DNA from: Tenericutes bacterium HGW-Tenericutes-2
GTDB lineage: Bacteria; Bacillota_I; Bacilli_A; Acholeplasmatales; Acholeplasmataceae
Reading direction: 5' to 3'
Assembly (NCBI GenBank): GCA_002839095.1
Contig: PGXL01000003.1
Span: 119,063-183,062, forward strand
DNA: 64,000 nt
Part shown: piece after piece, positions 1 to 64,000 of the stretch
Layout of the letters: each line of letters starts with the position of its first letter
How positions within the stretch are numbered: the first letter of the stretch is position 1
Notes under the pieces: generated by a model
What the model saw: the letters and a program-made list of their open reading frames with translations, nothing else
What the model was told of the DNA's origin: nothing
Databases searched by the model: none
Position numbers and translations under genes: made by a program

Positions 1-1
1 G

Positions 2-145
2 AGTTGGGTGAAAACACCAGAATCCATTCGTAAACTTGGTGGTGCACTTTTTTGTGACCGCAGATATGATCAAGTATTCCTATATCATAATGGAGCATCC
101 TCCTATTATGGTGTTAGAGGATTTAGAGGATTGCTAAAATTATAG
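2..145 (+). CDS. DUF4256 family protein, C-terminal fragment
   Basis: An open frame runs from the window edge to a TAG at 143-145 and gives the last 47 residues of a protein. The stretch includes RKLGGALFCDRRYD, then YHNGASSYY and a final RGFRGLLKL. From memory this closely matches the C-terminal end of DUF4256 proteins, a family of about 185 residues with no assigned function. The start lies outside the window, so no regulation can be read. Frame and stop are seen directly; the family name is recall and has not been checked by a search. Confidence 0.65.
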   Translation, partial: SWVKTPESIRKLGGALFCDRRYDQVFLYHNGASSYYGVRGFRGLLKL

Positions 146-343
146 AAAGATAGCAAACAAAACACTTTTTTGTTTTATAATAAAATCATAGAATAAATAT
201 TCTACATCAACCATTTTTTAAATTTTATTAGCTGCTTTTTTAGCCATTCAGCTACTTAAGGAGTATGCTTTGATCTTAACCATGGTCTTTTTTTGTTATC
301 TAGAGATCAACTATATTTTCATCAATCAAGGAGAATCACACCC
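146..343 (+). other. intergenic region with small hairpin
   Basis: No gene is visible here. It contains a T-rich stretch with a TATAAT at 176-181 but no good -35 partner, and a 6-bp hairpin (tagctg at 229-234 pairing with cagcta at 249-254). A run of seven T follows at about 288-294. It probably carries the promoter and leader of the next operon, but I cannot assign a specific leader class. Confidence 0.3.
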
Positions 344-886
344 ATGTCAGAGTTTAATTTAACTATTCAAACTAAAAGACTATTATTAAGACCATTTCAA
401 TATGGTGATCTAGATTCTATTCATCTATATGCATCCAATCCAGAAATTACTAAATATATGCTCTTTGGTCCAAATACTTATGAGGAAACAAGTAACTTTG
501 TTCATTTAATCATAGACACTTGGTATAAGGAAGTTCCAATAAGACACTATGAGATGGTTGTTGAAAAGGATGGGGCAATATTAGGTGCAGTATCTATTCA
601 TCTAACTGAAGATTTAGAAGAAGGAGAAATGGGTTGGATATCTCATCAAGCGTACTGGGGACATGGATATATTACAGAAGCTGCTCAAGCCTTGAAGGAA
701 TTTGCTATAATAGAATTAAAGGTTAAAAGAATCGTTGCACATTGTGATTCAAGAAACATTGGATCGATTAGAGTCATGGAAAAACTGGGGTTAGAAAAGG
801 TCTCACTCACAAAGAATGTGAGAAAGGATAGAAAGACACTAGAATATATTTATGATGAGTTGAAATATGAACTGATTATCAAATAA
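344..886 (+). CDS. GNAT N-acetyltransferase (RimJ/RimL type)
   Basis: Cytosolic acetyl-CoA-dependent N-acetyltransferase of 180 residues. The N-terminus carries TKRLLLRPF, typical of the RimJ/RimL/Acetyltransf_3 subgroup. The acetyl-CoA loop is seen as YWGHGYITEA, followed by the usual N-x-x-S-x-R-V-x-E-K-x-G-(L/F) ending (NIGSIRVMEKLGLE). The frame is open 17 codons further upstream, but AAGGAG sits just before the ATG at 344, so that start was chosen. It is the first gene of a six-gene run with gaps of 3-24 bases that ends at the MFS gene. The acceptor cannot be told from sequence; RimJ-type enzymes modify ribosomal proteins, but many relatives act on small amines or antibiotics. Confidence 0.8.
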   Translation: MSEFNLTIQTKRLLLRPFQYGDLDSIHLYASNPEITKYMLFGPNTYEETSNFVHLIIDTWYKEVPIRHYEMVVEKDGAILGAVSIHLTEDLEEGEMGWISHQAYWGHGYITEAAQALKEFAIIELKVKRIVAHCDSRNIGSIRVMEKLGLEKVSLTKNVRKDRKTLEYIYDELKYELIIK

Positions 887-910
887 TAACTAATAAATGA
901 AGGGGTCAAC

Positions 911-1468
911 ATGTACAAAGAACTATTTAGAAACTATATTCCAAAAAATGAACAGGAAAAAGTAGATCAAGCATTGATACTAGACTTCATCGATAGAAAT
1001 CCTGATGCTTTATATAGAACCAATCTTTGTGCACACATTACTTCATCAGCTTTTGTCGTTAATCAAGAAATGGATAAAATTCTATTTGCCTATCATAATA
1101 TTTATGATTCATGGTCATGGTTAGGTGGACATAATGATGGGAACCCTAATTTGCTAGAAGTAGCTATTCAAGAAGCAATCGAAGAAACAGGTATTCAAAC
1201 AGTTAAACCCTATTCAACTGATATTTTTACAATCGATGTCATTTATGTAAAAAACCATATCAAGAAGAATCAATATGTGCCAGATCACCTGCATTTGAAT
1301 GCTACATTCCTATTAATAGCTGATGAAAATGAGAACTTAAGCATTAATCACGCTGAAAATAGTGGTGTGAAGTGGTTTGATATTGATGATGTTTTAAATC
1401 ATATATCAGAAGATAGAATGAAGCCAATCTATCAAAAAGCATTTGACATAATCAAAACACTAGGTTAA
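911..1468 (+). CDS. NUDIX hydrolase
   Basis: A 185-residue protein with a NUDIX motif. GGHNDGNPNLLEVAIQEAIE is followed by ETGI, so the Mg-binding helix QEAIEETGI is present with Gln in place of the first Arg. The early Glu of the consensus box is also not conserved. This variant (GH-x-DG-x-x-x-LL) is common in small clostridial and bacillary NUDIX proteins that hydrolyse nucleoside-diphosphate-linked compounds. The substrate is unknown. The RBS is AAGGGG 5 bases before ATG. It lies 24 bases after the acetyltransferase and 24 before the next gene, so it is probably cotranscribed. Confidence 0.8.
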   Translation: MYKELFRNYIPKNEQEKVDQALILDFIDRNPDALYRTNLCAHITSSAFVVNQEMDKILFAYHNIYDSWSWLGGHNDGNPNLLEVAIQEAIEETGIQTVKPYSTDIFTIDVIYVKNHIKKNQYVPDHLHLNATFLLIADENENLSINHAENSGVKWFDIDDVLNHISEDRMKPIYQKAFDIIKTLG

Positions 1469-1492
1469 TCAATCAATTCAAAGGAGTAGCAT

Positions 1493-1954
1493 GTGAAAAA
1501 AACGTTAATGGAAGTAACCAAGATCTTAAATGAAAAATTTCAAGTTATTCCCCTTCTTTATGGTTCTTTTGCACTAGAAGAAATATTAAAAAAAGACTAT
1601 CAGGCACATGATATTGACTTACTCATACCAATAGAAGTACTCAAAAACAAAATAGATTTAATAGAAGCTTTCGTAATGAATGGGTTTACCTATTTCAATC
1701 AAGAGGTTTTAACATTTGAAAAAAATGGGATAGAAATTGAAATATCTAATTTAGAAGAATGGATTAAAAATTCAAATTGGGATATTGAAGAGAATACCTT
1801 GATTCATCAAGATAAAATTCAGTATGAATTACTCAGTGCTAAAAATCTAGAAAAGTTATACCAATTCTTAATTAGCGATAAAAGAAGATCAAAAGAAAAG
1901 AAACAAAAGGACCAAGAAAAACTAAATGATTTGAAAAAGTTTCTAGAAAGGTAA
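1493..1954 (+). CDS. nucleotidyltransferase-like protein
   Basis: A 153-residue cytosolic protein. Its first 50 residues contain LLYGSFALEE followed by HDIDLLIP, the G-S...D-x-D pattern of the polymerase-beta/minimal nucleotidyltransferase fold, in which the two Asp bind metal. The rest is charged, with a Lys/Glu-rich end. GTG at 1493 was chosen because the overlapping ATG at 1491 is followed at once by TGA; AAGGAG at 1481-1486 fits the GTG. The next gene starts 4 bases after its stop. The molecule modified is not known; antibiotic-modifying and toxin-antitoxin nucleotidyltransferases share the fold, but no partner gene for either is present. Confidence 0.55.
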   Translation: MKKTLMEVTKILNEKFQVIPLLYGSFALEEILKKDYQAHDIDLLIPIEVLKNKIDLIEAFVMNGFTYFNQEVLTFEKNGIEIEISNLEEWIKNSNWDIEENTLIHQDKIQYELLSAKNLEKLYQFLISDKRRSKEKKQKDQEKLNDLKKFLER

Positions 1955-1958
1955 TAGA

Positions 1959-2453
1959 ATGATAACTTTTAGAAAAGCAAAATTAGAGGATGCTGATCAA
2001 CTTGGTTATGTTCATTATGTATCATGGATTGAAACCTACAAGGGTTTAATTAGTGATTCCTATTTAAATCAAAGAAGTCCTGAAAAAAGTGCGAAGATGT
2101 TCGAAAGAACACATTGTGAGCACATTTTTCTTGCTGAGGAAAATCAGGTTGTTGTTGGCTTTATCAACTATAACCCATCAACTGAAGAGGATTTAAATTC
2201 ATTTGGGGCAATCTATGCTCTTTATGTATTAAAGGCTCATCAAGGATTAGGAATCGGTAAAAGATTAATGGAGCATGCGATTACTTATTTTAAAAATGAA
2301 GGGTTCAAAGGAATCTCATTATGGGTTCTAGATAGTAACCAACAAGCCATCTTATTTTATGACCACTTAGGCTTTGTTTCGGATGGAAAAACGAAGGAAC
2401 AGGTATTGGGGGATGTAGTTACTGAAATCAGAATGATCAAAAAGTTAACATAA
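1959..2453 (+). CDS. GNAT N-acetyltransferase
   Basis: A 164-residue Acetyltransf_1 protein: MITFRKAKLEDADQLGYVH at the N-terminus, an acetyl-CoA binding loop seen as QGLGIGKRLM, and the closing strand WVLDSNQQAILFYDHLGF, which is typical of small-molecule or protein acetyltransferases. It is expected to be cytosolic. It starts 4 bases after the preceding gene and its stop is 13 bases before pckG, so translational coupling in the operon is likely. The substrate cannot be predicted. Confidence 0.8.
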   Translation: MITFRKAKLEDADQLGYVHYVSWIETYKGLISDSYLNQRSPEKSAKMFERTHCEHIFLAEENQVVVGFINYNPSTEEDLNSFGAIYALYVLKAHQGLGIGKRLMEHAITYFKNEGFKGISLWVLDSNQQAILFYDHLGFVSDGKTKEQVLGDVVTEIRMIKKLT

Positions 2454-2466
2454 AAGGGAGAAAAAA

Positions 2467-4287
2467 ATGATTTCATATCAAAATTTGAATGAATGGGTTC
2501 AAAAGATGGCAGAGCTTTGTAACCCGAAAGACATTCATTGGATTGATGGTAGTGAAGAGGAAAATGATCGATTTTTAGAACAGCTCGTGGAAGAAAAAAA
2601 AGCTATTCTATTAAATCCTCAAAAAAGACCAAATTCCTATGCTTTTTTTAGTGATCCCAGTGATGTTGCAAGAGTAGAAAACAGAACATTTATTGCATCA
2701 CTCAAAAAAGAAGACGCAGGACCTACCAATAATTGGATGGATCCAAAAGAGTTAAAGGAAACGATGCTTACTCTTTATAAAGATTCAATGCTTGGTAGAA
2801 CCATGTATGTCATTCCTTATATGATGGGACCCTTTGGTTCTCCATTATCTAAAATAGGAATTGAGATTACAGATAGTTTATATGTTGTAGTCAATATGAG
2901 AATCATGACACGTGTGGGAAGAGATGTTCTAAGAAAGCTTGAAGAATTAGGTTCATTTATACCAGGCCTTCATTCTGTAGGCTATCCATTAAAGGATGGA
3001 ATCGAAGACTTAACATGGCCTTCTGCTCCAATTGATCAAAAATTTATAGCACACTTTCCAGAAGAAAAACTGATCTGGTCCTATGGCTCAGGTTATGGTG
3101 GAAATGCATTATTAGGTAAAAAATGCTTAGCATTACGAATTGCTACTGTCATAGCAAGAGAAGAAATGTGGATGGCAGAGCATATGCTTATTTTAAAGCT
3201 AACCAATCCTGAAGGAAAATCTAAATATATTTTAGGAGCTTTCCCAAGTGCTTGTGGGAAAACTAATTTGTCGATGCTAGTCCCAACCCTTCCAGGCTGG
3301 AAGGTTGAAACCATTGGTGATGATATCGCATGGATTTGGATGAAGGATGATGGTAGATTATATGCGATTAATCCTGAAGCTGGCTTCTTTGGAGTTGCTA
3401 GAGGAACCTCATACCGAACCAATCCGAATGCAATGATGGCAATTAGAAAGAATACATTGTTTACCAATGTTGCGATTACTGATGATTTAGATGTTTGGTG
3501 GGAGGATATTGATGGACCAACTCCAGATCATCTAATGGATTGGAAAAAGGAAGATTGGACACCATCCAAGGGAACATTAGCAGCCCATCCAAATTGTAGA
3601 TTCACGGTTAGTGCTAAGCAATCCCCAGTGATTGCTGAGGAATGGGAAAAACCAGAAGGAGTTTTAATTTCTGCAATTTTAGTTGGTGGAAGAAGACCTT
3701 CAACCATTCCTTTAATTCATGAAGCGTTTAGCTGGAGTCATGGTGTTTTTATGGGTTCAATGATGGGTTCAGAAATAACTGCAGCATCCATCTCTAATGA
3801 TTATGGTAAGGTTAGAAGAGACCCTTTTGCGATGCTACCGTTTATTGGATATCATGTTGGTGATTATTTAAAGCACTGGCTGGATATGGGCAAGCTTTCA
3901 AATGATGCATTGCTTCCTAAAATATATTATGTGAACTGGTTTAGAAAAGATGATAACAACAACTATTTATGGCCAGGATTTGGACATAATTCTAGAGTGC
4001 TCAAATGGATATTTGAACGATGTGATGGAGTTGCTCAGGCAAGGGTAACACCTATTGGAAATGTCCCAACAGAGGAATCCATTGATATCAGAGGTTTACC
4101 TATGAAATCTGAAGCACTCAGTGAACTTTTATATATTGATAATAAGAAATGGCTAGAGGAAGTAGAATCAATTCATGCATATTACAAAACAATAGGATCT
4201 AAGCTTCCTAATAAACTCAAAGAAGAGCTTACCAAACTTGAACAAAGATTAAAATATGAAATAGAAAAAGATTTGGATAAGGAGTAA
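2467..4287 (+). CDS. pckG: phosphoenolpyruvate carboxykinase (GTP)
   Basis: Interconverts oxaloacetate and phosphoenolpyruvate with GTP/GDP, linking the C4-acid and glycolytic pools in the cytosol. At 606 residues it has the normal length for the GTP class. The P-loop FPSACGKT is at residues 259-266, with the reactive Cys of GTP-type enzymes inside it. The kinase-2 stretch GDDIAWIW and the upstream PFGSPLSKIGIE block are also present. An RBS of AAAGGGAG stands before ATG. It is the fifth gene of the operon starting at 344 and lies 3 bases before the MFS gene. In fermentative low-GC bacteria this enzyme may run toward oxaloacetate or toward PEP; the sequence does not say which. Confidence 0.95.
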   Translation: MISYQNLNEWVQKMAELCNPKDIHWIDGSEEENDRFLEQLVEEKKAILLNPQKRPNSYAFFSDPSDVARVENRTFIASLKKEDAGPTNNWMDPKELKETMLTLYKDSMLGRTMYVIPYMMGPFGSPLSKIGIEITDSLYVVVNMRIMTRVGRDVLRKLEELGSFIPGLHSVGYPLKDGIEDLTWPSAPIDQKFIAHFPEEKLIWSYGSGYGGNALLGKKCLALRIATVIAREEMWMAEHMLILKLTNPEGKSKYILGAFPSACGKTNLSMLVPTLPGWKVETIGDDIAWIWMKDDGRLYAINPEAGFFGVARGTSYRTNPNAMMAIRKNTLFTNVAITDDLDVWWEDIDGPTPDHLMDWKKEDWTPSKGTLAAHPNCRFTVSAKQSPVIAEEWEKPEGVLISAILVGGRRPSTIPLIHEAFSWSHGVFMGSMMGSEITAASISNDYGKVRRDPFAMLPFIGYHVGDYLKHWLDMGKLSNDALLPKIYYVNWFRKDDNNNYLWPGFGHNSRVLKWIFERCDGVAQARVTPIGNVPTEESIDIRGLPMKSEALSELLYIDNKKWLEEVESIHAYYKTIGSKLPNKLKEELTKLEQRLKYEIEKDLDKE

Positions 4288-4290
4288 ATC

Positions 4291-5496
4291 ATGAGCAAAG
4301 ACATGAAGCGTGCAGCATTAATTTTTATCTTTTTTCTAGGAATTATTAGCTTTTTCTCTGATTTCACCCATGAAGGTGCTAGAAGTATTTATGGACCGTA
4401 TTTAAATATATTAGGTGCTAGTGCATTTGTAGTTGCTCTTGCTGCTGGTCTTGGAGAATTTATCGGACAGGCACTCAGAATATTTACAGGAATTATCGCT
4501 GATAAAACAAAGAAATATTGGACGATGATGATTCTAGGATATTCCTTAAATCTGCTTGCAATTCCATTACTCGCATTTGTTCAACCATCCATTTGGTGGG
4601 TTGCAGTTGTATTAATCCTAGTAGAACGTATTGGTAAAGCAGTCAGAGCACCTGCTAAATCCGCATTAACCTCCTTTACAGCCCCACATTTAGGCGCAGG
4701 AAAGGCTTTTGCTATCAATGAAGCACTAGACCAATTCGGAGCATTTCTAGGTCCTCTGGTCGTGTTTTTCATGATCAGTTCACAATCTGGAGATGCATTA
4801 TCTAGATATCAAATGAGCTTTCTATTGTTGGGGATATTTGCTATTGTAACTTTAATTATTCTTTTTGTTGCAAGACTCAAATATCCTAATCCCGATCAAT
4901 TTGAAGCACCAAAGCTAAAACCAAAGGAACTAACAAAGGATAAGCAATTTTGGATTTATATGCTTGCAATTAGCTTTCTTGCAATGGGATTTATCGATTA
5001 CCCAATTTTAGCATTTCATATGGATTCAAGCGGATTAGTCAATGTCATTTATATTCCACTATTTTATGCAATAGCCATGGGTGTTGATGCAATAGCTGCT
5101 TTAATCTTTGGCCATCTATTTGATAAAAAGGGATTATATTCCTTGATATTTGCGATATCCATAGCTCTATTCTCAACTCCTGTTATATTCCTATTTGGTG
5201 ATATCTATTTCATCATTTTAGGTATTGTTTTATGGGGGATTGGTATGGGAGCACAGGAATCGATATTAAAAGCTGTGATTGCAAATCTTGTATCAAAGGA
5301 GAAAAGAGCAACAGGCTACGGTATATTTAGTTCAGTTTTTGGACTATTTTGGTTTATAGGAAGTATGATTATTGGATTTGCGTATGAGCGTTCGATTCTA
5401 TTTATAGTTATCTTTTCAGTAACTATGGAAGTATTATCCATCATCACGCTATTTGTTTTAATGTCACATCAAAAAAAACAGTTAAATGAAGCCTAA
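4291..5496 (+). CDS. MFS transporter
   Basis: A 401-residue integral membrane protein with about 11-12 hydrophobic segments. The loop after helix 2 contains GIIADKTKKYW, matching the MFS motif A (G-x-x-x-D-x-x-x-(R/K)); the second half repeats it as GHLFDKKG. A charged central loop (about residues 200-220) separates the halves. The early FFSDFTHEGARSIYGPYL stretch is typical of a MFS subgroup often annotated as drug or metabolite efflux. It starts 3 bases after pckG with AAGGAG as RBS and ends the operon. The substrate is unknown. Confidence 0.85.
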   Translation: MSKDMKRAALIFIFFLGIISFFSDFTHEGARSIYGPYLNILGASAFVVALAAGLGEFIGQALRIFTGIIADKTKKYWTMMILGYSLNLLAIPLLAFVQPSIWWVAVVLILVERIGKAVRAPAKSALTSFTAPHLGAGKAFAINEALDQFGAFLGPLVVFFMISSQSGDALSRYQMSFLLLGIFAIVTLIILFVARLKYPNPDQFEAPKLKPKELTKDKQFWIYMLAISFLAMGFIDYPILAFHMDSSGLVNVIYIPLFYAIAMGVDAIAALIFGHLFDKKGLYSLIFAISIALFSTPVIFLFGDIYFIILGIVLWGIGMGAQESILKAVIANLVSKEKRATGYGIFSSVFGLFWFIGSMIIGFAYERSILFIVIFSVTMEVLSIITLFVLMSHQKKQLNEA

Positions 5497-5498
5497 AA

Positions 5499-5528
5499 TT
5501 GCGTATAACTTTCATCTTGATATATAAT
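5499..5528 (+). promoter_or_regulatory. putative promoter of the GGDEF gene
   Basis: TTGCGT at 5499-5504 and a perfect TATAAT at 5523-5528, separated by 18 bases, stand upstream of the GTG at 5551. The -35 matches the housekeeping consensus in four of six positions. The leader would be about 16 bases. Confidence 0.45.
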
Positions 5529-5550
5529 ATATATAAGTTGGGATATTGGG

Positions 5551-6681
5551 GTGATTGATTTGGCAATCTTCTTGAGAATTGATATCAATCTTATTTCTAT
5601 GTTAATGTTGGGATTAGTCTTTTTAATTGCATATAAAAGACTTGATTTAAAAAATATATTAAATAGAGTATATTTAGCCACGATATTGGTTGTAATGACA
5701 TTATTATTTGTTGAAGCTTTCACTTGTGTTATTAATTTAAGACCAGAGCCTATTTGGATTCCTGTATCTTATATTTTGCATATGCTTTTATATATTATCG
5801 CACCTATATTATCTAGTGCATGGTACTTTCTAATTCGCAATATGATGACAACTAATGTCAAAATAACAAATAATCATAAGATTTTTATTATCATACCTAT
5901 AGTAATTAATGCATTAATGACTTTGACAACACCACTCAATGGTCTATATTTTTATGTAACTCAAGCGAATGTTTATTCTCGTGGCGAATTATTCTTTATT
6001 CCAGTAATACTTACCTATGGTTATTTGCTACTAGGACTCATGCATATCTTTTTGAATAAAAAAACTATAGTGATTCAAGAATATTTATTACTTATCACAT
6101 TCTCAATTATTCCAATCCTCGGTGGTATTGTTCAGTATTTCAATTATGGAGTATTGATGATGTGGAGTAGTGCAGCATTCGCTTTAATATTTGTATATAT
6201 TTATCTTCAGGAAAGATTAATCCATCTTGATTTATTAACAGGTACATGGACTAGAAAATCATTTGATTTTTATATTACTAAAAAGCTAAAACAAAAGTCT
6301 GTTGAACCATTTGGTGGCATATTCTTTGATGTTGATCATTTAAAATCAATCAATGATCAATATGGACATGCTGAGGGTGATGAAGCCATTAAGGAAGTGA
6401 TTGAGCGCGTTCGTGGATTAGTTACTCAAAACGAAATTATTGCAAGACTTGGTGGAGATGAGTTCATCATTATCAGTAACTCAAATGATGTAGAAAGATT
6501 GAAAAACTTGATTAGTGATATTGAATTATCCTTTTCAGTTTTTAACGAAAATAAGGTAAAGCCCTATCCATTATCCTGTAGCTTTGGCTATGGAGTATAC
6601 TCAGAGGAATTTAAGAGTATTGATCAGTTTCTAAGGTTTATTGATTATAGAATGTATCAGGATAAAAAAAGACATGAATAA
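5551..6681 (+). CDS. membrane diguanylate cyclase (7TM-GGDEF)
   Basis: Makes cyclic di-GMP from two GTP at the membrane. The first ~215 residues of 376 contain about seven hydrophobic segments, likely a ligand-sensing membrane domain. The GGDEF domain follows (about 225-375), with LLTGTWTRKSF, FFDVDHLKSINDQYGHAEGD and an intact GGDEF at residues 301-305. The position of the allosteric RxxD inhibition site reads TQNE, so product inhibition there is probably lost. GTG at 5551 is used as start; the RBS is weak. It is transcribed alone between a promoter and a strong terminator. It is the only GGDEF protein here with an intact active site and so the likeliest local source of c-di-GMP for the riboswitches at 37.8, 37.9 and 45.8 kb. 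Confidence 0.88.
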   Translation: MIDLAIFLRIDINLISMLMLGLVFLIAYKRLDLKNILNRVYLATILVVMTLLFVEAFTCVINLRPEPIWIPVSYILHMLLYIIAPILSSAWYFLIRNMMTTNVKITNNHKIFIIIPIVINALMTLTTPLNGLYFYVTQANVYSRGELFFIPVILTYGYLLLGLMHIFLNKKTIVIQEYLLLITFSIIPILGGIVQYFNYGVLMMWSSAAFALIFVYIYLQERLIHLDLLTGTWTRKSFDFYITKKLKQKSVEPFGGIFFDVDHLKSINDQYGHAEGDEAIKEVIERVRGLVTQNEIIARLGGDEFIIISNSNDVERLKNLISDIELSFSVFNENKVKPYPLSCSFGYGVYSEEFKSIDQFLRFIDYRMYQDKKRHE

Positions 6682-6706
6682 ACTGCTATCCAGCAGTTTT
6701 TTTTAT
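6680..6706 (+). terminator. rho-independent terminator
   Basis: AACTGCT and AGCAGTT form a 7-bp stem with a 4-base loop, followed by eight T. It begins on the stop codon of the GGDEF gene. Confidence 0.9.
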
Positions 6707-6735
6707 CGTTTTTCATCACACATAAAAAATTGATG

Positions 6736-6741
6736 TATAAT
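6736..6741 (+). promoter_or_regulatory. putative -10 element
   Basis: TATAAT preceded directly by TG, 37 bases before the ATG at 6779. The -35 region (TTCATC, 18 bases upstream) is poor, so recognition may lean on the -10 and its TG. Confidence 0.4.
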
Positions 6742-6778
6742 AAATGAGTATAAGTATTCAATGGAAAAGAGGAGTCAT

Positions 6779-7282
6779 ATGAAACATTTCTATTTGAAAC
6801 AAAAGGTATTTTCTTTCACGGATCGATACAAAATATTTGATGAAAATCAAAATGTTGTTTATTATGTAAAGAGTAAAGTCTTTTCTATTCATAATAAAAT
6901 GAAATTTATCGATCAAAAAAATGATTCAGTGCTTTATCATTTTAAAAGAAGACTTTTCAGAATTATGCCATGCTATGAGTTACAGGATGCTGATATGAAT
7001 GTATTAGCAATTGTTAAAAGAAAGTTTTCTCTGTTAAGACCGAAGGTTTTCGTTGAAAAGGAAGGTAAGAACTTCATGATTGAAGGCAATTATTTTGCCC
7101 ACTCATTTCAAGTGATGAGTGATGGTCAAGAAGTCGCTAGTGTGACTAAAAAATGGCTATCATGGGGTGACTCCTATCAAATAACAATTTTTGAAGATCA
7201 AAATGAAACATTCTATTTAGTAATGGTTATCTTAATTGATAGTATGTTTCACGACAATAAAAAAAAGAACAGATCATTTTAA
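6779..7282 (+). CDS. LURP-one-related (YxjI-like) protein
   Basis: A 167-residue protein built of short beta-rich repeats: FYLKQKVFSFTDRYKIFDEN, then Y-V-K-S-K-V-F-S and VLAIVKRKFS, ending in a hydrophobic segment (YLVMVILIDSMF). This is the pattern of the LOR/YxjI family, a tubby-like barrel of unknown biochemical role. ATG at 6779 was preferred to the in-frame ATG at 6761 because AAAGAGGAG lies at 6766-6774 and would be inside the gene otherwise. It is the first gene of a three-gene unit with ogt and the M20 amidohydrolase. No function is claimed beyond the fold family. Confidence 0.7.
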   Translation: MKHFYLKQKVFSFTDRYKIFDENQNVVYYVKSKVFSIHNKMKFIDQKNDSVLYHFKRRLFRIMPCYELQDADMNVLAIVKRKFSLLRPKVFVEKEGKNFMIEGNYFAHSFQVMSDGQEVASVTKKWLSWGDSYQITIFEDQNETFYLVMVILIDSMFHDNKKKNRSF

Positions 7283-7297
7283 GAGGAAGTGTATGAG

Positions 7298-7765
7298 ATG
7301 TATCACAAATATGTAAGTCTGCTTGGTGTGATTACCTATCAAGTCAAAGAAGGTTTTTTAGTTTCAATGACAATCGATGATTTAGATGTAGAAATTGAAA
7401 ATAATGAGAAATCTAAAAAAATAGATAAGACTCTGGATATGTATTTCAATAATAAATTAAAGAATTTCAATATTCCTTTAGCATTTGAGAAGGGGACACC
7501 CTTTCAAAAGCAGGTATGGAATGAACTACTTAAGATTCCTTATGGAGAATCAAGAAGCTATCAAGATATCGCAAATCTAATAGATAACCCAAAGGCTGTT
7601 CGAGCTGTTGGACAAGCATGTAAGAAAAACCCAATAGGAATTGTCGTTCCATGTCATAGAGTGATAGGAAAAGATGGTAGCTTGACAGGATATTCTGGGA
7701 AGAATTATACACACATTAAAAAAATATTATTAGACCATGAAAAGAAAAATGAGGAAAAAGCATGA
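7298..7765 (+). CDS. ogt: methylated-DNA-protein cysteine methyltransferase
   Basis: Suicide DNA repair protein that moves the methyl or alkyl group from O6-alkylguanine to its own cysteine. The active site PCHRVIG is present with Cys119 (numbered from the ATG at 7298), preceded by VRAVGQACKKNP, which includes the Arg finger region, and followed by LTGYSGK. Total 155 residues, a normal length for Ogt. A GTG at 7289 in frame is closer to the AGAGGA at 7282-7287 than ribosomes favour, so ATG 7298 was chosen; this is not certain. The stop overlaps the ATG of the next gene by four bases. Confidence 0.92.
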   Translation: MYHKYVSLLGVITYQVKEGFLVSMTIDDLDVEIENNEKSKKIDKTLDMYFNNKLKNFNIPLAFEKGTPFQKQVWNELLKIPYGESRSYQDIANLIDNPKAVRAVGQACKKNPIGIVVPCHRVIGKDGSLTGYSGKNYTHIKKILLDHEKKNEEKA

Positions 7766-8889
7766 CAGATCTTAAACTCAAAAATTATAGAAGAGACCTT
7801 CACCAAATACCAGAACTTGCATTTGATTTATATTTAACAAGTGCTTACGTTAAAAAAGAGCTTGAAAAGATGGGTTATCATACCATATCTACAGCAAAGA
7901 CTGGTTTAATTGCAGTCAAAGAAGGTCAAAGTAAGGAAGCAATCGCCTTTCGTTCTGATATGGATGCATTGCCAGTTACTGAATTAACAAAAGCGAGCTT
8001 TTTATCCAAGCATGAAGGAAAGATGCATGCCTGTGGTCATGATGGTCATATGTCAATGCTTTTAGGATTCGCAGAATATGTAGCAAATCTCAAAAATCTT
8101 AAAAAGACAATCGTCTTTATTTTTCAGCCTGCTGAAGAAGGTCCAGGAGGAGCTAAGGTCATTATTGAAGAGGGCTTTTTCGAAAAACTCAATATTAAGC
8201 ATATCTTTGGTATTCACCTCTATCCAGGCTTAGAAGAAGGGTTATACGGATTAGTTAATGGTCCAATGATGGCTCAAAATGGAGAATTCAATATTCATGT
8301 TCATGGAAAAAGTGCGCATGGTGCACAGCCACATTTAGGAAATGATGCAATACTTGCTGCATCTCATTTAGTAACTGGATATCATTCGATTATTTCTAGG
8401 TTTTTGGATCCATTAGATCCTGCAGTCATCACGATAGGAACTATTTTAGGTGGAGAAGCGAGAAACATTATCGCTCAAGACATTTATTTAACAGGAACAA
8501 TTCGTAGCTTTAATCAAACAGTTTACGATACCATTAAGAAAAAAATGAGAGATATTGATTCTGGAATATCAAAATCATTTGATGTTAGTGTAAAAAACGA
8601 TATCATCGATTATTATCCTCCAGTCATCAATGATCAAAAGCTTTTTCATATGCTAGAAAGCGATATGAAAGAAAATGAGTATCAAATCCTAAAGCCAATG
8701 ATGTTTGCTGAGGATTTCGCTTTCTACCAGCAAAGAGTACCTGGAATGTTTGTCATGCTAGGAACGAAGAATGAAGAAAAAGGATATGTACATCCTTTGC
8801 ATAGCTGCTATTTCAATTTTGATGAAAAGGTATTAATCAAGGGTGTTGAACTCTACATTAGAATTGCTAAATTACTTGAAATATTTTAA
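7762..8889 (+). CDS. M20 metallopeptidase/amidohydrolase, candidate N-acetyl-DAP deacetylase
   Basis: Zinc-dependent amidohydrolase of the M20D group, 375 residues. RSDMDALPV is followed by the metal-binding HACGHDGH (residues 89-96), PAEEGPGGAK and the dimerisation-domain motif GKSAHGAQPHLGNDA. Relatives remove acyl groups from amino acids. The lysine operon 3 kb downstream has dapH and an aminotransferase but no deacetylase, and YkuR/DapL, the N-acetyl-diaminopimelate deacetylase of Bacillus, is of this family and nearly this length (374). It is therefore a candidate for the missing step. Hippurate- or acyl-amino-acid hydrolase activity is an equal alternative. It is coupled to ogt by an ATGA overlap and ends at a bidirectional terminator. 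Confidence 0.82.
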   Translation: MTDLKLKNYRRDLHQIPELAFDLYLTSAYVKKELEKMGYHTISTAKTGLIAVKEGQSKEAIAFRSDMDALPVTELTKASFLSKHEGKMHACGHDGHMSMLLGFAEYVANLKNLKKTIVFIFQPAEEGPGGAKVIIEEGFFEKLNIKHIFGIHLYPGLEEGLYGLVNGPMMAQNGEFNIHVHGKSAHGAQPHLGNDAILAASHLVTGYHSIISRFLDPLDPAVITIGTILGGEARNIIAQDIYLTGTIRSFNQTVYDTIKKKMRDIDSGISKSFDVSVKNDIIDYYPPVINDQKLFHMLESDMKENEYQILKPMMFAEDFAFYQQRVPGMFVMLGTKNEEKGYVHPLHSCYFNFDEKVLIKGVELYIRIAKLLEIF

Positions 8890-8904
8890 AAAATTAAAAC
8901 ATAC

Positions 8905-8950
8905 AAAAAAAGGAATAACCGATTGCGTAGGATTATTCCTTTTTATTTTT
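8905..8950. terminator. bidirectional terminator
   Basis: AAAAAGGAATAA pairs with TTATTCCTTTTT around a 14-base loop. A-runs and T-runs flank it on both sides, so it can stop both the M20 gene (plus) and the converging histidine kinase gene (minus). Confidence 0.85.
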
Positions 8951-8953
8951 TGA

Positions 8954-10603
8954 TTATTTATTATCTTCAGGTATCCAATTAGAAAGTGCTCTACTAAGGG
9001 ATTTAGGGTCAATAGGCTTAGATATATAGTCATTCATTCCTGCCTGCAGGCATAATGCTTTATCCTCTACAAACGCATTTGCTGTCATTGCCAAAATTGG
9101 AGTTTCTTTATTGAATGCTCGAATTTGCTTTGCAGCCTCAATTCCGTCCATAACTGGCATTTGAATGTCTAGTATGACTAAGTCGAATGGCTTTGATTTA
9201 ACAAGATCAACTGCGATTTTTCCGTTGTTTGCTACAGTGACTTGCATGCCCATATTTGTTAAAATGCGATGTGCGAGCTTTTGGCTTAGGAAGTTATCCT
9301 CTGCAAGAAGTATTTTTGACCCTGCCTTTGGCATCACAGCTTGTGATTCCTCTAAATCGATATTTTTTAGTGTGGATTCAAGTTCATCTATTTCAACAGG
9401 AATGGTTAATATAAATTCACTACCTTCATTGAGCTTGCTTTCTACGGCTAATGTTCCATGCATAAGTTCTGAAAGTCTCTTAGAAATCGATAGACCCAAT
9501 CCAGTTCCACCATAGAGTCTTGTGGTTGAAGAATCTGCTTGTTCAAACTCCTGAAAGAGTCTCTTTTGTTGATCTTCAGTCATTCCAATCCCAGTATCTT
9601 TAACCTTGAATGAAATATTAACGTGTGTATCATCTATTTTTTTATCTATAAATAAAACTAAACTGATTCCACCTGTATCTGTAAATTTGACTGCATTGCT
9701 CAATAGATTAATTAGAATTTGTCGAACTCGATTTGAATCACCGATGATGACTTCAGGGCAATCTATTTTTTCGATATCGATATATAACTTTTTAACCTTG
9801 ACCATTTCAATCACAATCGATCTGACTTCATCAATAAGCTTATCTAGCTTGAATGGTCTTTCTTCAAGAATCATTTTTCCAGCCTCAATTTTAGATAAAT
9901 CAAGGATGTCATTTATAATTCCTAGAAGATGTTTAGATGCGTCATTGATTCTATCGATATATTCTTTTTGTTCTGGATCTGTAATTTTTTGTTCAAGAAG
10001 GTGAGTGAAACCAATGATTGCATTCATTGGAGTTCTAATTTCATGACTCATATTGGAAAGGAAGCTGGATTTAATTTGACTGGATTTTTCTGCCTGTATT
10101 TTTGATTTATCTAGTTCTATTGCCTTATCATGAATAATATCTTCAAGCTTTAAACGATAGTTCTCAGCATCGATTTGTTCATTGATGCGTTCAGTAACGT
10201 CCTCAAGTGTCCCAAATAAAGCAACAACTTCCTGTCTATCATTGAGTTCAACTAAGGACTTAGCTTCTAGCCATTTGATATGCTTATTTACGATTACACG
10301 ATGAGTAATCGTATATCCTTTACCGATATCCTTATAGTTATTCCAGTATTTGACTACATAATCCTTATCATCAGGATGTATGAGATCGACAAACGTTTGT
10401 TCCTTAATCTTTTGATTTTTTGGTATACCGAGCAGTTCATAGGTTTCATCTGCCCAGGTTAACTGGTTCTCTAAGACATCAAAATACCAAAAACCAGCAT
10501 GCGAGACCTGATGTGCATACTGAAGAAACTTTTTATTAATATCTATTTTATGATTTATATTTTGATGGTTTGTCTTATGATTTGTGTCTTTATCGATTTT
10601 CAT
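8954..10603 (-). CDS. cytosolic hybrid sensor histidine kinase (PAS-HisKA-HATPase-REC)
   Basis: A 549-residue signalling kinase without membrane segments. A PAS/PAC domain (about residues 25-140) shows AGFWYFDVLENQLTWADE and IHPDDKD. A short coiled coil leads to the HisKA box with MSHEIRTPMNAI (phospho-His near residue 187). The HATPase domain has NLLSNAVKFT, DTGIGM and GGTGLGLS. The receiver domain (about 425-545) has ILLAEDN, the acceptor Asp in VILDIQMPVMDG and a conserved KP near the end. An ATG at 10630 is also in frame but has no RBS and follows a TATAAT too closely to be well inside the mRNA; ATG 10603 has GGTGA five bases upstream. The input signal and the output partner are unknown; no response regulator gene lies beside it. 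Confidence 0.88.
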   Translation of the reverse strand: MKIDKDTNHKTNHQNINHKIDINKKFLQYAHQVSHAGFWYFDVLENQLTWADETYELLGIPKNQKIKEQTFVDLIHPDDKDYVVKYWNNYKDIGKGYTITHRVIVNKHIKWLEAKSLVELNDRQEVVALFGTLEDVTERINEQIDAENYRLKLEDIIHDKAIELDKSKIQAEKSSQIKSSFLSNMSHEIRTPMNAIIGFTHLLEQKITDPEQKEYIDRINDASKHLLGIINDILDLSKIEAGKMILEERPFKLDKLIDEVRSIVIEMVKVKKLYIDIEKIDCPEVIIGDSNRVRQILINLLSNAVKFTDTGGISLVLFIDKKIDDTHVNISFKVKDTGIGMTEDQQKRLFQEFEQADSSTTRLYGGTGLGLSISKRLSELMHGTLAVESKLNEGSEFILTIPVEIDELESTLKNIDLEESQAVMPKAGSKILLAEDNFLSQKLAHRILTNMGMQVTVANNGKIAVDLVKSKPFDLVILDIQMPVMDGIEAAKQIRAFNKETPILAMTANAFVEDKALCLQAGMNDYISKPIDPKSLSRALSNWIPEDNK

Positions 10604-10742
10604 CGCTGTCACCATTTCTATTTGTGTCATTCATTATTTTTAATTATACCATTTTTAAAGGGTAAGGAAAAGAAGACAATTTCATAATTTATTAGGAAGC
10701 TTATTATAAATGTAAGCAAAATGAAAAAGTTTTACATTTGTG

Positions 10743-10771
10743 TAGACATTTCTAAATGAATGTGTTAAACT
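10743..10771 (+). promoter_or_regulatory. putative promoter of the lysine operon
   Basis: TAGACA at 10743-10748 and TAAACT at 10766-10771 are 17 bases apart. They place the transcript start near 10778, about 10 bases before the first paired base of the lysine riboswitch. Confidence 0.5.
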
Positions 10772-10787
10772 TTTCACGTAATTAAAT

Positions 10788-10996
10788 CACTACGATTAAA
10801 GAGGCTGCGTTAAGTCAATAGTACCGAAAGGGAAAGGGAGTGACGCCGAAGCATTGAAATTATGCTGGGCATATATTGAATAAATATATGACTGTTCCAT
10901 TGGGTTGCCCAACTCAAAAGGATTGCGCTTTATCGTGGAAGGGCGAAAGCATTGTTCTATTGAACCACTGGCTTTTGCTGTGGTTTTTATTTTTAT
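10788..10996 (+). ncRNA. lysine riboswitch (L-box) with terminator
   Basis: Binds lysine in the nascent mRNA and controls the operon downstream by transcription attenuation. Conserved L-box segments are visible in order: AGAGGCTGCG, AGTACCGAAAGGGAAAGGGAG, GACGCCGAAGCA, ATGCTGGGCAT, ATTGAATAAATATATGACTGT. P1 is formed by ACGAT near 10792-10796 and ATCGT at 10932-10936. A terminator hairpin follows (AACCAC at 10963-10968 with GTGGTT at 10980-10985, then a T-rich tail to 10996). Lysine binding is expected to favour the terminator, as in Bacillus lysC. A reading frame open through this RNA from 10876 is an artefact. Confidence 0.93.
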
Positions 10997-11016
10997 ACCT
11001 AAGGAGAATGCAGATT

Positions 11017-12315
11017 ATGAACGAAAAAACAACAACAAATAACAATAATCATTTATTAATTGGTGGGGTAGATGCTCTTGAGCTTGTTTCAAAATACCAA
11101 ACACCACTTTATGTAATGGATGAGGAAAAAATTAGAAAACAATGCCAGACATTCATGTCTAGCTTTAAGCATAATTTAGTAAATACTGAAGTTATTTATG
11201 CATCCAAGGCTTTTTTAAATATAGCAATGTGTGAATTGATTCAACAAGAAGGATTATCCTTAGATGTTGTTTCTGGTGGAGAGATGTTTACAGCAATAAC
11301 TGCTGGATTTCCTGCATCGAAAATATTTTTTCATGGGAATAATAAATCAATAGATGAAATAAAGCTTGCTTTAGATCATCATATCGGAACAATCGTTTTA
11401 GATAATGAAGATGAACTCAAGCGTCTTTCCTCATTAGTCAATAAAGAACACAAGGTTAGAGTAATGCTACGTATCAATCCAGGCATCGATGCGCATACAC
11501 ACGAATACATTCGTACGACTAAAAATGATTCTAAGTTTGGTGTAAGTATTTTTGATCCAAAAACACTATTTTTAATCCAATCTATTCATAATAATCCATC
11601 CCTAGAATTCGTAGGGTTTCATAGTCATATAGGTTCACAAATATTTGAAGAAAATTCATTTAAGGAATTGGCTACAACCAATTTAAAATACATTCAACAT
11701 GTAAAAAAACAATTAGGGATTGAAGTTAAAGAATTAAATCTTGGTGGTGGCTTTGGTGCACATTATACAAAGGAAGATAAGCCTTTTTCACTAGAATCCT
11801 TCCTGCCACAATTACTTGAAACCATCCATTTGATATCAAAAGAACTTGAAATTAAAACCCCTAAGATCTTAATTGAACCAGGTCGAGCAATTGTTGCTGA
11901 GGCTGGATATACACTTTATACAATTAGCGGGACGAAGGAAACATTTGGTGGAAAAAACTTTGTTTTCACAGATGGATCTATGGCGGATCACTTAAGAACA
12001 GCTTTATATCAAGCTAAATATCATGCTTCACTAGCTAATAGAATGAATGATCAAGTAGAAAAAAATTATACAGTAACTGGTAAGGCATGTGAATCAGGCG
12101 ATATCATTATCAAGGATGTTATGCTACCAGTTCCAAAGGAAAACGATATTTTAGTCGTTTATTCAACAGGTGCATATCACTATTCAATGAGCTCAAATTA
12201 TAATAGACTACTAAAGCCAGCTGTTGTATTTACAGCAAACGGAAAGTCAAGACTCGTTGTTAAAAAAGAAACGTATGAAGATTTAATTAGAAATGATTTA
12301 AGACTAGGAAAATAG
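11017..12315 (+). CDS. lysA: diaminopimelate decarboxylase
   Basis: Last step of lysine synthesis: decarboxylates meso-diaminopimelate with PLP. It is 432 residues long from ATG 11017, which has AAGGAG 10 bases upstream. The frame is open for 47 more codons but those cross the riboswitch terminator. The PLP lysine is in YASKAF, the phosphate-binding glycines in LNLGGGFGAHY, and EPGRAIVAEAG and the substrate Cys in CESGDI are present. LysA is first in the operon, directly under lysine control. Its stop is 3 bases before lysC. Confidence 0.95.
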   Translation: MNEKTTTNNNNHLLIGGVDALELVSKYQTPLYVMDEEKIRKQCQTFMSSFKHNLVNTEVIYASKAFLNIAMCELIQQEGLSLDVVSGGEMFTAITAGFPASKIFFHGNNKSIDEIKLALDHHIGTIVLDNEDELKRLSSLVNKEHKVRVMLRINPGIDAHTHEYIRTTKNDSKFGVSIFDPKTLFLIQSIHNNPSLEFVGFHSHIGSQIFEENSFKELATTNLKYIQHVKKQLGIEVKELNLGGGFGAHYTKEDKPFSLESFLPQLLETIHLISKELEIKTPKILIEPGRAIVAEAGYTLYTISGTKETFGGKNFVFTDGSMADHLRTALYQAKYHASLANRMNDQVEKNYTVTGKACESGDIIIKDVMLPVPKENDILVVYSTGAYHYSMSSNYNRLLKPAVVFTANGKSRLVVKKETYEDLIRNDLRLGK

Positions 12316-12318
12316 AAA

Positions 12319-13524
12319 ATGAACAATTCAGTTGTAATGAAATTCGGTGGATCATCAGTTGAAACCATCGAAAAAATGCAAAAAATAGCGAAAAGAATCA
12401 TCAAGAAAAAGGAATCTTTTCAAAATGTAGTCGTTGTATTATCTGCAATGGGTAAAACAACCAATCATTTATTAGAAATGGCTAAGCAAGCTGCGAAGTA
12501 TCCATCGAAAAGAGAGATTGATTTACTCATATCAACAGGAGAGCAGGTGTCAATTGCTCTACTGACAATGATTTTAAATGAAAATGGGTTTGAAGCAGTT
12601 GCATTAACAGGATTTCAAGCTGGAATAAAAACTGGCGGATTACACACGAAAAACAAAATACTTGATATTGATACTACAAACATTGAAAAGCATTTAAGTC
12701 AAGGGAAAATTGCTGTTGTTGCAGGCTTCCAGGGCTTAAATGAATTAGGAGATATTACCACTTTAGGTCGTGGTGGATCCGATACTACAGCAGTAGCTAT
12801 TGCAGCGAAACTGCAATGTGCAGCAGAAATATATACGGATGTTGATGGCATTTATGGTGTTGACCCAAGACTTTATCCAAATGCTAGAAAGCTTGACATC
12901 ATCAGCTATGAAGAAATGAAGGAAATGGCGTTTTTAGGTGCTAAAGTCATGGAGCCTAGATCAATAGAAATTGGACAACGCTATCAAGTGCCAATTTATG
13001 TGCAATCATCAATCCATGAAGTCGAAGGAACATTAATTAAGGAGTATACAAAAGTGGAAGAAAAAAGTATAACAGGTTTATCAATCAGTGAAAAGGTAAT
13101 GATGGTAACAATTAAAAACTTTCCAAATCATGCATCTGATATTGCAGGATTGTTTATTGCATTGGCTGAAAATGAAGTCAATGTCGATATGATTAGCCAG
13201 ACACCAACAGATGTTGGATATATCAATTTATCATTTACTGCAGGTGCAGATGATTTAGAAGCCGTTGATCAGGTTATTGAACAAATCATGAGTCAATATC
13301 AGGATATTGTTGCAGTTAAAAATATCAATGTCGTTAAAATTTCAGTTGTAGGAACAGGAATGAGAACTCAATCCGGTGTTGCAGCAAAGTTATTCAAGAT
13401 ACTAGCAGATAACGGAATTGACTTTATGTTAGTTACAACATCTGAAATTAGCATTTCATACACAATCGATAAGAAATTAATGAAAAAGGCAGTAGAAGCT
13501 ATATCTGAAAAATTTGGTTTGTAA
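12319..13524 (+). CDS. lysC: aspartate kinase
   Basis: First step of the aspartate family: ATP-dependent phosphorylation of aspartate. 401 residues: catalytic domain starting with VVMKFGGSSV, then LGRGGSDTTAVA and the TDVDGIYGVDPR stretch, followed by two ACT domains (about residues 265-400), with VVGTGMRTQSGVAAKLF in the second. ACT domains normally give feedback control by lysine or threonine. An alternative start for a separate beta subunit, as in Bacillus, was not resolved. It lies 3 bases after lysA and 9 before dapF. Confidence 0.95.
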   Translation: MNNSVVMKFGGSSVETIEKMQKIAKRIIKKKESFQNVVVVLSAMGKTTNHLLEMAKQAAKYPSKREIDLLISTGEQVSIALLTMILNENGFEAVALTGFQAGIKTGGLHTKNKILDIDTTNIEKHLSQGKIAVVAGFQGLNELGDITTLGRGGSDTTAVAIAAKLQCAAEIYTDVDGIYGVDPRLYPNARKLDIISYEEMKEMAFLGAKVMEPRSIEIGQRYQVPIYVQSSIHEVEGTLIKEYTKVEEKSITGLSISEKVMMVTIKNFPNHASDIAGLFIALAENEVNVDMISQTPTDVGYINLSFTAGADDLEAVDQVIEQIMSQYQDIVAVKNINVVKISVVGTGMRTQSGVAAKLFKILADNGIDFMLVTTSEISISYTIDKKLMKKAVEAISEKFGL

Positions 13525-13533
13525 GGAGAAATT

Positions 13534-14331
13534 ATGAAATTTCAAAAATATCATGGTACCGGTAATGATTTTATTATGGTATCCTTTATCCCATCCAATC
13601 CAGAAGAACTAGCAAAAAATATTTGTGATCGTCATTTTGGAATTGGTGCGGATGGCTTAATTTATCCAAGTGAATCAAGTGTTGCGGATATCAAATTCAA
13701 CTATTACAATAGCGATGGATCCATTGCACCGATGTGTGGTAATGGTATGCGTTGCTTTGTTCAGTATTTACTAGATAACCAAATGATCAATAAGCATTCA
13801 TTTAATGTTGAAACGTTAGCTGGAATTATTCACGTTGAATACAATCCAGAATCAAAACTTATCAAAATTAATCTTGGGAAGCCTATATTTAAATTAGAAG
13901 AACCTAATGTATCGACACCAATTCATGAATTCAAACAACAAGCATTAAGTATTTCTGGTAATATTATTAAGTTTTATACGATCAATATGGGAACACTACA
14001 TACAGTTTTATATGTTACCCCAAACATGGATATCAAAAGTATAGGACCAGAATTATCTAAAAATAAGTTCTTTCCAAAGCATAGTAATGTTAACTTTGTT
14101 GAAGTTATCGATCAAAATACTCAAAAGATTACTACATTTGAACGAGGTGCAGGATGGACATTATCCTGTGGAACTGGTACTGCAGCAAGTGCAGTCGTTT
14201 CAAGAAAACTAGGACTAGTAAATGAGGTAGTTCAAAGTATTGTTCCTGGTGGAGTATTAAATGTTTATGTTGAAGAAGAAATCAAGCTAGAAGGACCAGC
14301 AAAAAGAATAGCAACAGGAGAATACGAATAA
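13534..14331 (+). CDS. dapF: diaminopimelate epimerase
   Basis: Converts LL-diaminopimelate to the meso form by a two-base, cofactor-free mechanism using two cysteines. Both are visible: PMCGNGMRCF (first Cys) and LSCGTGTAAS (second Cys). 265 residues, normal length; FQKYHGTGNDFI is the conserved N-terminus. AAGGAG precedes ATG. It is placed between lysC and asd, with one base between its stop and the asd start. Confidence 0.96.
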   Translation: MKFQKYHGTGNDFIMVSFIPSNPEELAKNICDRHFGIGADGLIYPSESSVADIKFNYYNSDGSIAPMCGNGMRCFVQYLLDNQMINKHSFNVETLAGIIHVEYNPESKLIKINLGKPIFKLEEPNVSTPIHEFKQQALSISGNIIKFYTINMGTLHTVLYVTPNMDIKSIGPELSKNKFFPKHSNVNFVEVIDQNTQKITTFERGAGWTLSCGTGTAASAVVSRKLGLVNEVVQSIVPGGVLNVYVEEEIKLEGPAKRIATGEYE

Positions 14332-14332
14332 G

Positions 14333-15325
14333 ATGAATAAAAAATACAAAGTAGCAGTCGTAGGAGCAACCGGTATGGTTGGTCTCACATTTATTAAGGT
14401 TTTAGAAGAAAGAAATTTTCCTTTATCAGAAATTGTCTTTTTCGCTTCAACTCGATCAGCTGGTTCTAAAGTATCTTTTAACGGTGCTGAATATGTAGTA
14501 GAAGAGCTTACTGAAAATTCATTTGATCAAGGATTTGACTTTGCATTGTTTTCTGCAGGTGGTGACACTAGCCTAAAATTCGCACCAATTGCAGCAAGCA
14601 AGGGTGTAGTTGTTATCGATAACTCATCAGCATGGCGGATGAAGGATCATATCAAGCTTGTCGTCCCTGAAGTGAATGCAGATGTTTTAACAAATAAAGA
14701 TTTGATTATTGCAAATCCAAATTGTTCTACCATTCAGTCTGTTGTTCCACTTCATGTGATTCATGAATTATTCACTCTAAAGAGAGTCATTTACTCAACC
14801 TATCAAGCTGTATCAGGATCAGGATATAAGGGTGTTATGGACTTGAAAAATGGCTATCAGAATAAAGCTCCAGAGTTTTATAAAAAACAAATATTTGATA
14901 ATTGCTTTCCTCACATTGATGACTTTCTAGATAATGGTTATACCAAAGAAGAAAAGAAAATGATGGATGAAACAAGAAAAATTTTAGGACTTCCTAACTT
15001 GCTTGTCAGTGCGACCTGTGTTAGAATTCCAGTAACAGTTGGTCATAGTGTTTCAATGAATGTTGAGTGTGAAAAACCTATCGATATGAACCTATTAATT
15101 CAGGCTTTTCAAGCAAACAAAGATATCGTATATTATGAGGGTAATAACTATCCAACACCTAAGGATGTAGATGGAAATGATCTTGTCCATGTTGGAAGAT
15201 TAAGAATAGATTTAAGCACAGAAAATGGCATCCATTTATGGGCGGTTGCAGACAACGTAAGAAAAGGTGCAGCAACCAATGCAATTCAAATTGCAGAATA
15301 CTTAATAAAGGAGAATCTAGTATGA
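14333..15325 (+). CDS. asd: aspartate-semialdehyde dehydrogenase
   Basis: NADPH-dependent reduction of aspartyl phosphate to aspartate semialdehyde, second step of the pathway. 330 residues with an N-terminal Rossmann loop VGATGMVG, ASTRSAGSKV, the catalytic Cys in NPNCST, and the acyl-enzyme region QAVSGSGYKG. The stop TGA overlaps the ATG of dapA (ATGA), so the two are translationally coupled. Confidence 0.95.
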   Translation: MNKKYKVAVVGATGMVGLTFIKVLEERNFPLSEIVFFASTRSAGSKVSFNGAEYVVEELTENSFDQGFDFALFSAGGDTSLKFAPIAASKGVVVIDNSSAWRMKDHIKLVVPEVNADVLTNKDLIIANPNCSTIQSVVPLHVIHELFTLKRVIYSTYQAVSGSGYKGVMDLKNGYQNKAPEFYKKQIFDNCFPHIDDFLDNGYTKEEKKMMDETRKILGLPNLLVSATCVRIPVTVGHSVSMNVECEKPIDMNLLIQAFQANKDIVYYEGNNYPTPKDVDGNDLVHVGRLRIDLSTENGIHLWAVADNVRKGAATNAIQIAEYLIKENLV

Positions 15326-16209
15326 GCTTATTTACAGGATCAGGTGTAGCTATCGTTACACCATTTAAAGAAAACGAAGTTGATTATGAGGCTTTTAGAC
15401 GTTTAATTGAGTGGCATATTAAAGAAAAGACTGATGCGATCATCGTTTTTGGAACGACTGGAGAAAGTGCAACTTTATCAGTGGAAGAAAAGAAAAAAAT
15501 TGTAGAATTTGCTGTAAAAACTGCAAATAAAAAAACACAAATTATTGCAGGTACAGGAACAAATGATACAAAAGTCTCGATTGAGCTTTCTATCTATGCA
15601 GAAAAGGTTGGTGCAGATGGATTATTACTCATCACACCTTATTATAACAAACCAACTCAAAGAGGGTTATATGCGCATTTTAAAGCCATTTCAGAGTATG
15701 TTAATATCCCAATCATCTTATATAATGTTCCATCACGCACAGGAGTGAACCTACTGCCTGAAACTGTCTTAGAGCTATCTAAAATCTCACAAATTAAGGC
15801 TATAAAAGAGGCCTCTGCAGACATCAGTCAAATTGCTAAGGTCATTGAACTTGTCCCAAAGAATTTTATCGTCTATTCTGGTAACGATGATCAGACATTA
15901 CCGATCCTTGCACTAGGAGGAAAAGGAGTTATTTCAGTTACAGCTAATATTACTCCACGATTAATTCATGATCAAGTCATTGGTTATTTAAATGGTGAGG
16001 AAAACTCTGTTAAATCATTTCTTAAAACTAGAGAATTACATCAAGTAATGTTTATCGAGAGCAATCCAGTTCCTGCGAAAACAGCTTTAAATCTTATGGG
16101 TTTAATTGAAAAGGATGTTAGACTTCCTCTAGTTCAATTAGAGGATAAAAATCTTGAAACACTAAAGCAAGTACTGACTAAATATCAGTTGATTGGAGTT
16201 AAAAAATGA
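15322..16209 (+). CDS. dapA: 4-hydroxy-tetrahydrodipicolinate synthase
   Basis: Condenses pyruvate and aspartate semialdehyde, the committed step to DAP. 295 residues from ATG 15322, which has AAAGGAG upstream; the frame extends 28 codons further into asd but without support. FGTTGESATL, the Tyr in YNVPSRTG and the Schiff-base Lys in KAIKEAS are present, all standard for the DapA/NAL TIM-barrel family. ATGA overlaps occur at both ends. Confidence 0.95.
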   Translation: MSLFTGSGVAIVTPFKENEVDYEAFRRLIEWHIKEKTDAIIVFGTTGESATLSVEEKKKIVEFAVKTANKKTQIIAGTGTNDTKVSIELSIYAEKVGADGLLLITPYYNKPTQRGLYAHFKAISEYVNIPIILYNVPSRTGVNLLPETVLELSKISQIKAIKEASADISQIAKVIELVPKNFIVYSGNDDQTLPILALGGKGVISVTANITPRLIHDQVIGYLNGEENSVKSFLKTRELHQVMFIESNPVPAKTALNLMGLIEKDVRLPLVQLEDKNLETLKQVLTKYQLIGVKK

Positions 16210-16949
16210 AGGTATTAGTTATTGGATCAAAAGGAAAAATGGGAGCACTTGTAGAATCCATTTTAAAGAATGATTCATCCGTTGATATGGTTTACGGATT
16301 TGATCAAGAAGAAGATCTTTCTCATCAAACATTTAACTCATTTTCTAGTATTCCTAAGGTTGATGTGGCTATTGATTATTCACATCCAAGTTTATTATCT
16401 GATATTTTAGCTTACGGATTAAAGAATCAAACACCATTAGTCATAGCGACTACAGGCTATAGTGAAACTCAAGAAAAAGAAATATTAAAAGCAAGCCAAA
16501 AGCTTCCGATTTTTAAGAGCTCTAATTATTCATTTGGTGTTGAAGTTGTTTCTCAGGTCTTAAAGCAAATTTCTTCATTTCTTGAAGCTGATTATGATAT
16601 TGAAATTGTCGAAAAGCATCATCACTTAAAGGTGGATGCTCCAAGTGGGACGTCATTACACCTTGCAAATACGATCAATGAATCTCTTCTAGTCAAAAAG
16701 AATTTAGTCAATGGGCATCAGAATAAAAGATTAGATAATGAGCTAGCGATTCATGCAATTAGAGGTGGATCTGTAGTTGGAGAACATTCGGTTTATTTTT
16801 TAGGACAAGATGAAGTGATTGAAATTTCGCATGTTGCTCAGTCAAAGGCAATTTTTGCACATGGATCGATTAAAGCAGCGAAATTTATTGTAGATAAAAA
16901 ACCAGGAATGTATAAGATGAAAGATATATTTAAGGAGCTGAACAAATGA
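16206..16949 (+). CDS. dapB: 4-hydroxy-tetrahydrodipicolinate reductase
   Basis: NAD(P)H-dependent reduction giving tetrahydrodipicolinate. 247 residues. The nucleotide-binding loop is GSKGKMGA rather than the commoner G-x-x-G-R-M-G. The substrate-binding His/Lys stretch is [15 protein letters not shown], and the end contains [12 protein letters not shown]. It overlaps dapA and dapH by ATGA at both ends. Confidence 0.95.
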
Positions 16950-17656
16950 GTGAATTTTTGTTAGATGCATATGAAATTGCGAAGTTTATAAAGGATTCGA
17001 AAAAAAGAACACCAATTAAATTGTATTTAAAGGGTAATATGAAGGCTATTGATTTTTCCAATGTTTTAGCATTTGGCGACGAAAATCATCAAATCGTTTT
17101 TGGCGAAATTGTTGAAATAGAAAAAATATTAACTGATTATAAATTATATATTACTGAACACGTGATTGAATATGACAGAAGAAATTCTGCGATTCCACTA
17201 TTAGATATTACTAAAATTCAAGCAAGAATTGAACCAGGCGCTATCATTCGTGAGCATGCTACCATTGGTAAGGATGCTGTTATTATGATGAATTCAACGA
17301 TCAATATTGGTGCTGTTATTGGTGATAGAACGATGATTGACATGAACGCAGTTGTTGGAGCTAGAGCAGTTATCGGGAAAAATTGTCATATTGGTGCAGG
17401 AGCAGTTGTTGCAGGTGTTTTAGAACCACCTTCAAAAACACCAGTCATCATTGAAGATGATGTTTTAGTTGGTGCAAATGCAGTTATCCTTGAAGGTGTA
17501 AGAGTTGGTAGAAACTCAGTAGTTGCTGCTGGAGCAATAGTTACCGTAGATGTTCCAGAAAATGTAGTTGTTGCGGGTTCTCCAGCAAGAATTATTAAAA
17601 ATAAAGATGAAAAAACAATAGAAAAAACATTGATTCTTGACGATCTAAGAAAGTAG
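16946..17656 (+). CDS. dapH: tetrahydrodipicolinate N-acetyltransferase
   Basis: Acetyl-CoA-dependent acetylation of tetrahydrodipicolinate, which commits the organism to the acetyl-DAP variant of the pathway. 236 residues. A DapH_N-type N-terminal domain is followed from about residue 90 by a left-handed beta-helix of hexapeptide repeats ([19 protein letters not shown] and on), with [16 protein letters not shown], a hallmark of DapH/YkuQ. It is ATGA-coupled to dapB and lies 6 bases before the aminotransferase. Confidence 0.94.
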
Positions 17657-17662
17657 GTATTT

Positions 17663-18850
17663 ATGGATTTGTTTGAGTTAGATCAAAAATATATATTAAA
17701 TACTTACAAAAGAATGCCTTTAGAAATAGTAAAAGCTAAGGGCTCATATTTATATGATGAGAAAAATAACAAATATTTAGATATGTTTTCTGGTATTGCT
17801 GTTTCTAGCTTAGGTCATTTGCATCCTCATATCATTCGTGCAATGAAGAATCAAATGAAGAAAAATCTTCACTTGTCTAACTATTTTGTCTCAAGACCAC
17901 TGGTAGACCTTGCAGAAGGACTCGTTAAAAATAGCTTTGCATCTAAGGTGTTTTTTACCAATTCAGGGGCTGAAGCTATTGAAGCATCCATTAAACTTGC
18001 TAGAAAATATGGAAAATCAATTAGTCCTAATAAATTTAAAATGATTGCTCTTACTGAATCCTTTCATGGAAGAACGATGGGTGGACTATCTCTGACAGCA
18101 CAATATAAATATCAAGAGCCATTTCTCCCCCTACTACCAGGTGTGACCTATGTAAAAAGAAATGATGTGGCTGAGTTAAAAAATGCGATGAATGATGATG
18201 TCTGCGCAATCTTTATTGAAATGATTCAAGGAGAAAGTGGCATTCAAGTACTAACTGAAGAATTTATAGATGAAATGATTAAAACTGCTAAGGAACACAA
18301 AATATTAGTCGTTGCAGATGAAATTCAAACAGGATTATTAAGAACTGGTAAGCTATTTGCCTATCAGCATACCAAATTAATTCCAGATATTCTAACTCTT
18401 GCTAAGTCATTAGGTGGAGGATTACCACTTGGAGCGATGCTTGTTAGTGAGTCACTCGAAAATGTCTTAAAAGCTGGTGATCACGGAACTACATTTGGAG
18501 GAAATCCACTTGCAGCAGCCTCAGGACTTGCTTCATTTCAAATACTATCAAACGAATCGATGATTCTTGAAGTTCAAGAAAAATCTAAATGGTTATTTCA
18601 AGAATTAAATCAGCTAAAATCAAAGTATAGCATCATCAAGGAAATCAGAGGAAAAGGACTAATGATTGGTATCGAAGTTGGTGGATTTGCTGAGCAAATC
18701 AAAAGGGAAGCATTTGCTAAAAATGTGTTACTCAATATTACCAACCAAACGGTAATTCGATTACTACCGCCATTAAACATCAGTTACAAAGATTTAAAAG
18801 TTTTTCTAAATACTTTCGAAAACGTATTAATTACATTAAAATCAACTTAA
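17663..18850 (+). CDS. class-III aminotransferase, probable N-acetyl-LL-DAP aminotransferase
   Basis: PLP enzyme of 395 residues in the acetylornithine/ornithine aminotransferase (ArgD) family: FFTNSGAEAIEASIKLARKY, ADEIQTGLLRTGK and the PLP lysine in LAKSLGGGLPLGAM. In Bacillus the N-acetyl-DAP transamination is done by class-I PatA, but ArgD-type enzymes also accept N-acyl-DAP (DapC activity). Its place at the end of the dap operon, with no arginine genes near, argues for the lysine role. A terminator begins on its stop codon. Confidence 0.85.
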   Translation: MDLFELDQKYILNTYKRMPLEIVKAKGSYLYDEKNNKYLDMFSGIAVSSLGHLHPHIIRAMKNQMKKNLHLSNYFVSRPLVDLAEGLVKNSFASKVFFTNSGAEAIEASIKLARKYGKSISPNKFKMIALTESFHGRTMGGLSLTAQYKYQEPFLPLLPGVTYVKRNDVAELKNAMNDDVCAIFIEMIQGESGIQVLTEEFIDEMIKTAKEHKILVVADEIQTGLLRTGKLFAYQHTKLIPDILTLAKSLGGGLPLGAMLVSESLENVLKAGDHGTTFGGNPLAAASGLASFQILSNESMILEVQEKSKWLFQELNQLKSKYSIIKEIRGKGLMIGIEVGGFAEQIKREAFAKNVLLNITNQTVIRLLPPLNISYKDLKVFLNTFENVLITLKST

Positions 18851-18880
18851 AATGGGTAAATGACGTTACCCATTTTTTCT
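18849..18880 (+). terminator. terminator of the lysine operon
   Basis: AAAATGGGTAA pairs with TTACCCATTTT over 11 bases around a 6-base loop, followed by further T. It is a strong intrinsic terminator. Confidence 0.92.
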
Positions 18881-18888
18881 TTCTAGGG

Positions 18889-18954
18889 TATAATGATTTC
18901 AAAGCATCGAATATGATTGAAATGACGAATAAGTTATCTAGTAAGTAATATAAT
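18889..18954 (+). promoter_or_regulatory. two TATAAT boxes before the GGDEF-EAL genes
   Basis: Perfect TATAAT hexamers lie at 18889-18894 and 18949-18954, but neither has a convincing TTGACA partner. One or both may be the promoter for the c-di-GMP gene pair that starts at 19054. An AATAAGT...ACTTATT inverted repeat surrounds the second. Confidence 0.35.
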
Positions 18955-19053
18955 GACTTATTAAGTCAATAATCATCAGTATTTCGGGTTTGTGGTTGAA
19001 ATATTCTCAAATATCACATAAAATGATAGTAGTACGATGAAAGAAGGAATTGA

Positions 19054-21651
19054 GTGAAGCGCTACACCTGGAAACTTGCAATTGCATTTATATTTTCCTA
19101 CATACTGCTCATGCTGGTGGTTGTTTTTGCTTATATCAATATTTCCAAGAATTTTATTGAAAGACAAGCTAGCAATAATCTCCTTGATTCAGGTGAAGTT
19201 TTATCAGATCGTTTCAATGCACAACTTGATTTTGACTATAACAAACTTAAGGATACGATATTGACATATGAGTCCCAATCACTTGACCCAGTGACAACGC
19301 TAAAAGCGAATATAGATCAATTATTGGTATATGGTTATACCTACACCGGTTTTGGTACATTAGATGGTAGAGTCTTAACCATTGATGGTATAGATTATAC
19401 CTACATCACTGAATATGTTCTAATAGACTACGCTGAAAAAGTTACAATCTATTCATTTCAAAGTGCATTCAATGTAGGAGACAATACGAATTATATTTTC
19501 TTTAAAGTCAATAACATCATTGCTTATTTTGAAGCTGCTCCATATATTGAATCTTTAATGCAGTCAAATACGACAGCTAGCAACTTCTTAGTTATGTTTT
19601 CTGACAATTCAATTGTGTATAAAAGCTTTACAAATGGAACAATCAACTTTTTCTATGATTATCTAAGAAACGAATTCGTTAGTGAAACTTCGATCAATAG
19701 CATTAAAGACAAGTTAATGTCAGGTTTACCACATGTCGTACAGCTAAAATTTTTAGGTGAACCTTCATTTATTACGTTTAATCCACTAGATACAAGCTTC
19801 TCATTGAAACAAATTTATCTAGTTGTTGTTTATAATCAAAGCGATGTCATCATATCGATGTCATATTTAACTAATATCCTTTGGGCGTTATTTTTTGTAA
19901 TCTTTTTGTTATTCGCATTGGCTTTAGTAATTATTTATAAAATTTTAGTCACCAAGATTAATGATATCGAAAACGCTAGAATCACCCATTATTATGCTAA
20001 GCCTTATATCATATGGATTACTGGTAAAGGAAAAATCAAGAGTTATAATCAAAGCTTTAAAAAACTTTTAGGCGATTATGACATTTATGATAAAATACAG
20101 GATTTCAAAATCAAAACTGAGTTTGACATGGAAAACATCGAGGATGTTATCCATCGTCAAAGAGCTTTTACTGCGATATTTGAATTGGGCTTAATGAAGC
20201 TGGTCTATATTAGATTTATTCCAATGCGTTCAGGTGGTGGGTACTTACTTGTTGGTGATGATATATCTAATATTGAAGGTGCTTTTGATGAGTATAAGTC
20301 CTTAGCTTTATACAATAAAGTCACACATCTTCCAAACTACAACAGCCTAAGAGCAGACTTAATAGCTTTCTTTAATGATTTGGATGCAGTAAAGAAAATG
20401 AATTCATTACTAGCAATCGACATTGTATCATTCTCTAAGATTAATATCTTATTGGGTGAAAAGAGTGGAGATAGATTTCTTGTTATCATTTCAGAATTGA
20501 TTGATGAATCCTTAGAGGGTTATCCTGCAACGCTTTATAATATTGAAGCAGATAGTTTCTTCATTTTCTTCAAGGACATCGAGAATTATAACTGGGTTAC
20601 TAGATGGATTACAAAGATTTTGAGTATATTTGAAAAGCCAATAACAATTGACAAGAACTTTATCAATATTGATGTCAAAATTGGTGTATTTCATATAGAA
20701 TCCGATCGCTATGAAATATTGAATGCTGATGTTGCCTATGATAACGCGAATTTAGCTCTAAACCATGCAAAGGAATCCAATACACATAAACATTTTATTT
20801 ATGATGTAAGCTTAAGTATGGTTGCATCCCGTGAACAGTTGATGGAAGCTGATTTAGCGATTGCAATTAAGAATCAAGAGTTTTATATGGCACTTCAACC
20901 TCAATATGACAATAGCAAAGAAATGATTACAGGATTTGAAGCGCTAATTCGTTGGAAAAATCCAAAGTATAGCTCAGAATCACCTTTGAAATTCATTCAA
21001 ATGGCTGAGCGTAATAATATGATCATCGATATTGGCCGTATTGCACTTCATGAGACATGTCAGATTGCTAAGGAAATGGAAAAATATAACGTACATCTAT
21101 CCTTAAATATTTCTCCAGTTCAGATTTTACAAGCTGGGTTCGTTAATGAAATCATCACTGTATTTGAGCAATATGACCTAAAAAAGCATTCTATTAGCCT
21201 AGAAATCACCGAAACATTCTTAATTGGATCATTCGAGCTCGTTATCAACAAACTTAAATTACTTCAAAAATATGGATTTGACATCCATCTAGATGACTTT
21301 GGTACAGGTTATTCATCACTTCAATATTTAAGAGACTTACCAATTAATACGATTAAAATAGACCGTGCATTTATTATTAATTTGGAAACAGATGCCCATT
21401 CTAGAGCAATCGTTTCAATGATTTCCAGCTTAGCTAAAAACGTTGGCTTGGAAGTTATTGCTGAAGGTATTGAAAATGAGAAACAAAATCTAATTGTTTA
21501 CAAGAGTGGATGTAATGTCATTCAGGGTTACATGATTTCGCAGCCAGTTGTTAAAAGTGAAGCAATCAAATTGCTTATTGACTATAATATAGATAAGACA
21601 AAGAGAGTTGACGTTCAAAGACTTATCAAACCGAAGGAGATCAAGAGATGA
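19054..21651 (+). CDS. membrane sensor GGDEF-EAL protein, predicted c-di-GMP phosphodiesterase
   Basis: 865-residue membrane protein. TM1 (about 5-30) and TM2 (about 275-300) enclose a ~245-residue extracytoplasmic sensor domain of CHASE/Cache size. A linker with PAS-like size leads to a degenerate GGDEF domain (about 410-540) in which the signature reads EADSF (near residues 498-502), so it cannot make c-di-GMP. The EAL domain (about 600-850) looks intact: EALIRW at 629, LNISPVQ, LEITET, DDFGTGYSSL with both Asp at 747-748, IKIDRAF and IAEGIEN. It should hydrolyse c-di-GMP to pGpG in response to an outside signal. GTG start with AAGAAGGA upstream. The stop overlaps the next gene by ATGA. Confidence 0.9.
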   Translation: MKRYTWKLAIAFIFSYILLMLVVVFAYINISKNFIERQASNNLLDSGEVLSDRFNAQLDFDYNKLKDTILTYESQSLDPVTTLKANIDQLLVYGYTYTGFGTLDGRVLTIDGIDYTYITEYVLIDYAEKVTIYSFQSAFNVGDNTNYIFFKVNNIIAYFEAAPYIESLMQSNTTASNFLVMFSDNSIVYKSFTNGTINFFYDYLRNEFVSETSINSIKDKLMSGLPHVVQLKFLGEPSFITFNPLDTSFSLKQIYLVVVYNQSDVIISMSYLTNILWALFFVIFLLFALALVIIYKILVTKINDIENARITHYYAKPYIIWITGKGKIKSYNQSFKKLLGDYDIYDKIQDFKIKTEFDMENIEDVIHRQRAFTAIFELGLMKLVYIRFIPMRSGGGYLLVGDDISNIEGAFDEYKSLALYNKVTHLPNYNSLRADLIAFFNDLDAVKKMNSLLAIDIVSFSKINILLGEKSGDRFLVIISELIDESLEGYPATLYNIEADSFFIFFKDIENYNWVTRWITKILSIFEKPITIDKNFINIDVKIGVFHIESDRYEILNADVAYDNANLALNHAKESNTHKHFIYDVSLSMVASREQLMEADLAIAIKNQEFYMALQPQYDNSKEMITGFEALIRWKNPKYSSESPLKFIQMAERNNMIIDIGRIALHETCQIAKEMEKYNVHLSLNISPVQILQAGFVNEIITVFEQYDLKKHSISLEITETFLIGSFELVINKLKLLQKYGFDIHLDDFGTGYSSLQYLRDLPINTIKIDRAFIINLETDAHSRAIVSMISSLAKNVGLEVIAEGIENEKQNLIVYKSGCNVIQGYMISQPVVKSEAIKLLIDYNIDKTKRVDVQRLIKPKEIKR

Positions 21652-23084
21652 GATGGTTTAGCATATATCAAGCAAGTGCTGAGTTGACAATTATTTTAAC
21701 TATGGTTTCAATATTGTTTATGCTAGCAGCAATCTATTTTTTAGCACGCTCTTATTTCAATGAACGTCAAAAAATAAAGGAAGAAAAGGCATTAACCATT
21801 GAAGGTGTGTTGACTAGAGCAGAAATTACATCTATTATTACATCTCACATTGCTAGAGCTGGTAAGGATGGTCAATTTTCACTTATTTATCTTGATTTGG
21901 ATAAGTTCTCTGATTTCATTAACGCATTTGGTCAAAATGAAAGTGAAAAGATTATTGAAAAGATTGTTAAAAATATTGAATATGCATTACCTAAGACAGT
22001 CAAGCTAGCAAGACTTCAAAATGATGAATTCCTAATTTTCTTATCGATGGATTATGATCGAACAGAAGCAGTTGACTTAGCAAATAAGGTAAAAATCGCG
22101 TTAAGTCGTCCAATTAAACTTTTCGGTGATACCTCGATTAATTCAACAGCATCGATATCCATTGCATTCTTTCCAATACATGGTGGTAATTTAAAGGACT
22201 TATTAAATTCACTTAAGCTAGCAACCTATATAATCAAACGTAATGGTGGTAATGCAATCAGAGTCTATTCAGATGAAATGACAACAGAGGGTGGAGAGCA
22301 TGTTGAGTATTACTATCAAATCAAGCATGCTATTCAGCATAAGGAGTTCCAATTGTTCTATCATCCGATGATTGATATAACATCGAATAACATCTTTGGT
22401 GTTGAAGCACTCATACGTTGGAATCACCCAGAGCACGGTTTATTATCACCATTTAAATTTCTAGGTATTATGGAACAATCAGGTGACATTAACTGGATTG
22501 GTTTATGGGGATTAGAAACTGTCATCAAGACCTATCAAGAGTTAAAACAAGAATTTCCGAAACGAAATATATTATTTTCGATTAACTTAAGCCCTAAACA
22601 GCTTATGAATGAAAATTTATCTTTTGAATTCCAAAAACTATTAAAGAAATACCGAATGAATGCTGAAAATATCATCTTAGAAATCATTGAATTTGCTGTC
22701 TTTGATAAGCCTCTTCAAATTCATAAAACACTGTCTGACTTGAAGAAAATGGGTTTTCAAATTGCGATTGATGGATTTGGTCTAGACTATGCAACTCTCT
22801 CTAAGGCAGAGGCATTGGATATCGATATCATCAAGCTAGATAACGAATTCTTAAAGGAAGAAGAATCCTATATGAAGGCGAAGTTCGCATCTCTTCTAGT
22901 TGAGTTCGCACATAAGAATAAGTATACAGTCATATGTGAGGCAATTGAAGATCTACCTATGCTAGAGGAAGCGAAGAAATATCAAATTGAAGTCATGCAA
23001 GGTTTCTACTTCACCAAACCACTTTCAGCAGAAGCTCTGCGTGGATATATAGGTACAGAAGCCTGGAAAGATGTTCAAAAATAA
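21648..23084 (+). CDS. membrane-anchored degenerate GGDEF-EAL protein
   Basis: 478 residues: one N-terminal TM (about 13-35), a GGDEF domain whose motif reads RLQNDEF (residues 122-128; Gly-Gly replaced by Gln-Asn), and an EAL domain. EALIRW is kept at 253, as are NLSPKQ, LEIIEF and IIKLDNEF. However, the two-metal motif DDFGTG has become DGFGLD near residue 375, losing one metal-binding Asp, and loop 6 is altered. It is likely a c-di-GMP binding or regulatory partner of the gene before it, rather than an enzyme. The ATGA overlap with that gene implies equal production. It is followed by a terminator. Confidence 0.87.
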   Translation: MRWFSIYQASAELTIILTMVSILFMLAAIYFLARSYFNERQKIKEEKALTIEGVLTRAEITSIITSHIARAGKDGQFSLIYLDLDKFSDFINAFGQNESEKIIEKIVKNIEYALPKTVKLARLQNDEFLIFLSMDYDRTEAVDLANKVKIALSRPIKLFGDTSINSTASISIAFFPIHGGNLKDLLNSLKLATYIIKRNGGNAIRVYSDEMTTEGGEHVEYYYQIKHAIQHKEFQLFYHPMIDITSNNIFGVEALIRWNHPEHGLLSPFKFLGIMEQSGDINWIGLWGLETVIKTYQELKQEFPKRNILFSINLSPKQLMNENLSFEFQKLLKKYRMNAENIILEIIEFAVFDKPLQIHKTLSDLKKMGFQIAIDGFGLDYATLSKAEALDIDIIKLDNEFLKEEESYMKAKFASLLVEFAHKNKYTVICEAIEDLPMLEEAKKYQIEVMQGFYFTKPLSAEALRGYIGTEAWKDVQK

Positions 23085-23104
23085 AAAGAATTGAATGAAA
23101 AATG

Positions 23105-23138
23105 AACTGCTTGTTAATCAGGCAGTTTTTTTATTTTT
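23105..23138 (+). terminator. terminator of the c-di-GMP gene pair
   Basis: AACTGC at 23105-23110 pairs with GCAGTT at 23122-23127, followed by a T-run. It separates the GGDEF-EAL pair from the surface-protein cluster. Confidence 0.85.
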
Positions 23139-23215
23139 ATAGTGTTTAAATAAGTATTATTTATTGAAATAAATTTGAAGTCTTAAGAAATAATGATGTA
23201 CATTGACATAAATAA

Positions 23216-23338
23216 TTACGTTTATCTTAACAAAAACGGAATATTTATAAACATTAAGAATTTGTAAGGGAAATGAAATAAACGTAAGCAATTTATAACA
23301 ATTTTTTAATTTTAATTTGTGTTTTGTTGTGATAGTAT
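23216..23338 (+). promoter_or_regulatory. upstream region of surface cluster 1: inverted repeat and extended -10
   Basis: An exact inverted repeat, TTACGTTTAT at 23216-23225 and ATAAACGTAA at 23278-23287, has its arms 52 bases apart. Downstream, TGATAGTAT (TAGTAT at 23333-23338 with TG one base before) resembles an extended -10, 33 bases before the first gene. No GEMM riboswitch is present here, in contrast to cluster 2. The repeat could be a pair of transcription-factor sites; this is inference. Confidence 0.35.
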
Positions 23339-23370
23339 CGAGTTATAGAAAAGGGAAGAAGTGATTTTGA

Positions 23371-24081
23371 ATGAAGTTATCCAAGGTTCTTAAAGTTCAA
23401 AAGTCAATCAGACAAAAGCGAATGCAGTCCTTATTCTTTATCGGATCTGGCATTCTTTCAGTCATTTTCATTCTCATAACTTTCTATGGACAACAAGCAG
23501 GGAACTTCGTCATGACAGTTGATTACGATGCATATAAACGAGGTATAGTCTTATCCAATGATGAAACTTTCAATAATGCTCAGGCAAGATTGATGACAAA
23601 GCCTGTTGGAGAAGCAAGAGACATGACATACTCTTGGTTGAAGATTGAAGAAGTATCAGCAACTACAGGAAATTATAGGGATCCAGATTATGATTATGTT
23701 GCATATACATTTTATCTTCAAAATAATGGAGTCGAAGCCGTTAATATCATCTATCACATTAGAATTACAGATACATATAAAGGAATGGATGAGGCAATAA
23801 GGGTTTTAGTGATTGAAGAAGGGGTAGAGACGATTTACCAAAAACCAGATAATAACCCTGGTGGTGGTGTCTTAATTAGTTATCCTCTTGAATTACAGCG
23901 TACTGAAAAGTTTTTATCAGAAACCATTGTAACAAGAAAAAGAATTTCCAATTTTACACCAGGACAGATCAGAAAATTCAGTGTTGTGATGTGGATTGAG
24001 GGAACTGACCCAGATTGTACAGATGATATCTTAGGTGGAATGATTAAGCTTCAGATGAACTTCTCGATTGAAAAACCATAG
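23371..24081 (+). CDS. exported TasA-like family protein A1
   Basis: 236 residues with an N-terminal hydrophobic segment (about 20-43) ending FYGQQAGNFVMTVD, then a beta-rich extracytoplasmic domain. The C-terminus VVMWIEGTDPDCTDDILGG followed by a short hydrophobic strand is, from memory, a recurrent ending of SipW-dependent/camelysin-TasA-like proteins, and the same W-x-EG-x-D element recurs in the next two genes. It starts cluster 1; RBS AAGGGAAGAAG. The paralogue is at 38060. It is probably a membrane-linked or exported component of a surface fibre. The exact role, assembly base or minor subunit, is unknown. Confidence 0.65.
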   Translation: MKLSKVLKVQKSIRQKRMQSLFFIGSGILSVIFILITFYGQQAGNFVMTVDYDAYKRGIVLSNDETFNNAQARLMTKPVGEARDMTYSWLKIEEVSATTGNYRDPDYDYVAYTFYLQNNGVEAVNIIYHIRITDTYKGMDEAIRVLVIEEGVETIYQKPDNNPGGGVLISYPLELQRTEKFLSETIVTRKRISNFTPGQIRKFSVVMWIEGTDPDCTDDILGGMIKLQMNFSIEKP

Positions 24082-24092
24082 GAGGAGGGCAT

Positions 24093-25058
24093 ATGAATAA
24101 AATAAGGAAACTCTATCTATCAACACTCTCACTTCTATTTATCCTCATGATCTTTGGTACTGTCACCTACGCGTGGATTACGATGTCAACGATTAATAGT
24201 ATTGAAGGCTTATCATTAACTGCAACAACAGCAAGTGAACTAGAAATATCACTCGATGGCATCAATTTTGGAAATCACATTGATTCATCAGTGATTGAAG
24301 TATATTTCGGTAATCCAACACTTAAGGATGTTACCTCAAGAAATGGTGTTGACTTTAGAAGAGGTGGACTTACTGAATATGGAGTTGCAATTCCAAACCG
24401 AGATTATATGTCCTTCGAATTATGGTTTAGGACCTCAAAGCAAGAACATGGACTCTATTTAATCAATAATGTTAGTCCAACTGTCATGTATGATACAACA
24501 GCTAAAGGAACATATGTCGTATCAAGAGGTAGAAGCTGGGAAAGTAGTGTTGACTTCTTAAACGGCAATCAAATTGGCAATATGGTTTATAAGGGTGATG
24601 TCAACTTCTATTATGCAAGTCAAGCAGTAAGAATTTCAGTTGAAGAACTCAAGGATGATGAAAATTTGCTTGACACAAGAGATTTAAATGATTTAAGGGT
24701 ATTTCTATACGATCCATCAGAAAATGAATCTAGAGGATACGGAAAACCATATGGAGCATATAGCTACTTTGCACAGCATACCGGAGTTTTCATAGAATTA
24801 CCTAGTGAATTACCACCTACGAGCTACAGATTATCAGAGATGGATCCTATGAATCCATATCAGGCTTTAGATAATGAATCACTGGTTGCACTACTACAGG
24901 AAACAATTCATCAAACACCAGCAGGAAAAACTTATTATCAAGGCAAGGTTAGAATTAATATCTGGATAGAAGGTTGGGATGCAGATGCATTCGACGCAAT
25001 TATCTCAGATCGAATTAAAATGCAGCTGGAATTCAAAATTGCACATCCAGCACAGTAA
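24093..25058 (+). CDS. SipW-type signal peptide surface protein B1
   Basis: 321 residues. The N-terminus has a short basic stretch, a hydrophobic core and the ending GTVTYAWI, the AxA-type/AW junction shared by most exported proteins in this region and typical of SipW-dependent precursors. The mature part is beta-rich and ends with INIWIEGWDADAFDAI plus a strand, matching proteins A1 and C1. Likely cleaved by the SipW peptidase encoded 1.1 kb downstream. RBS AGGAGG is 7 bases before ATG. The paralogue B2 is at 38781, sharing LTATSS/LTATTA, SYRLSEMDP and NPYQALDNESLVA. Confidence 0.72.
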   Translation: MNKIRKLYLSTLSLLFILMIFGTVTYAWITMSTINSIEGLSLTATTASELEISLDGINFGNHIDSSVIEVYFGNPTLKDVTSRNGVDFRRGGLTEYGVAIPNRDYMSFELWFRTSKQEHGLYLINNVSPTVMYDTTAKGTYVVSRGRSWESSVDFLNGNQIGNMVYKGDVNFYYASQAVRISVEELKDDENLLDTRDLNDLRVFLYDPSENESRGYGKPYGAYSYFAQHTGVFIELPSELPPTSYRLSEMDPMNPYQALDNESLVALLQETIHQTPAGKTYYQGKVRINIWIEGWDADAFDAIISDRIKMQLEFKIAHPAQ

Positions 25059-25130
25059 CTTATGTGTTCATTTAGCATAGCTAATTGATATAGAAAAAAA
25101 TAAAAGAAAAAAATATAAGGAGACTAGAAA

Positions 25131-26063
25131 ATGAACAAACTCACAAGAAAGTTAGTATTATCCGTTTTATCAGTCGTTTTAACAGTGGTAGCACTTGGAA
25201 CTACGACATTTGCATGGTTTACAATTACGAATACAGCAACAGTACAACCATTTCAAGCAGAAGTTATTGCTGATTCAGGGATTCAAATTGCGATAGGTAC
25301 TGGAGATCCTCTATCATTAGAATGGAAGACTACATTGACTACACAAGACATTATTAATTATATGACACTCACTTATGGTGTAGATGGATTTAGATTCAAT
25401 CACGTAACTTCACCTGATGGAAGAAATTTTTACACACTAGGTACAGTCGGTGTTGGTGATGGTACAACAGAAGGCTATTTACAATTACCACTTCATTTCA
25501 GATCAGATTCTACATCTAAAATCAATTGGAGCTATGTTTCATTAAGTGGACTAGATGCTTCATTTACAACTAGAGTAGCGTTTACCGACAGTAAAGGTGT
25601 TGCTCGTGCTGCTAACAGTTCACTACTTGTTAATCCAGCAGACGCGATGAGAATATCTATCACTGGTCAAGTTGCTTCACTTCAATCAACATTAGCTTAT
25701 GAAAATCCAAGCTCTGATACAAACACAGTTCTTGGTGGTTTAGATGCAGAAGATCTACGTGGAACTACTGAAGATGTACAAGGCGTACCTACCTATATTG
25801 GTGTTAATGGTGCTCAAAACTACTTCTACAGATCCAATGCGATTCTTCCTGGTGGAAGTAATGCAGTTTCTACAGTAACAACTTTAACTTCTTTAGATAA
25901 CAATCTAATCCTAGACATGGCTTCAGGTCAAGAATTAACAGCTGATGCTGAATACTATGGACAAGTTACTGTACGTATTTGGTTTGAAGGTTGGGATGCA
26001 GAAGGCTACAATGCATTATTAGGCAGAACAATCCTTGCATCATTTAGATTCCAAGGAGCATAA
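25131..26063 (+). CDS. TasA-like major surface protein C1 (SipW-type precursor)
   Basis: 310 residues. Signal region KLVLSVLSVVLTVVALG then TTFAWFT, with the predicted cut after the Ala of TFA. The mature protein is Thr/Ser/Ala-rich, low in Lys and free of Cys, with an ending RIWFEGWDAEGYNALLGR. Such composition suits a secreted filament subunit, and TasA of Bacillus is the best-known SipW substrate. A strong RBS (AAGGAG) and an RNA hairpin just after the gene suggest a high and uncoupled protein level. The paralogue C2 (39825) has an almost identical first 35 residues but a diverged body. Calling it the main fibre subunit is inference. Confidence 0.72.
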   Translation: MNKLTRKLVLSVLSVVLTVVALGTTTFAWFTITNTATVQPFQAEVIADSGIQIAIGTGDPLSLEWKTTLTTQDIINYMTLTYGVDGFRFNHVTSPDGRNFYTLGTVGVGDGTTEGYLQLPLHFRSDSTSKINWSYVSLSGLDASFTTRVAFTDSKGVARAANSSLLVNPADAMRISITGQVASLQSTLAYENPSSDTNTVLGGLDAEDLRGTTEDVQGVPTYIGVNGAQNYFYRSNAILPGGSNAVSTVTTLTSLDNNLILDMASGQELTADAEYYGQVTVRIWFEGWDAEGYNALLGRTILASFRFQGA

Positions 26064-26085
26064 TATTTAAATAAAATAACGATTT

Positions 26086-26142
26086 CTAGTCGGGTAAGTG
26101 CAACAACGTTCATGTTGCACTTACCAACCTACTTGGTGACTA
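26086..26142 (+). ncRNA. intercistronic hairpin element, copy 1
   Basis: GGTAAGTGCAACA (26093-26105) pairs perfectly with TGTTGCACTTACC (26113-26125). An outer TAGTC/GACTA pairing (26087-26091 with 26138-26142) encloses it together with CCTACTTGG. There is no T-run, so it is not a standard terminator. An equivalent with compensated base changes lies at the same place in cluster 2. It likely stabilises the upstream C message or dampens readthrough to the peptidase gene. Confidence 0.75.
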
Positions 26143-26162
26143 AAAATAAATGAGAGGTTTAT

Positions 26163-26852
26163 ATGAATCCTATTACTAGAAAAAAAGTAGTTAACATAAT
26201 TAAAGTATCACTTAATGGAATATTTTATGCTGTTATTATCTTTTTGGTGTTATTTTCAGTTGCCAGTATCAAACTAAAATCGCAAGCTGATATAGCAAAT
26301 ATTTTTCAAACTGGTTTTCTTTCTGTGCAATCGGATTCGATGACAGGAGATAACAAAGATTCCTTCAATCAAGGAGATGTCATCTTGGTAAGTATGTTAA
26401 ATGATCAATCTAGATCTCATCTACAAGTTGGAGACATTGTTACATTTTATGATATGAGAATTAGAAGTCATAATACGCATCGTATCGTCTTGATTGAGTA
26501 TATTGATGGTGAAGCATTTTTAATCACTAAAGGTGATAATGCAACAGAAGCAGATCGACCAATTCATATTTCAGAAGCACTATCCGTGCATCGCCAAACC
26601 ATACCAGGTATTGGAAATATGCTTGATTATCTTCAATCACCAGTTGGATTTGCTTTATTTGTAATTCTTCCTGTGTTAGTCTTACTTTTACTAGAAGGAG
26701 CATTTTTAGTAAGATTCCTTCTTGTGATGAATAAAGAAAAACTTGAACTTAAGTTTAAAAAAGAAGTTCAAATTGTGAATCAAAGCTTGGAATCAGAAAT
26801 AGAGGCAATTCGCAAGGAAATACTTCGCGAACTTGAGTTAACAAAGGGATAA
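26163..26852 (+). CDS. sipW: SipW-type signal peptidase I, copy 1
   Basis: 229-residue membrane peptidase of the ER/archaeal type that processes TasA-like precursors on the outer membrane face. TM1 is about 17-38. The catalytic Ser is in SDSM (Ser59), His replaces the bacterial Lys in THRIV (His106), and an Asp lies in the KGDNATEAD stretch (125-131). A second TM (about 158-183) is followed by a charged cytosolic tail of ~45 residues, longer than in Bacillus SipW. It stands between the C1 gene and the AAA+ gene. Paralogues are at 40860 and 45059. Confidence 0.88.
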   Translation: MNPITRKKVVNIIKVSLNGIFYAVIIFLVLFSVASIKLKSQADIANIFQTGFLSVQSDSMTGDNKDSFNQGDVILVSMLNDQSRSHLQVGDIVTFYDMRIRSHNTHRIVLIEYIDGEAFLITKGDNATEADRPIHISEALSVHRQTIPGIGNMLDYLQSPVGFALFVILPVLVLLLLEGAFLVRFLLVMNKEKLELKFKKEVQIVNQSLESEIEAIRKEILRELELTKG

Positions 26853-26887
26853 TCAAAAAGATATAATCGATTTTTTAGGAGAAGACC

Positions 26888-28414
26888 ATGGTAGAATTTG
26901 GACGTTATTATATCAATTTCATCAGAGAATTCTTTCAAAAAATCGTTGATTTTTTTAAAGGAATATTCCAAGTGTTTAGTGCACTGTTCTTAGATGGAGT
27001 CTCAGATCTTTTTACAGATTTCATGTTAGCATCGATTCATTTTTCACTTTTAGACTGGGTAATGACAATTATCGTGTTTGTAATCAACATTGTCTTTATT
27101 GTAATTCTAACGATGAAGCTAGCTCAAGCACTAAAAAGATATATAAAATTTTCTAAGCAAGAGATTGAAAAGGATGAGCTGGTCGCTGAAATTGCATTTC
27201 TAAATCAAAAAGCTATCGAGTTGATTGATGAGAAGAATAAGATTTTAGCACTTAAGGTATCCAATTTAGGTATCAATCCTGACCATCCAGATGGTGAGGA
27301 TTTTGAAGAAGATCCTAATCTTCCACAATCCAGATTTGTTAAATTGATTCAAGTGGATTTAGATTATAAGGATGTCGTCACAACACTAAGAATGAAGGAT
27401 GATGACATGATTAGTTTAAAGGATCTTGTTACAAGATTCATAAACTTTTCAGCAAGTAAATTAGGTCTATATTATAATAACAAGATTATATCAGCATTCT
27501 TTGCTGGTATGGCAGCTTCTAAAACAATGATTTTAGAAGGTATTTCAGGTACTGGTAAAACATCACTACCTTATGCAATGGGTAAATTCTTTAATCATGA
27601 TGCAGCTATTATTGCGGTTCAACCCTCATGGAGAGATCGCGCAGAAATGATTGGTTATTTGAATGAATTTACTAAAAAATTCAATGAAACAGATTTCTTA
27701 AAGGCAATTTATGAAACTACTTACCGTGAAGATATTAATATTATCGTTCTAGATGAAATGAATTTAGCACGCGTTGAGTACTATTTTGCAGAGCTATTAT
27801 CACTTCTTGAAATGCCAGATCATGACCAATGGTTAATTGATATTGTTCCAAATACAGAGCCTGGTGATCCCAAGAACTTCCACAGAGGTAAGATTTTACT
27901 ACCTCAGAATGTATGGTTTATCGGTACAGCAAATAAGGATGACTCAACATTTATTATCACCGATAAGGTCTATGACCGTGCCACTCCAATTGAAATCAAC
28001 ACAAAATCACAATATATCGATGCACCACCTACCGAAGGTGTTACATTCAGCTATGACTATTTAACAGATCTTTTTAGAACTGCATTTAAGGAACATCCAA
28101 TGAGCTTAGCTGCAGTTGAAAATCTAGAGAAGTTAGATAACTTCATTACTAAGAATTTTAAAGTTACATTTGGTAACCGTATAATGAAACAAATCAGATC
28201 ATTCGTACCAGTCTATGTAGCATGTGGTGGTAGTGAATATGAAGCGCTTGATTATATGGTTGCAAGAAAGATCTTTAGAAAGTTTGAAGGCTTAAATTTA
28301 CCATTCTTACAGACTGAAATCAATGATTTATCGAAATTATTAGATAAGCTCTTTGGAAAAAATGAATTTGAGGAATGTCAAGCATTTCTAAATAATATTA
28401 AGAAGCAATTCTAA
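26888..28414 (+). CDS. membrane-anchored McrB-like AAA+ ATPase, copy 1
   Basis: 508 residues. An N-terminal amphipathic stretch and a TM (about 57-80) are followed by a short coiled coil (FLNQKAIELIDEKNKILALK) and a linker, then the AAA+ domain. Walker A is GISGTGKT at 218-225; then VQPSWRDRAEMIGYLNEF, Walker B IIVLDEMNLARVEYYFAELL, sensor-1 WFIGTANKDD and an Arg finger region DKVYDRATP. The pattern of W-x-D...GY-x-N and the GTAN sensor fits the McrB/MoxR side of AAA+ proteins. No DNA-binding or nuclease domain is seen. Its role here is unknown; energy-driven remodelling of exported subunits or of a membrane complex is inference. The paralogue at 41605 is near-identical through the AAA+ core. 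Confidence 0.85.
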   Translation: MVEFGRYYINFIREFFQKIVDFFKGIFQVFSALFLDGVSDLFTDFMLASIHFSLLDWVMTIIVFVINIVFIVILTMKLAQALKRYIKFSKQEIEKDELVAEIAFLNQKAIELIDEKNKILALKVSNLGINPDHPDGEDFEEDPNLPQSRFVKLIQVDLDYKDVVTTLRMKDDDMISLKDLVTRFINFSASKLGLYYNNKIISAFFAGMAASKTMILEGISGTGKTSLPYAMGKFFNHDAAIIAVQPSWRDRAEMIGYLNEFTKKFNETDFLKAIYETTYREDINIIVLDEMNLARVEYYFAELLSLLEMPDHDQWLIDIVPNTEPGDPKNFHRGKILLPQNVWFIGTANKDDSTFIITDKVYDRATPIEINTKSQYIDAPPTEGVTFSYDYLTDLFRTAFKEHPMSLAAVENLEKLDNFITKNFKVTFGNRIMKQIRSFVPVYVACGGSEYEALDYMVARKIFRKFEGLNLPFLQTEINDLSKLLDKLFGKNEFEECQAFLNNIKKQF

Positions 28415-28430
28415 TAAGGAAGGTGAGTGT

Positions 28431-29195
28431 ATGAAAAAAACAAACAATCACAGCTTGCATCGGATGATGATTCTCTCTGTTGTTTATTTTCTTTCTGCAT
28501 TCATGTTACTTTCGGTTACAGTATATGCTTGGTTTATTATTACTAATGAAAATAACACTCAATTGATTTCACATATATCAGATGTTGAAGCAGAATATGA
28601 GTTTTATGTCTATCAAAATCGATTACATGATGGAAGTAATGAAATAACACTTGAGAATAATGTGTGTCTAACCACTGGTGAAGATTTATGCTATAAATTA
28701 ATACCAAACCCAACATCTGCACATCTAATGGATGGAAGTGCTGCACCTGGAGAAAGATATTCATTTGCGATTAAAATTTTAGCACTAGGAAACTCAGTAT
28801 CTTATCTGAATTTAAGTATGAGCGGTGTAACATCTTCTGGCTATGATTTATACCAGAATAGAATCCAAAATGCTTTTTATTATCAAGTCACTAAGATTGT
28901 ATATGTCCAAGACGATGTCGAAACTGAGGACAAAAAAAATATTTCTCCTACTCAATATTCCTATGGCTATTTCGATGAAGACTCAAGTCATCATTATCCA
29001 TTAGTCAAAAATGTTCCATTATTTATTAACCAAGAGCTTGGATCCTCTTTAATTATCTTCTTTGATTTTTATTTTGATCCAACAATATTTGGTTCTGACA
29101 TCAATCAGATACCTTACACCAATTCAAATATTTTTATGAATCAGATATTTACTGTACAAGATATATTTATGCTAATATCCAGTGAGCTGACATAA
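28431..29195 (+). CDS. SipW-type exported protein D
   Basis: 254 residues; the N-terminal hydrophobic core ends in TVYAWF, the same junction as in its neighbours, so it is probably a SipW substrate. The mature part is beta-rich and has two Cys close together (NVCLTTGEDLCYKL), which could form a disulfide outside the cell. Its end, FDFYFDP followed by a stretch with QDIF, resembles that of the protein at 45917, so the two may be distant paralogues. RBS AAGGAAGGTG. It is the first gene after the AAA+ ATPase, where cluster 2 has the DUF2357-like gene instead. Function unknown. Confidence 0.6.
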   Translation: MKKTNNHSLHRMMILSVVYFLSAFMLLSVTVYAWFIITNENNTQLISHISDVEAEYEFYVYQNRLHDGSNEITLENNVCLTTGEDLCYKLIPNPTSAHLMDGSAAPGERYSFAIKILALGNSVSYLNLSMSGVTSSGYDLYQNRIQNAFYYQVTKIVYVQDDVETEDKKNISPTQYSYGYFDEDSSHHYPLVKNVPLFINQELGSSLIIFFDFYFDPTIFGSDINQIPYTNSNIFMNQIFTVQDIFMLISSELT

Positions 29196-29210
29196 AAAGG
29201 ATAGGAGTTC

Positions 29211-29864
29211 ATGTCTATGCGTAAATTATTAATTGTGACACTCATTTTATTTGCTACACTGTCAACTGCATTGATTACGCATGCATGGTTTACCTATGTT
29301 CAAAGAAAATCGATTGCACAATTTGTATCCAATGAAATCGTAGTAGAAACTAGAGCAAACGATGAACTCATCCTTGATCAATTTGATTTAGATGAACTTG
29401 CCTATATTGATTTTGAAAATGATTTGATGAATGATCTATCAAATGTCTTTGATGAAATGGCAACTTCAATTGATATAGATATCATCCTAAGCAGTAACTC
29501 TCCACTCACTAGACATATCATCAATGTGGATGTAAATCATGATGCAATCATCATGCTAATTGTTTATGAAGGTATTAATCTGGGTAGTCAACACCAAAAA
29601 AACACAGCTTATTATAGCTTAATTCAAACGATTTACTCTCCACTTACTGAGAGAGCAGACATTATGGATGCAATTTACTTATACAATCAAAGTATATTGA
29701 ATGATATTAAAAATACGACATTATTCCCTGGAGATAAGCTTTCATTTCAACTCGTTTTTTGGGTTGATTATGATTTGATTGAATACCCAGAAAACTACTT
29801 AGATTATGAATTTTCAATGACTGTTAGCATTAACTCGGTTTCTGCTAAAAAAGAGGTAGATTAA
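29211..29864 (+). CDS. SipW-type exported protein E
   Basis: 217 residues, N-terminal signal ALITHAWFTY after a hydrophobic core. The mature part is acidic and beta-rich, with LFPGDKLSFQLVFWVDYD near the end, reminiscent of the P-G-D strand signature of TasA-like subunits. AGGAG lies 6 bases before ATG. It sits between D and F with gaps of 15 and 1 bases. No family recognised beyond the export signal; probably a minor subunit or adaptor of the surface structure. Confidence 0.55.
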   Translation: MSMRKLLIVTLILFATLSTALITHAWFTYVQRKSIAQFVSNEIVVETRANDELILDQFDLDELAYIDFENDLMNDLSNVFDEMATSIDIDIILSSNSPLTRHIINVDVNHDAIIMLIVYEGINLGSQHQKNTAYYSLIQTIYSPLTERADIMDAIYLYNQSILNDIKNTTLFPGDKLSFQLVFWVDYDLIEYPENYLDYEFSMTVSINSVSAKKEVD

Positions 29865-29865
29865 G

Positions 29866-30534
29866 ATGAGAATATTAAAAAACAGATATTTTCTTATTGG
29901 TGTTTTGTATGTCATCTTATTATTACTTTCTGTAGTGTTAACGTTTGCTTACTATACGACAGATAAGGAATATGGAATTACGCTTTCAACAGGTGATATA
30001 GAGATTGTTGCATATATATCATTTGATGATTTATATATCGATAGCGAAAGCATATATTACGACACATCAAAGAATGTTTTATTAGTGAATACTTATGATC
30101 CAGAGAGTCAAAATTATATAGGAAAGCTTGATATAAGAATTACAGTTAAAACATCTTTAGCATCGAGATTAAGAATCAAACTCATGGATGAGTGGGAACT
30201 CACAAGAACATATAAGGAAGACAATAGACAAACAGTTGAAACAATATATCATACCAATAAAGAGTCATCATATTACCCATTTTCATTATTAAAAATGGGC
30301 AATGAATTTTCACCACTTTTTGAGTCAGATGGCTATGCCTATGAGCAAAGCATACTCACTCAAGGTGTAATCAAAGAATTTCATTTAGTTGACGGTGGAG
30401 ATCGCTTCTCCGTACGTAACAATGTATTCTTTGAAGAGTCATGTACATTAAAATTAAGCTTTATTATTGATGTAATACAAGCCAACAGATATGTTGAGCT
30501 ATGGGGGCTCTCAAGAGATTTTTATAACGAATAG
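29866..30534 (+). CDS. SipW-type exported protein F
   Basis: 222 residues. The hydrophobic N-terminus ends VLTFAYYTTDKEYGITLSTG, a variant of the TFAWFT junction with Tyr in place of Trp; the T-x-x-Y-x-I-x-L-x-(T/S)-G-x-(I/L) pattern is typical just after the SipW cleavage site of TasA/camelysin-like proteins. The mature domain is beta-rich. It lies one base after E and 12 before the giant gene, so is coupled with both. Specific role unknown. Confidence 0.58.
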   Translation: MRILKNRYFLIGVLYVILLLLSVVLTFAYYTTDKEYGITLSTGDIEIVAYISFDDLYIDSESIYYDTSKNVLLVNTYDPESQNYIGKLDIRITVKTSLASRLRIKLMDEWELTRTYKEDNRQTVETIYHTNKESSYYPFSLLKMGNEFSPLFESDGYAYEQSILTQGVIKEFHLVDGGDRFSVRNNVFFEESCTLKLSFIIDVIQANRYVELWGLSRDFYNE

Positions 30535-30546
30535 GAAGGTGAAGCA

Positions 30547-33500
30547 ATGAAGAAAAATATACTCAAAAAAACATTGATTATATGCTTTGTTGCTGCGCTC
30601 TTTTTTTCTTTTTACAAGCCTGCCAATCTAGTGAATATCAAGGGATATAATTTTGATTCATCAGTAAGCTGGAGAGGAGAAGACCTAGGCTTCTCCGAAC
30701 TGAAAACAATCAATTACGAAAGTAATTTTTTACCATTTTCGAGCATTACTGAATCCGTAGTCGGAATTGACCTAACAAAGACTTATGTAATTGAAAATGC
30801 TTATGACCTATATATGTTTTCCTATTTAAGCAAGGGAAGCGATCGATTAGTCTATTTATCGCTTAATTATGTATTAGGCAATGACATCGATTATTTTGAC
30901 GTTGTGTCACAAGATATCACGACAAGATTTCATCCTGTTGGCTTTATGGAACCATTTAACGGTACCTTTGATGGACAAGGCTTTGAGATCACAAACCTCT
31001 ATTTTCAAACGATTATGGATGAAGATATGTATGATATGGAATACCCAGGCTTAAGATATTTTTCGATGTTTTCTAAGGTTGGCGTTGATGGTGAAGTTAA
31101 AAATATCGGTTTAATCAATCCAATAATTATTCAACCTCTTGAGTGGGGAAATATGCAATATGTCTCTGCACTTGTTGGTGAAAATAGAGGATTAATTAAA
31201 AATGTATATCTAAAGGATACGCGTGAGGATGCTTCAGGATTTCATGCTGAAGGAGCCTTTGAAATATCTGGATTGGTATCAAATAACATTGGACAAATCT
31301 CTAATATTTTTGTTGTTTCTAAGCATATCAAATCAAGAGCTGTTATCCATAATGTTTCAGTGAGTCCAGTCGTTGGAATCAATTCATTGACTTTAGATAA
31401 AGTCTACTATGATCAAACAATATATAGTGATCTAGATGCTGATTTATCTATAGGAAATGGAATTGAAACAAGTGAGTTTAAGAATCACGCTTTATTTTCT
31501 GATTCATGGTTTTTCTATGATTCATATTTAGGTCTAGCTCAATCAACTGCAGAACAAAACCAACTATATTTAAAGCAAGATTATCCTATTTTAAAGGGAC
31601 TTAAGGTCAGTCAATATCAATTAGAGATTATGGATGCAATGGATTTACTTTATATGAATCAATTACTCTTAGTCTCTGGTTTATATCGCTCTAGCGAATA
31701 TGTAATCAAGCATGATATCGATATGAATCAAGTATCAAGAGATGCATATATTGCAGCTCCTGTAGGCTTCAATGGCGTATTAAAAAGTAATCTAGTCAAT
31801 GAATCCAATGTTTTGTATCTAAGAAATGTAGAACAGGGTGGAGATCCAAACTATCACTCAATCATAAATTTATCGATTACAAATTACACCTTATTAGGTA
31901 AGCATGCTAGCTATGCTCTTTTCGCATCACTATTTGGTACTGTCAAAAATATTAACTTTGTTGATTTTAATTTGAAAACTGAAGATTTACAAAAGACAAA
32001 TGAGAAAAAGAGTGTAACAGTTGGTTTAATTGCCGGTCAAATGAATGGCGGAATTATTGAAAATGTTCATAGTAAAGGAATTATAGAAGTCACAAATTCA
32101 TCCGATTCAATCGGTCGAATTCTACTTGGTGGTTTAGTTGGTAGAGGAAGTGGATCTTTTAAAAGAGTATCTCATACAGGAACTATTGATGCAGGTATTC
32201 ATGCACTTTCAGTGGATTCAAATCACGCAACAGTTGCAGGTATCATTGGTGAATCAGATTTCATTTACTTAAATGAAGTGATGAATGTAAGTTCTATTCT
32301 AGGACCAAGCTATGAAACCTATGACAATCAATATACTTATGTCGGTGGAATTATTGGCAAGGGTAGCATCGAATATGCTTCAAAGGTTATTAATCTAGGA
32401 AATATTATCTCTAATCATGAATCAGGATATATTAATCATCTCTATTTAGGTGGTCTTTTCGGATTATTAGAGAATTTAAATAAAGAAATGAGTAGATTCT
32501 ATAATTACGGATCACTTCAAGTAAATATCAGTAAAGCTCAAAATATAAAATTGGCTGGTATAGGTTCAATTGATACTGAATCCATATTAAATATCAATAG
32601 CTTAACAAATAATGGTCAGTTCATAGTAAATAAAGTTCTAGGTGTTACACTCAGTGAATCAGAGTTAAACTCAATGCAAGTCCAATTGGCTGGCACTTTG
32701 ATTATCAAGAATGGTCTCGGAACTCTTACTGGACTATTCAATGAGAAGAATATAAACGCTGACTTAAGTCTAGTTAATCAAGTTGCAGGTATATTGATTT
32801 CAGAGGAAACAACTAAACTAGATATACTACAGGCATATAATAAAGGAAATATTTCTTTAACATCGAATCATTTAATGACTGAAGACTTGATCAAGGTTTC
32901 TGGTATGTTTCTTGGAAAAAACTTGTCAGTTGAACATTTTAGAAATGAAGGAAATATAGATATAACTTTGAACCAATTAGAATCAGAGTTTCTTATTCAA
33001 CCATCTTTATTCATTTCTGGTTTATTAGAAGAGGTAAGTCAAGATCATTATGCAATCAATGGCTTTAACGGTGGATCAATTATCGTTTATCAACATCCAT
33101 CCATATCATCTAAATATTTAATGAAAATAGCTGGTATTGCATTAAGAAACTTAAATACCAATCATTATATAGATCAAAATATTGATTATCAATCCATTGA
33201 CATTAAAAATCAAACCGGAAATATGGATCATGTATTAAATCATGGTGATATATCCGTTTTAGGTAACTATCAAACGCATATTTATGCATCTGGTATTGTT
33301 TTATATAACTATTCAATGATTACTAACGCGATTAATTTAGGCGATGTTTCCGTTGAAAACACAAATACACAAACAGCTCATGAGGTAGAATTATCTGGAA
33401 TAGCTTATCAAATGATTGGTGCATATGCTCAAATAATAGACTCTGCAAATAATGGAAAAATTGAAGCAGTATCTCATAGTCCATTAGGAATAGCTCACGC

Positions 33501-36500
33501 ATCAGGTATTGCAGTAAGAAATGAACGATTAGAAAATGGAAGTTATATAACAGGTGGAATGAATCACCAATTCGCTAAAATCATGTTTTCGATTAATTAC
33601 GGTGATGTGTATGCATGGAGCGAGTCTGATGAATCATCATTTACGATAACCAATGAAACAAGAACAAAGGCATCTGGAATACTATCTCTAGGTGTGCTAT
33701 CAACAATAAATAATGTGAACTATGGAAATATCTATTCTAAATACCTATCCTCTGGAATTTTTGGATTCGTGTATTTAAACAGATTTGGTACCTTAGGCTT
33801 AAATCAAGTCTATATTTCAAACTCTATTAATTATGGTAAGGTAAGAGCTATCAGTGATTATGATCTAAACAATCAAACCTATACCATCAATATGAACCAA
33901 TTGCCTTCAAAAACAGCGTATAACGCTTATGGAGCAATGGTTGGTAAGATTCACACTGGAACTTCAACATGGGCTTTTACAGGTGATGTAACCTATCCAA
34001 TCGATCGTATTTACTTTGGATATTTAATCAACTTTGATGAAAAAATCAATATGTTTTCTAATGCTCCTGAACTATCAAGTACATGGGCAGACGGATTTGG
34101 AAATCTTCAAGAAGCGAACGAAGTTATTTTAAACATGTTAAAATATATGTCAACAACCAATCCAAATGATCAATCTGCTAAGCCATTTACTTATTTTTAT
34201 CAAGGTGGATGGATTGGACAATATATGGGGAAGGTTATTGATTATTATGAGGTTTCAGATACTGAAGATGGTATGTTTTATGAAAACTTCGCGTTAAGAA
34301 GCTTTAGACCAGTTTATTCAGGAACTGACCAATATATTAGAAATTTTATTGAATATATCCCAAGAGATAAGGTCAATCCAAATATGATTGATAGACTCGA
34401 ATCTGATTCTATACACACATATCCTGGAATCTATGCACTTTCTTCAAGCGCAGGTATTGGTCAAGGAATCTTTATCCCTGATAACTTTAATTTAGAGGGT
34501 TTAAGTCCCTATACAAGTGGCAGTGAATATGATGCAACTTGGCTAGGTTTAATAGAAGATCAAAACTCGATTAGCTATCATTTAAGAATTGAGATGAGAC
34601 AAATTCAAATGAATTTCGCTTCAACTATTTATGATTTAGAGCTAGTTGAAAGTGATGCTTTAGGTAATCCTATAGCAAATGGATTTAAATTAGAAGCACC
34701 AATTATTGATGAAAAACGTGGTTTATTAACATATTATATTCCAAGCAATGCGAGTATTTTGAACCAGCAATCCTTTTCATTGATGGATATTTATAGCTTT
34801 GTAGAAGTATCTGAAGGATTAGGTAGAAAGGTGCCTGATATTGTATTATCAGGTAGTCAAACCTATACTTGGGTTGGAGATTACAAAAAGGATGGGCAAA
34901 ACTATGTAGAAATCGGTCCCTATCACACAACAGGAATCTACGACGTAATAACAAATGATACAGAACCTATTACTTCATATAACAGGGATACACCAGTTTA
35001 TAGTCTTACCCATTGGGATACTGACGCGACGATCACTCCAACCTTGAAGCATACACCACATACATACGTATTATGGTGGTGGCAGGCTTCTGGTTACCGT
35101 GCAACTTTAAGACAAACAACTGCACCAGGATATGCTGCATATGAAAGATTTACATTATCAGGATATCCAAATCCTATATATCGATATGTAGGACCATCTA
35201 TGGAAAATGTAACCTATATCCAAACTGATGTTACAAGTAATATAGTTGTCTATGATCAATCAAATACATATTTCAAAGCGAATTTAGAAGAGGGTTCATA
35301 CACAATATCCAAAAGTGCATCATTTTCATATGGCGAAGAATCCTATCACACATTAGCTACAATTCCAAGAAGCTTTGGTATTTATGATGCAATGTATGAT
35401 AGCGAAGGTAATTATATTGATAGTGTTGCTGATCATTATGGTGCTATTCGTATTTATTCATCTGCATATAATGCACTAGACCTATCTACATATCGTGATT
35501 ACGATATTCGAATTATTAGAACTGCTGATGTAGAGCTTTTATCTATTGAAGCGTTGATTGCTAATGGAATGAATGCAATGCCTACTGAATATACATTGCA
35601 TGATGTGACATCTTCTGAGATCCTTCATCATGTTAAGGATAATGATCTAGGCACATTAAAGATTACTTATGAAACCTTAAATTTACCGGATTTATATAAT
35701 TTACTACCTAGTGTAGAAATTTATGAATATCACACGAGTGTGAAGGTGCACTCATCCTATTATGATTTAACGGATGGTATCGTGAAAACTGAATTACCAT
35801 TCAATAATTTAACAGGCAGCTGGGGAGTAGGAAGTGTTTCAATCCTATTTTCGATTACTGAGCTATTCCCAAGTGGTGATTACTATATGGAAACAACGCT
35901 TTTAAGTGGAGAACTATTTACAGTCTATTTCTCAAAGGCTGAAAGCAGTGAAGCGAGTGTATTATCGATAACACATCAAAATTTAGTCATTACACCAACA
36001 GAAAATACGCACACTTCAATGATTCCTTATGGTATTTACTATCAAGCATTAGATTCAAATACTGAAATTGTTAATTTTAGCAACATCAGTTCCTTAACCA
36101 ATATTTATTATGATGAAATGAATCAAAATATTCCTAGCTACTTAACAGGAATTGAGATATCACCGTTTTCTACTTTGCTATCCATTGATTTAGCGATTAA
36201 CTTAATGGATCAGTATAGATATCAATATATCATTACCTACTATTTAAGCGCAGAGGATGGGACATTAAAGGAATTTACGCACAAATTAGAGGAATATGAA
36301 ATGAGTGACAATGTTCATGTTGCTTATTTAAATGGTGGAGAGCTCGATTTACCGCTATCTAATCTTATCATTGGATATGAGGATCAACCAACATTACGAA
36401 TTGAGCATGATTTCTCAAAAACCTATTTTCATACAGACACAATCTTATCAGTATTTGATCTTTTCACTCCTGATGAAGTTGGACAGGTAGCAATTAGAGA

Positions 36501-37536
36501 TTTGGATTTCTTTATCCAAGAAATACCTAATGTTGGATATGAAATTGATTTCAACAAAAACATACCGCTTGGCGTTTATGAATATCAATTGACGTATCAA
36601 CAAGAAATAAACCTATGGGGTCAATTATTAAGCTGGAATTATGAATTTGTTTCAGTGACTTTAACCAAGGTACAAAATGATAACAGTTTGTTAGATGATA
36701 TTTTATTTGTTACTGAAACAGTATTTGCTGGATTCAATACGATTATGGATTATCAAGAAATCACCATAGTCAGCTATCAAAACTATTTAGAAAATCCAAA
36801 TCAAAGAACTATTAATATCCTACCAACCAAAGGAATTATCTATAATGAATATAGTAATTATTCCTCTTACTGGGTGATTGGACAAGTGCAGCAAACCAAC
36901 ACCAGTGTATATGCACCAGTATTCAAGCTTCCAGAGGGTGCAATCATTAGAAAGGTGACTAACTTTACTGAAATAGGATATAGCTATCAATCCGAGGATT
37001 TAACTGCAGATTTTTCACCGATAGGAGATTCCTTCAACTTTATTTTATATCGTGTGTACGCGATGGATTTTGATCAAAACAATACACACTATACTGATTA
37101 TTATGTTGCTGTTCAAGACGTTACCAATAATATTCGTTTTAATTTAACAGTAATCAATTCAACAGAAACGATTATTGAGAATGTATATATAAGAATTAAT
37201 CTTTGTCAGCTTGGAGAAAATTATGAGGAAGCATGTAAGATTGATGAATCGATTTTGTCAATGGCGGTTTTCTCGCATTATGATTCAAGCACAGGAACGT
37301 ATTCAAACAATCAGTTTCAAACAACAAGCTATGGAACCTATTCGATTACTGCAACCCTGCCAAAGGGATTTGGTTATGTGATTCAAGTGCAGCAGCAACA
37401 AATTATAGGTAATGCGTTTTATTTAGAAAATTCAATCCTACCTAGAAAATATTATGTGACTTTAACCATCATCAATGTAACAGAAGAGTATCAATGGGGG
37501 CAACAAGAAGTCGTTGAAATATTGGATCAAGAATAA
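30547..37536 (+). CDS. giant beta-helix surface protein (2329 residues)
   Basis: Very large exported protein. An N-terminal hydrophobic segment (about 8-24) is followed at 137-145 by FNGTFDGQG, the G-x-F-D-G-x-G motif of GLUG/filamentous-haemagglutinin-like repeats. From about 130 to 1110 there are repeated units of roughly 50-65 residues with the pattern (V/I/L)xG(I/L)...NxG(x)I, for example LLGGLVGRGSG, VGGIIGKGSI, ASGIVLYN and INYGKV, as expected for a parallel beta-helix. The second half (about 1110-2329) is Tyr/Thr/Ser-rich and beta-rich, perhaps Ig-like or adhesin modules. No LPxTG motif and no C-terminal TM are visible, so attachment must be by other means. Its GC content and codon use look like its neighbours. 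Probably an adhesin or the outer element of the surface structure. Confidence 0.75.
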   Translation: MKKNILKKTLIICFVAALFFSFYKPANLVNIKGYNFDSSVSWRGEDLGFSELKTINYESNFLPFSSITESVVGIDLTKTYVIENAYDLYMFSYLSKGSDRLVYLSLNYVLGNDIDYFDVVSQDITTRFHPVGFMEPFNGTFDGQGFEITNLYFQTIMDEDMYDMEYPGLRYFSMFSKVGVDGEVKNIGLINPIIIQPLEWGNMQYVSALVGENRGLIKNVYLKDTREDASGFHAEGAFEISGLVSNNIGQISNIFVVSKHIKSRAVIHNVSVSPVVGINSLTLDKVYYDQTIYSDLDADLSIGNGIETSEFKNHALFSDSWFFYDSYLGLAQSTAEQNQLYLKQDYPILKGLKVSQYQLEIMDAMDLLYMNQLLLVSGLYRSSEYVIKHDIDMNQVSRDAYIAAPVGFNGVLKSNLVNESNVLYLRNVEQGGDPNYHSIINLSITNYTLLGKHASYALFASLFGTVKNINFVDFNLKTEDLQKTNEKKSVTVGLIAGQMNGGIIENVHSKGIIEVTNSSDSIGRILLGGLVGRGSGSFKRVSHTGTIDAGIHALSVDSNHATVAGIIGESDFIYLNEVMNVSSILGPSYETYDNQYTYVGGIIGKGSIEYASKVINLGNIISNHESGYINHLYLGGLFGLLENLNKEMSRFYNYGSLQVNISKAQNIKLAGIGSIDTESILNINSLTNNGQFIVNKVLGVTLSESELNSMQVQLAGTLIIKNGLGTLTGLFNEKNINADLSLVNQVAGILISEETTKLDILQAYNKGNISLTSNHLMTEDLIKVSGMFLGKNLSVEHFRNEGNIDITLNQLESEFLIQPSLFISGLLEEVSQDHYAINGFNGGSIIVYQHPSISSKYLMKIAGIALRNLNTNHYIDQNIDYQSIDIKNQTGNMDHVLNHGDISVLGNYQTHIYASGIVLYNYSMITNAINLGDVSVENTNTQTAHEVELSGIAYQMIGAYAQIIDSANNGKIEAVSHSPLGIAHASGIAVRNERLENGSYITGGMNHQFAKIMFSINYGDVYAWSESDESSFTITNETRTKASGILSLGVLSTINNVNYGNIYSKYLSSGIFGFVYLNRFGTLGLNQVYISNSINYGKVRAISDYDLNNQTYTINMNQLPSKTAYNAYGAMVGKIHTGTSTWAFTGDVTYPIDRIYFGYLINFDEKINMFSNAPELSSTWADGFGNLQEANEVILNMLKYMSTTNPNDQSAKPFTYFYQGGWIGQYMGKVIDYYEVSDTEDGMFYENFALRSFRPVYSGTDQYIRNFIEYIPRDKVNPNMIDRLESDSIHTYPGIYALSSSAGIGQGIFIPDNFNLEGLSPYTSGSEYDATWLGLIEDQNSISYHLRIEMRQIQMNFASTIYDLELVESDALGNPIANGFKLEAPIIDEKRGLLTYYIPSNASILNQQSFSLMDIYSFVEVSEGLGRKVPDIVLSGSQTYTWVGDYKKDGQNYVEIGPYHTTGIYDVITNDTEPITSYNRDTPVYSLTHWDTDATITPTLKHTPHTYVLWWWQASGYRATLRQTTAPGYAAYERFTLSGYPNPIYRYVGPSMENVTYIQTDVTSNIVVYDQSNTYFKANLEEGSYTISKSASFSYGEESYHTLATIPRSFGIYDAMYDSEGNYIDSVADHYGAIRIYSSAYNALDLSTYRDYDIRIIRTADVELLSIEALIANGMNAMPTEYTLHDVTSSEILHHVKDNDLGTLKITYETLNLPDLYNLLPSVEIYEYHTSVKVHSSYYDLTDGIVKTELPFNNLTGSWGVGSVSILFSITELFPSGDYYMETTLLSGELFTVYFSKAESSEASVLSITHQNLVITPTENTHTSMIPYGIYYQALDSNTEIVNFSNISSLTNIYYDEMNQNIPSYLTGIEISPFSTLLSIDLAINLMDQYRYQYIITYYLSAEDGTLKEFTHKLEEYEMSDNVHVAYLNGGELDLPLSNLIIGYEDQPTLRIEHDFSKTYFHTDTILSVFDLFTPDEVGQVAIRDLDFFIQEIPNVGYEIDFNKNIPLGVYEYQLTYQQEINLWGQLLSWNYEFVSVTLTKVQNDNSLLDDILFVTETVFAGFNTIMDYQEITIVSYQNYLENPNQRTINILPTKGIIYNEYSNYSSYWVIGQVQQTNTSVYAPVFKLPEGAIIRKVTNFTEIGYSYQSEDLTADFSPIGDSFNFILYRVYAMDFDQNNTHYTDYYVAVQDVTNNIRFNLTVINSTETIIENVYIRINLCQLGENYEEACKIDESILSMAVFSHYDSSTGTYSNNQFQTTSYGTYSITATLPKGFGYVIQVQQQQIIGNAFYLENSILPRKYYVTLTIINVTEEYQWGQQEVVEILDQE

Positions 37537-37547
37537 TTTATAAAGAA

Positions 37548-37586
37548 AAAACAGGGAAAATTATATCCAAGTCCTTGTTTTTTTTT
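37548..37586 (+). terminator. terminator after the giant gene
   Basis: AAAACAGGGA at 37548-37557 pairs with TCCTTGTTTT at 37572-37581 (one G-T pair), followed by T. It closes cluster 1. The 150 bases after it are AT-rich and show no gene. Confidence 0.75.
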
Positions 37587-37733
37587 ATGAATTCAGTTTT
37601 TTTTTGAAAATTCTTTTTTTGGCTTAAAGAAGAGGTTTTTTCTTTTACTTTAGTAAAGGTGAATAATCATCCATATTTTTAGGCACAACGTATGATTAAA
37701 GTATGAAAATGTGAAAAAAAGTGTACAAAAGTG

Positions 37734-37762
37734 TTGACAATACTTGAGACTTAGAATAAAAT
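37734..37762 (+). promoter_or_regulatory. consensus promoter of surface cluster 2
   Basis: A perfect TTGACA at 37734-37739, a 17-base spacer and TAAAAT at 37757-37762. The transcript would begin near 37769, just ahead of the tandem c-di-GMP riboswitches. Confidence 0.85.
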
Positions 37763-37795
37763 ACAGGTGTATCGACTCATATAGATACAAAAATG

Positions 37796-37892
37796 TAAAA
37801 GGCAAACTTAGGGAAACTTAAGGACGCAAAGCTATAGGGCCTAAATTAAAAGGTAGCCAGTTGTCATTCGATGATGCTGGTTTTTTATTTAT
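37796..37892 (+). ncRNA. cyclic di-GMP-I riboswitch (GEMM-I), first of tandem
   Basis: The conserved core is complete: GGCAAACTTAGGGAAACTTA, then GGACGCAAAGCTATAGGGCC and AAAGGTAGCCAGTTGTC. P1 is GGCAA with TTGTC. The terminator CCAG..TCAT / ATGA..CTGG plus T-run (37857-37887) uses the 3' strand of the aptamer, so ligand binding should block termination (predicted ON switch). The aptamer class is established; the ON direction is inferred from the overlap. Confidence 0.95.
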
Positions 37893-37920
37893 TCAAATAT
37901 CTGTGAAATTGATATAAAAA

Positions 37921-38012
37921 TGTAAAAGGCAAACTTAGGGGAACCTAAGGACGCAAAGCTAAAGGGCCTAATAAAAGGTAGCCAGTTGTCATTTCGTGAC
38001 GCTGGCTTTTTG
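37921..38012 (+). ncRNA. cyclic di-GMP-I riboswitch (GEMM-I), second of tandem
   Basis: Nearly a copy of the first: GGCAAACTTAGGGGAACCTA, then AGGACGCAAAGCTAAAGGGC and AAGGTAGCCAGTTGTC. Its terminator is stronger: AGCCAG (37980-37985) with CTGGCT (38002-38007) and GTCA with TGAC inside, followed by T. Since both units must read through, the pair should act as a sharper, more digital gate for the A2-B2-C2-sipW-AAA-DUF2357 operon. Confidence 0.95.
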
Positions 38013-38059
38013 TTTCATAAAAATGAGATTAAAAATACCTAAAAAAAGGAGTGATGATG

Positions 38060-38773
38060 ATGAGACTTTCTAAAGTTCTTGGAGTAAGACGAATTAAAAT
38101 TAGAAACCGAATCTTCAGTTTAGGAATCATTATCACAGGAATGCTCTCCCTTACATTTGGTGTCATTACATTTTATGGACAAAATGCAGGTAACATGATT
38201 ATGTCAGTGGATCCAAGCGCAGCAATGCGAGGAATTAAATTATCGATTGATCCTGATCCAAATGCACCATATACGCTAACTCGACTAATGAGTGAACCGA
38301 TTGAAGATGCGAAAGACATCACATATGCATGGATTAAATTGGATGAAGTTCAAGACACTATGGGTAATTATGTAGATGAGGATCATGATTATGTAGCATA
38401 CACATTCTATGTTAAAAACGATGGAGCAGAAACAGTTGATTTAAGATACTACATTAAGATTACTGAAGTATACAACAATTTAGATAAAGGTATTAGGGTA
38501 ATTCTTATTGATGAAGGTCAAGAAACATTATATATGAAGCCTGACTCAACCAATGATACATATTATCCAGATACTATGCCAACTGCAGAACATTTTCTAA
38601 CTCAAAGTATAATTATGAGAAGAATCGTTCCAAACTTTAAACCGGGAGAAAGAAGAAAGATAACAGTTGTAATTTATCTAGAAGGCTATGATCCTGATAC
38701 AAATGATGATTTAATGGGTGGAATGATTAAGCTACAAATGAACTTCACAATTGATGATAAGTTTAATGAGTAG
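38060..38773 (+). CDS. exported TasA-like family protein A2
   Basis: 237 residues, paralogue of A1: RLSKVLGVRR, an N-terminal hydrophobic segment ending FYGQNAGNMIMSVD, and C-terminal VVIYLEGYDPDTNDDLMGG. It is the first gene after the tandem riboswitches. Three consecutive ATG codons and a GTG could start it; ATG 38060 gives 8 bases to the AAGGAG and aligns with the A1 start. Probably membrane-linked or exported. The W of the W-x-EG-x-D element is Tyr here. Confidence 0.65.
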   Translation: MRLSKVLGVRRIKIRNRIFSLGIIITGMLSLTFGVITFYGQNAGNMIMSVDPSAAMRGIKLSIDPDPNAPYTLTRLMSEPIEDAKDITYAWIKLDEVQDTMGNYVDEDHDYVAYTFYVKNDGAETVDLRYYIKITEVYNNLDKGIRVILIDEGQETLYMKPDSTNDTYYPDTMPTAEHFLTQSIIMRRIVPNFKPGERRKITVVIYLEGYDPDTNDDLMGGMIKLQMNFTIDDKFNE

Positions 38774-38780
38774 GTAAAAG

Positions 38781-39749
38781 ATGATGAGAAACTTGAAGAA
38801 AATACATATTTCTCTCTTATCATTCATATTAATTGTTTTAGTTTTTGGAACAGTAACATATGCTTGGTTGTCACTATCACTAATTAATAACATTGATGGA
38901 TTGACACTCACAGCATCTAGTGGAGATGAATTAGAACTATCATTTGATGGCATAGAGTATTACAGTGTTTTACCCTCCTCACCTTTGGAAGGATCAGTTG
39001 ATGGAATCAGATTATATGATGTAACATCAATTGATGGAATTAACTTTCAAACTGGTGGACTTAGAGAAGTAGGAGTTGCAGTACCAAATGAACATTATCT
39101 CTCATTTGACTTATGGATTAGAACGTCTCAAGCTGAACGTGACATCTTCTTAATCAATGATGTTTCAAAGGAAATGAAGTTTGGTGATAAAAGAAATGGC
39201 ACTTACTTTGTTTCAAAGGGTGTCTCATGGAGATCGCCTCACACATTCTTTAACGGACCACTTATAGAAGACACAGTTCAAGCAGGAGATATTGGAGTCT
39301 ATTACGGACATGACGCAATTAGAATTTCAATTATCGAACTACAAGATGAGAATAATCCCTATGATCAAAGAGACGCTGAAGAATTAAGAACTTATCTATA
39401 TGATCCTTCAGGAAATCCTAATCGAGGATACGGTTCACCAGTTGGAGCATTCAGTTATTTTTTCCAAAGAACACTGATTTACCAATATCTTCCAACACAA
39501 TATCCTCCAACAAGCTACAGACTTTCAGAAATGGATCCACATAATCCTTATCAAGCACTAGATAATGAATCTCTAGTAGCAACACTTCAGAAAACAGATA
39601 ATAAGGATATTAAGAATAGAACATATTATTCAGGCAAGGTTAGAATTAATATTTGGGTTGAAGGTTGGGATGCAGATGCATTTGATGCAATTGATAAAGA
39701 CCAAATTCAAATACAGTTACAATTTAAAGCAGCAAGAAGAGCTTTATAA
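38781..39749 (+). CDS. SipW-type signal peptide surface protein B2
   Basis: 322 residues, paralogue of B1 along its whole length. The signal ends GTVTYAWL; the mature part has TSYRLSEMDPHNPYQALDNE and ends INIWVEGWDADAFDAI plus a strand. The RBS is weak (TAGGT). It lies 7 bases after A2. Likely a minor subunit or anchor of the filament made from C2, processed by SipW-2. Confidence 0.72.
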   Translation: MMRNLKKIHISLLSFILIVLVFGTVTYAWLSLSLINNIDGLTLTASSGDELELSFDGIEYYSVLPSSPLEGSVDGIRLYDVTSIDGINFQTGGLREVGVAVPNEHYLSFDLWIRTSQAERDIFLINDVSKEMKFGDKRNGTYFVSKGVSWRSPHTFFNGPLIEDTVQAGDIGVYYGHDAIRISIIELQDENNPYDQRDAEELRTYLYDPSGNPNRGYGSPVGAFSYFFQRTLIYQYLPTQYPPTSYRLSEMDPHNPYQALDNESLVATLQKTDNKDIKNRTYYSGKVRINIWVEGWDADAFDAIDKDQIQIQLQFKAARRAL

Positions 39750-39824
39750 ACCAAGGATTAACTTAACGAAAGTTAATAAAAATAAAAAAAATATAAAAAG
39801 AGAAATAAAAGGAGACTAGAAAAA

Positions 39825-40724
39825 ATGAACAGACTAGCAAGAAAATTAGTATTATCCGTATTATCAGTAGTACTTACGGTTGTAGCTTTAGGGACTACAA
39901 CATTCGCGTGGTTTACGCTTACGAATACTTCAGTAGTTCAACCATTTAATGCTGATATCGTAGCAGATACAGGTATTGAAATTGCATTAGGTATGCCAGG
40001 TGTTGCTGATCCAACTTTATTACAATGGAAGACAGTTATTACAACACAAGATATTTATAACTTTATTGAAGCTGCTTACCCTTCAGGATTTGAATTCACT
40101 CATGTTAGTTCAACTAACGGTGTACTATTTACCGATTTAGAAGGAGCTTCAGTTACTGATGGTTTCCTAGAAATCCCACTACATTTTAGATCCGATAACG
40201 AAACTGAAATCAATTGGACTCAAGTTGTAGTATCTAGTCCAACTGCTGGTTGGATGACAGGGGTTACATTTGTTGACTCATTAGGAAATACTCGTGTTGC
40301 CGGTTCTACATTTAATGTTAACGCTGCTGACGCAGTAAGAGTATCTGTTACTGGTAACATTGGTGGTGTAAACACTACAACAGCTTACGAAAACCCAGCT
40401 TCTGAACCAATTAGAAATACTGTACTTGGAGCAAATTCAAATGCTGACTTTAGCAATGGTACTGTTGGTGCAAATGGATCAACTAATTATTACTATCAAG
40501 TTAACAACACTCTTCCTACTGGAGTTACATCAGTTACAACAGTAGCAACAGTAACATCAATTTCAAGTACTAAAGTATTAGACATGGTTACTAACCCAGT
40601 TATGCCAGAAGCAGTTTATTATGGTGTTGTTACAGTTCGTATTTGGTTAGAAGGTTGGGATGCAGAAGCATACAACTCACTTTTAGGTAGAGTAATTACA
40701 GCTTCATTAAGATTTGGTGCATAA
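39825..40724 (+). CDS. TasA-like major surface protein C2 (SipW-type precursor)
   Basis: 299 residues. The signal KLVLSVLSVVLTVVALG followed by TTFAWFT equals that of C1 for 17 residues; the body is diverged and even richer in Thr, Val, Ala and Asn, with no Cys. It ends RIWLEGWDAEAYNSLLGR. The DNA uses many GCT/GTT/ACA codons, a more even choice than its neighbours, which often marks highly produced proteins. AAGGAG precedes ATG by ~10 bases. An RNA hairpin follows. The best candidate for the main c-di-GMP-induced fibre subunit (inference). Confidence 0.72.
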   Translation: MNRLARKLVLSVLSVVLTVVALGTTTFAWFTLTNTSVVQPFNADIVADTGIEIALGMPGVADPTLLQWKTVITTQDIYNFIEAAYPSGFEFTHVSSTNGVLFTDLEGASVTDGFLEIPLHFRSDNETEINWTQVVVSSPTAGWMTGVTFVDSLGNTRVAGSTFNVNAADAVRVSVTGNIGGVNTTTAYENPASEPIRNTVLGANSNADFSNGTVGANGSTNYYYQVNNTLPTGVTSVTTVATVTSISSTKVLDMVTNPVMPEAVYYGVVTVRIWLEGWDAEAYNSLLGRVITASLRFGA

Positions 40725-40771
40725 TATTTAAAAAAATATAGTATAATATACTATAGATAGGTACTATCATT

Positions 40772-40833
40772 CTAGTCACTGGTAAGTGCACTTCGTTCAA
40801 GTGCACTTACCATCCTACTTGGATTTCGACTAG
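40772..40833 (+). ncRNA. intercistronic hairpin element, copy 2
   Basis: GGTAAGTGCACTT (40781-40793) pairs with AAGTGCACTTACC (40799-40811). The outer pairing is CTAGTC (40772-40777) with GACTAG (40828-40833), and CCTACTTGG is conserved between the arms as in copy 1. Differences in the stem are compensated (CAACA/TGTTG versus CTT/AAG), which supports a real RNA structure. Confidence 0.78.
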
Positions 40834-40859
40834 GATTCTTTCAAAATAGCGGGGATTAT

Positions 40860-41573
40860 ATGAAACCAGAAACAAAGAAAACAGTTATTAAAGTTGGAAA
40901 AATCATTTTAAATGTTTTGTTTTACTCAGTAATTATATTACTCATCACATTTTCAATTGCAAATATGCAGCTGAAGAAAAAAGATGATATTGCCAATGTC
41001 TTTGGGAATGGTTTTACGACTGTATTAACAGATTCCATGGATGGTGAAGAAAGTGATTCTTTCACCGTTGATGATATTGTATTTGTTAAGCTTTTAAATG
41101 ATGAATCAAGAGCTAAATTAGAAGTAGGAGACATTATTACTTATTTCAGCATGGATATTCCTGGATTGGGTGTTCAAGGTTTGATTACTCACAGAATTTC
41201 TGAAATTATTGTTATCGAAGGCGAAACATTCTTTATCACGAAAGGTGATAAGGCTGGTGCAACAGATGACGCTCCTATTCATATTTCTGAAGCTTTAGCA
41301 CAATACCAATCTAAGTGGGTTGGTGCAGGTGGTGCATTAAAATATTTGCAGACTCCATCAGGATTTGCATTATTTGTTATTCTACCTGTTATCATTATGC
41401 TAGTTTTTGAAGGTATTATGCTTGTAAGAAATGTTATTAGACTTAATAACGAAAAGCTTGAAAAGAAATTTGCTATCAACAAGGATCAAGCAGTTTTTGA
41501 TGTTGAGGCAGAAAAAGAAAAAATTAGACAACAAGTTCTTGAGGAATTAAAAAAAGAGAGTCAAGACAAATAG
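40860..41573 (+). CDS. sipW: SipW-type signal peptidase I, copy 2
   Basis: 237 residues with the same layout as copy 1: TM1 (about 15-37), Ser in TDSM, His in THRISE, KGDKAGATDD, a second TM near 165-190 and a charged tail. ER-type Ser-His-Asp signal peptidase. Expected to cut the A2/B2/C2 precursors. It lies between the hairpin and the AAA+ gene, the same order as in cluster 1. Confidence 0.88.
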   Translation: MKPETKKTVIKVGKIILNVLFYSVIILLITFSIANMQLKKKDDIANVFGNGFTTVLTDSMDGEESDSFTVDDIVFVKLLNDESRAKLEVGDIITYFSMDIPGLGVQGLITHRISEIIVIEGETFFITKGDKAGATDDAPIHISEALAQYQSKWVGAGGALKYLQTPSGFALFVILPVIIMLVFEGIMLVRNVIRLNNEKLEKKFAINKDQAVFDVEAEKEKIRQQVLEELKKESQDK

Positions 41574-41604
41574 AGTAGTTATCAATTAACCACAAGGAGT
41601 GCGT

Positions 41605-43149
41605 ATGGTAGAGTTTGCTCGTTACTATATTGACTTCATTAGACAGTTTTTTGTTAATATCGGTGAATTCTTCAATCGGATTTTTGGGGCATTTGCCGAC
41701 TTATTATTTAATGGAGTTATAGAATTTATAAGAAATTTCATCGCTAAAAGTGTTGACTTCACATTGCTGGATTGGGTAATGGCTTTTCTTGTTTTAGTCA
41801 TTAATCTAGCATTTGTAGTATTCGTGGTCTTAAAACTCTATCAAGTCACTAGAAGATATGTTAAATTCGCTAAAATAGAAATTGAAAAAGATGAGCTTCT
41901 AGAAGAAATTTCATTTTTAAACCAAAAAACTGTAGAACTGATTGATGAAAAGAACAAGATACTTGCTCTAAAGGTTTCTAATTTGGGTGTGACACCTAAT
42001 GATGACTCAATGAATTACGGTCAACCTGGCTCAGATGATTTAGACGATGAATATACAGGACCATCAAGATTTGTTAAGCTCCTACAAGTCGATAAAGAAT
42101 ATGAAAACATGGTGACTCAAATCCACATGAAAGATGAGGATATGATTACACTTAATGAGCTTGTGAAGAGATTTATCAACTTCTCAGCATCAAGATTAGG
42201 ACTTTTCTACGATAAAAAAATTATATCAGCATTCTTTGCTGGTATGGCTGCTTCCAAAACAATGATTCTAGAAGGTATCTCTGGTACCGGGAAAACATCC
42301 CTTCCATATGCAATGGGAAAATTTTTCAACAATGATTCAGAAATCATCGCTGTACAACCCTCTTGGAGAGATCGTGCAGAAATGATTGGTTACTTAAATG
42401 AATTTACGAAGAAGTTTAATGAAACTGACTTCCTAAAGGCAATCTATAAAACGACATATCGTGATGATATTTGCATCATCGTATTAGATGAAATGAACTT
42501 GGCACGTGTAGAATATTACTTTGCTGAACTTTTATCACTTCTTGAAATGCCTGATGCGGATGCGTGGCTTGTTGATATTGTCCCTGATAATCAGCCAGGA
42601 GATCCTAAGCATTTACAAAACGGTAAGATCTTATTACCACAAAATGTTTGGTTTATTGGTACAGCAAATAAGGATGACTCAACATTTACCATTACCGATA
42701 AGGTCTATGACCGTGCGACACCAATTATAATTAACTCAAAATCAGCTTATATCGATGCACCAGACACTGAAGGTGTAAACATGAGCTATGACTACTTAAT
42801 TGAATTATATCGTCAAGCAAATAAAGAGCATTCATTATCATTAAAAGCGATTGAAAACCTAGAAAAACTTGACCAATTTATTACTAAGAACCTAAAGGTT
42901 ACATTCGGTAATCGTATCATGAAACAGATTAGAGCATTCGTTCCAGTCTATGTAGCATGCGGAAACTCCGAATATGAAGCACTAGACTACATGGTAGCTA
43001 GAAAAATATTTAGAAAGTTTGAAAGCTTAAATCTACCATTCTTACAGGATGAAATTAACGAGCTTTCCGTATTACTTGATCGTTTATTCGGTAAAGGTGT
43101 GTTTGTTGAATGTCAAGACTATCTAAGCACAATTAAGAGACAGTTCTAA
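41605..43149 (+). CDS. membrane-anchored McrB-like AAA+ ATPase, copy 2
   Basis: 514 residues. The N-terminal TM (about 58-82) and coiled coil (FLNQKTVELIDEKNKILALK) match copy 1, then the linker diverges and the AAA+ core is almost identical: GISGTGKT at 224-231, QPSWRDRAEMIGYLNEF, IIVLDEMNLARVEYYFAELL, WFIGTANKDD, DKVYDRATP. ATG 41605 was chosen over GTG 41599 because AAGGAG at 41595-41599 would overlap the latter. Strong conservation of the core with variable partners suggests that the ATPase has a fixed mechanical task and system-specific docking. It is followed after 12 bases by the DUF2357-like gene, its probable partner. Confidence 0.85.
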   Translation: MVEFARYYIDFIRQFFVNIGEFFNRIFGAFADLLFNGVIEFIRNFIAKSVDFTLLDWVMAFLVLVINLAFVVFVVLKLYQVTRRYVKFAKIEIEKDELLEEISFLNQKTVELIDEKNKILALKVSNLGVTPNDDSMNYGQPGSDDLDDEYTGPSRFVKLLQVDKEYENMVTQIHMKDEDMITLNELVKRFINFSASRLGLFYDKKIISAFFAGMAASKTMILEGISGTGKTSLPYAMGKFFNNDSEIIAVQPSWRDRAEMIGYLNEFTKKFNETDFLKAIYKTTYRDDICIIVLDEMNLARVEYYFAELLSLLEMPDADAWLVDIVPDNQPGDPKHLQNGKILLPQNVWFIGTANKDDSTFTITDKVYDRATPIIINSKSAYIDAPDTEGVNMSYDYLIELYRQANKEHSLSLKAIENLEKLDQFITKNLKVTFGNRIMKQIRAFVPVYVACGNSEYEALDYMVARKIFRKFESLNLPFLQDEINELSVLLDRLFGKGVFVECQDYLSTIKRQF

Positions 43150-43161
43150 TTAGGAGATTGT

Positions 43162-45036
43162 ATGAAAAAAACAAGTGATTTGGTAAAATTCCATCAACAG
43201 CTCAATGATGCATTCTATGAGCTTGAAAAAGAAGAAGAATTTCCAAATTTGTTTTATACTGCATTTCTTTCTGGTGAAAACACATTATTTCAAAAAACTG
43301 TTTCAGAAACTAAGACATTTCATGAAGAATGGATTGGAACTATTGAGTCTTATTTTCCTAGCTTAGATAAAATCACTAAGGATCCGAAATCTGGTTTAAA
43401 ATATCTACAAGAAGTTGTAGCAATCGAAAAGGCTAAGAAAACCAATAGTGATTCAATTAGACATTTAGCTGCAAATACCCATCTGATTAAAGAAATTAGA
43501 GATGGGCAAGTGATACCTAAAAAAATATTAACGACTCAAGCTGAAATACAATATGCTATTTATGAAAATAGATTCATCAAAACGCTAGTCAATCGTCTAT
43601 TTGATTTCGTAAACAATAGACATGAACTTGTGAAGAACAATGTTGAATCCTTTCAGACTAAGCAATTTAAATTGACATCTCAATTCGAGGTTAGAGAAAC
43701 TAAGGTGGATCTAGGAATCGAATTAAAATTTATAGAAGATTTAGAAAATGACGAAGTCAGTCACTATAATCATGAGTTACTCAATCGAATTCAATCCTTA
43801 CTTAAAAAGGTAAATGGAATTCGTGTTTCGCTATTTATGGAAGAATTAAAGAATGCAAAACCTGTTATTCCGCCAATTATGAAAACTTCCATTTTATTGA
43901 AAAACGTTGATTATCAAAACTGCTATAATCTATGGCTATATTTAGATAAATATAACACCTTAAATTATAACGTCAATGTTACAGAAAAGAATCTAACATT
44001 TGATAGATATTATTTAAGAAATGTTTATCAAAGTGCATTAACTGCGTTTACAACAGTATATGCTAATCAAAAAGCACTTGAGGATCATTATCAATATCTA
44101 GATGTTACTGAATATAAAAAGAAATCACCTAAATTTCTTAAAAAGAGCTTATCTGATATCATGAAAAATCCTGATCCTTTCATCTTAGAGGATACTCAAA
44201 TCAATCAATATTTTCTTGATCAAAATAAGATGGCATTCAGTGAAAAATTGGATAGATTTAAGGATGAGTCATCAAGCTATGATGTAGCACTTAGAAAAGC
44301 ACTCCGTGATACAATTGCTATTACAAACACATTATTTCAAGATTATTTTGATTTAAATGATGATGACGAAGCAGATGATATTTTCTTCTCAAGAATGGTT
44401 AAGCAGGATTTAGATGCAGAATTACTTAGAGCAAAGGATCGTGCAAGAATTGCAAGAATTATTCGTGAAACAAAGGAAGTCGATTATAACAATTCTATTC
44501 GTTTAGAAAAAAGAATGCTAAAGGAAATAGAAAGAGTCAATAAGGAAATCTCCAAGGGTCTTAAAAAAAGAGCAATTGATGAAGCGAAAAAACAAGCAAT
44601 TGAAGAGCGTATCAAACTTGAAAGAAGCAACCTTGATAAGAACCAAGAAACATTATCTGGATATCTTGAATTCGTTAGTGAACAGAAGAGAATTATCACA
44701 GATGAAGCTAGAGATGTAACAGAAAGAATTAAAGCAGAAGAAAAGCGTATTAAGGCAGAAGAAAAGAAAATTATAGAGCTAGAAAAGAAAAAAGCGACTA
44801 TACAATATAATCAAGAACTCAGAAAACTTAAAACTAAGCAACGTTTAGAAAAAGAAAAGATGGAAAAACTTGCAAAAGCTAAGATTCGTGCTGAAAAGAA
44901 GCGTTTTAAGGATGAGCAATTGAAACTAGAAAAGGCATCAAAGGAACGCATTCGTAAAGAGAAAGAAAAAGTCAGAACTCAAGCAGAAAATAAGATAAAA
45001 ACAGTAAAAAAAGAAAAGTCTAATACTATGGAATAA
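43162..45036 (+). CDS. DUF2357/McrC-like partner with long C-terminal coiled coil
   Basis: 624-residue, highly charged cytosolic protein. Around residues 132-142 it has IYENRFIKTL, the E-N-R-F-(V/I)-K signature I associate with DUF2357 and McrC-type partners of McrB-like ATPases. The domain around it is alpha-helical. The PD-(D/E)xK nuclease motif that normally follows in McrC relatives was not found. From about residue 420 to the end the protein is a Lys/Glu-rich coiled coil (RIKAEEKRIKAEEKKIIELE and similar). It directly follows AAA+ copy 2; no equivalent follows copy 1. A scaffold or activator for one or both ATPases is inferred. If the family call is wrong it is simply an unknown coiled-coil protein. 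Confidence 0.5.
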   Translation: MKKTSDLVKFHQQLNDAFYELEKEEEFPNLFYTAFLSGENTLFQKTVSETKTFHEEWIGTIESYFPSLDKITKDPKSGLKYLQEVVAIEKAKKTNSDSIRHLAANTHLIKEIRDGQVIPKKILTTQAEIQYAIYENRFIKTLVNRLFDFVNNRHELVKNNVESFQTKQFKLTSQFEVRETKVDLGIELKFIEDLENDEVSHYNHELLNRIQSLLKKVNGIRVSLFMEELKNAKPVIPPIMKTSILLKNVDYQNCYNLWLYLDKYNTLNYNVNVTEKNLTFDRYYLRNVYQSALTAFTTVYANQKALEDHYQYLDVTEYKKKSPKFLKKSLSDIMKNPDPFILEDTQINQYFLDQNKMAFSEKLDRFKDESSSYDVALRKALRDTIAITNTLFQDYFDLNDDDEADDIFFSRMVKQDLDAELLRAKDRARIARIIRETKEVDYNNSIRLEKRMLKEIERVNKEISKGLKKRAIDEAKKQAIEERIKLERSNLDKNQETLSGYLEFVSEQKRIITDEARDVTERIKAEEKRIKAEEKKIIELEKKKATIQYNQELRKLKTKQRLEKEKMEKLAKAKIRAEKKRFKDEQLKLEKASKERIRKEKEKVRTQAENKIKTVKKEKSNTME

Positions 45037-45058
45037 ATTAGACTGGAAGAGGATTAAT

Positions 45059-45739
45059 TTGAAGAAGATCATATCGATTATCATCACAACTTTAGCAATC
45101 TTAATCTTCTTATTCGCAATTGGTATCATGTTTATTGGAACCAGTGCGATGAAAAAGAATGAACCGCTTTATATTTTTGGTTATTCATTCTCGATTGTAC
45201 CTACTGAGTCTATGATAGGTGATGCTTCAGATTCACTAAATCAATATGATATTGCCATTATTAGAAAATCAAGCTTTGATCAAATTGAAATTGGTGATGT
45301 TATTGTATTTCAAGGTGAATTCCAAGGAAAAGAAATACTCATCATCCATAGAGTCGTTGGAATTCATCATGAAGGTGGCTTTGAAACCAAGGGTGATAAT
45401 AATGCATCGGTTGACGTTGAACCTGTTACAGAAGACATTTATCAAGGAACATTTCATGCTAAAATCACATTTTTAAAGCCAATTGCTAGCTTAGCAGCCA
45501 ATTCTAGAGGTTTCATTTTTATAGCATTAAGTCTAATTTTGGTTGCAATGGTTGTCTCAGAAACACTCCATATCATTAAGACAATCAAGCATGATAAAGA
45601 GGAAAAATTAAAGATAGAATTTGATGAAAATTTAGAAAATATTAAGGCTTTAGAAAAGCAAAAACTCTATGAAGAAATACTCAAAGAAGAACAAGAAAAA
45701 ATGAAGTCAAAACCAGGCGATTTTATTGACAAAAAATAG
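45059..45739 (+). CDS. sipW: SipW-type signal peptidase I, copy 3
   Basis: 226 residues, TTG start with AAGAGGA upstream. TM1 is about 4-26, the catalytic Ser in TESM, the His in IIHRVVG, and KGDNNASVDVEP carries the Asp. A second TM (about 150-172) and a Lys/Glu-rich tail follow. More diverged than copies 1 and 2. It ends the riboswitch operon of cluster 2; the -35 box of the next promoter overlaps its last codons. It may serve the two exported proteins just downstream. Confidence 0.87.
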   Translation: MKKIISIIITTLAILIFLFAIGIMFIGTSAMKKNEPLYIFGYSFSIVPTESMIGDASDSLNQYDIAIIRKSSFDQIEIGDVIVFQGEFQGKEILIIHRVVGIHHEGGFETKGDNNASVDVEPVTEDIYQGTFHAKITFLKPIASLAANSRGFIFIALSLILVAMVVSETLHIIKTIKHDKEEKLKIEFDENLENIKALEKQKLYEEILKEEQEKMKSKPGDFIDKK

Positions 45740-45754
45740 GATTCGCAGTATAAT
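45726..45754 (+). promoter_or_regulatory. perfect consensus promoter
   Basis: TTGACA at 45726-45731, 17-base spacer, TATAAT at 45749-45754. It drives the third c-di-GMP riboswitch and the two genes after it. The -35 lies inside the end of the third sipW gene. Confidence 0.92.
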
Positions 45755-45789
45755 TTAATTGTAGTCATATATTATTTATAATATATAAA

Positions 45790-45884
45790 ATTTGGCAAAA
45801 CTAGGGTAACCTAGTGACGCAAAGCTATAGGGCCTTCTTAAGGTAGCCAGTTGCACTCTCACGAGAGTTCAGCGGGCTTTTTTG
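45790..45884 (+). ncRNA. cyclic di-GMP-I riboswitch (GEMM-I), third
   Basis: TTTGGCAAAACTAGGGTAAC, then CTAGTGACGCAAAGCTATAG, GGCC and AAGGTAGCCAGTTGC are the GEMM-I core. The terminator has AGCC/GGCT outside and ACTCTC/GAGAGT inside, followed by six T (to 45883), and again takes up the 3' strand of the aptamer, so an ON switch is predicted. It controls the genes at 45917 and 46750. Confidence 0.95.
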
Positions 45885-45916
45885 TTTAAAAAACAACAAA
45901 GAAAAGGAGACCACAC

Positions 45917-46750
45917 ATGAAACAAATGCTAAAATCAGTCATTATGTTAATCACATCAATTTTACTGTTTACAGCAGTTGTTTATGCTTGGTTTACCATC
46001 AGCAATGATTCCTATATTAATCCAGTTAATGTAGGTGTCACAAATGAATTTGATTACGACTTTGAAGTTAGATATTATACAAAGGATTATGTCTATAGAT
46101 ATAATCAAGAGATCTTAGCTATTCAAGTATATGATACATCAACCTCATCTTGGATTTCACCTACAGATTTACCAGGTGGTACAGTTTACTTAATCGATGG
46201 AGTATTCATCAGTCAATATGATGTTTTAATTCCTGAAAATAATATAAAGAGCAATTTAATCATGGAAATATCTGTGACATTCAAAAATACTGCACCATTA
46301 CTTTTTTCTCAAAAAATGATATCTAATACTGATTTATCAAGTCAAGTTATTTCATCAATGATTCTTGAAACAAGTAGACCTTATTATGTCAGTGAAGTAT
46401 CTAATATTCAAACATTATTAAGTGACTCATACAATCACTATGCAGAAGAGTTCAATAAATACTCAATATTAAATACAGAGTTTGGTTTAGTAGATGGATC
46501 AAGCAACCTAATTTATCCAAAACACAGTTTTTATCAAAATGGAAGCTATCAATCTACATTATTACTTGGGGATAATGTTATTTATCCAGGATCTACTGAA
46601 CGCTATTATTATAACTTCAGCTACGATGCACAAAAGGTCAATCAATTTTTTACTGCTGAGTTTCAATCAACACCATACGATATCACAAATATTCCTGCGA
46701 TATTATTTTTCCAAGATATTCAAGTTGTACTCATAGGAGGTAATAGCTAA
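45917..46750 (+). CDS. SipW-type exported protein G
   Basis: 277 residues. The signal ends TAVVYAWFTISNDSYINPVNVGV, with the AWF junction shared by the region. The mature part is Tyr/Ser/Asn-rich and beta-rich; the end YNFSYDA...ILFFQDI resembles protein D of cluster 1. RBS AAAGGAGA. Its stop overlaps the next start by one base. It is under its own c-di-GMP riboswitch. Likely a surface subunit or adaptor; specific role unknown. Confidence 0.62.
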   Translation: MKQMLKSVIMLITSILLFTAVVYAWFTISNDSYINPVNVGVTNEFDYDFEVRYYTKDYVYRYNQEILAIQVYDTSTSSWISPTDLPGGTVYLIDGVFISQYDVLIPENNIKSNLIMEISVTFKNTAPLLFSQKMISNTDLSSQVISSMILETSRPYYVSEVSNIQTLLSDSYNHYAEEFNKYSILNTEFGLVDGSSNLIYPKHSFYQNGSYQSTLLLGDNVIYPGSTERYYYNFSYDAQKVNQFFTAEFQSTPYDITNIPAILFFQDIQVVLIGGNS

Positions 46751-48636
46751 TGAAAATTAGACCTCTTTTACTCGTTTTAGCAATACTTGCAAATATAGTC
46801 ATGATAACTACATTTACGTATGCATGGTTTGCGAATAATCAGCTATATGTTATTGATACGGTTGGTGCAACTAAAGAACAATACTTTGCTAAGGGTAGTG
46901 GAACTGAAGTAGATCCTTATGTTATTAGTAAGGCTGAGCATTTATATAGTCTATCCAAATTGCATGAAATGGGATTAATGCAACAAAAATATTATTATAC
47001 AATGGCAGATCCAATTACTGGCAATCCTGTTACAATTGATTTTAATGATGCAAGCTTACCTACTCAATATCAAACTTTGTTTAAACCGATTGGTGATCAT
47101 ATTTATCCATTCCTTGGACACTTTGATGGCAATCAGTCCATCATTAAAAACGTGAATATCAACGGATCATTAAAACAAGATATTGGATTTTTCGGTTTAA
47201 TTGGTGATGATGCTGTTGTTACAAATTTCTTTTTAGATAAGCCAGTTATTTATAGTAACCCACTTTCTACAGATAGCAGAGTAGGTTTTCATGAGCATGG
47301 TGTATCTTTTAGTGATAGCTATGCAACTGGTTTTATTGCCGGACATGTCCTTACATCAGCAACACTAGAAAGAGTTTATGTCATTGAGCCAATGATTAAT
47401 AGTGGAACGAATCAGTATTACAATGGTTCAAAATACGGATTGATCGGAAACACTTCTGATAACGCTTCGAGTGAAGATGGAGGTTTAAGTAATGCTTATT
47501 ACTTTGAACTGACTGCCGCTTGGTTGCACTTCATCATTACAAAAGGATTAGAACTTGATGCGAATACACCTCTTTATGTTGAAACTGGACTAAGATTAAG
47601 CACTGTATTATCGATAAACTCCAATGGACAAGCTGTTATTACTGGTAATACTTATAATAACAATTACTATACTATTTCTACCCTAAAGGTTTCATATAGT
47701 TCTTCATTTAGTAATCCTGTTTATTTATATGATCTACTGATTGAACTTGGATACGTCACTCCTTCACAAGGCGTTAACTTTAATAAGAAGAATATTGATG
47801 TTGTAGGTGGAACAACAGTTGATAATGTTGCCAATACTATGTCATTTGGTGTTTCATATAATGCATTTAGAACACCTTATTATAATCAGATATTTAATGC
47901 AAGACTTTTAAAAAACACAATTGTTTTATATGTTAGAGCAACTGGTGAGTCTATCTTGGGACAAATGACAGCGACATTTGCACCGAACGCGGAATTGAGA
48001 TTTATTCCTGGTTTTACTGCCGATTCGACTCAAATAACCGGATATCGCTATATTGAAAATCGAAGTTGGAACAACAAAAACGCTCTTATTGCATATCCTG
48101 GTGGATCAGGAGCAACAGTACCTATTCATATTGGTAGTGCATTTGCAGCAGTTATTGAAGATGCAAATGGAAACATGATTGTTGTTAATCCAAATGTGGT
48201 GATTCCTCATTATTATGTGTTTGTTTTAGGTATTTCCAACAGCCAGGTATCAACAGTAAACTCAGTTTCATTTAGATATGTACCTGCATCATCGGATGAA
48301 TTTGCAGCTCTCTATGATGTGGATGTTATTAATAATGTAGATGAAATATTAAATAACCCACAATACATTAACTCTGACCTTTATTTTGATTACTTTTTAG
48401 GTCTTAATCAAACCATGAATGTGAGACTCTTGAAGACATTTGATGCATCAGGAGAAGTCTATCGATTATATATTTCTGGGCATAATGCAGGTTCATCAAG
48501 TTTCTATGTTAATGTTACCAATATGAGTACGAAGCGAATTGAAATATATATTAATAATTCGTTATTGGTCACTAATTCAAACAAATCGACGTCACTAAGA
48601 TTTTCGAGTTCAGGAATCACTATAAGTACGTCCTAG
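46750..48636 (+). CDS. SipW-type exported protein H with GLUG-like beta-helix start
   Basis: 628 residues. The signal ends TFTYAWFANN. After the cleavage region comes GSGTEVDPYVISKAEHLY, a common opening of repeat-type surface proteins, and GHFDGNQSIIKNVNI, the GLUG-like motif also seen in the giant protein at 30547. The C-terminal half is beta-rich, Ser/Asn/Tyr-rich, and ends in a short SGITISTS with no anchor motif. It may be the c-di-GMP-induced counterpart of the giant adhesin. One-base overlap with G (TAATG) implies coupling. Confidence 0.65.
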   Translation: MKIRPLLLVLAILANIVMITTFTYAWFANNQLYVIDTVGATKEQYFAKGSGTEVDPYVISKAEHLYSLSKLHEMGLMQQKYYYTMADPITGNPVTIDFNDASLPTQYQTLFKPIGDHIYPFLGHFDGNQSIIKNVNINGSLKQDIGFFGLIGDDAVVTNFFLDKPVIYSNPLSTDSRVGFHEHGVSFSDSYATGFIAGHVLTSATLERVYVIEPMINSGTNQYYNGSKYGLIGNTSDNASSEDGGLSNAYYFELTAAWLHFIITKGLELDANTPLYVETGLRLSTVLSINSNGQAVITGNTYNNNYYTISTLKVSYSSSFSNPVYLYDLLIELGYVTPSQGVNFNKKNIDVVGGTTVDNVANTMSFGVSYNAFRTPYYNQIFNARLLKNTIVLYVRATGESILGQMTATFAPNAELRFIPGFTADSTQITGYRYIENRSWNNKNALIAYPGGSGATVPIHIGSAFAAVIEDANGNMIVVNPNVVIPHYYVFVLGISNSQVSTVNSVSFRYVPASSDEFAALYDVDVINNVDEILNNPQYINSDLYFDYFLGLNQTMNVRLLKTFDASGEVYRLYISGHNAGSSSFYVNVTNMSTKRIEIYINNSLLVTNSNKSTSLRFSSSGITISTS

Positions 48637-48730
48637 TCAAATAGTGTATGATATGAAAGATTCTTAAAGGATAATCTTGATGAAGATCATCTGAATGCAA
48701 CAATAATTTAATACATATCAATCATAAAAT

Positions 48731-48766
48731 AAAAATGGTCGATGCATTGCATTGACCATTTTTTCT
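48731..48766. terminator. bidirectional terminator
   Basis: AAAAATGGTC (48731-48740) pairs with GACCATTTTT (48754-48763), flanked by A- and T-runs. It separates the surface cluster (plus) from the ABC exporter operon (minus). The 95 bases before it show no gene. Confidence 0.88.
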
Positions 48767-48961
48767 CTAGGATACAAGTAATATACCACCAACAAGACAT
48801 ACAATACCAAGTACAAGAAGTAGGATATTAAATCCAGTTTTTCCCATCATCTTAATTAAAACTTTTGATTTCGCATTGTTGTATAAGAATGGGAATTGCA
48901 TAATAAACCCTGCTAGAACAAATACACCGTAGACAATAAGAAATATTCCAAAATAATACAT
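48767..48961 (-). CDS. small two-TM membrane protein
   Basis: 64 residues with two hydrophobic segments (about 3-22 and 42-63) joined by a short basic loop. A perfect RBS, AGGAGGT, lies 5 bases before ATG, and it starts 9 bases after the upstream permease gene, so it is a true last gene of the exporter operon. No family recognised. It could be an accessory or regulatory subunit of the transporter. Confidence 0.65.
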   Translation of the reverse strand: MYYFGIFLIVYGVFVLAGFIMQFPFLYNNAKSKVLIKMMGKTGFNILLLVLGIVCLVGGILLVS

Positions 48962-48970
48962 AAAGACCTC

Positions 48971-49687
48971 CTATATTTTTACTCTTTTTGAGTATAGTTT
49001 AAATAATAATAAGCCAACAGCTAAATTAACAATTAGACCTATAATAAAATATAGTGTCGTGCTACCGAGTAGATAATCACCTGGAATTAGCTGCATTGAA
49101 ACTAATCTTGATGGCCAAAAGCCAGGAAGAATTCCTAAAAATAGTTCTGTCCAATTGGTTAAGAATAATGCTGCAATAGGAACTAAAAGAATAATACCAG
49201 ATAGCTTCATAATGACAAACCCTTCAACCTTATTGGTAGCAAAGCAATTAATAAGTAGTGCAAAGATTGGTCCTTGCATCGCTGCCAATGAAATAATGTA
49301 AATAAAGTCTAAAATGGTTGCATTCGATAAGAATCCTGTAACGAAAACAAGGAGTAATGTGGATAGAATTCCTAGGAAATAACTCACAGCTAATTTAATA
49401 AATACATAATACTTCACATTGATTGGAGTGATTCTAAGAGATAATATGACTTGGTCATCTTGATCGTCTAAAAGAGTGAATCCTGTAATCGCACCAAACA
49501 TAAAGCTATTCATTAGGATGAAGACAAGTGTCACAATATCAGCACCTAACTGACTATCTAAATCTCTTAAGTAAGGAACTAGAAAATAGGCTACTAAAGC
49601 CATAATGACGGGATAAATCAATAAAAACATATACATTTTATCTCTAGTCATTGTTTTCATTTCATGAATTAAAACACGCTTAAACAT
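48971..49687 (-). CDS. ABC-2 type exporter permease
   Basis: 238 residues, about six hydrophobic segments. The N-terminus KRVLIHEMKTMTRDKMYMFL precedes TM1, as in ABC-2 permeases. It resembles, by layout, the second permease of fluoroquinolone-type exporters (Rv2686c-2688c-like). It lies 2 bases after the first permease. It forms the membrane channel with that protein and the ATPase. The substrate is unknown; drug or peptide export is likely given the TetR control. Confidence 0.75.
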   Translation of the reverse strand: MFKRVLIHEMKTMTRDKMYMFLLIYPVIMALVAYFLVPYLRDLDSQLGADIVTLVFILMNSFMFGAITGFTLLDDQDDQVILSLRITPINVKYYVFIKLAVSYFLGILSTLLLVFVTGFLSNATILDFIYIISLAAMQGPIFALLINCFATNKVEGFVIMKLSGIILLVPIAALFLTNWTELFLGILPGFWPSRLVSMQLIPGDYLLGSTTLYFIIGLIVNLAVGLLLFKLYSKRVKI

Positions 49688-49689
49688 AA

Positions 49690-50424
49690 TTACACCCCAC
49701 TTTGTCTAACTGCATATTCCTTAAATTTAGGAAGCACATAATAAAGAAATCCAAAGATTGAACCTAATAATAACACAAGGAATCCAATGATTGACTTTAG
49801 CTCAATTGGAGCACCAAATCCAACTTCAATAAGCTTAATAGCTGCTTGAGTAGGTGCAATTAATAAAATGTGTTCCCAGACCTCTCCTTTGAATATGAAT
49901 CCAAAGAAATTGAGTGCTGAAGGAATTGTAAATAAGAATGAATAGATCATTACATTGACGAGCATGGAAGTAAAATCCTTTGAGTGAAAGGAAAATACAA
50001 ATCCAAGTAGGCTATGAAAGAATATTGATAAAATTAGCGCAATCACAATAAAGAACCAGTTGACATCAACACCTTTAACTAAAACGAAAACTAGAATAAT
50101 TAAGAGTGATGAAAATAGATTATGAATGGTATTGGCGATTGCTTTAGATAGTATCAGTTCCTTATTGGTCACAGGTGTCACAAGCATGGTAGAAAAGGTT
50201 GACTCTGTCTTCTCAAAAAACATGATAGCACCGATAAAGATAATTGACATCATGGTTGCATCAATCATGATAACAAATGGAAGTAACATTTTTAGAATAT
50301 CAAGATCATCTATGAAAAATAGAAGTAGAAACCAAAGGACTGCAACAATAAAGCTCACGGTTGTTACATGATACTTATTGAGTCGTTGCAACTCTCCCTT
50401 AATTAGAATTAGTAATCTACTCAT
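49690..50424 (-). CDS. ABC-2 type exporter permease
   Basis: 244 residues, six hydrophobic segments, with an amphipathic N-terminal helix (MSRLLILIKGELQRLNKYH). It contains the FEKTESTFSTMLVTPVTN loop after TM2, typical of ABC-2 permeases for drug or bacteriocin export. It overlaps the ATPase gene by 8 bases and is 2 bases before the second permease, so the three are made together. Confidence 0.78.
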   Translation of the reverse strand: MSRLLILIKGELQRLNKYHVTTVSFIVAVLWFLLLFFIDDLDILKMLLPFVIMIDATMMSIIFIGAIMFFEKTESTFSTMLVTPVTNKELILSKAIANTIHNLFSSLLIILVFVLVKGVDVNWFFIVIALILSIFFHSLLGFVFSFHSKDFTSMLVNVMIYSFLFTIPSALNFFGFIFKGEVWEHILLIAPTQAAIKLIEVGFGAPIELKSIIGFLVLLLGSIFGFLYYVLPKFKEYAVRQSGV

Positions 50425-51283
50425 GACTAAGTCCTACACCAGTTACATGAATAAAGATATCTTCTAAAGTGGTTTCACCACTGTGAAGTGTTTCAATCTC
50501 CTTTGTTTGTAAAAGATTAAGAAACTCTTCGTTTTTTCCAATGCCATCCATTGGAAATTCCTTGCTAACTGTCTTTCCGTTTTCCTTATATTCCAAATTC
50601 ATTGTTCTTTTGCCATATTTAAGCTTAAGATTTCTTGGACTATCCATCTCTTTGATTTGGCCATCGACAACAAAAGCAACTCTATCACAAAGTTGATCAA
50701 TATCAGTCATGATATGGCTTGTAATAAATACAGTTCCACCATTTTTCTTAAATTCTTTGATCATATCCTTTAGGATCATTGCGTTGGATGGATCTAGACC
50801 ATTAGTTGGTTCATCTAAAAATAACATCTCAGGAGAATTTAACATCGCTCTAACGAAATTCAAACGAATTTTCATACCCTTTGAATATTCAGATACCATT
50901 TTATCTCGATCTTCCCATAGCCCTACTTTTTTCATCAGCATTTCGACATCATTATTTTTCTTATATAGTTTTAAGAAGAAGTTGATGTTTTCCATCGCTG
51001 TCATTTTTGAGAAATGAATAGGCATTTCAAAGCTCACACCAATGGTTTCAAAAAATGAATCATCTAGCTTAGCGATGTCATCACCGTTGTAGTGGATAGC
51101 ACCTTGATAGTTTTCAAGAAGCTTAATTAGTATTTTTTGTGTTGTGCTCTTACCAGCTCCACTAGGCCCTAAAAATCCAAAAATCTCTCCTTTTCCAATT
51201 TCAAAAGAAATACCTTTAATGGTCTCTTCCTTATTCTTTGGATACGTGAAATGCAAATCCTTTACAGCAAACATATTATTCAA
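50417..51283 (-). CDS. ABC exporter ATP-binding protein
   Basis: 288 residues. Walker A GPSGAGKST, Q-loop region FEMPIHFSKMTAMENI, signature YSKGMKIRL (a variant of LSGGQ), Walker B MLFLDEPTNGLD, H-loop TSHIMTD; a ~70-residue C-terminal extension follows, as in CcmA/YhaQ-like drug exporters. It overlaps tetR by 8 bases upstream and the permease by 8 downstream. It energises the exporter. Confidence 0.88.
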   Translation of the reverse strand: MNNMFAVKDLHFTYPKNKEETIKGISFEIGKGEIFGFLGPSGAGKSTTQKILIKLLENYQGAIHYNGDDIAKLDDSFFETIGVSFEMPIHFSKMTAMENINFFLKLYKKNNDVEMLMKKVGLWEDRDKMVSEYSKGMKIRLNFVRAMLNSPEMLFLDEPTNGLDPSNAMILKDMIKEFKKNGGTVFITSHIMTDIDQLCDRVAFVVDGQIKEMDSPRNLKLKYGKRTMNLEYKENGKTVSKEFPMDGIGKNEEFLNLLQTKEIETLHSGETTLEDIFIHVTGVGLSHE

Positions 51284-51884
51284 TTCCTTTCTTTAAAATG
51301 TCAACTAGTTGTTTGACCATTTTATCTATTTCATTAAAATCTACTGTTTCCTTCATGAATTCATCTAATGTGACCTTACTCATGAATTCAAGAAGAAATG
51401 TAGCTAGAAATTTTGGTTCAATATCTTTCTTAATCAAGTTTTTTTGCTGATCAATTTCAATGAATTTAGCATAGAGTTCTATTGCTTGATCCATCCCTTT
51501 TTTGACCATATTGTTTTTGATATAGTAATCTGAGTTCATCATCTTTTGACCAGCTTTCATCAGTTTCGGGTAAGCTTTAGCAAAATGAAAGCCTTTGACA
51601 TAAATCTGATAGAATCGATCTAAAAATGGAATATCTTTATCAGGTAAGAAGAGATCGCCATAAAACTCATATTTCTTTAAACCAATATATTGATAAAAAT
51701 AATTATATAAATCATCCTTATCCTTAAAATACTGGTAAAAACTTCCTCTAGGGATATTAGAATTGCGAATGATATTTGCAAGGTTTAAATGCTCATAGGT
51801 AGAATTACCCATTTCATCAATTGCAGCTTGCATAATGCGCTCTTGTTTTTCTTGATTTAAATTAAAATATGTCGGATATGGCAT
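51276..51884 (-). CDS. TetR family repressor
   Basis: 202 residues. The N-terminal HTH (about 13-58) is seen as ERIMQAAIDEMGNSTYEHLN and GSFYQYFKDKDDLYNYF; the rest is a helical ligand domain. First gene of the exporter operon, so it probably represses its own transcription and releases on binding a compound exported by the pump. AGGTGA lies 5 bases before ATG. A perfect operator-like palindrome follows the promoter (see 51900). Confidence 0.88.
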   Translation of the reverse strand: MPYPTYFNLNQEKQERIMQAAIDEMGNSTYEHLNLANIIRNSNIPRGSFYQYFKDKDDLYNYFYQYIGLKKYEFYGDLFLPDKDIPFLDRFYQIYVKGFHFAKAYPKLMKAGQKMMNSDYYIKNNMVKKGMDQAIELYAKFIEIDQQKNLIKKDIEPKFLATFLLEFMSKVTLDEFMKETVDFNEIDKMVKQLVDILKKGIE

Positions 51885-51899
51885 CTAATCACCTCAATA

Positions 51900-51949
51900 T
51901 GACAACCCTGTCACATTTATATTGTACTCCTGTTTATTATCAATGTCAA
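51900..51949 (-). promoter_or_regulatory. promoter and palindromic operator of the tetR-ABC operon
   Basis: On the minus strand TTGACA (51949-51944), 17 bases, then TACAAT (51926-51921). The palindrome TGACAACCCTGTCA (51900-51913; 5-bp arms, 4-base spacer) lies right after the expected transcript start, the position of a TetR operator. Confidence 0.8.
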
Positions 51950-51983
51950 CAAAAAAAGAAGAGAGCAAATTCATGCTCTCTAG
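51950..51983 (-). terminator. terminator of the Cys-rich protein gene
   Basis: On the minus strand AGAGAGC pairs with GCTCTCT around an 8-base loop, then TC and a run of seven T. It abuts the -35 box of the tetR promoter. Confidence 0.8.
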
Positions 51984-52008
51984 TGTAGGTGGATTTTCTA
52001 TTTATTAT

Positions 52009-52335
52009 TTATTTACAGCAATCTTTGGATTCTTCCTCGCAACAAGCTTCAGAATTATCCTTACAGCATTCTTCAGATTCATCCTTACAACAATCCTTTT
52101 CAATTTCTTTTCTAGAAACTAAAACCTTGTAAAGTTGATCTTCAATTTTAAAGATTTCAACATTTTCAATACCAGATAAACCGTTGACATACTCAACCAT
52201 TTTATCTTTGTTCGTGAATAGCTTCACTTCATTGATCATGTTGACCTTATACATTCTTCTGACGTGCTCTGGCCGAAAGCCATGTTCACGCATTCTTCTA
52301 AAATCTTCCTTATTAATAAATATCTTTTTCTCCAT
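52009..52335 (-). CDS. small protein with Cys-Cys repeat tail
   Basis: 108 residues. The body (about 1-78) is a small alpha/beta unit (FRRMREHGFRPEHVRRMYK and VKLFTNKDKMVEYVNGL), with no recognised family. The tail holds four CC pairs exactly six residues apart (CCKDESEECCKDNSEACC and one more), acidic between them, which suggests metal binding. The frame opens earlier at 52380, but a TTGACA-17-TATAGT promoter overlaps that ATG, so the mRNA cannot include it; ATG 52335 is the first possible start. It follows the four-TM gene. Copper, zinc or other thiophilic-metal handling is inference. Confidence 0.6.
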   Translation of the reverse strand: MEKKIFINKEDFRRMREHGFRPEHVRRMYKVNMINEVKLFTNKDKMVEYVNGLSGIENVEIFKIEDQLYKVLVSRKEIEKDCCKDESEECCKDNSEACCEEESKDCCK

Positions 52336-52371
52336 AGCATCACGCTCGCTCTCACTCTCACCTACAGCATT

Positions 52372-52400
52372 ACTATACATCTAGAGTGGAAACTTGTCAA
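52372..52400 (-). promoter_or_regulatory. promoter of the Cys-rich protein gene
   Basis: On the minus strand TTGACA (52400-52395), a 17-base spacer and TATAGT (52377-52372). It overlaps the stop of the upstream gene and rules out the in-frame ATG at 52380 as a start. Confidence 0.75.
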
Positions 52401-52879
52401 TTGTTTGATATTTCTACCTTGCATTTACCGTTTTGAATTTCCTTAGTTACCCAAATGAGTCCGATAACTATCAGCACAAATGATATTAATTTATAGGGTA
52501 ATCCAGCTAGTGGTAATGCGATGACTGAAAATGCAATACCAACACTTGCTAAAAAGGCAATCACACAAGCTGTACAACCGTAGGTAAAGATACCAAAGAT
52601 GATAGAGAAGAAGCCAAATGTCGAGCCTTTACCTTCTTTTCCTTTAAGAACTACCATTGCAGTACTTAAATTCATTAACAACGCTGATAAGAGTGACATC
52701 ACAATATTTAATAGTATGTTAATAACTACTAGATAGATACCATATTCTAAAATCATATTTGAATAGCTCATATTGAGTCCATCAATTAATGTATAAATTA
52801 AGATGAAAAAAGAAAAAAATAGAATACCTTGGATTATATATTTCTTTGTTTTTTGTAATTGAATTGCAGCTGCTAGCAT
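52397..52879 (-). CDS. four-TM membrane protein with Cys pair
   Basis: 160 residues with four hydrophobic segments. Between the second and third is GKEGKGSTFGFF, and the third helix begins YGCTACVIAFLASVGI, with two Cys three apart that could bind a metal or act in redox. No family recognised with confidence. RBS AAGGGAG 6 bases before ATG. It precedes the Cys-rich protein gene, and a joint role in metal handling is possible but unproven. Upstream are a perfect palindrome (CACTATAGTG at 52932-52941) and a near match to the copper-repressor box (TACAGATGCA at 52945-52954). Confidence 0.6.
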   Translation of the reverse strand: MLAAAIQLQKTKKYIIQGILFFSFFILIYTLIDGLNMSYSNMILEYGIYLVVINILLNIVMSLLSALLMNLSTAMVVLKGKEGKGSTFGFFSIIFGIFTYGCTACVIAFLASVGIAFSVIALPLAGLPYKLISFVLIVIGLIWVTKEIQNGKCKVEISNN

Positions 52880-52979
52880 GATATACTCCCTTTGTTTATT
52901 TATTGGCTTAATTTAAGTATATCATATGCTTCACTATAGTGGACTACAGATGCAATTTTCTAAACATCTTTCATTTTTA

Positions 52980-53007
52980 TTGACTTTGAAAACTTGTATT
53001 ATATAAT
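52980..53007 (+). promoter_or_regulatory. promoter of the pot operon
   Basis: TTGACT at 52980-52985, 16 bases, TATAAT at 53002-53007. The leader is about 100 bases and has no riboswitch that I recognise. Confidence 0.7.
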
Positions 53008-53113
53008 ATATATGTTATGGTTTATTGTCATTGAACAAATAGTTTATAATTACTAAACCATTGATACATAATTCACCTTCGCGTTTAAAGTGAGTAAACA
53101 AAGGAGTGGTCTA

Positions 53114-54412
53114 GTGGCTGCATTAATTGAACTTAAGGATATAACTAAAGAATTTAATGGACATGTTGTATTGCGTGGAATTGATTTAACTATTGAACAA
53201 AATGAATTTGTTACTCTTTTAGGACCTTCTGGGTGCGGTAAAACAACTACCTTAAGAATTATCGGTGGTTTTGTTGAACCAAGTGCAGGCGAGGTCCTTT
53301 TTGACGGTAAAAATATACTAGATACACCTGCACACAAAAGACCAACCAATACTGTTTTTCAACGCTATGCTTTATTTCCTCATTTGGATGTCTTCGAAAA
53401 TGTAGCCTTTGGATTAAGAGTTAAAAATGATTCTTTATCGACTCTCGCTCAAATTCGCCAAGTCACTGAAAACTATCAGGAAAAAATGAGAGCTACTAAG
53501 GACTTATCGGTGATTAAAGATTTAAAGAAAGAGCTTAAGCTTGAGATTAGAATGCTTAGAGATCCCAATTCTGATCGTAAGAAAGAAATTCAAGCACTTG
53601 AAAAAATATATAAAAATGAAAAAGATTCTGATAAAAAAGATGAATTAAAAAAACAGATCAATGCTATCTATGATACTTTCGTAACTAAAAAAACTAGAGA
53701 AAAAGAGATCAACGAAAAGGTTATTAAATATTTGAAAATGGTTGGTCTTGAGGATTATGAGACTAGACCTGTTCATAAGCTTTCTGGTGGACAGCAGCAA
53801 AGAGTAGCTATTGCTAGAGCATTAATTAATGAACCTAAGGTATTACTTCTTGATGAGCCACTTGCTGCGCTTGACTTAAAGCTTAGACAAGAAATGCAAT
53901 ATGAATTAAAGGAAATACAAAGAAATTCAGGGATTACCTTCATCTTTGTTACACATGATCAAGAAGAAGCATTAACAATGAGTGATAAAATTGTTGTAAT
54001 GAATCAAGGTGAAATTCTTCAAATTGGGACACCAGAGGATATCTATAACGAGCCAGCAAACACCTTTGTAGCGAAGTTTATTGGTGAATCCAATATTATT
54101 TCAGGAGTGATGAAGGATGATTTTCTAGTGTCCTTTGATGGTAAGGATTACGTATGTGTTGATAAGGGATTTGCTAGAAATGAAGCAGTAGACATCGTGA
54201 TTCGTCCTGAGGATATTGATATTCTACCAGAGGGAAAGGGACTATTAACTGGAGTTGTTGATAGTATTGCCTTTAAAGGTGTTCACTACGAGATTGACGT
54301 GAAAACAATAGACCGTATTTATACAATTCACACAACTGATTATGCTAAGGAAGGCACAAAAGTTGATTTGAGATTCGAGCCTGAAGATCTTCATGTAATG
54401 GAGAAATACTAA
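53114..54412 (+). CDS. potA: spermidine/putrescine ABC transporter ATP-binding protein with long insertion
   Basis: 432 residues, ATPase of the polyamine importer. Walker [11 protein letters not shown]-loop [10 protein letters not shown], signature LSGGQQQR (near 224), Walker [14 protein letters not shown]-loop THDQEEAL and a C-terminal TOBE domain. Between Q-loop and signature (about 105-205) there is an extra ~100-residue Lys/Glu-rich helical insertion not found in E. coli PotA; from memory, Mycoplasma PotA proteins also carry one. GTG 53114 was chosen because AAGGAG lies 7 bases upstream; the open frame starts at 53090. One-base overlap with potB. Confidence 0.9.
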
Positions 54413-55266
54413 TGCAAAATGGAGAAATGAAGGCAAAATCGAAGCCAAAGAAAAAATTCGAGTTTTACTTAGGTATTCCCTATTATGTTGTATTGATATC
54501 ACTTGTTGTCATTCCAATTTTCTTAATGATTGTTTCATCATTTCAATTTGATAATCGCTCAGGAATATATCCTATTAGCTTTACCTTCAATCATTATCTT
54601 GATTTCTTAAGAGCAACATCCTTTGTTCGTGCGATGACATCCTCACTTTGGATAGCAGCAGCAACGACTCTTGTTGCACTTTTGATCGGCTATCCACTTG
54701 CGTATTTCCTGACACAAATGAAGCCAAAAACACAAATTACACTACTTTTATTAATTAATGCACCGATGTGGATTAACATGCTACTTAGAGTACGAGCACT
54801 TGAGCAAATCATTAGAATGTTTTTCCCGTTTTTAATTGATAGCTTTGCAGGAGTTGTATTGGGATTAGTCTATGTATATTTACCATTTATGGTGCTTCCT
54901 ATATATGCAGTGTTATCTAAAATTGACCCTAATCTTATAGAGTCATCTGCAGATTTAGGAGCAAACAAGCTTAAAACAATTACTAAGGTTGTTATTCCAC
55001 TATCTTTATCAGGTGTTTTATCAGGAATTTTAATGGTATTTTTACCAGCAGCAACAACTATCATAATTCCTCAATATTTAGCACCTTCTCAAAATATTTA
55101 TATGATTGGTACCTTAATAGAAAAAAGTGTAATCAATAGTGGAAGAATATCCTATGCATCAGCAGTGGCAATCATTTTATCATTAGTGATTTTAGGTATT
55201 GTTTATTATATTAAAAAACTAGATAAATACAAGGGGGTTAACAGCAATGAAAAAGAAACCCTTTAA
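54412..55266 (+). CDS. potB: spermidine/putrescine ABC transporter permease
   Basis: 284 residues, six TM segments after a basic N-terminus (KAKSKPKKKFEFYLG). The permease EAA-loop is seen as ESSADLGANKLKTITKVVIP. Pairs with PotC to form the polyamine channel. It overlaps potA by one base and potC by 20 bases. Confidence 0.9.
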   Translation: MQNGEMKAKSKPKKKFEFYLGIPYYVVLISLVVIPIFLMIVSSFQFDNRSGIYPISFTFNHYLDFLRATSFVRAMTSSLWIAAATTLVALLIGYPLAYFLTQMKPKTQITLLLLINAPMWINMLLRVRALEQIIRMFFPFLIDSFAGVVLGLVYVYLPFMVLPIYAVLSKIDPNLIESSADLGANKLKTITKVVIPLSLSGVLSGILMVFLPAATTIIIPQYLAPSQNIYMIGTLIEKSVINSGRISYASAVAIILSLVILGIVYYIKKLDKYKGVNSNEKETL

Positions 55267-56059
55267 CCTCTCACAATTTATCTTTCTCATTTTAGTATTT
55301 CTATTTATTTATGCACCAATTATATCGATTGCAGTCTTTTCATTTAATGAAGCAAATTCACTCACTAGATGGGAAGGATTTACATTCGATCGATATATTG
55401 CTTTATTTACAGATCGTGAGCTATTTAATTATTCAAATCCAAGACAAAGCATTGTCTTTATGACTTTATGGATTGCATTAGTATCAACTTTTGTTTCAAC
55501 AGTATTAGGCACATTAGCAGCTATCGCGCTTACTCAAAGTAAAAAGGTAATTCGGGACTTAACAATGACAGTGAATAATATACCGATTGTAAGCCCAGAA
55601 ATTATTACCGCAGTATCTCTACTTGTATTATTTGGTGCATTAAGCATTGCACCTAGCTATAATACAATGCTGCTTGCACATATCGCATTTTCAACACCTT
55701 ATGTATTAATTACTGTTTATCCGAAGGTGAAAAACTTAGATCCAAACATTGCTGATGCAGCATATGACCTTGGTGCTTCACCCTTAAAGGCACTTTTCCT
55801 AGTGATATTACCTCAGATTAAGGTTGCTATCATTGCAGGTGCAGCAATTGCATTTACCATGTCGTTTGATGACTTTATTATTAGTTATTTTGTGGCAGGC
55901 TCTTCAGGAGATAAAAATATATCCATTTACCTTTATACAAATAGATTATCTCCAAAACCAATTATCAATGCGTTATCAACGATTATCTTATTGATTATCG
56001 GTGGTAAGATCACATATGATTATTTCAAAACGAATAAAAAGACGGAGGAATTAGAATGA
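55247..56059 (+). CDS. potC: spermidine/putrescine ABC transporter permease
   Basis: 270 residues, six TM segments; EAA-loop DAAYDLGASPLKALFLVILP; the SFDDFIISYFVAG stretch is characteristic of PotC. AAGGGGG lies upstream of ATG inside the end of potB. Its stop overlaps the potD start by ATGA. Confidence 0.92.
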   Translation: MKKKPFNLSQFIFLILVFLFIYAPIISIAVFSFNEANSLTRWEGFTFDRYIALFTDRELFNYSNPRQSIVFMTLWIALVSTFVSTVLGTLAAIALTQSKKVIRDLTMTVNNIPIVSPEIITAVSLLVLFGALSIAPSYNTMLLAHIAFSTPYVLITVYPKVKNLDPNIADAAYDLGASPLKALFLVILPQIKVAIIAGAAIAFTMSFDDFIISYFVAGSSGDKNISIYLYTNRLSPKPIINALSTIILLIIGGKITYDYFKTNKKTEELE

Positions 56060-57237
56060 AGAAAGTATTAGGTATTATATTATTAACTATATTCGCACTC
56101 GCTTTAGTTGCTTGTGACCAAGGTCCAACATTAAGACTTTATAATTGGGGTGAATATATTGATGACGATTTAGTCAAAGCGTTTGAGGATGAATATGGAG
56201 TAAGAGTGAAACAAATCGCATTTGACTCTAATGAAGTGGCAATCACTCAAATCAAAGCAGGAAATCAATATGACCTAGCAATTCCTAGTGATTATGCGAT
56301 AGAACAGCTTGCAGCAGAAGATCTAATTTTAGAAATAGATTGGTCAAAAATAACAAGTTTTAATCCAAATACAGATTTAGCGGATGGATTATCTTTAATC
56401 CTTACTCAAATGGCTAGTGGTGCAAATGGCTTTGACTTACTGGATTATGCAATTCCTTATTTTTGGGGAAATGTAGGGTTACTCTATAATAAGGAAGTAG
56501 TTTCATCTGAGGACTTAACCGGCTGGGATTTGCTTCACAATTCAGAATATAAAATCGCATTTTATAATAGTTCAAGAGATGCATTCATGCCAGCCCTAAA
56601 GGCAACTGGTGCTCAATCTATTAACAACCCTACAACTGCTGAGTTCAATGCAGCAGTATCCTGGCTAAATACAGGATTAACAACGAATACAGATGTCATT
56701 ACTGATGAAATCTTTGATGCGATGCTAAAGCCTGCTAGATATGATGTTGTTGTTGCATATTCAGGAGATGCGAATTATTTAATGAGTGAAAATGATGATT
56801 TAGGTTTCTTCACTCCTGAAGAAGGATCTAATGTTTTTGTAGATGGTTTTGTAATTCCAAAAAATTCTAACACTGATTTAGCATATGATTTCATTAATTT
56901 CATGTTAACCTATGAAAATGCACTCCAAAATACTGAATATGTTGGTTATTCAACACCTAGAAAAGATGTATTCTTAGATGTGCTTGCTAGTGGTGGTGCA
57001 TTTGAAGATTATAGTGATTCCTATGATGTAAGAATCAATGAGAATGATGAAGTCTATCGATACAATGCAGCGCTTAAGGAGCAAATGGATACAAAGTGGC
57101 AAGAAATACTAGCAAGCAAGGGATATGATGGAGAAGAAGGTTTAGGAGCAGGAGCAATTATTGGAATTGCTATTGTTGTTGTCTTGGTTCTCTCATCAAC
57201 TGCGATATCTATTGTAAAAAAGAAAAGAAGAATATAA
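56056..57237 (+). CDS. potD: polyamine-binding lipoprotein with C-terminal TM
   Basis: 393 residues. The lipobox LVAC gives a lipidated Cys20, so the protein is tethered outside the membrane. LRLYNWGEYID and the following SBP fold match PotD. After the binding domain comes GAGAIIGIAIVVVLVLSSTA (about 365-387) and KKKRRI, a second membrane anchor that PotD of E. coli lacks. The double anchoring suggests a wall-less or thin-walled cell envelope; this is inference. ATGA overlap with potC. Confidence 0.9.
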   Translation: MKKVLGIILLTIFALALVACDQGPTLRLYNWGEYIDDDLVKAFEDEYGVRVKQIAFDSNEVAITQIKAGNQYDLAIPSDYAIEQLAAEDLILEIDWSKITSFNPNTDLADGLSLILTQMASGANGFDLLDYAIPYFWGNVGLLYNKEVVSSEDLTGWDLLHNSEYKIAFYNSSRDAFMPALKATGAQSINNPTTAEFNAAVSWLNTGLTTNTDVITDEIFDAMLKPARYDVVVAYSGDANYLMSENDDLGFFTPEEGSNVFVDGFVIPKNSNTDLAYDFINFMLTYENALQNTEYVGYSTPRKDVFLDVLASGGAFEDYSDSYDVRINENDEVYRYNAALKEQMDTKWQEILASKGYDGEEGLGAGAIIGIAIVVVLVLSSTAISIVKKKRRI

Positions 57238-57250
57238 TTAATTTACAAAT

Positions 57251-57281
57251 AAGACGAAATCCTTTGGGTTTCGTTTTTTTT
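57251..57281 (+). terminator. terminator of the pot operon
   Basis: ACGAAA...TTTCGT with CC/GG inside, followed by eight T. Confidence 0.92.
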
Positions 57282-57311
57282 ATTTCTTTTTAAATTTCAT
57301 TGCTTTAAGGA

Positions 57312-57369
57312 TTGAATTCATATAAAATATGTACGTATGATATAAACGATGTCCGTATATATAGACGGT
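57312..57369 (+). promoter_or_regulatory. promoter and palindromic operator of the MATE gene
   Basis: TTGAAT (57312-57317), 18 bases, TATGAT (57336-57341). The 16-base near-palindrome CCGTATATATAGACGG at 57353-57368 follows just after the expected transcript start. The same 20-base string (57350-57369) occurs upstream of uxaC. Confidence 0.6.
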
Positions 57370-57386
57370 ATGAAATTAGGGTTTAA

Positions 57387-58784
57387 ATGACTGAGAAAAA
57401 ACTATCACCAAAGGAACAAAAAAGAAGACACTATATATTAAATGGAGACCTTTGGAAGGTTATTTTAAGTATTAGTGCTCCATTAGCTGTTTATGGTTTG
57501 TTTAATTACTTATATGGCTTCTTTGACTTATTGATGGTTTCTCATATAGGTGGTAATGAGGTCGCATCGGTTGTCTTTATCGATGAAATCAAGCAAGCGA
57601 TTATGGCCTTTGGCGGTGGGATTGCTGCTGGAGGAACGGTCATTGTTGCTAGACATTATGGTGCTGGTCGTATAGAAGAAGCGAGAAGAAATGCGGGATC
57701 TTCGTTTAGTTTAGCGCTTTTAGTAAGTAGTATCATTGTCCTAATTACCTTAGCTTTTGGAAGGCCACTATTAGCATTACTCAATGCACCCCAGGAAATG
57801 ATTGATGCAGGGATAGGATATTTCAATATTCAAATGATTTCAACTGCACTAATTGCAGTCAATAGTGTATTTATAGGATTAGAAAAGGCAAAGGGAAATA
57901 CCACATTAATTCTTTTACTTAATATTGTTGCAATGATTATTAAGCTCATTTTATCTGCAATCTTTGTTTTTGGTATGGGGCTAGGTGCGATGTATGTTGC
58001 ACTTGCTACGCTCATTGCTCAAGGTTTACTGATGATTGTCGCATTAAAGATTATGTTTTCAAAAAACAATTCATTCCAGATCAAATGGAAGGAACTAGGG
58101 ATTAAAAAGTATTATATACTTCCAATTCTATCCTTATCCATCCCAGTATTTACAGGGAAGTTCTTGTTTAGTCTCGGAAAGGTATTAGTTAATAGTATGG
58201 CTGCTTTATACGGGCCTCTTGCAGTAGCTGCATTTGGAATTGCGATGAAGCTAGGTGGTGGACCTGGTTCGATATCCATTATTTTTGAGGAATCTGAAAT
58301 AAGTATTATCAGTCAGAATTTAGGAAACAGAAATTTGAAGAGAGCGATCAAAACCTATGTGTTCTCACATTTGTATGCATTAATTATTGGTGGAGCTGCA
58401 TTGATTCTTGTTTCTAATATGATGGATAGGATTATTCCTCTTTTTACTACAAGCACTGATCCATATTTTAGACAAATGATCATTGACATTTATTTCTGGG
58501 AGAAGTTCTCCGTTTTAACATCAGCATCTATTGCTGTAATTACTGGAGTATTTATCGGTTTTAAATATACAAAGGTAGCATTTATATTGAATGTAGCAAG
58601 ATTATTTATTTTCAGGTTACCTGTCCTATGGCTTTTTCAAAGATCAGATATTGGATATAAGGCATTAGGCTATGTTATGTTTATTAGTAATGGTTCAACG
58701 ATGGTTTTAGCATTTGTTTTACTTGGATTTTTCTATCATAAAATCAAAAATTATGGCTATATGGATTTGCAACTAGATGCTTAG
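57387..58784 (+). CDS. MATE family efflux transporter
   Basis: 465 residues, about 12 TM segments in two related halves, with IGGNEVASVVFIDEIKQAI after TM1-2 and the AFGIAMKLGGGPGSI stretch in the second half, characteristic of the MATE/NorM-DinF superfamily, antiporters using Na+ or H+. The substrate is unknown. The RBS is weak (AGGG). The operator shared with uxaC (see findings) suggests induction together with uronate use. Confidence 0.85.
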   Translation: MTEKKLSPKEQKRRHYILNGDLWKVILSISAPLAVYGLFNYLYGFFDLLMVSHIGGNEVASVVFIDEIKQAIMAFGGGIAAGGTVIVARHYGAGRIEEARRNAGSSFSLALLVSSIIVLITLAFGRPLLALLNAPQEMIDAGIGYFNIQMISTALIAVNSVFIGLEKAKGNTTLILLLNIVAMIIKLILSAIFVFGMGLGAMYVALATLIAQGLLMIVALKIMFSKNNSFQIKWKELGIKKYYILPILSLSIPVFTGKFLFSLGKVLVNSMAALYGPLAVAAFGIAMKLGGGPGSISIIFEESEISIISQNLGNRNLKRAIKTYVFSHLYALIIGGAALILVSNMMDRIIPLFTTSTDPYFRQMIIDIYFWEKFSVLTSASIAVITGVFIGFKYTKVAFILNVARLFIFRLPVLWLFQRSDIGYKALGYVMFISNGSTMVLAFVLLGFFYHKIKNYGYMDLQLDA

Positions 58785-58848
58785 CCTATAAAGAAAGATA
58801 TTAATTTATTGCTATAGATAAACAAAAAAGTCCTTCATAAGTATTCTT

Positions 58849-58863
58849 ATGAAAGCGCTCTTA
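58849..58863 (+). promoter_or_regulatory. putative cre (CcpA) site before uxaC
   Basis: ATGAAAGCGCTCTTA fits the catabolite-responsive element WTGNAANCGNWNNCW in all but one position and lies 10 bases upstream of the -35 of uxaC. Confidence 0.5.
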
Positions 58864-58872
58864 AAAAAAGTA

Positions 58873-58940
58873 TTGACAACGGTTTCATAAAATGATAAAA
58901 TTAAGGTAGTAATAAACACTGTCCGTATATATAGACGGTT
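58873..58940 (+). promoter_or_regulatory. promoter and palindromic operator of uxaC
   Basis: Perfect TTGACA (58873-58878), 17 bases, TAAAAT (58896-58901). The near-palindrome CCGTATATATAGACGG at 58923-58938 lies about 15 bases after the expected transcript start and is identical to that before the MATE gene. Confidence 0.75.
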
Positions 58941-59081
58941 TAATCAAATAAGGGAACAAAAAGCATAAACATCGAGAGTTTCAAGTGGTTTTAATTTGAA
59001 TTGACTAGAGTATTAGAGAAGAATTAAAGTCAAAATAATGAACTTGAGGCTTTTTTATATGTAAAAATTAAGGAGAAACAA
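58941..59081 (+). other. structured 5' leader of uxaC
   Basis: A 141-base untranslated leader with TTCAAGT near 58979 able to pair with ACTTGA near 59043-59048, followed by CTTTTTTAT. It could be an attenuator; no known class is recognised. Confidence 0.3.
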
Positions 59082-60476
59082 ATGAAATCCTTCATCCATG
59101 ATGACTTTCTACTCCAAAGTGAAGTCGCAAAAAAACTATATCACAATCATGCAAAAACAATGCCAATCATTGATTATCATTGTCACCTCGATCCAAAAGA
59201 AATTTACGAGGATAAAAAATTCAATAATCTATTTGATGCATGGCTATCCGGGGATCACTACAAATGGCGTTTAATGCGTGCAAATGGTATCACTGAGGAT
59301 TATATCACTGGAAACAAGCCAGATTTTGAGAAGTTTATGAAATGGGCTGAGGTTGTTCCTCATTTGGTTGGTAACCCACTTTATCACTGGACACACTTCG
59401 AACTGAAAAGATTTTTTGATGTAGATAAGCTATTAAGTCCTAAAACAGCAGAAGTGATTTATAAAGAAGTGAATCAAAAATTAGAAACATTAACTGCAAG
59501 AAAATTAATTGAAATGAGCAATGTTGATGTCATCTGTACAACTGATGATCCAACAGATACTCTTGAGTGGCATGAAAAGCTAAAAAATGATCCAACCTTT
59601 AAAACGAAAGTACTTCCTGCATTTAGACCAGATAAGGCAATCAATATTGAACTATCATGGTTTCAAGAATGGGTTCTTAAATTAAGTAAGGTTGTTGGCT
59701 ATTCCCTATCAAGCCTAGATTTATTTAAGAAAGCTATAACCGAACGTATTGATTTCTTCCATGAAAGAGGATGCTTATTATCAGATCATGCACTAGATGT
59801 TGTGATGTATGAAAAAGCAACCCCTGAAGAGGTTGCTGCGATTTATGAAAAAGCGATGCAACATGAAGAATTATCGAATAGAGATATTCGTAAATATAAA
59901 GGTTATATGCTAGTCTTCCTTGGTACTGAGTATAACAAGCGTGGTTGGGTTCAACAATACCATATCGGAGCACTTAGAAATCTTTCAGAGCGTATGTTAA
60001 AGAACTTAGGACCTGATACAGGATTTGATGGCATTAATGATGGCTTAATCGCTAGACCATTATCACATCTTTTAGATGCACTGGATTCAACAGGAGAACT
60101 TCCTAAAACAGTACTTTATACCTTGAATCCAAGAGATTTTGAAGTAGCAATCACAATGATGGCAGCATTTCAAGGTGGAGGAATTCCAGGAAAGATTCAA
60201 TTCGGATCTGCTTGGTGGTTCTTAGATACAATCGATGGAATGACAAAACAAATTAAAGCTTTAGGAAATAATGGTTTATTATCGAAATTTGTAGGAATGC
60301 TTACCGATTCAAGAAGTTTTCTATCCTATCCAAGACATGAATATTTTAGAAGACTATTATGTAATATCATTGGTGAACAAGTGACACTCGGATATTACCC
60401 AGAAGATTATGAACTACTCGGAAAAATGGTTGAAAATATATCTTACACAAACGCTAAAACATATTTCAACTTTTAA
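59082..60476 (+). CDS. uxaC: glucuronate/galacturonate isomerase
   Basis: 464 residues. Isomerises D-glucuronate to D-fructuronate and D-galacturonate to D-tagaturonate in the cytosol, the entry step of uronate catabolism. An amidohydrolase-fold metal site is seen in IIDYHCHLDPKEIYE; FLGTEYNKRGWVQQYHIGALRN (split here: GTEYNKRGW, QYHIGALRN) and SRSFLSYPRHEYFRR near the end are standard for UxaC. AAGGAG before ATG. It is under the shared palindromic operator and a possible cre site. The rest of the pathway (uxaB, uxaA, kdgKA) is not in the window. Confidence 0.95.
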   Translation: MKSFIHDDFLLQSEVAKKLYHNHAKTMPIIDYHCHLDPKEIYEDKKFNNLFDAWLSGDHYKWRLMRANGITEDYITGNKPDFEKFMKWAEVVPHLVGNPLYHWTHFELKRFFDVDKLLSPKTAEVIYKEVNQKLETLTARKLIEMSNVDVICTTDDPTDTLEWHEKLKNDPTFKTKVLPAFRPDKAINIELSWFQEWVLKLSKVVGYSLSSLDLFKKAITERIDFFHERGCLLSDHALDVVMYEKATPEEVAAIYEKAMQHEELSNRDIRKYKGYMLVFLGTEYNKRGWVQQYHIGALRNLSERMLKNLGPDTGFDGINDGLIARPLSHLLDALDSTGELPKTVLYTLNPRDFEVAITMMAAFQGGGIPGKIQFGSAWWFLDTIDGMTKQIKALGNNGLLSKFVGMLTDSRSFLSYPRHEYFRRLLCNIIGEQVTLGYYPEDYELLGKMVENISYTNAKTYFNF

Positions 60477-60477
60477 T

Positions 60478-61371
60478 TCATTTGATGGAGCAGTTAAAGT
60501 GTGCCAAACAATAGTTATTTAACTGCTCCACCTCCTCTATTTGAAGTGCTTTCGATAATAGAGAAGGTATAAAAGGAAATTCAAAGAATCTAAGATTTGA
60601 TTTATCCCATGCATCATATCGTTCATTAGAAATTAAGCCTTCAAATTCGCAATGGATAAAGTATGTTGAACCAAATTCTCGCCATGGTCTAGCTAATATA
60701 ACAGGTTCTGAACTTCGATTGATAATCCTTGAACGACTGAAGATGATACCATATGGAAATTCCTCATAGGTTGAGGGTGCAGCTATAAATCCTTTACCGA
60801 TAGAAACAATGACACACTGATTGAAAAGTGCTGTTCCACTTCCAAAAATATAATCTACATCACCCTCAATATAACAATTTTCAAAATAATGATGTAAATG
60901 ATTAGTAAGTCTTTCTTCAATTGGAAGAAACTGATCATATCGAATGGTCAAGTCAACAGGTAATGGACCTAAAAAGATAGTATCTTGATGACCAAGAAGT
61001 TTGCAGTTAACAACTCTTGTATGATTCCCATATAATGTAAGCGCTACTGCCTGACCAATTGTTAAACCAGACCCTGATTCATTTTGAATTGTTAGATTTT
61101 CTAGTAAAACATGATCACCAAGAATCATCACAGTAGAAGTCCTAAATGTATTATATAAAAGACCATCAGCATGCATCTTATAGGAATAATCACTAAAGGT
61201 AATGATGGTTTCATCAGTTTTTGAACCAATAAGTTTTAGATGATTATGCTTTAAACGTAGCTTCTGGGTATATATACCTGATGCCAAGAAAACAGTAATT
61301 TCTTCGTTTAAAGGATAACCATCCAGTATTTCTTGAATGTTATCCTGTGGTTTTAGATGTAATGAAATCAT
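60478..61371 (-). CDS. cytosolic pectin methylesterase (CE8)
   Basis: 297 residues. Removes methyl esters from galacturonan. Pectinesterase signatures are GQAVAL (106-111), GHQDTIF with catalytic Asp130, DYIFGSG with Asp173, and ARPWREFGST. The fold is a right-handed beta-helix. There is no signal peptide, so it should act inside the cell on imported oligomers. ATG 61371 was chosen: AAGGAG lies 9 bases upstream, and the open frame starts before it at TTG 61389. It is convergent with uxaC (stop codons 1 base apart) and divergent from the transporter genes. Confidence 0.9.
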   Translation of the reverse strand: MISLHLKPQDNIQEILDGYPLNEEITVFLASGIYTQKLRLKHNHLKLIGSKTDETIITFSDYSYKMHADGLLYNTFRTSTVMILGDHVLLENLTIQNESGSGLTIGQAVALTLYGNHTRVVNCKLLGHQDTIFLGPLPVDLTIRYDQFLPIEERLTNHLHHYFENCYIEGDVDYIFGSGTALFNQCVIVSIGKGFIAAPSTYEEFPYGIIFSRSRIINRSSEPVILARPWREFGSTYFIHCEFEGLISNERYDAWDKSNLRFFEFPFIPSLLSKALQIEEVEQLNNYCLAHFNCSIK

Positions 61372-61421
61372 AATGGAAGCTCCTTTCAAGTCTACCTATA
61401 TTATATAGAGGAGTTGTTAGT

Positions 61422-61997
61422 TTGACAATTAAAAAATTTATGACATTTGATTTACTCGTCCTAACACTTCTAGCAGTTCTAGTAGACGTGATTGGATACT
61501 TTGCAAGTCTTTCTGACTTAGTATTCTTATACGTGAGTCTATCAATTCCTGTAATACTTATTGCCTATATTAGATGGGGATACAAGGCACTTGTGATTAA
61601 TTTAGTAATCATTATCCTTCATCTCATCCTTTATAGAGGAATTCAAGTGTTACCAATGATTGTTTACCTACTAAGCCTAGGATCGATATCTGTATCTATG
61701 ATTTGGTTTAAGTTAGTCAAGAAAAATGGTATTAAGGATGAAGTTTTACTGATTACATTATATTTCTTAACAGCGTATACAACACTCTTTCTATTACAAG
61801 CGTTCGCTCAATATTTAGAGGGTGGAGAAATTCAATGGATTACCTTACTGATTAGACATAGTGTCAATATTATACTCGGTTGGGTCATCCTAGTGATTGC
61901 ATCCAAGCAACAGGATTTAATGGTGGATATGCATTCCTATTTACTTAAGCAAATTGAAGAAAGAAAAAAAGAGGAAAAGTACGATTATGGCAAATAA
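61422..61997 (+). CDS. membrane protein of the pectin/sugar uptake locus
   Basis: 191 residues, five to six hydrophobic segments, then a charged tail (QIEERKKEEKYDYGK). TTG start with GAGGAG 8 bases upstream. The family was not recognised; pectin loci of Bacillus often have a DUF624 membrane protein (YteU/YesV) in this place, but clear similarity is not seen. It overlaps the permease gene by 11 bases, so is produced with it. Confidence 0.6.
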   Translation: MTIKKFMTFDLLVLTLLAVLVDVIGYFASLSDLVFLYVSLSIPVILIAYIRWGYKALVINLVIIILHLILYRGIQVLPMIVYLLSLGSISVSMIWFKLVKKNGIKDEVLLITLYFLTAYTTLFLLQAFAQYLEGGEIQWITLLIRHSVNIILGWVILVIASKQQDLMVDMHSYLLKQIEERKKEEKYDYGK

Positions 61998-63030
61998 ATT
62001 CAATCGTGATCTAGAAAACTTAACAATTGAACAAATAGAACACGAGCAATTTTTAGAGGAAATTGAACGTACAAAATGGCATCGCTACTGGCAGTCAATC
62101 AAAAAGGATTGGCCACTTTATGCAATGCTTATTCCTGTTTTACTATATTTCTTTATTTTCAGATATATGCCCATTTATGGTATTTTAGCTGCTTTTAAGG
62201 ATCAAAGAGTATTAACAGTTTCGATTGGAAATAGTCCATATGCTGGATTCTATGCATTTAGATCCTTAGTATCTGGAGATTACGCACCAATGTTTTGGCA
62301 GGCATTTAGAAATACGTTTGCGATTTCAATGTATGGTTTAATCTTTGGATTCCCAGTTCCAATTATCCTAGCTTTATTCTTTAGTGAAATTAAGAGTGAT
62401 GTTTACCGCTCCACTGTACAAATACTATCCTATTTACCTAAGTTTATTTCTACGGTTGTTATTACATCTGTTATTACGTTAATGCTTTACGGAGGTAACG
62501 CTCCTCACCAAGCACCTGGCGTACTTGCATCATTTCTTACCAATTTAGGTATGGTTCCTGAGGGAACAAGAATCATGCTCAATCCTCAGTACTTTAGATC
62601 TGTATATATTATCTCAGGTATATGGGAGGGTGCAGGTTATGGTTCGATCGTCTATTTTGCGGCGGTCATGTCAATTAGTCCTACTAATTTTGAAGCTGCA
62701 AGAATTGATGGAGCATCCAAATTATCTCAAATTCGTTATGTAACTCTACCAGGTATGGCACCAACATTAACAATCATGTTGATTCTAAGAATCGGTGAAA
62801 TATTAACCGTTGGCTATGAGAAGGTTATCTTACTTTATAATGTTCAGACCTATTCGACCGCAGATGTTATCTCGACATTTGTTGCGAGAACAGGTGGCTT
62901 GATGGATCCGACAGGTAGCGTCTTAAACGTTGCTGCATCTGCGGATTTGTTTAACTCGATTATTGCTATGTTCTTAGTCTTAGGTGCTAATTTCATCAGT
63001 CGTCGTGTTTCTGACACATCGTTGTTCTAA
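61987..63030 (+). CDS. LplB-type sugar ABC transporter permease
   Basis: 347 residues, six TM segments. YAMLIPVLLYFFIFRYMPIYG and the EAA-loop FEAARIDGASKLSQIRYVTL are the marks of LplB/YteP permeases, which import complex oligosaccharides such as unsaturated (rhamno)galacturonides. The open frame starts earlier at 61954, but ATG 61987 has GAGGA upstream and the usual short charged N-terminus. The solute-binding protein and ATPase are not in the window. Confidence 0.88.
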   Translation: MANKFNRDLENLTIEQIEHEQFLEEIERTKWHRYWQSIKKDWPLYAMLIPVLLYFFIFRYMPIYGILAAFKDQRVLTVSIGNSPYAGFYAFRSLVSGDYAPMFWQAFRNTFAISMYGLIFGFPVPIILALFFSEIKSDVYRSTVQILSYLPKFISTVVITSVITLMLYGGNAPHQAPGVLASFLTNLGMVPEGTRIMLNPQYFRSVYIISGIWEGAGYGSIVYFAAVMSISPTNFEAARIDGASKLSQIRYVTLPGMAPTLTIMLILRIGEILTVGYEKVILLYNVQTYSTADVISTFVARTGGLMDPTGSVLNVAASADLFNSIIAMFLVLGANFISRRVSDTSLF

Positions 63031-63041
63031 GGGGTGAGAAA

Positions 63042-63905
63042 ATGAAGAGACTAGACCGATCAGAATTAATATTTAAGATTATTGCATATTCATTTGCTAC
63101 CCTGTTTGCCCTTGCTGCATTATACCCATTTATTTACACAATATCAGCAGCAGTATCTGGTAAACTCGCATTCTCAAGAGGTGATGTCGTTTTTCTTCCA
63201 GTGGATTTCCAATTGGATGCGATGATTGCAGTCATCTCAGATAAGGGGTTTTGGATAGCTTATACCAATACACTATTCTATACCTTCTTTGGAACGATAT
63301 TCTCGATGGCTTTATCCATAGCTGCAGCCTATGCACTATCTAAGGATAGACTTGTATTTAGAAGACAGATTAACTTTATAATTGTATTTACGATGTGGTT
63401 TTCTGCAGGGTTAATCCCAACCTTCTTAAATTACAAGATGTTTGGAGTCGATTTTAGATGGGGTATCATTTGGGGATTTGGAGTTCAAGCATTTAATGTG
63501 ATCTTGCTTAGAAACTATTTCTCTGGGGTATCTAAGGAAATCGAAGAAGCAGCGATTGTCGATGGTGCAAATGAGTTTCAGGTGTTAACTAATGTCTATC
63601 TACCGATGTCAAAGTCAGCGTTAGCTACTGTAACACTATTCTATGCACTCTCTAGATGGAACGGGTATTTCTGGAATCTAATTCTTGTCAATAATGGATT
63701 AGAGCATCCACTTCAAGTTTATTTAAGAAAGTATTTAACAGAGTTTCTAAACGATGAAAATGCATCGATTACAAACTTGCCTTACTCGCCTTACAGTTAT
63801 ATGTACGCGATGATCATTATGTCTATTATCCCTATAATCATTGTTTATCCTTATTTGCAAAAGTATTTTGCTAGAGGAGTCAATGTCGGTGGGGTTAAGG
63901 AATAA
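63042..63905 (+). CDS. YtcP/LplC-type sugar ABC transporter permease
   Basis: 287 residues, six TM segments; EAA-loop EEAAIVDGANEFQVLTNVYL, then ALSRWNGYFWNLILVNN, typical of YtcP/LplC partners of LplB. RBS AAGGGGTGAG. 11 bases after the LplB-type gene. The next 95 bases to the window end have no visible gene start; the binding protein gene is expected next. Confidence 0.88.
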   Translation: MKRLDRSELIFKIIAYSFATLFALAALYPFIYTISAAVSGKLAFSRGDVVFLPVDFQLDAMIAVISDKGFWIAYTNTLFYTFFGTIFSMALSIAAAYALSKDRLVFRRQINFIIVFTMWFSAGLIPTFLNYKMFGVDFRWGIIWGFGVQAFNVILLRNYFSGVSKEIEEAAIVDGANEFQVLTNVYLPMSKSALATVTLFYALSRWNGYFWNLILVNNGLEHPLQVYLRKYLTEFLNDENASITNLPYSPYSYMYAMIIMSIIPIIIVYPYLQKYFARGVNVGGVKE

Positions 63906-64000
63906 AAAATTAGATAAACAAAGTCAAGACTAACCTAGTTATTTGTAAGTACTATTTTTGAGCGTACTAAAAAACCAGATTTGAAATCCTGTATTTTAAG

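Follow-up and report, generated by a model that had tools for sequence, protein, structure and literature searches.

A duplicated SipW and McrB-like AAA+ locus as a candidate c-di-GMP-switched surface-fibre system in a Tenericutes bacterium

McrBC relatives are known as nucleases, and TasA-type fibre systems are not known to have a nucleotide-driven motor of their own at the base. What, then, might a McrB-like NTPase do in a locus of signal peptidases and exported proteins? Here we analysed 64,000 nucleotides (the window) of contig PGXL01000003.1 from Tenericutes bacterium HGW-Tenericutes-2, likely a wall-less bacterium. Judged by sequence, one conserved gene order unites proteins with an A-[WYF] site (a hydrophobic segment followed by alanine and an aromatic residue), three SipW-family peptidases, an AAA+ protein, a DUF2357 protein and two GGDEF/EAL proteins.

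19054..21651, +: GGDEF/EAL membrane protein 1 (865 aa); keeps the EAL and DDFG motifs, has lost GGDEF
21648..23084, +: GGDEF/EAL protein 2 (478 aa); Pfam EAL and GGDEF, N-terminal hydrophobic segment
23371..24081, +: A1, exported or membrane-anchored protein without A-[WYF] site
24093..25058, +: B1, SipW-type exported protein (VTYAWIT)
25131..26063, +: C1, SipW-type exported protein (TTFAWFT); possible subunit of the fibre, fold predicted for copy-2 homologue
26087..26142, +: RNA hairpin C1/SipW1; folding z -6.2
26163..26852, +: SipW1; TIGR02228 73.1 bits, charged C-terminal tail
26888..28414, +: AAA1, predicted membrane-anchored McrB-like NTPase
28431..29195, +: D, SipW-type exported protein (TVYAWFI); relatives in other loci
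29211..29864, +: E, SipW-type exported protein (ITHAWFT); relatives in other loci
29866..30534, +: F, SipW-type exported protein (LTFAYYT); relatives in other loci
30547..37536, +: BH, 2329-aa protein; relatives stand at locus end
37734..37762, +: promoter-like site TTGACA-17-TAAAAT (11/12 match)
37791..37868, +: c-di-GMP-I riboswitch 1; 69.3 bits, predicted terminator/aptamer overlap 14 nt
37918..37993, +: c-di-GMP-I riboswitch 2; 66.2 bits, predicted terminator/aptamer overlap 14 nt
38051..38773, +: A2, exported or membrane-anchored protein without A-[WYF] site
38781..39749, +: B2, SipW-type exported protein (VTYAWLS)
39825..40724, +: C2, SipW-type exported protein (TTFAWFT); predicted beta-rich fold
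40772..40833, +: RNA hairpin C2/SipW2; folding z -6.6
40860..41573, +: SipW2; TIGR02228 64.1 bits, charged C-terminal tail
41599..43149, +: AAA2, predicted membrane-anchored McrB-like NTPase with NxD motif
43162..45036, +: DUF2357 (McrC N-terminal-type) protein; E 5.8e-12, predicted long C-terminal helix, no nuclease match
45059..45739, +: SipW3; TIGR02228 55.7 bits
45726..45754, +: promoter-like site TTGACA-17-TATAAT (12/12 match), preceding riboswitch 3
45784..45858, +: c-di-GMP-I riboswitch 3; 56.4 bits, predicted terminator/aptamer overlap 14 nt
45917..46750, +: X1, SipW-type exported protein (VVYAWFT); N-terminus like D
46750..48636, +: X2, SipW-type exported protein (FTYAWFA); residues 57-167 like BH start

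The sequence-only reading had described a five-gene module occurring twice in the same order, with a hairpin between C and the peptidase each time. All named open reading frames and both hairpins were located at these coordinates, and the order A-B-C-SipW-AAA+ is kept in both copies, which share 50% identity in A, 54% in B, 55% in C, 48% in SipW and 74% in the AAA+ protein. Hairpins were present in 16/16 folded C-SipW gaps (two in the window, 14 in relatives; z -3.1 to -6.6), and their stem sequences differ among distant loci. An accident of a single assembly was rejected because ten genomes (G000, G002, G003, G005, G010, G014, G017, G018, G033 and G215) carry two AAA+ copies approximately 14-21 kb apart on one contig, and because in a quick tree (SH-aLRT support only) copy 1 of the window clusters with copy 1 from other genomes and copy 2 with copy 2. 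Fourteen of the 15 copy-1 rows fall inside one supported 37-row set that also contains copy-2 rows, and copy 1 is not a demonstrated single clade. Because relatives also have them upstream of A, the two GGDEF/EAL genes (starting at 19054) are counted as part of the locus; a GGDEF/EAL gene was found in 24 of the 42 loci having at least 9 kb upstream, and in copy-2 loci this place is taken by the copy-1 giant gene.

Within the genus, all 20 genomes searched carry the locus; elsewhere in the family it was detected in seven of 17 genomes, the remaining ten being without it. It is also present in Peloplasma aerotolerans M4Ah, a free-living isolate (L074, L089). A SipW match accompanied the AAA+ gene in 78 of 79 loci, with L106 the single locus lacking one; several loci share a genome, so they are not independent. 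The tally takes in 79 of 80 loci since no AAA+ gene was called at L110. L062 and L063 (588- and 585-aa AAA+ proteins), retrieved together with the controls, were not counted among them because a SipW3-like match is present, and control L054 contains a GGDEF/EAL match because its stretch reaches toward a cassette on the same contig.

In SipW-family peptidases Ser-Lys is replaced by Ser-His. Ser59 and His106 are invariant in 13/13 aligned SipW proteins (11 cassette, two stand-alone), and all three window peptidases, including the third one claimed after copy 2, exceed the 51.85-bit cut-off of TIGR02228 (SipW/archaeal-type signal peptidase). Of the window's 12 candidates for export, nine (B1, C1, D, E, F, B2, C2, X1 and X2) carry the matching cargo feature, the A-[WYF] site, such that both features of SipW-dependent (TasA-type) export are found. 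The nine include the three additional SipW-type proteins described after copy 1 (D, E, F) and the two exported proteins after copy 2 (X1, X2). Of the proteins A, B and C, all described as exported, B and C carry the site in both copies; it was not found in A1 or A2, nor in BH. The 2329-residue protein does follow copy 1, but the beta-helix attributed to it stays unconfirmed because BH gave no Pfam match and no solved-structure match at E 0.1. Against solved structures the C profile returned two chance-level rows alone (E 0.39 and 0.45) and no match to TasA, and the B profile returned zero rows.

The McrB-like identity proposed for the ATPase stands. Pfam AAA_5 matches the copy 2 AAA+ protein over its cut-off and the copy 1 protein below it, and McrB was the sole solved-structure match of the family profile at E 0.001 (PDB 6hz4, E 7.8e-4). 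The NxD residues N357 and D359 are invariant in 13/13 aligned AAA+ proteins, and residues ~58-82, read from the sequence, are hydrophobic and followed by a charged stretch. The protein after AAA2 matches DUF2357, as had been suggested. Its residues 310-620 are predicted to be helical or unstructured (partly low confidence), with a single helix predicted at 417-620 (moderate confidence). Its profile returned only chance-level helical rows among solved structures (E 0.27 and above); neither Foldseek nor VIA-align returned a McrC row for its model, a comparison that is uninformative because the pTM is 0.39. A nuclease family match was found in 0/16 DUF2357 proteins (Pfam, E 0.01; a very diverged domain could escape). 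The AAA+ core and the McrC N-terminal domain DUF2357 are shared with E. coli McrBC, whereas a predicted membrane helix stands where McrB has its DNA-reading domain, the neighbours are surface-protein genes and every searched genus genome carries the locus. Membership of ordinary McrBC was rejected because the PD-(D/E)xK nuclease domain of McrC has no family match in any of the 16.

To our knowledge, the TapA-SipW-TasA operon of Bacillus subtilis has no AAA+, DUF2357 or GGDEF/EAL genes and no c-di-GMP riboswitch. Another close system is CoCoPALM, described in the available passages as an NxD-clade McrB-type NTPase with an FtsB-like transmembrane and coiled-coil N-terminus, a McrC homologue usually with a coiled coil, and an adjoining signal-peptidase family protein (PMC11090510). 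The window NTPase has the NxD motif and the linked peptidase, and the predicted 417-620 helix of the DUF2357 protein corresponds, at moderate confidence, to the McrC-homologue coiled coil. Neither a cargo nor the regulation, mechanism or organism is named in those passages (PMC11090510); compared with them, the present locus adds cargo proteins, c-di-GMP-I switches, GGDEF/EAL partners, the lack of a nuclease match and a two-copy form. A literature search, with most subscription journals and supplements outside its reach, returned one eLife paper and its preprint as relevant matches for CoCoPALM, and no paper joining SipW to a c-di-GMP riboswitch.

Copy 2 had been placed under c-di-GMP riboswitches, and two c-di-GMP-I aptamers indeed precede A2, with a third upstream of the last two exported genes, X1 and X2; all three exceed the Rfam gathering cut-off of 35 bits. 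No riboswitch over the cut-off preceded copy 1 in the four copy-1 loci scanned (window, L032, L035 and L036). The Rfam scan covered 14 of the 20 neighbour stretches, all but L045-L049 and L051. Aptamer and predicted terminator share sequence in 29 of the 30 c-di-GMP-I switches of the window and its relatives. The exception (L041 12678-12757, a GGC variant; dG -3.2, overlap 5) has no convincing terminator and was counted out, while a 4-nt overlap threshold alone would give 30/30. From this overlap the switches are predicted to be of the ON type, a direction opposite to that reported for C. difficile class I switches (PMC11477304). Class I switches in tandem are common, a Bacillus thuringiensis triplet having been functionally confirmed (PMC9481103); those before A2 are likewise in tandem, here with a SipW/AAA+/DUF2357 locus as target.

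Among 27 distinct proteins of the GGDEF/EAL 1 size class, DDFG is present in 26, the EAL motif in 22 and GGDEF in none, and GGDEF/EAL 1 is predicted to be a c-di-GMP phosphodiesterase. GGDEF/EAL 2 is degenerate (GGDEF motif lost, DDFG changed to DGFG) and is a candidate c-di-GMP receptor. In a wider class of 31 GGDEF/EAL-labelled proteins with lengths of 430-520 aa, two bear DDFG and two bear GGDEF, none of them a row of alignment A3.

The earlier interpretation as a whole, a fibre or matrix machine with its ATPase at the membrane, is partly supported. We consider it somewhat probable that the locus is a c-di-GMP-switched machine in which SipWs release TasA-like subunits and a membrane-bound, apparently nuclease-free McrBC-type NTPase sits at the fibre base. 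At high c-di-GMP the aptamer would stay folded, leaving its 3' strand unavailable to the terminator and allowing read-through into the fibre genes, as RNA geometry predicts; two or more serial switches could sharpen the response. GGDEF/EAL 1 would break down c-di-GMP and GGDEF/EAL 2 would sense it at the membrane. SipW would cut B and C as well as the AWF proteins encoded further on, and all of these may polymerise outside by donor-strand exchange like TasA, with A and the giant protein as base, anchor or tip. The AAA+ protein would form a McrB-like hexamer below the membrane, attached via one helix and a coiled coil, and the DUF2357 protein might stimulate it in the way McrC stimulates McrB. 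Coiled coils of the AAA+ protein may hold the long charged SipW tails, so that by pulling on or gating peptidase and subunits it would couple processing to assembly, anchoring or release. The hairpin after C may shield the A-B-C part of the mRNA, raising the ratio of subunits to machine. In its fullest form, which we put forward only tentatively, a restriction-enzyme motor has been repurposed: a nuclease-free membrane McrBC-type GTPase, c-di-GMP-ON at RNA and protein level, would dock on tailed SipW and drive donor-strand fibre assembly, extension or release on wall-less bacteria; sister cassettes would do the same for giant cadherin-like adhesins.

A different role for the same parts is that AAA+ and DUF2357 serve an ordinary SipW/TasA-type surface layer as a MoxR-like unit for quality control or regulation, clearing stuck precursors or setting peptidase activity without building or moving fibres. 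That the same genome carries a SipW/AWF locus without AAA+ (L194), that the long tails of SipW point to docking on this peptidase, and that the AAA+ proteins are far more alike between copies than A, B, C or SipW all favour this reading, which we nevertheless hold to be unlikely. The same NTPase family adjoins giant membrane-anchored proteins in L064-L068, where SipW was not found in the 18-19 kb fetched; peptidase control is therefore unlikely to be the NTPase's only task. Still weaker, at very low probability, is the proposal that the cassettes are linked by co-regulation alone, a surface-protein operon sharing promoters, but no mechanism, with an unrelated NTPase. Contact cannot be proved from gene order alone, and copy 1 retains an AAA+ gene without DUF2357; yet the order SipW-AAA+-DUF2357 is held down to 49-55% AAA+ identity across loci labelled Acholeplasmataceae, Anaeroplasmataceae and Bacilli, and a long tail sets the AAA+-linked SipWs apart from unlinked ones.

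Defence genes are usually patchy in distribution, as this locus is beyond the genus. It could belong to defence, as a relative of type IV restriction of the CoCoPALM kind, its surface proteins and peptidase mounting an anti-phage envelope response, a reading that we regard as improbable. McrB and McrC homology fits it, as does a match of the PADLOC candidate model PDC-M26A to the AAA+ protein, a model that also matches AAA+ proteins of the control families. CoCoPALM was itself named within a defence study (PMC11090510). However, the 16 DUF2357 proteins lack a nuclease family match, the c-di-GMP-I riboswitches place the locus in a surface-protein regulon, and its presence throughout the searched genus lowers this reading despite its absence from ten other family genomes.

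If the proposed fibre machine is correct, a conserved gene order joining TasA-type and McrBC-type components under c-di-GMP would give a concrete, testable job to the CoCoPALM clade, which in the passages available is a name without a function (PMC11090510). The control logic, which brings a promoter, tandem ON-type riboswitches, a hydrolase and a degenerate receptor together in one locus, makes predictions open to in vitro tests on short RNAs and a small number of purified proteins. The locus would also show how wall-less cells build and anchor surface fibres.

Checking the open reading frames of the window recovered every one that the sequence-only reading had claimed, and bore out its duplicated five-gene module: A-B-C-SipW-AAA+ (exported proteins, a SipW-type peptidase and a McrB-like AAA+ protein) occurs twice.

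23371-28414, same direction as copy 2: copy 1 cassette, A1-B1-C1-SipW1-AAA1
38051-43149, same direction as copy 1: copy 2 cassette, A2-B2-C2-SipW2-AAA2

As had been described, copy 1 is followed by exported proteins D, E and F and then a 2329-residue protein, and copy 2 by a DUF2357 protein, a third peptidase (SipW3) and two exported proteins. Alanine plus W or Y closes the hydrophobic segment in 9 of the window's 12 candidate exported proteins; among these 12, A1, A2 and the giant protein lack this end.

The linkage sample comprised the best 80 of a larger number of named loci, fetched with the AAA+ alignment; the profiles used to annotate them were derived from the window plus 20 stretches taken from other genomes, and one locus, in which no AAA+ gene was called, was left out. 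The window belongs to an Acholeplasma-group genome (G000, contig 38), and relatives with names are mostly Acholeplasmataceae. The proposed neighbourhood search with AAA+ as query found SipW in 78 of the 79 remaining loci, directly upstream of AAA+ in 70. Within the same best 80, relatives of B/C were present in 47/49 and of A in 46/49 loci with at least 4 kb upstream, and DUF2357 was the next gene after AAA+ in 59/72 loci with at least 2.5 kb downstream. The remaining 13/72 have an exported D/E-type gene there, as in copy 1, and no DUF2357. Controls were 10 loci, found in that search too, of a different McrB-like family (~900 aa) that has a DUF2357-like partner of its own: none contained SipW, A or B/C (0/10), and none of the seven scanned had a c-di-GMP riboswitch (0/7). 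The AAA+ protein was found in 20/20 searched genomes of the genus and 7/17 from other genera of the family; phylum-wide, 84/392 genomes match, a count that takes in more distant McrB-like families. AAA+ relatives also occur in a protist data set (P0086, Anaeramoeba ignava, 70% identical) and an Omnitrophota bin (L104, 62%), perhaps through symbionts, contamination or mis-binning.

The window contains three c-di-GMP-I riboswitches. Near relatives have switches at the same two positions: one precedes A in 12/12 single-copy or copy-2 loci and 0/4 copy-1 loci scanned, and in 9/10 loci that carry late exported genes one lies between these and SipW3; switches also occur in 7/7 distant loci (AAA+ 49-55% identical). 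Behind 29/30 switches is a predicted terminator whose 5′ arm begins within the aptamer, mostly at AGCCAG, and takes at least 13 aptamer nucleotides, a stretch that contains the 3′ strand of the closing helix in the Rfam alignment. Aptamer and terminator would be mutually exclusive, and on this basis the riboswitches are predicted to be ON switches. These bulged terminators were not listed by a simple consensus scan. Class I switches of C. difficile are described as OFF in PMC11477304. Promoter-like sites precede the first and third window switches (11/12 and 12/12 matches), in a scan whose total was no more numerous than in shuffles.

The genome (G000) has seven c-di-GMP-I switches, three of them at this locus. 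One precedes an AYW gene in L194, a locus with a SipW pair, another an AFW gene (L195), a third an F/BH-type pair (L196; BH, the giant protein), and the seventh lies at a contig end. L194 (G000:C47:12000-31000, 12624-17417) combines an ordinary SipW pair with three A-[WYF] exported proteins and lacks AAA+ and DUF2357, in the same genome as the cassettes; SipW pairs recur outside cassettes in the genus. Near one relative's locus is a c-di-AMP riboswitch (L039, 17750-17869).

The two genes ahead of A1 belong to the locus, since their position is kept in single-copy loci. Both encode GGDEF/EAL proteins. The first falls in a size class of 27 proteins, in which DDFG is kept in 26/27, the EAL motif in 22/27 and GGDEF in 0/27; in the second, both GGDEF and DDFG are lost in 13/13 aligned rows from SipW-type loci. 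A predicted diguanylate cyclase with intact RLGGDEF is encoded at 5551-6681, some 12 kb ahead of the locus.

The window peptidases exceed the TIGR02228 cut-off, and Ser and His are invariant in 13/13 SipW sequences. Cassette SipW1/2 carry a charged C-terminal tail, which is 26-76 residues long (median 42, n=67); the tails of SipW3 are more variable (0-67, median 39.5, n=66), and stand-alone SipWs stop after 3-13 residues (median 9; 25 proteins, 14 loci of the genus). The test statistic is descriptive only, because the sequences are related. The AAA+ coiled coil could serve as a docking site for such a tail. All 16 C-SipW gaps folded contain a stable hairpin, with no obvious U run seen behind it in any, which would be fit to shield the upstream mRNA. 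In genome G033, SipW of copy 1 is missing or truncated (119-aa ORF; L036 8336-8695, and L106), so copy 1 there may rely on another SipW.

AAA_5 matches both AAA+ proteins, copy 1 below cut-off. For a profile of 13 members, McrB was the sole solved structure at E 0.001 (E 7.8e-4), and the McrB-type sensor is N-x-D in 13/13 sequences. In the accessible text of Bell et al. (PMC11090510) this motif marks a clade with CoCoNuTs and CoCoPALMs; the McrB/signal-peptidase link already has a name, CoCoPALM, for which that text states no function. There is a single hydrophobic stretch near residues 58-82, behind which come basic residues and a long charged segment; by the positive-inside rule, this order would place the AAA+ core inside the cell. 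The 43162-45036 protein contains DUF2357, the McrC N-terminal domain (E 5.8e-12), as do 13/16 homologues, and none of the 16 matched a nuclease family. Its modelled C-terminus is helical, with one helix at 417-620 (mean pLDDT 72.9, pTM 0.39).

Sister cassettes (L064-L068, L227-L231) encode AAA+/DUF2357 of the same family, ordered as giant exported protein(s), a GGDEF-EAL-type protein even more degenerate than that of the locus, AAA+ and DUF2357. Four complete giants (L064-L068, L227-L230) are 3441-4167 residues long, with a hydrophobic segment at the N-terminus and a membrane helix at the C-terminus; the scanned part of one contains 13 cadherin-like repeats. Another giant adjoins in four stretches; the end of this second giant resembles a dockerin. 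Since these cassettes have giants and neither SipW nor a riboswitch was found in the five stretches L064-L068, the partner shared by AAA+/DUF2357 pairs may be the surface protein rather than the peptidase. A third arrangement has AAA+, DUF2357 and AAA+ in tandem (L069-L071); in L070 and L071, large proteins bearing YDG or MBG-type surface domains come next. Another family of the order has a fourth AAA+ type (L062, 588 aa; L063, 585 aa); both stretches contain a SipW3-like match, and DUF2357 is the next gene in L062.

The peptidoglycan transpeptidase PF00905 was not found in G000, while the control search was positive in 10/14 known genomes. At 10791-18850 a lysine riboswitch precedes a lysine/diaminopimelate-type gene set, in this genome without detectable transpeptidase. 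A relative, Peloplasma, is described as lacking a cell wall, and a term search of its paper (PMC11122141) found no mention of pili, fibres or biofilm. In such cells the membrane would have to hold surface structures in place, a setting that fits membrane-anchored machinery.

Taken together, these results confirm and extend the original observation. The main rival, quality control of the same surface layer, is rather unlikely. We lean towards a model in which the locus is a c-di-GMP-induced surface-fibre machine with a McrBC-derived membrane NTPase.
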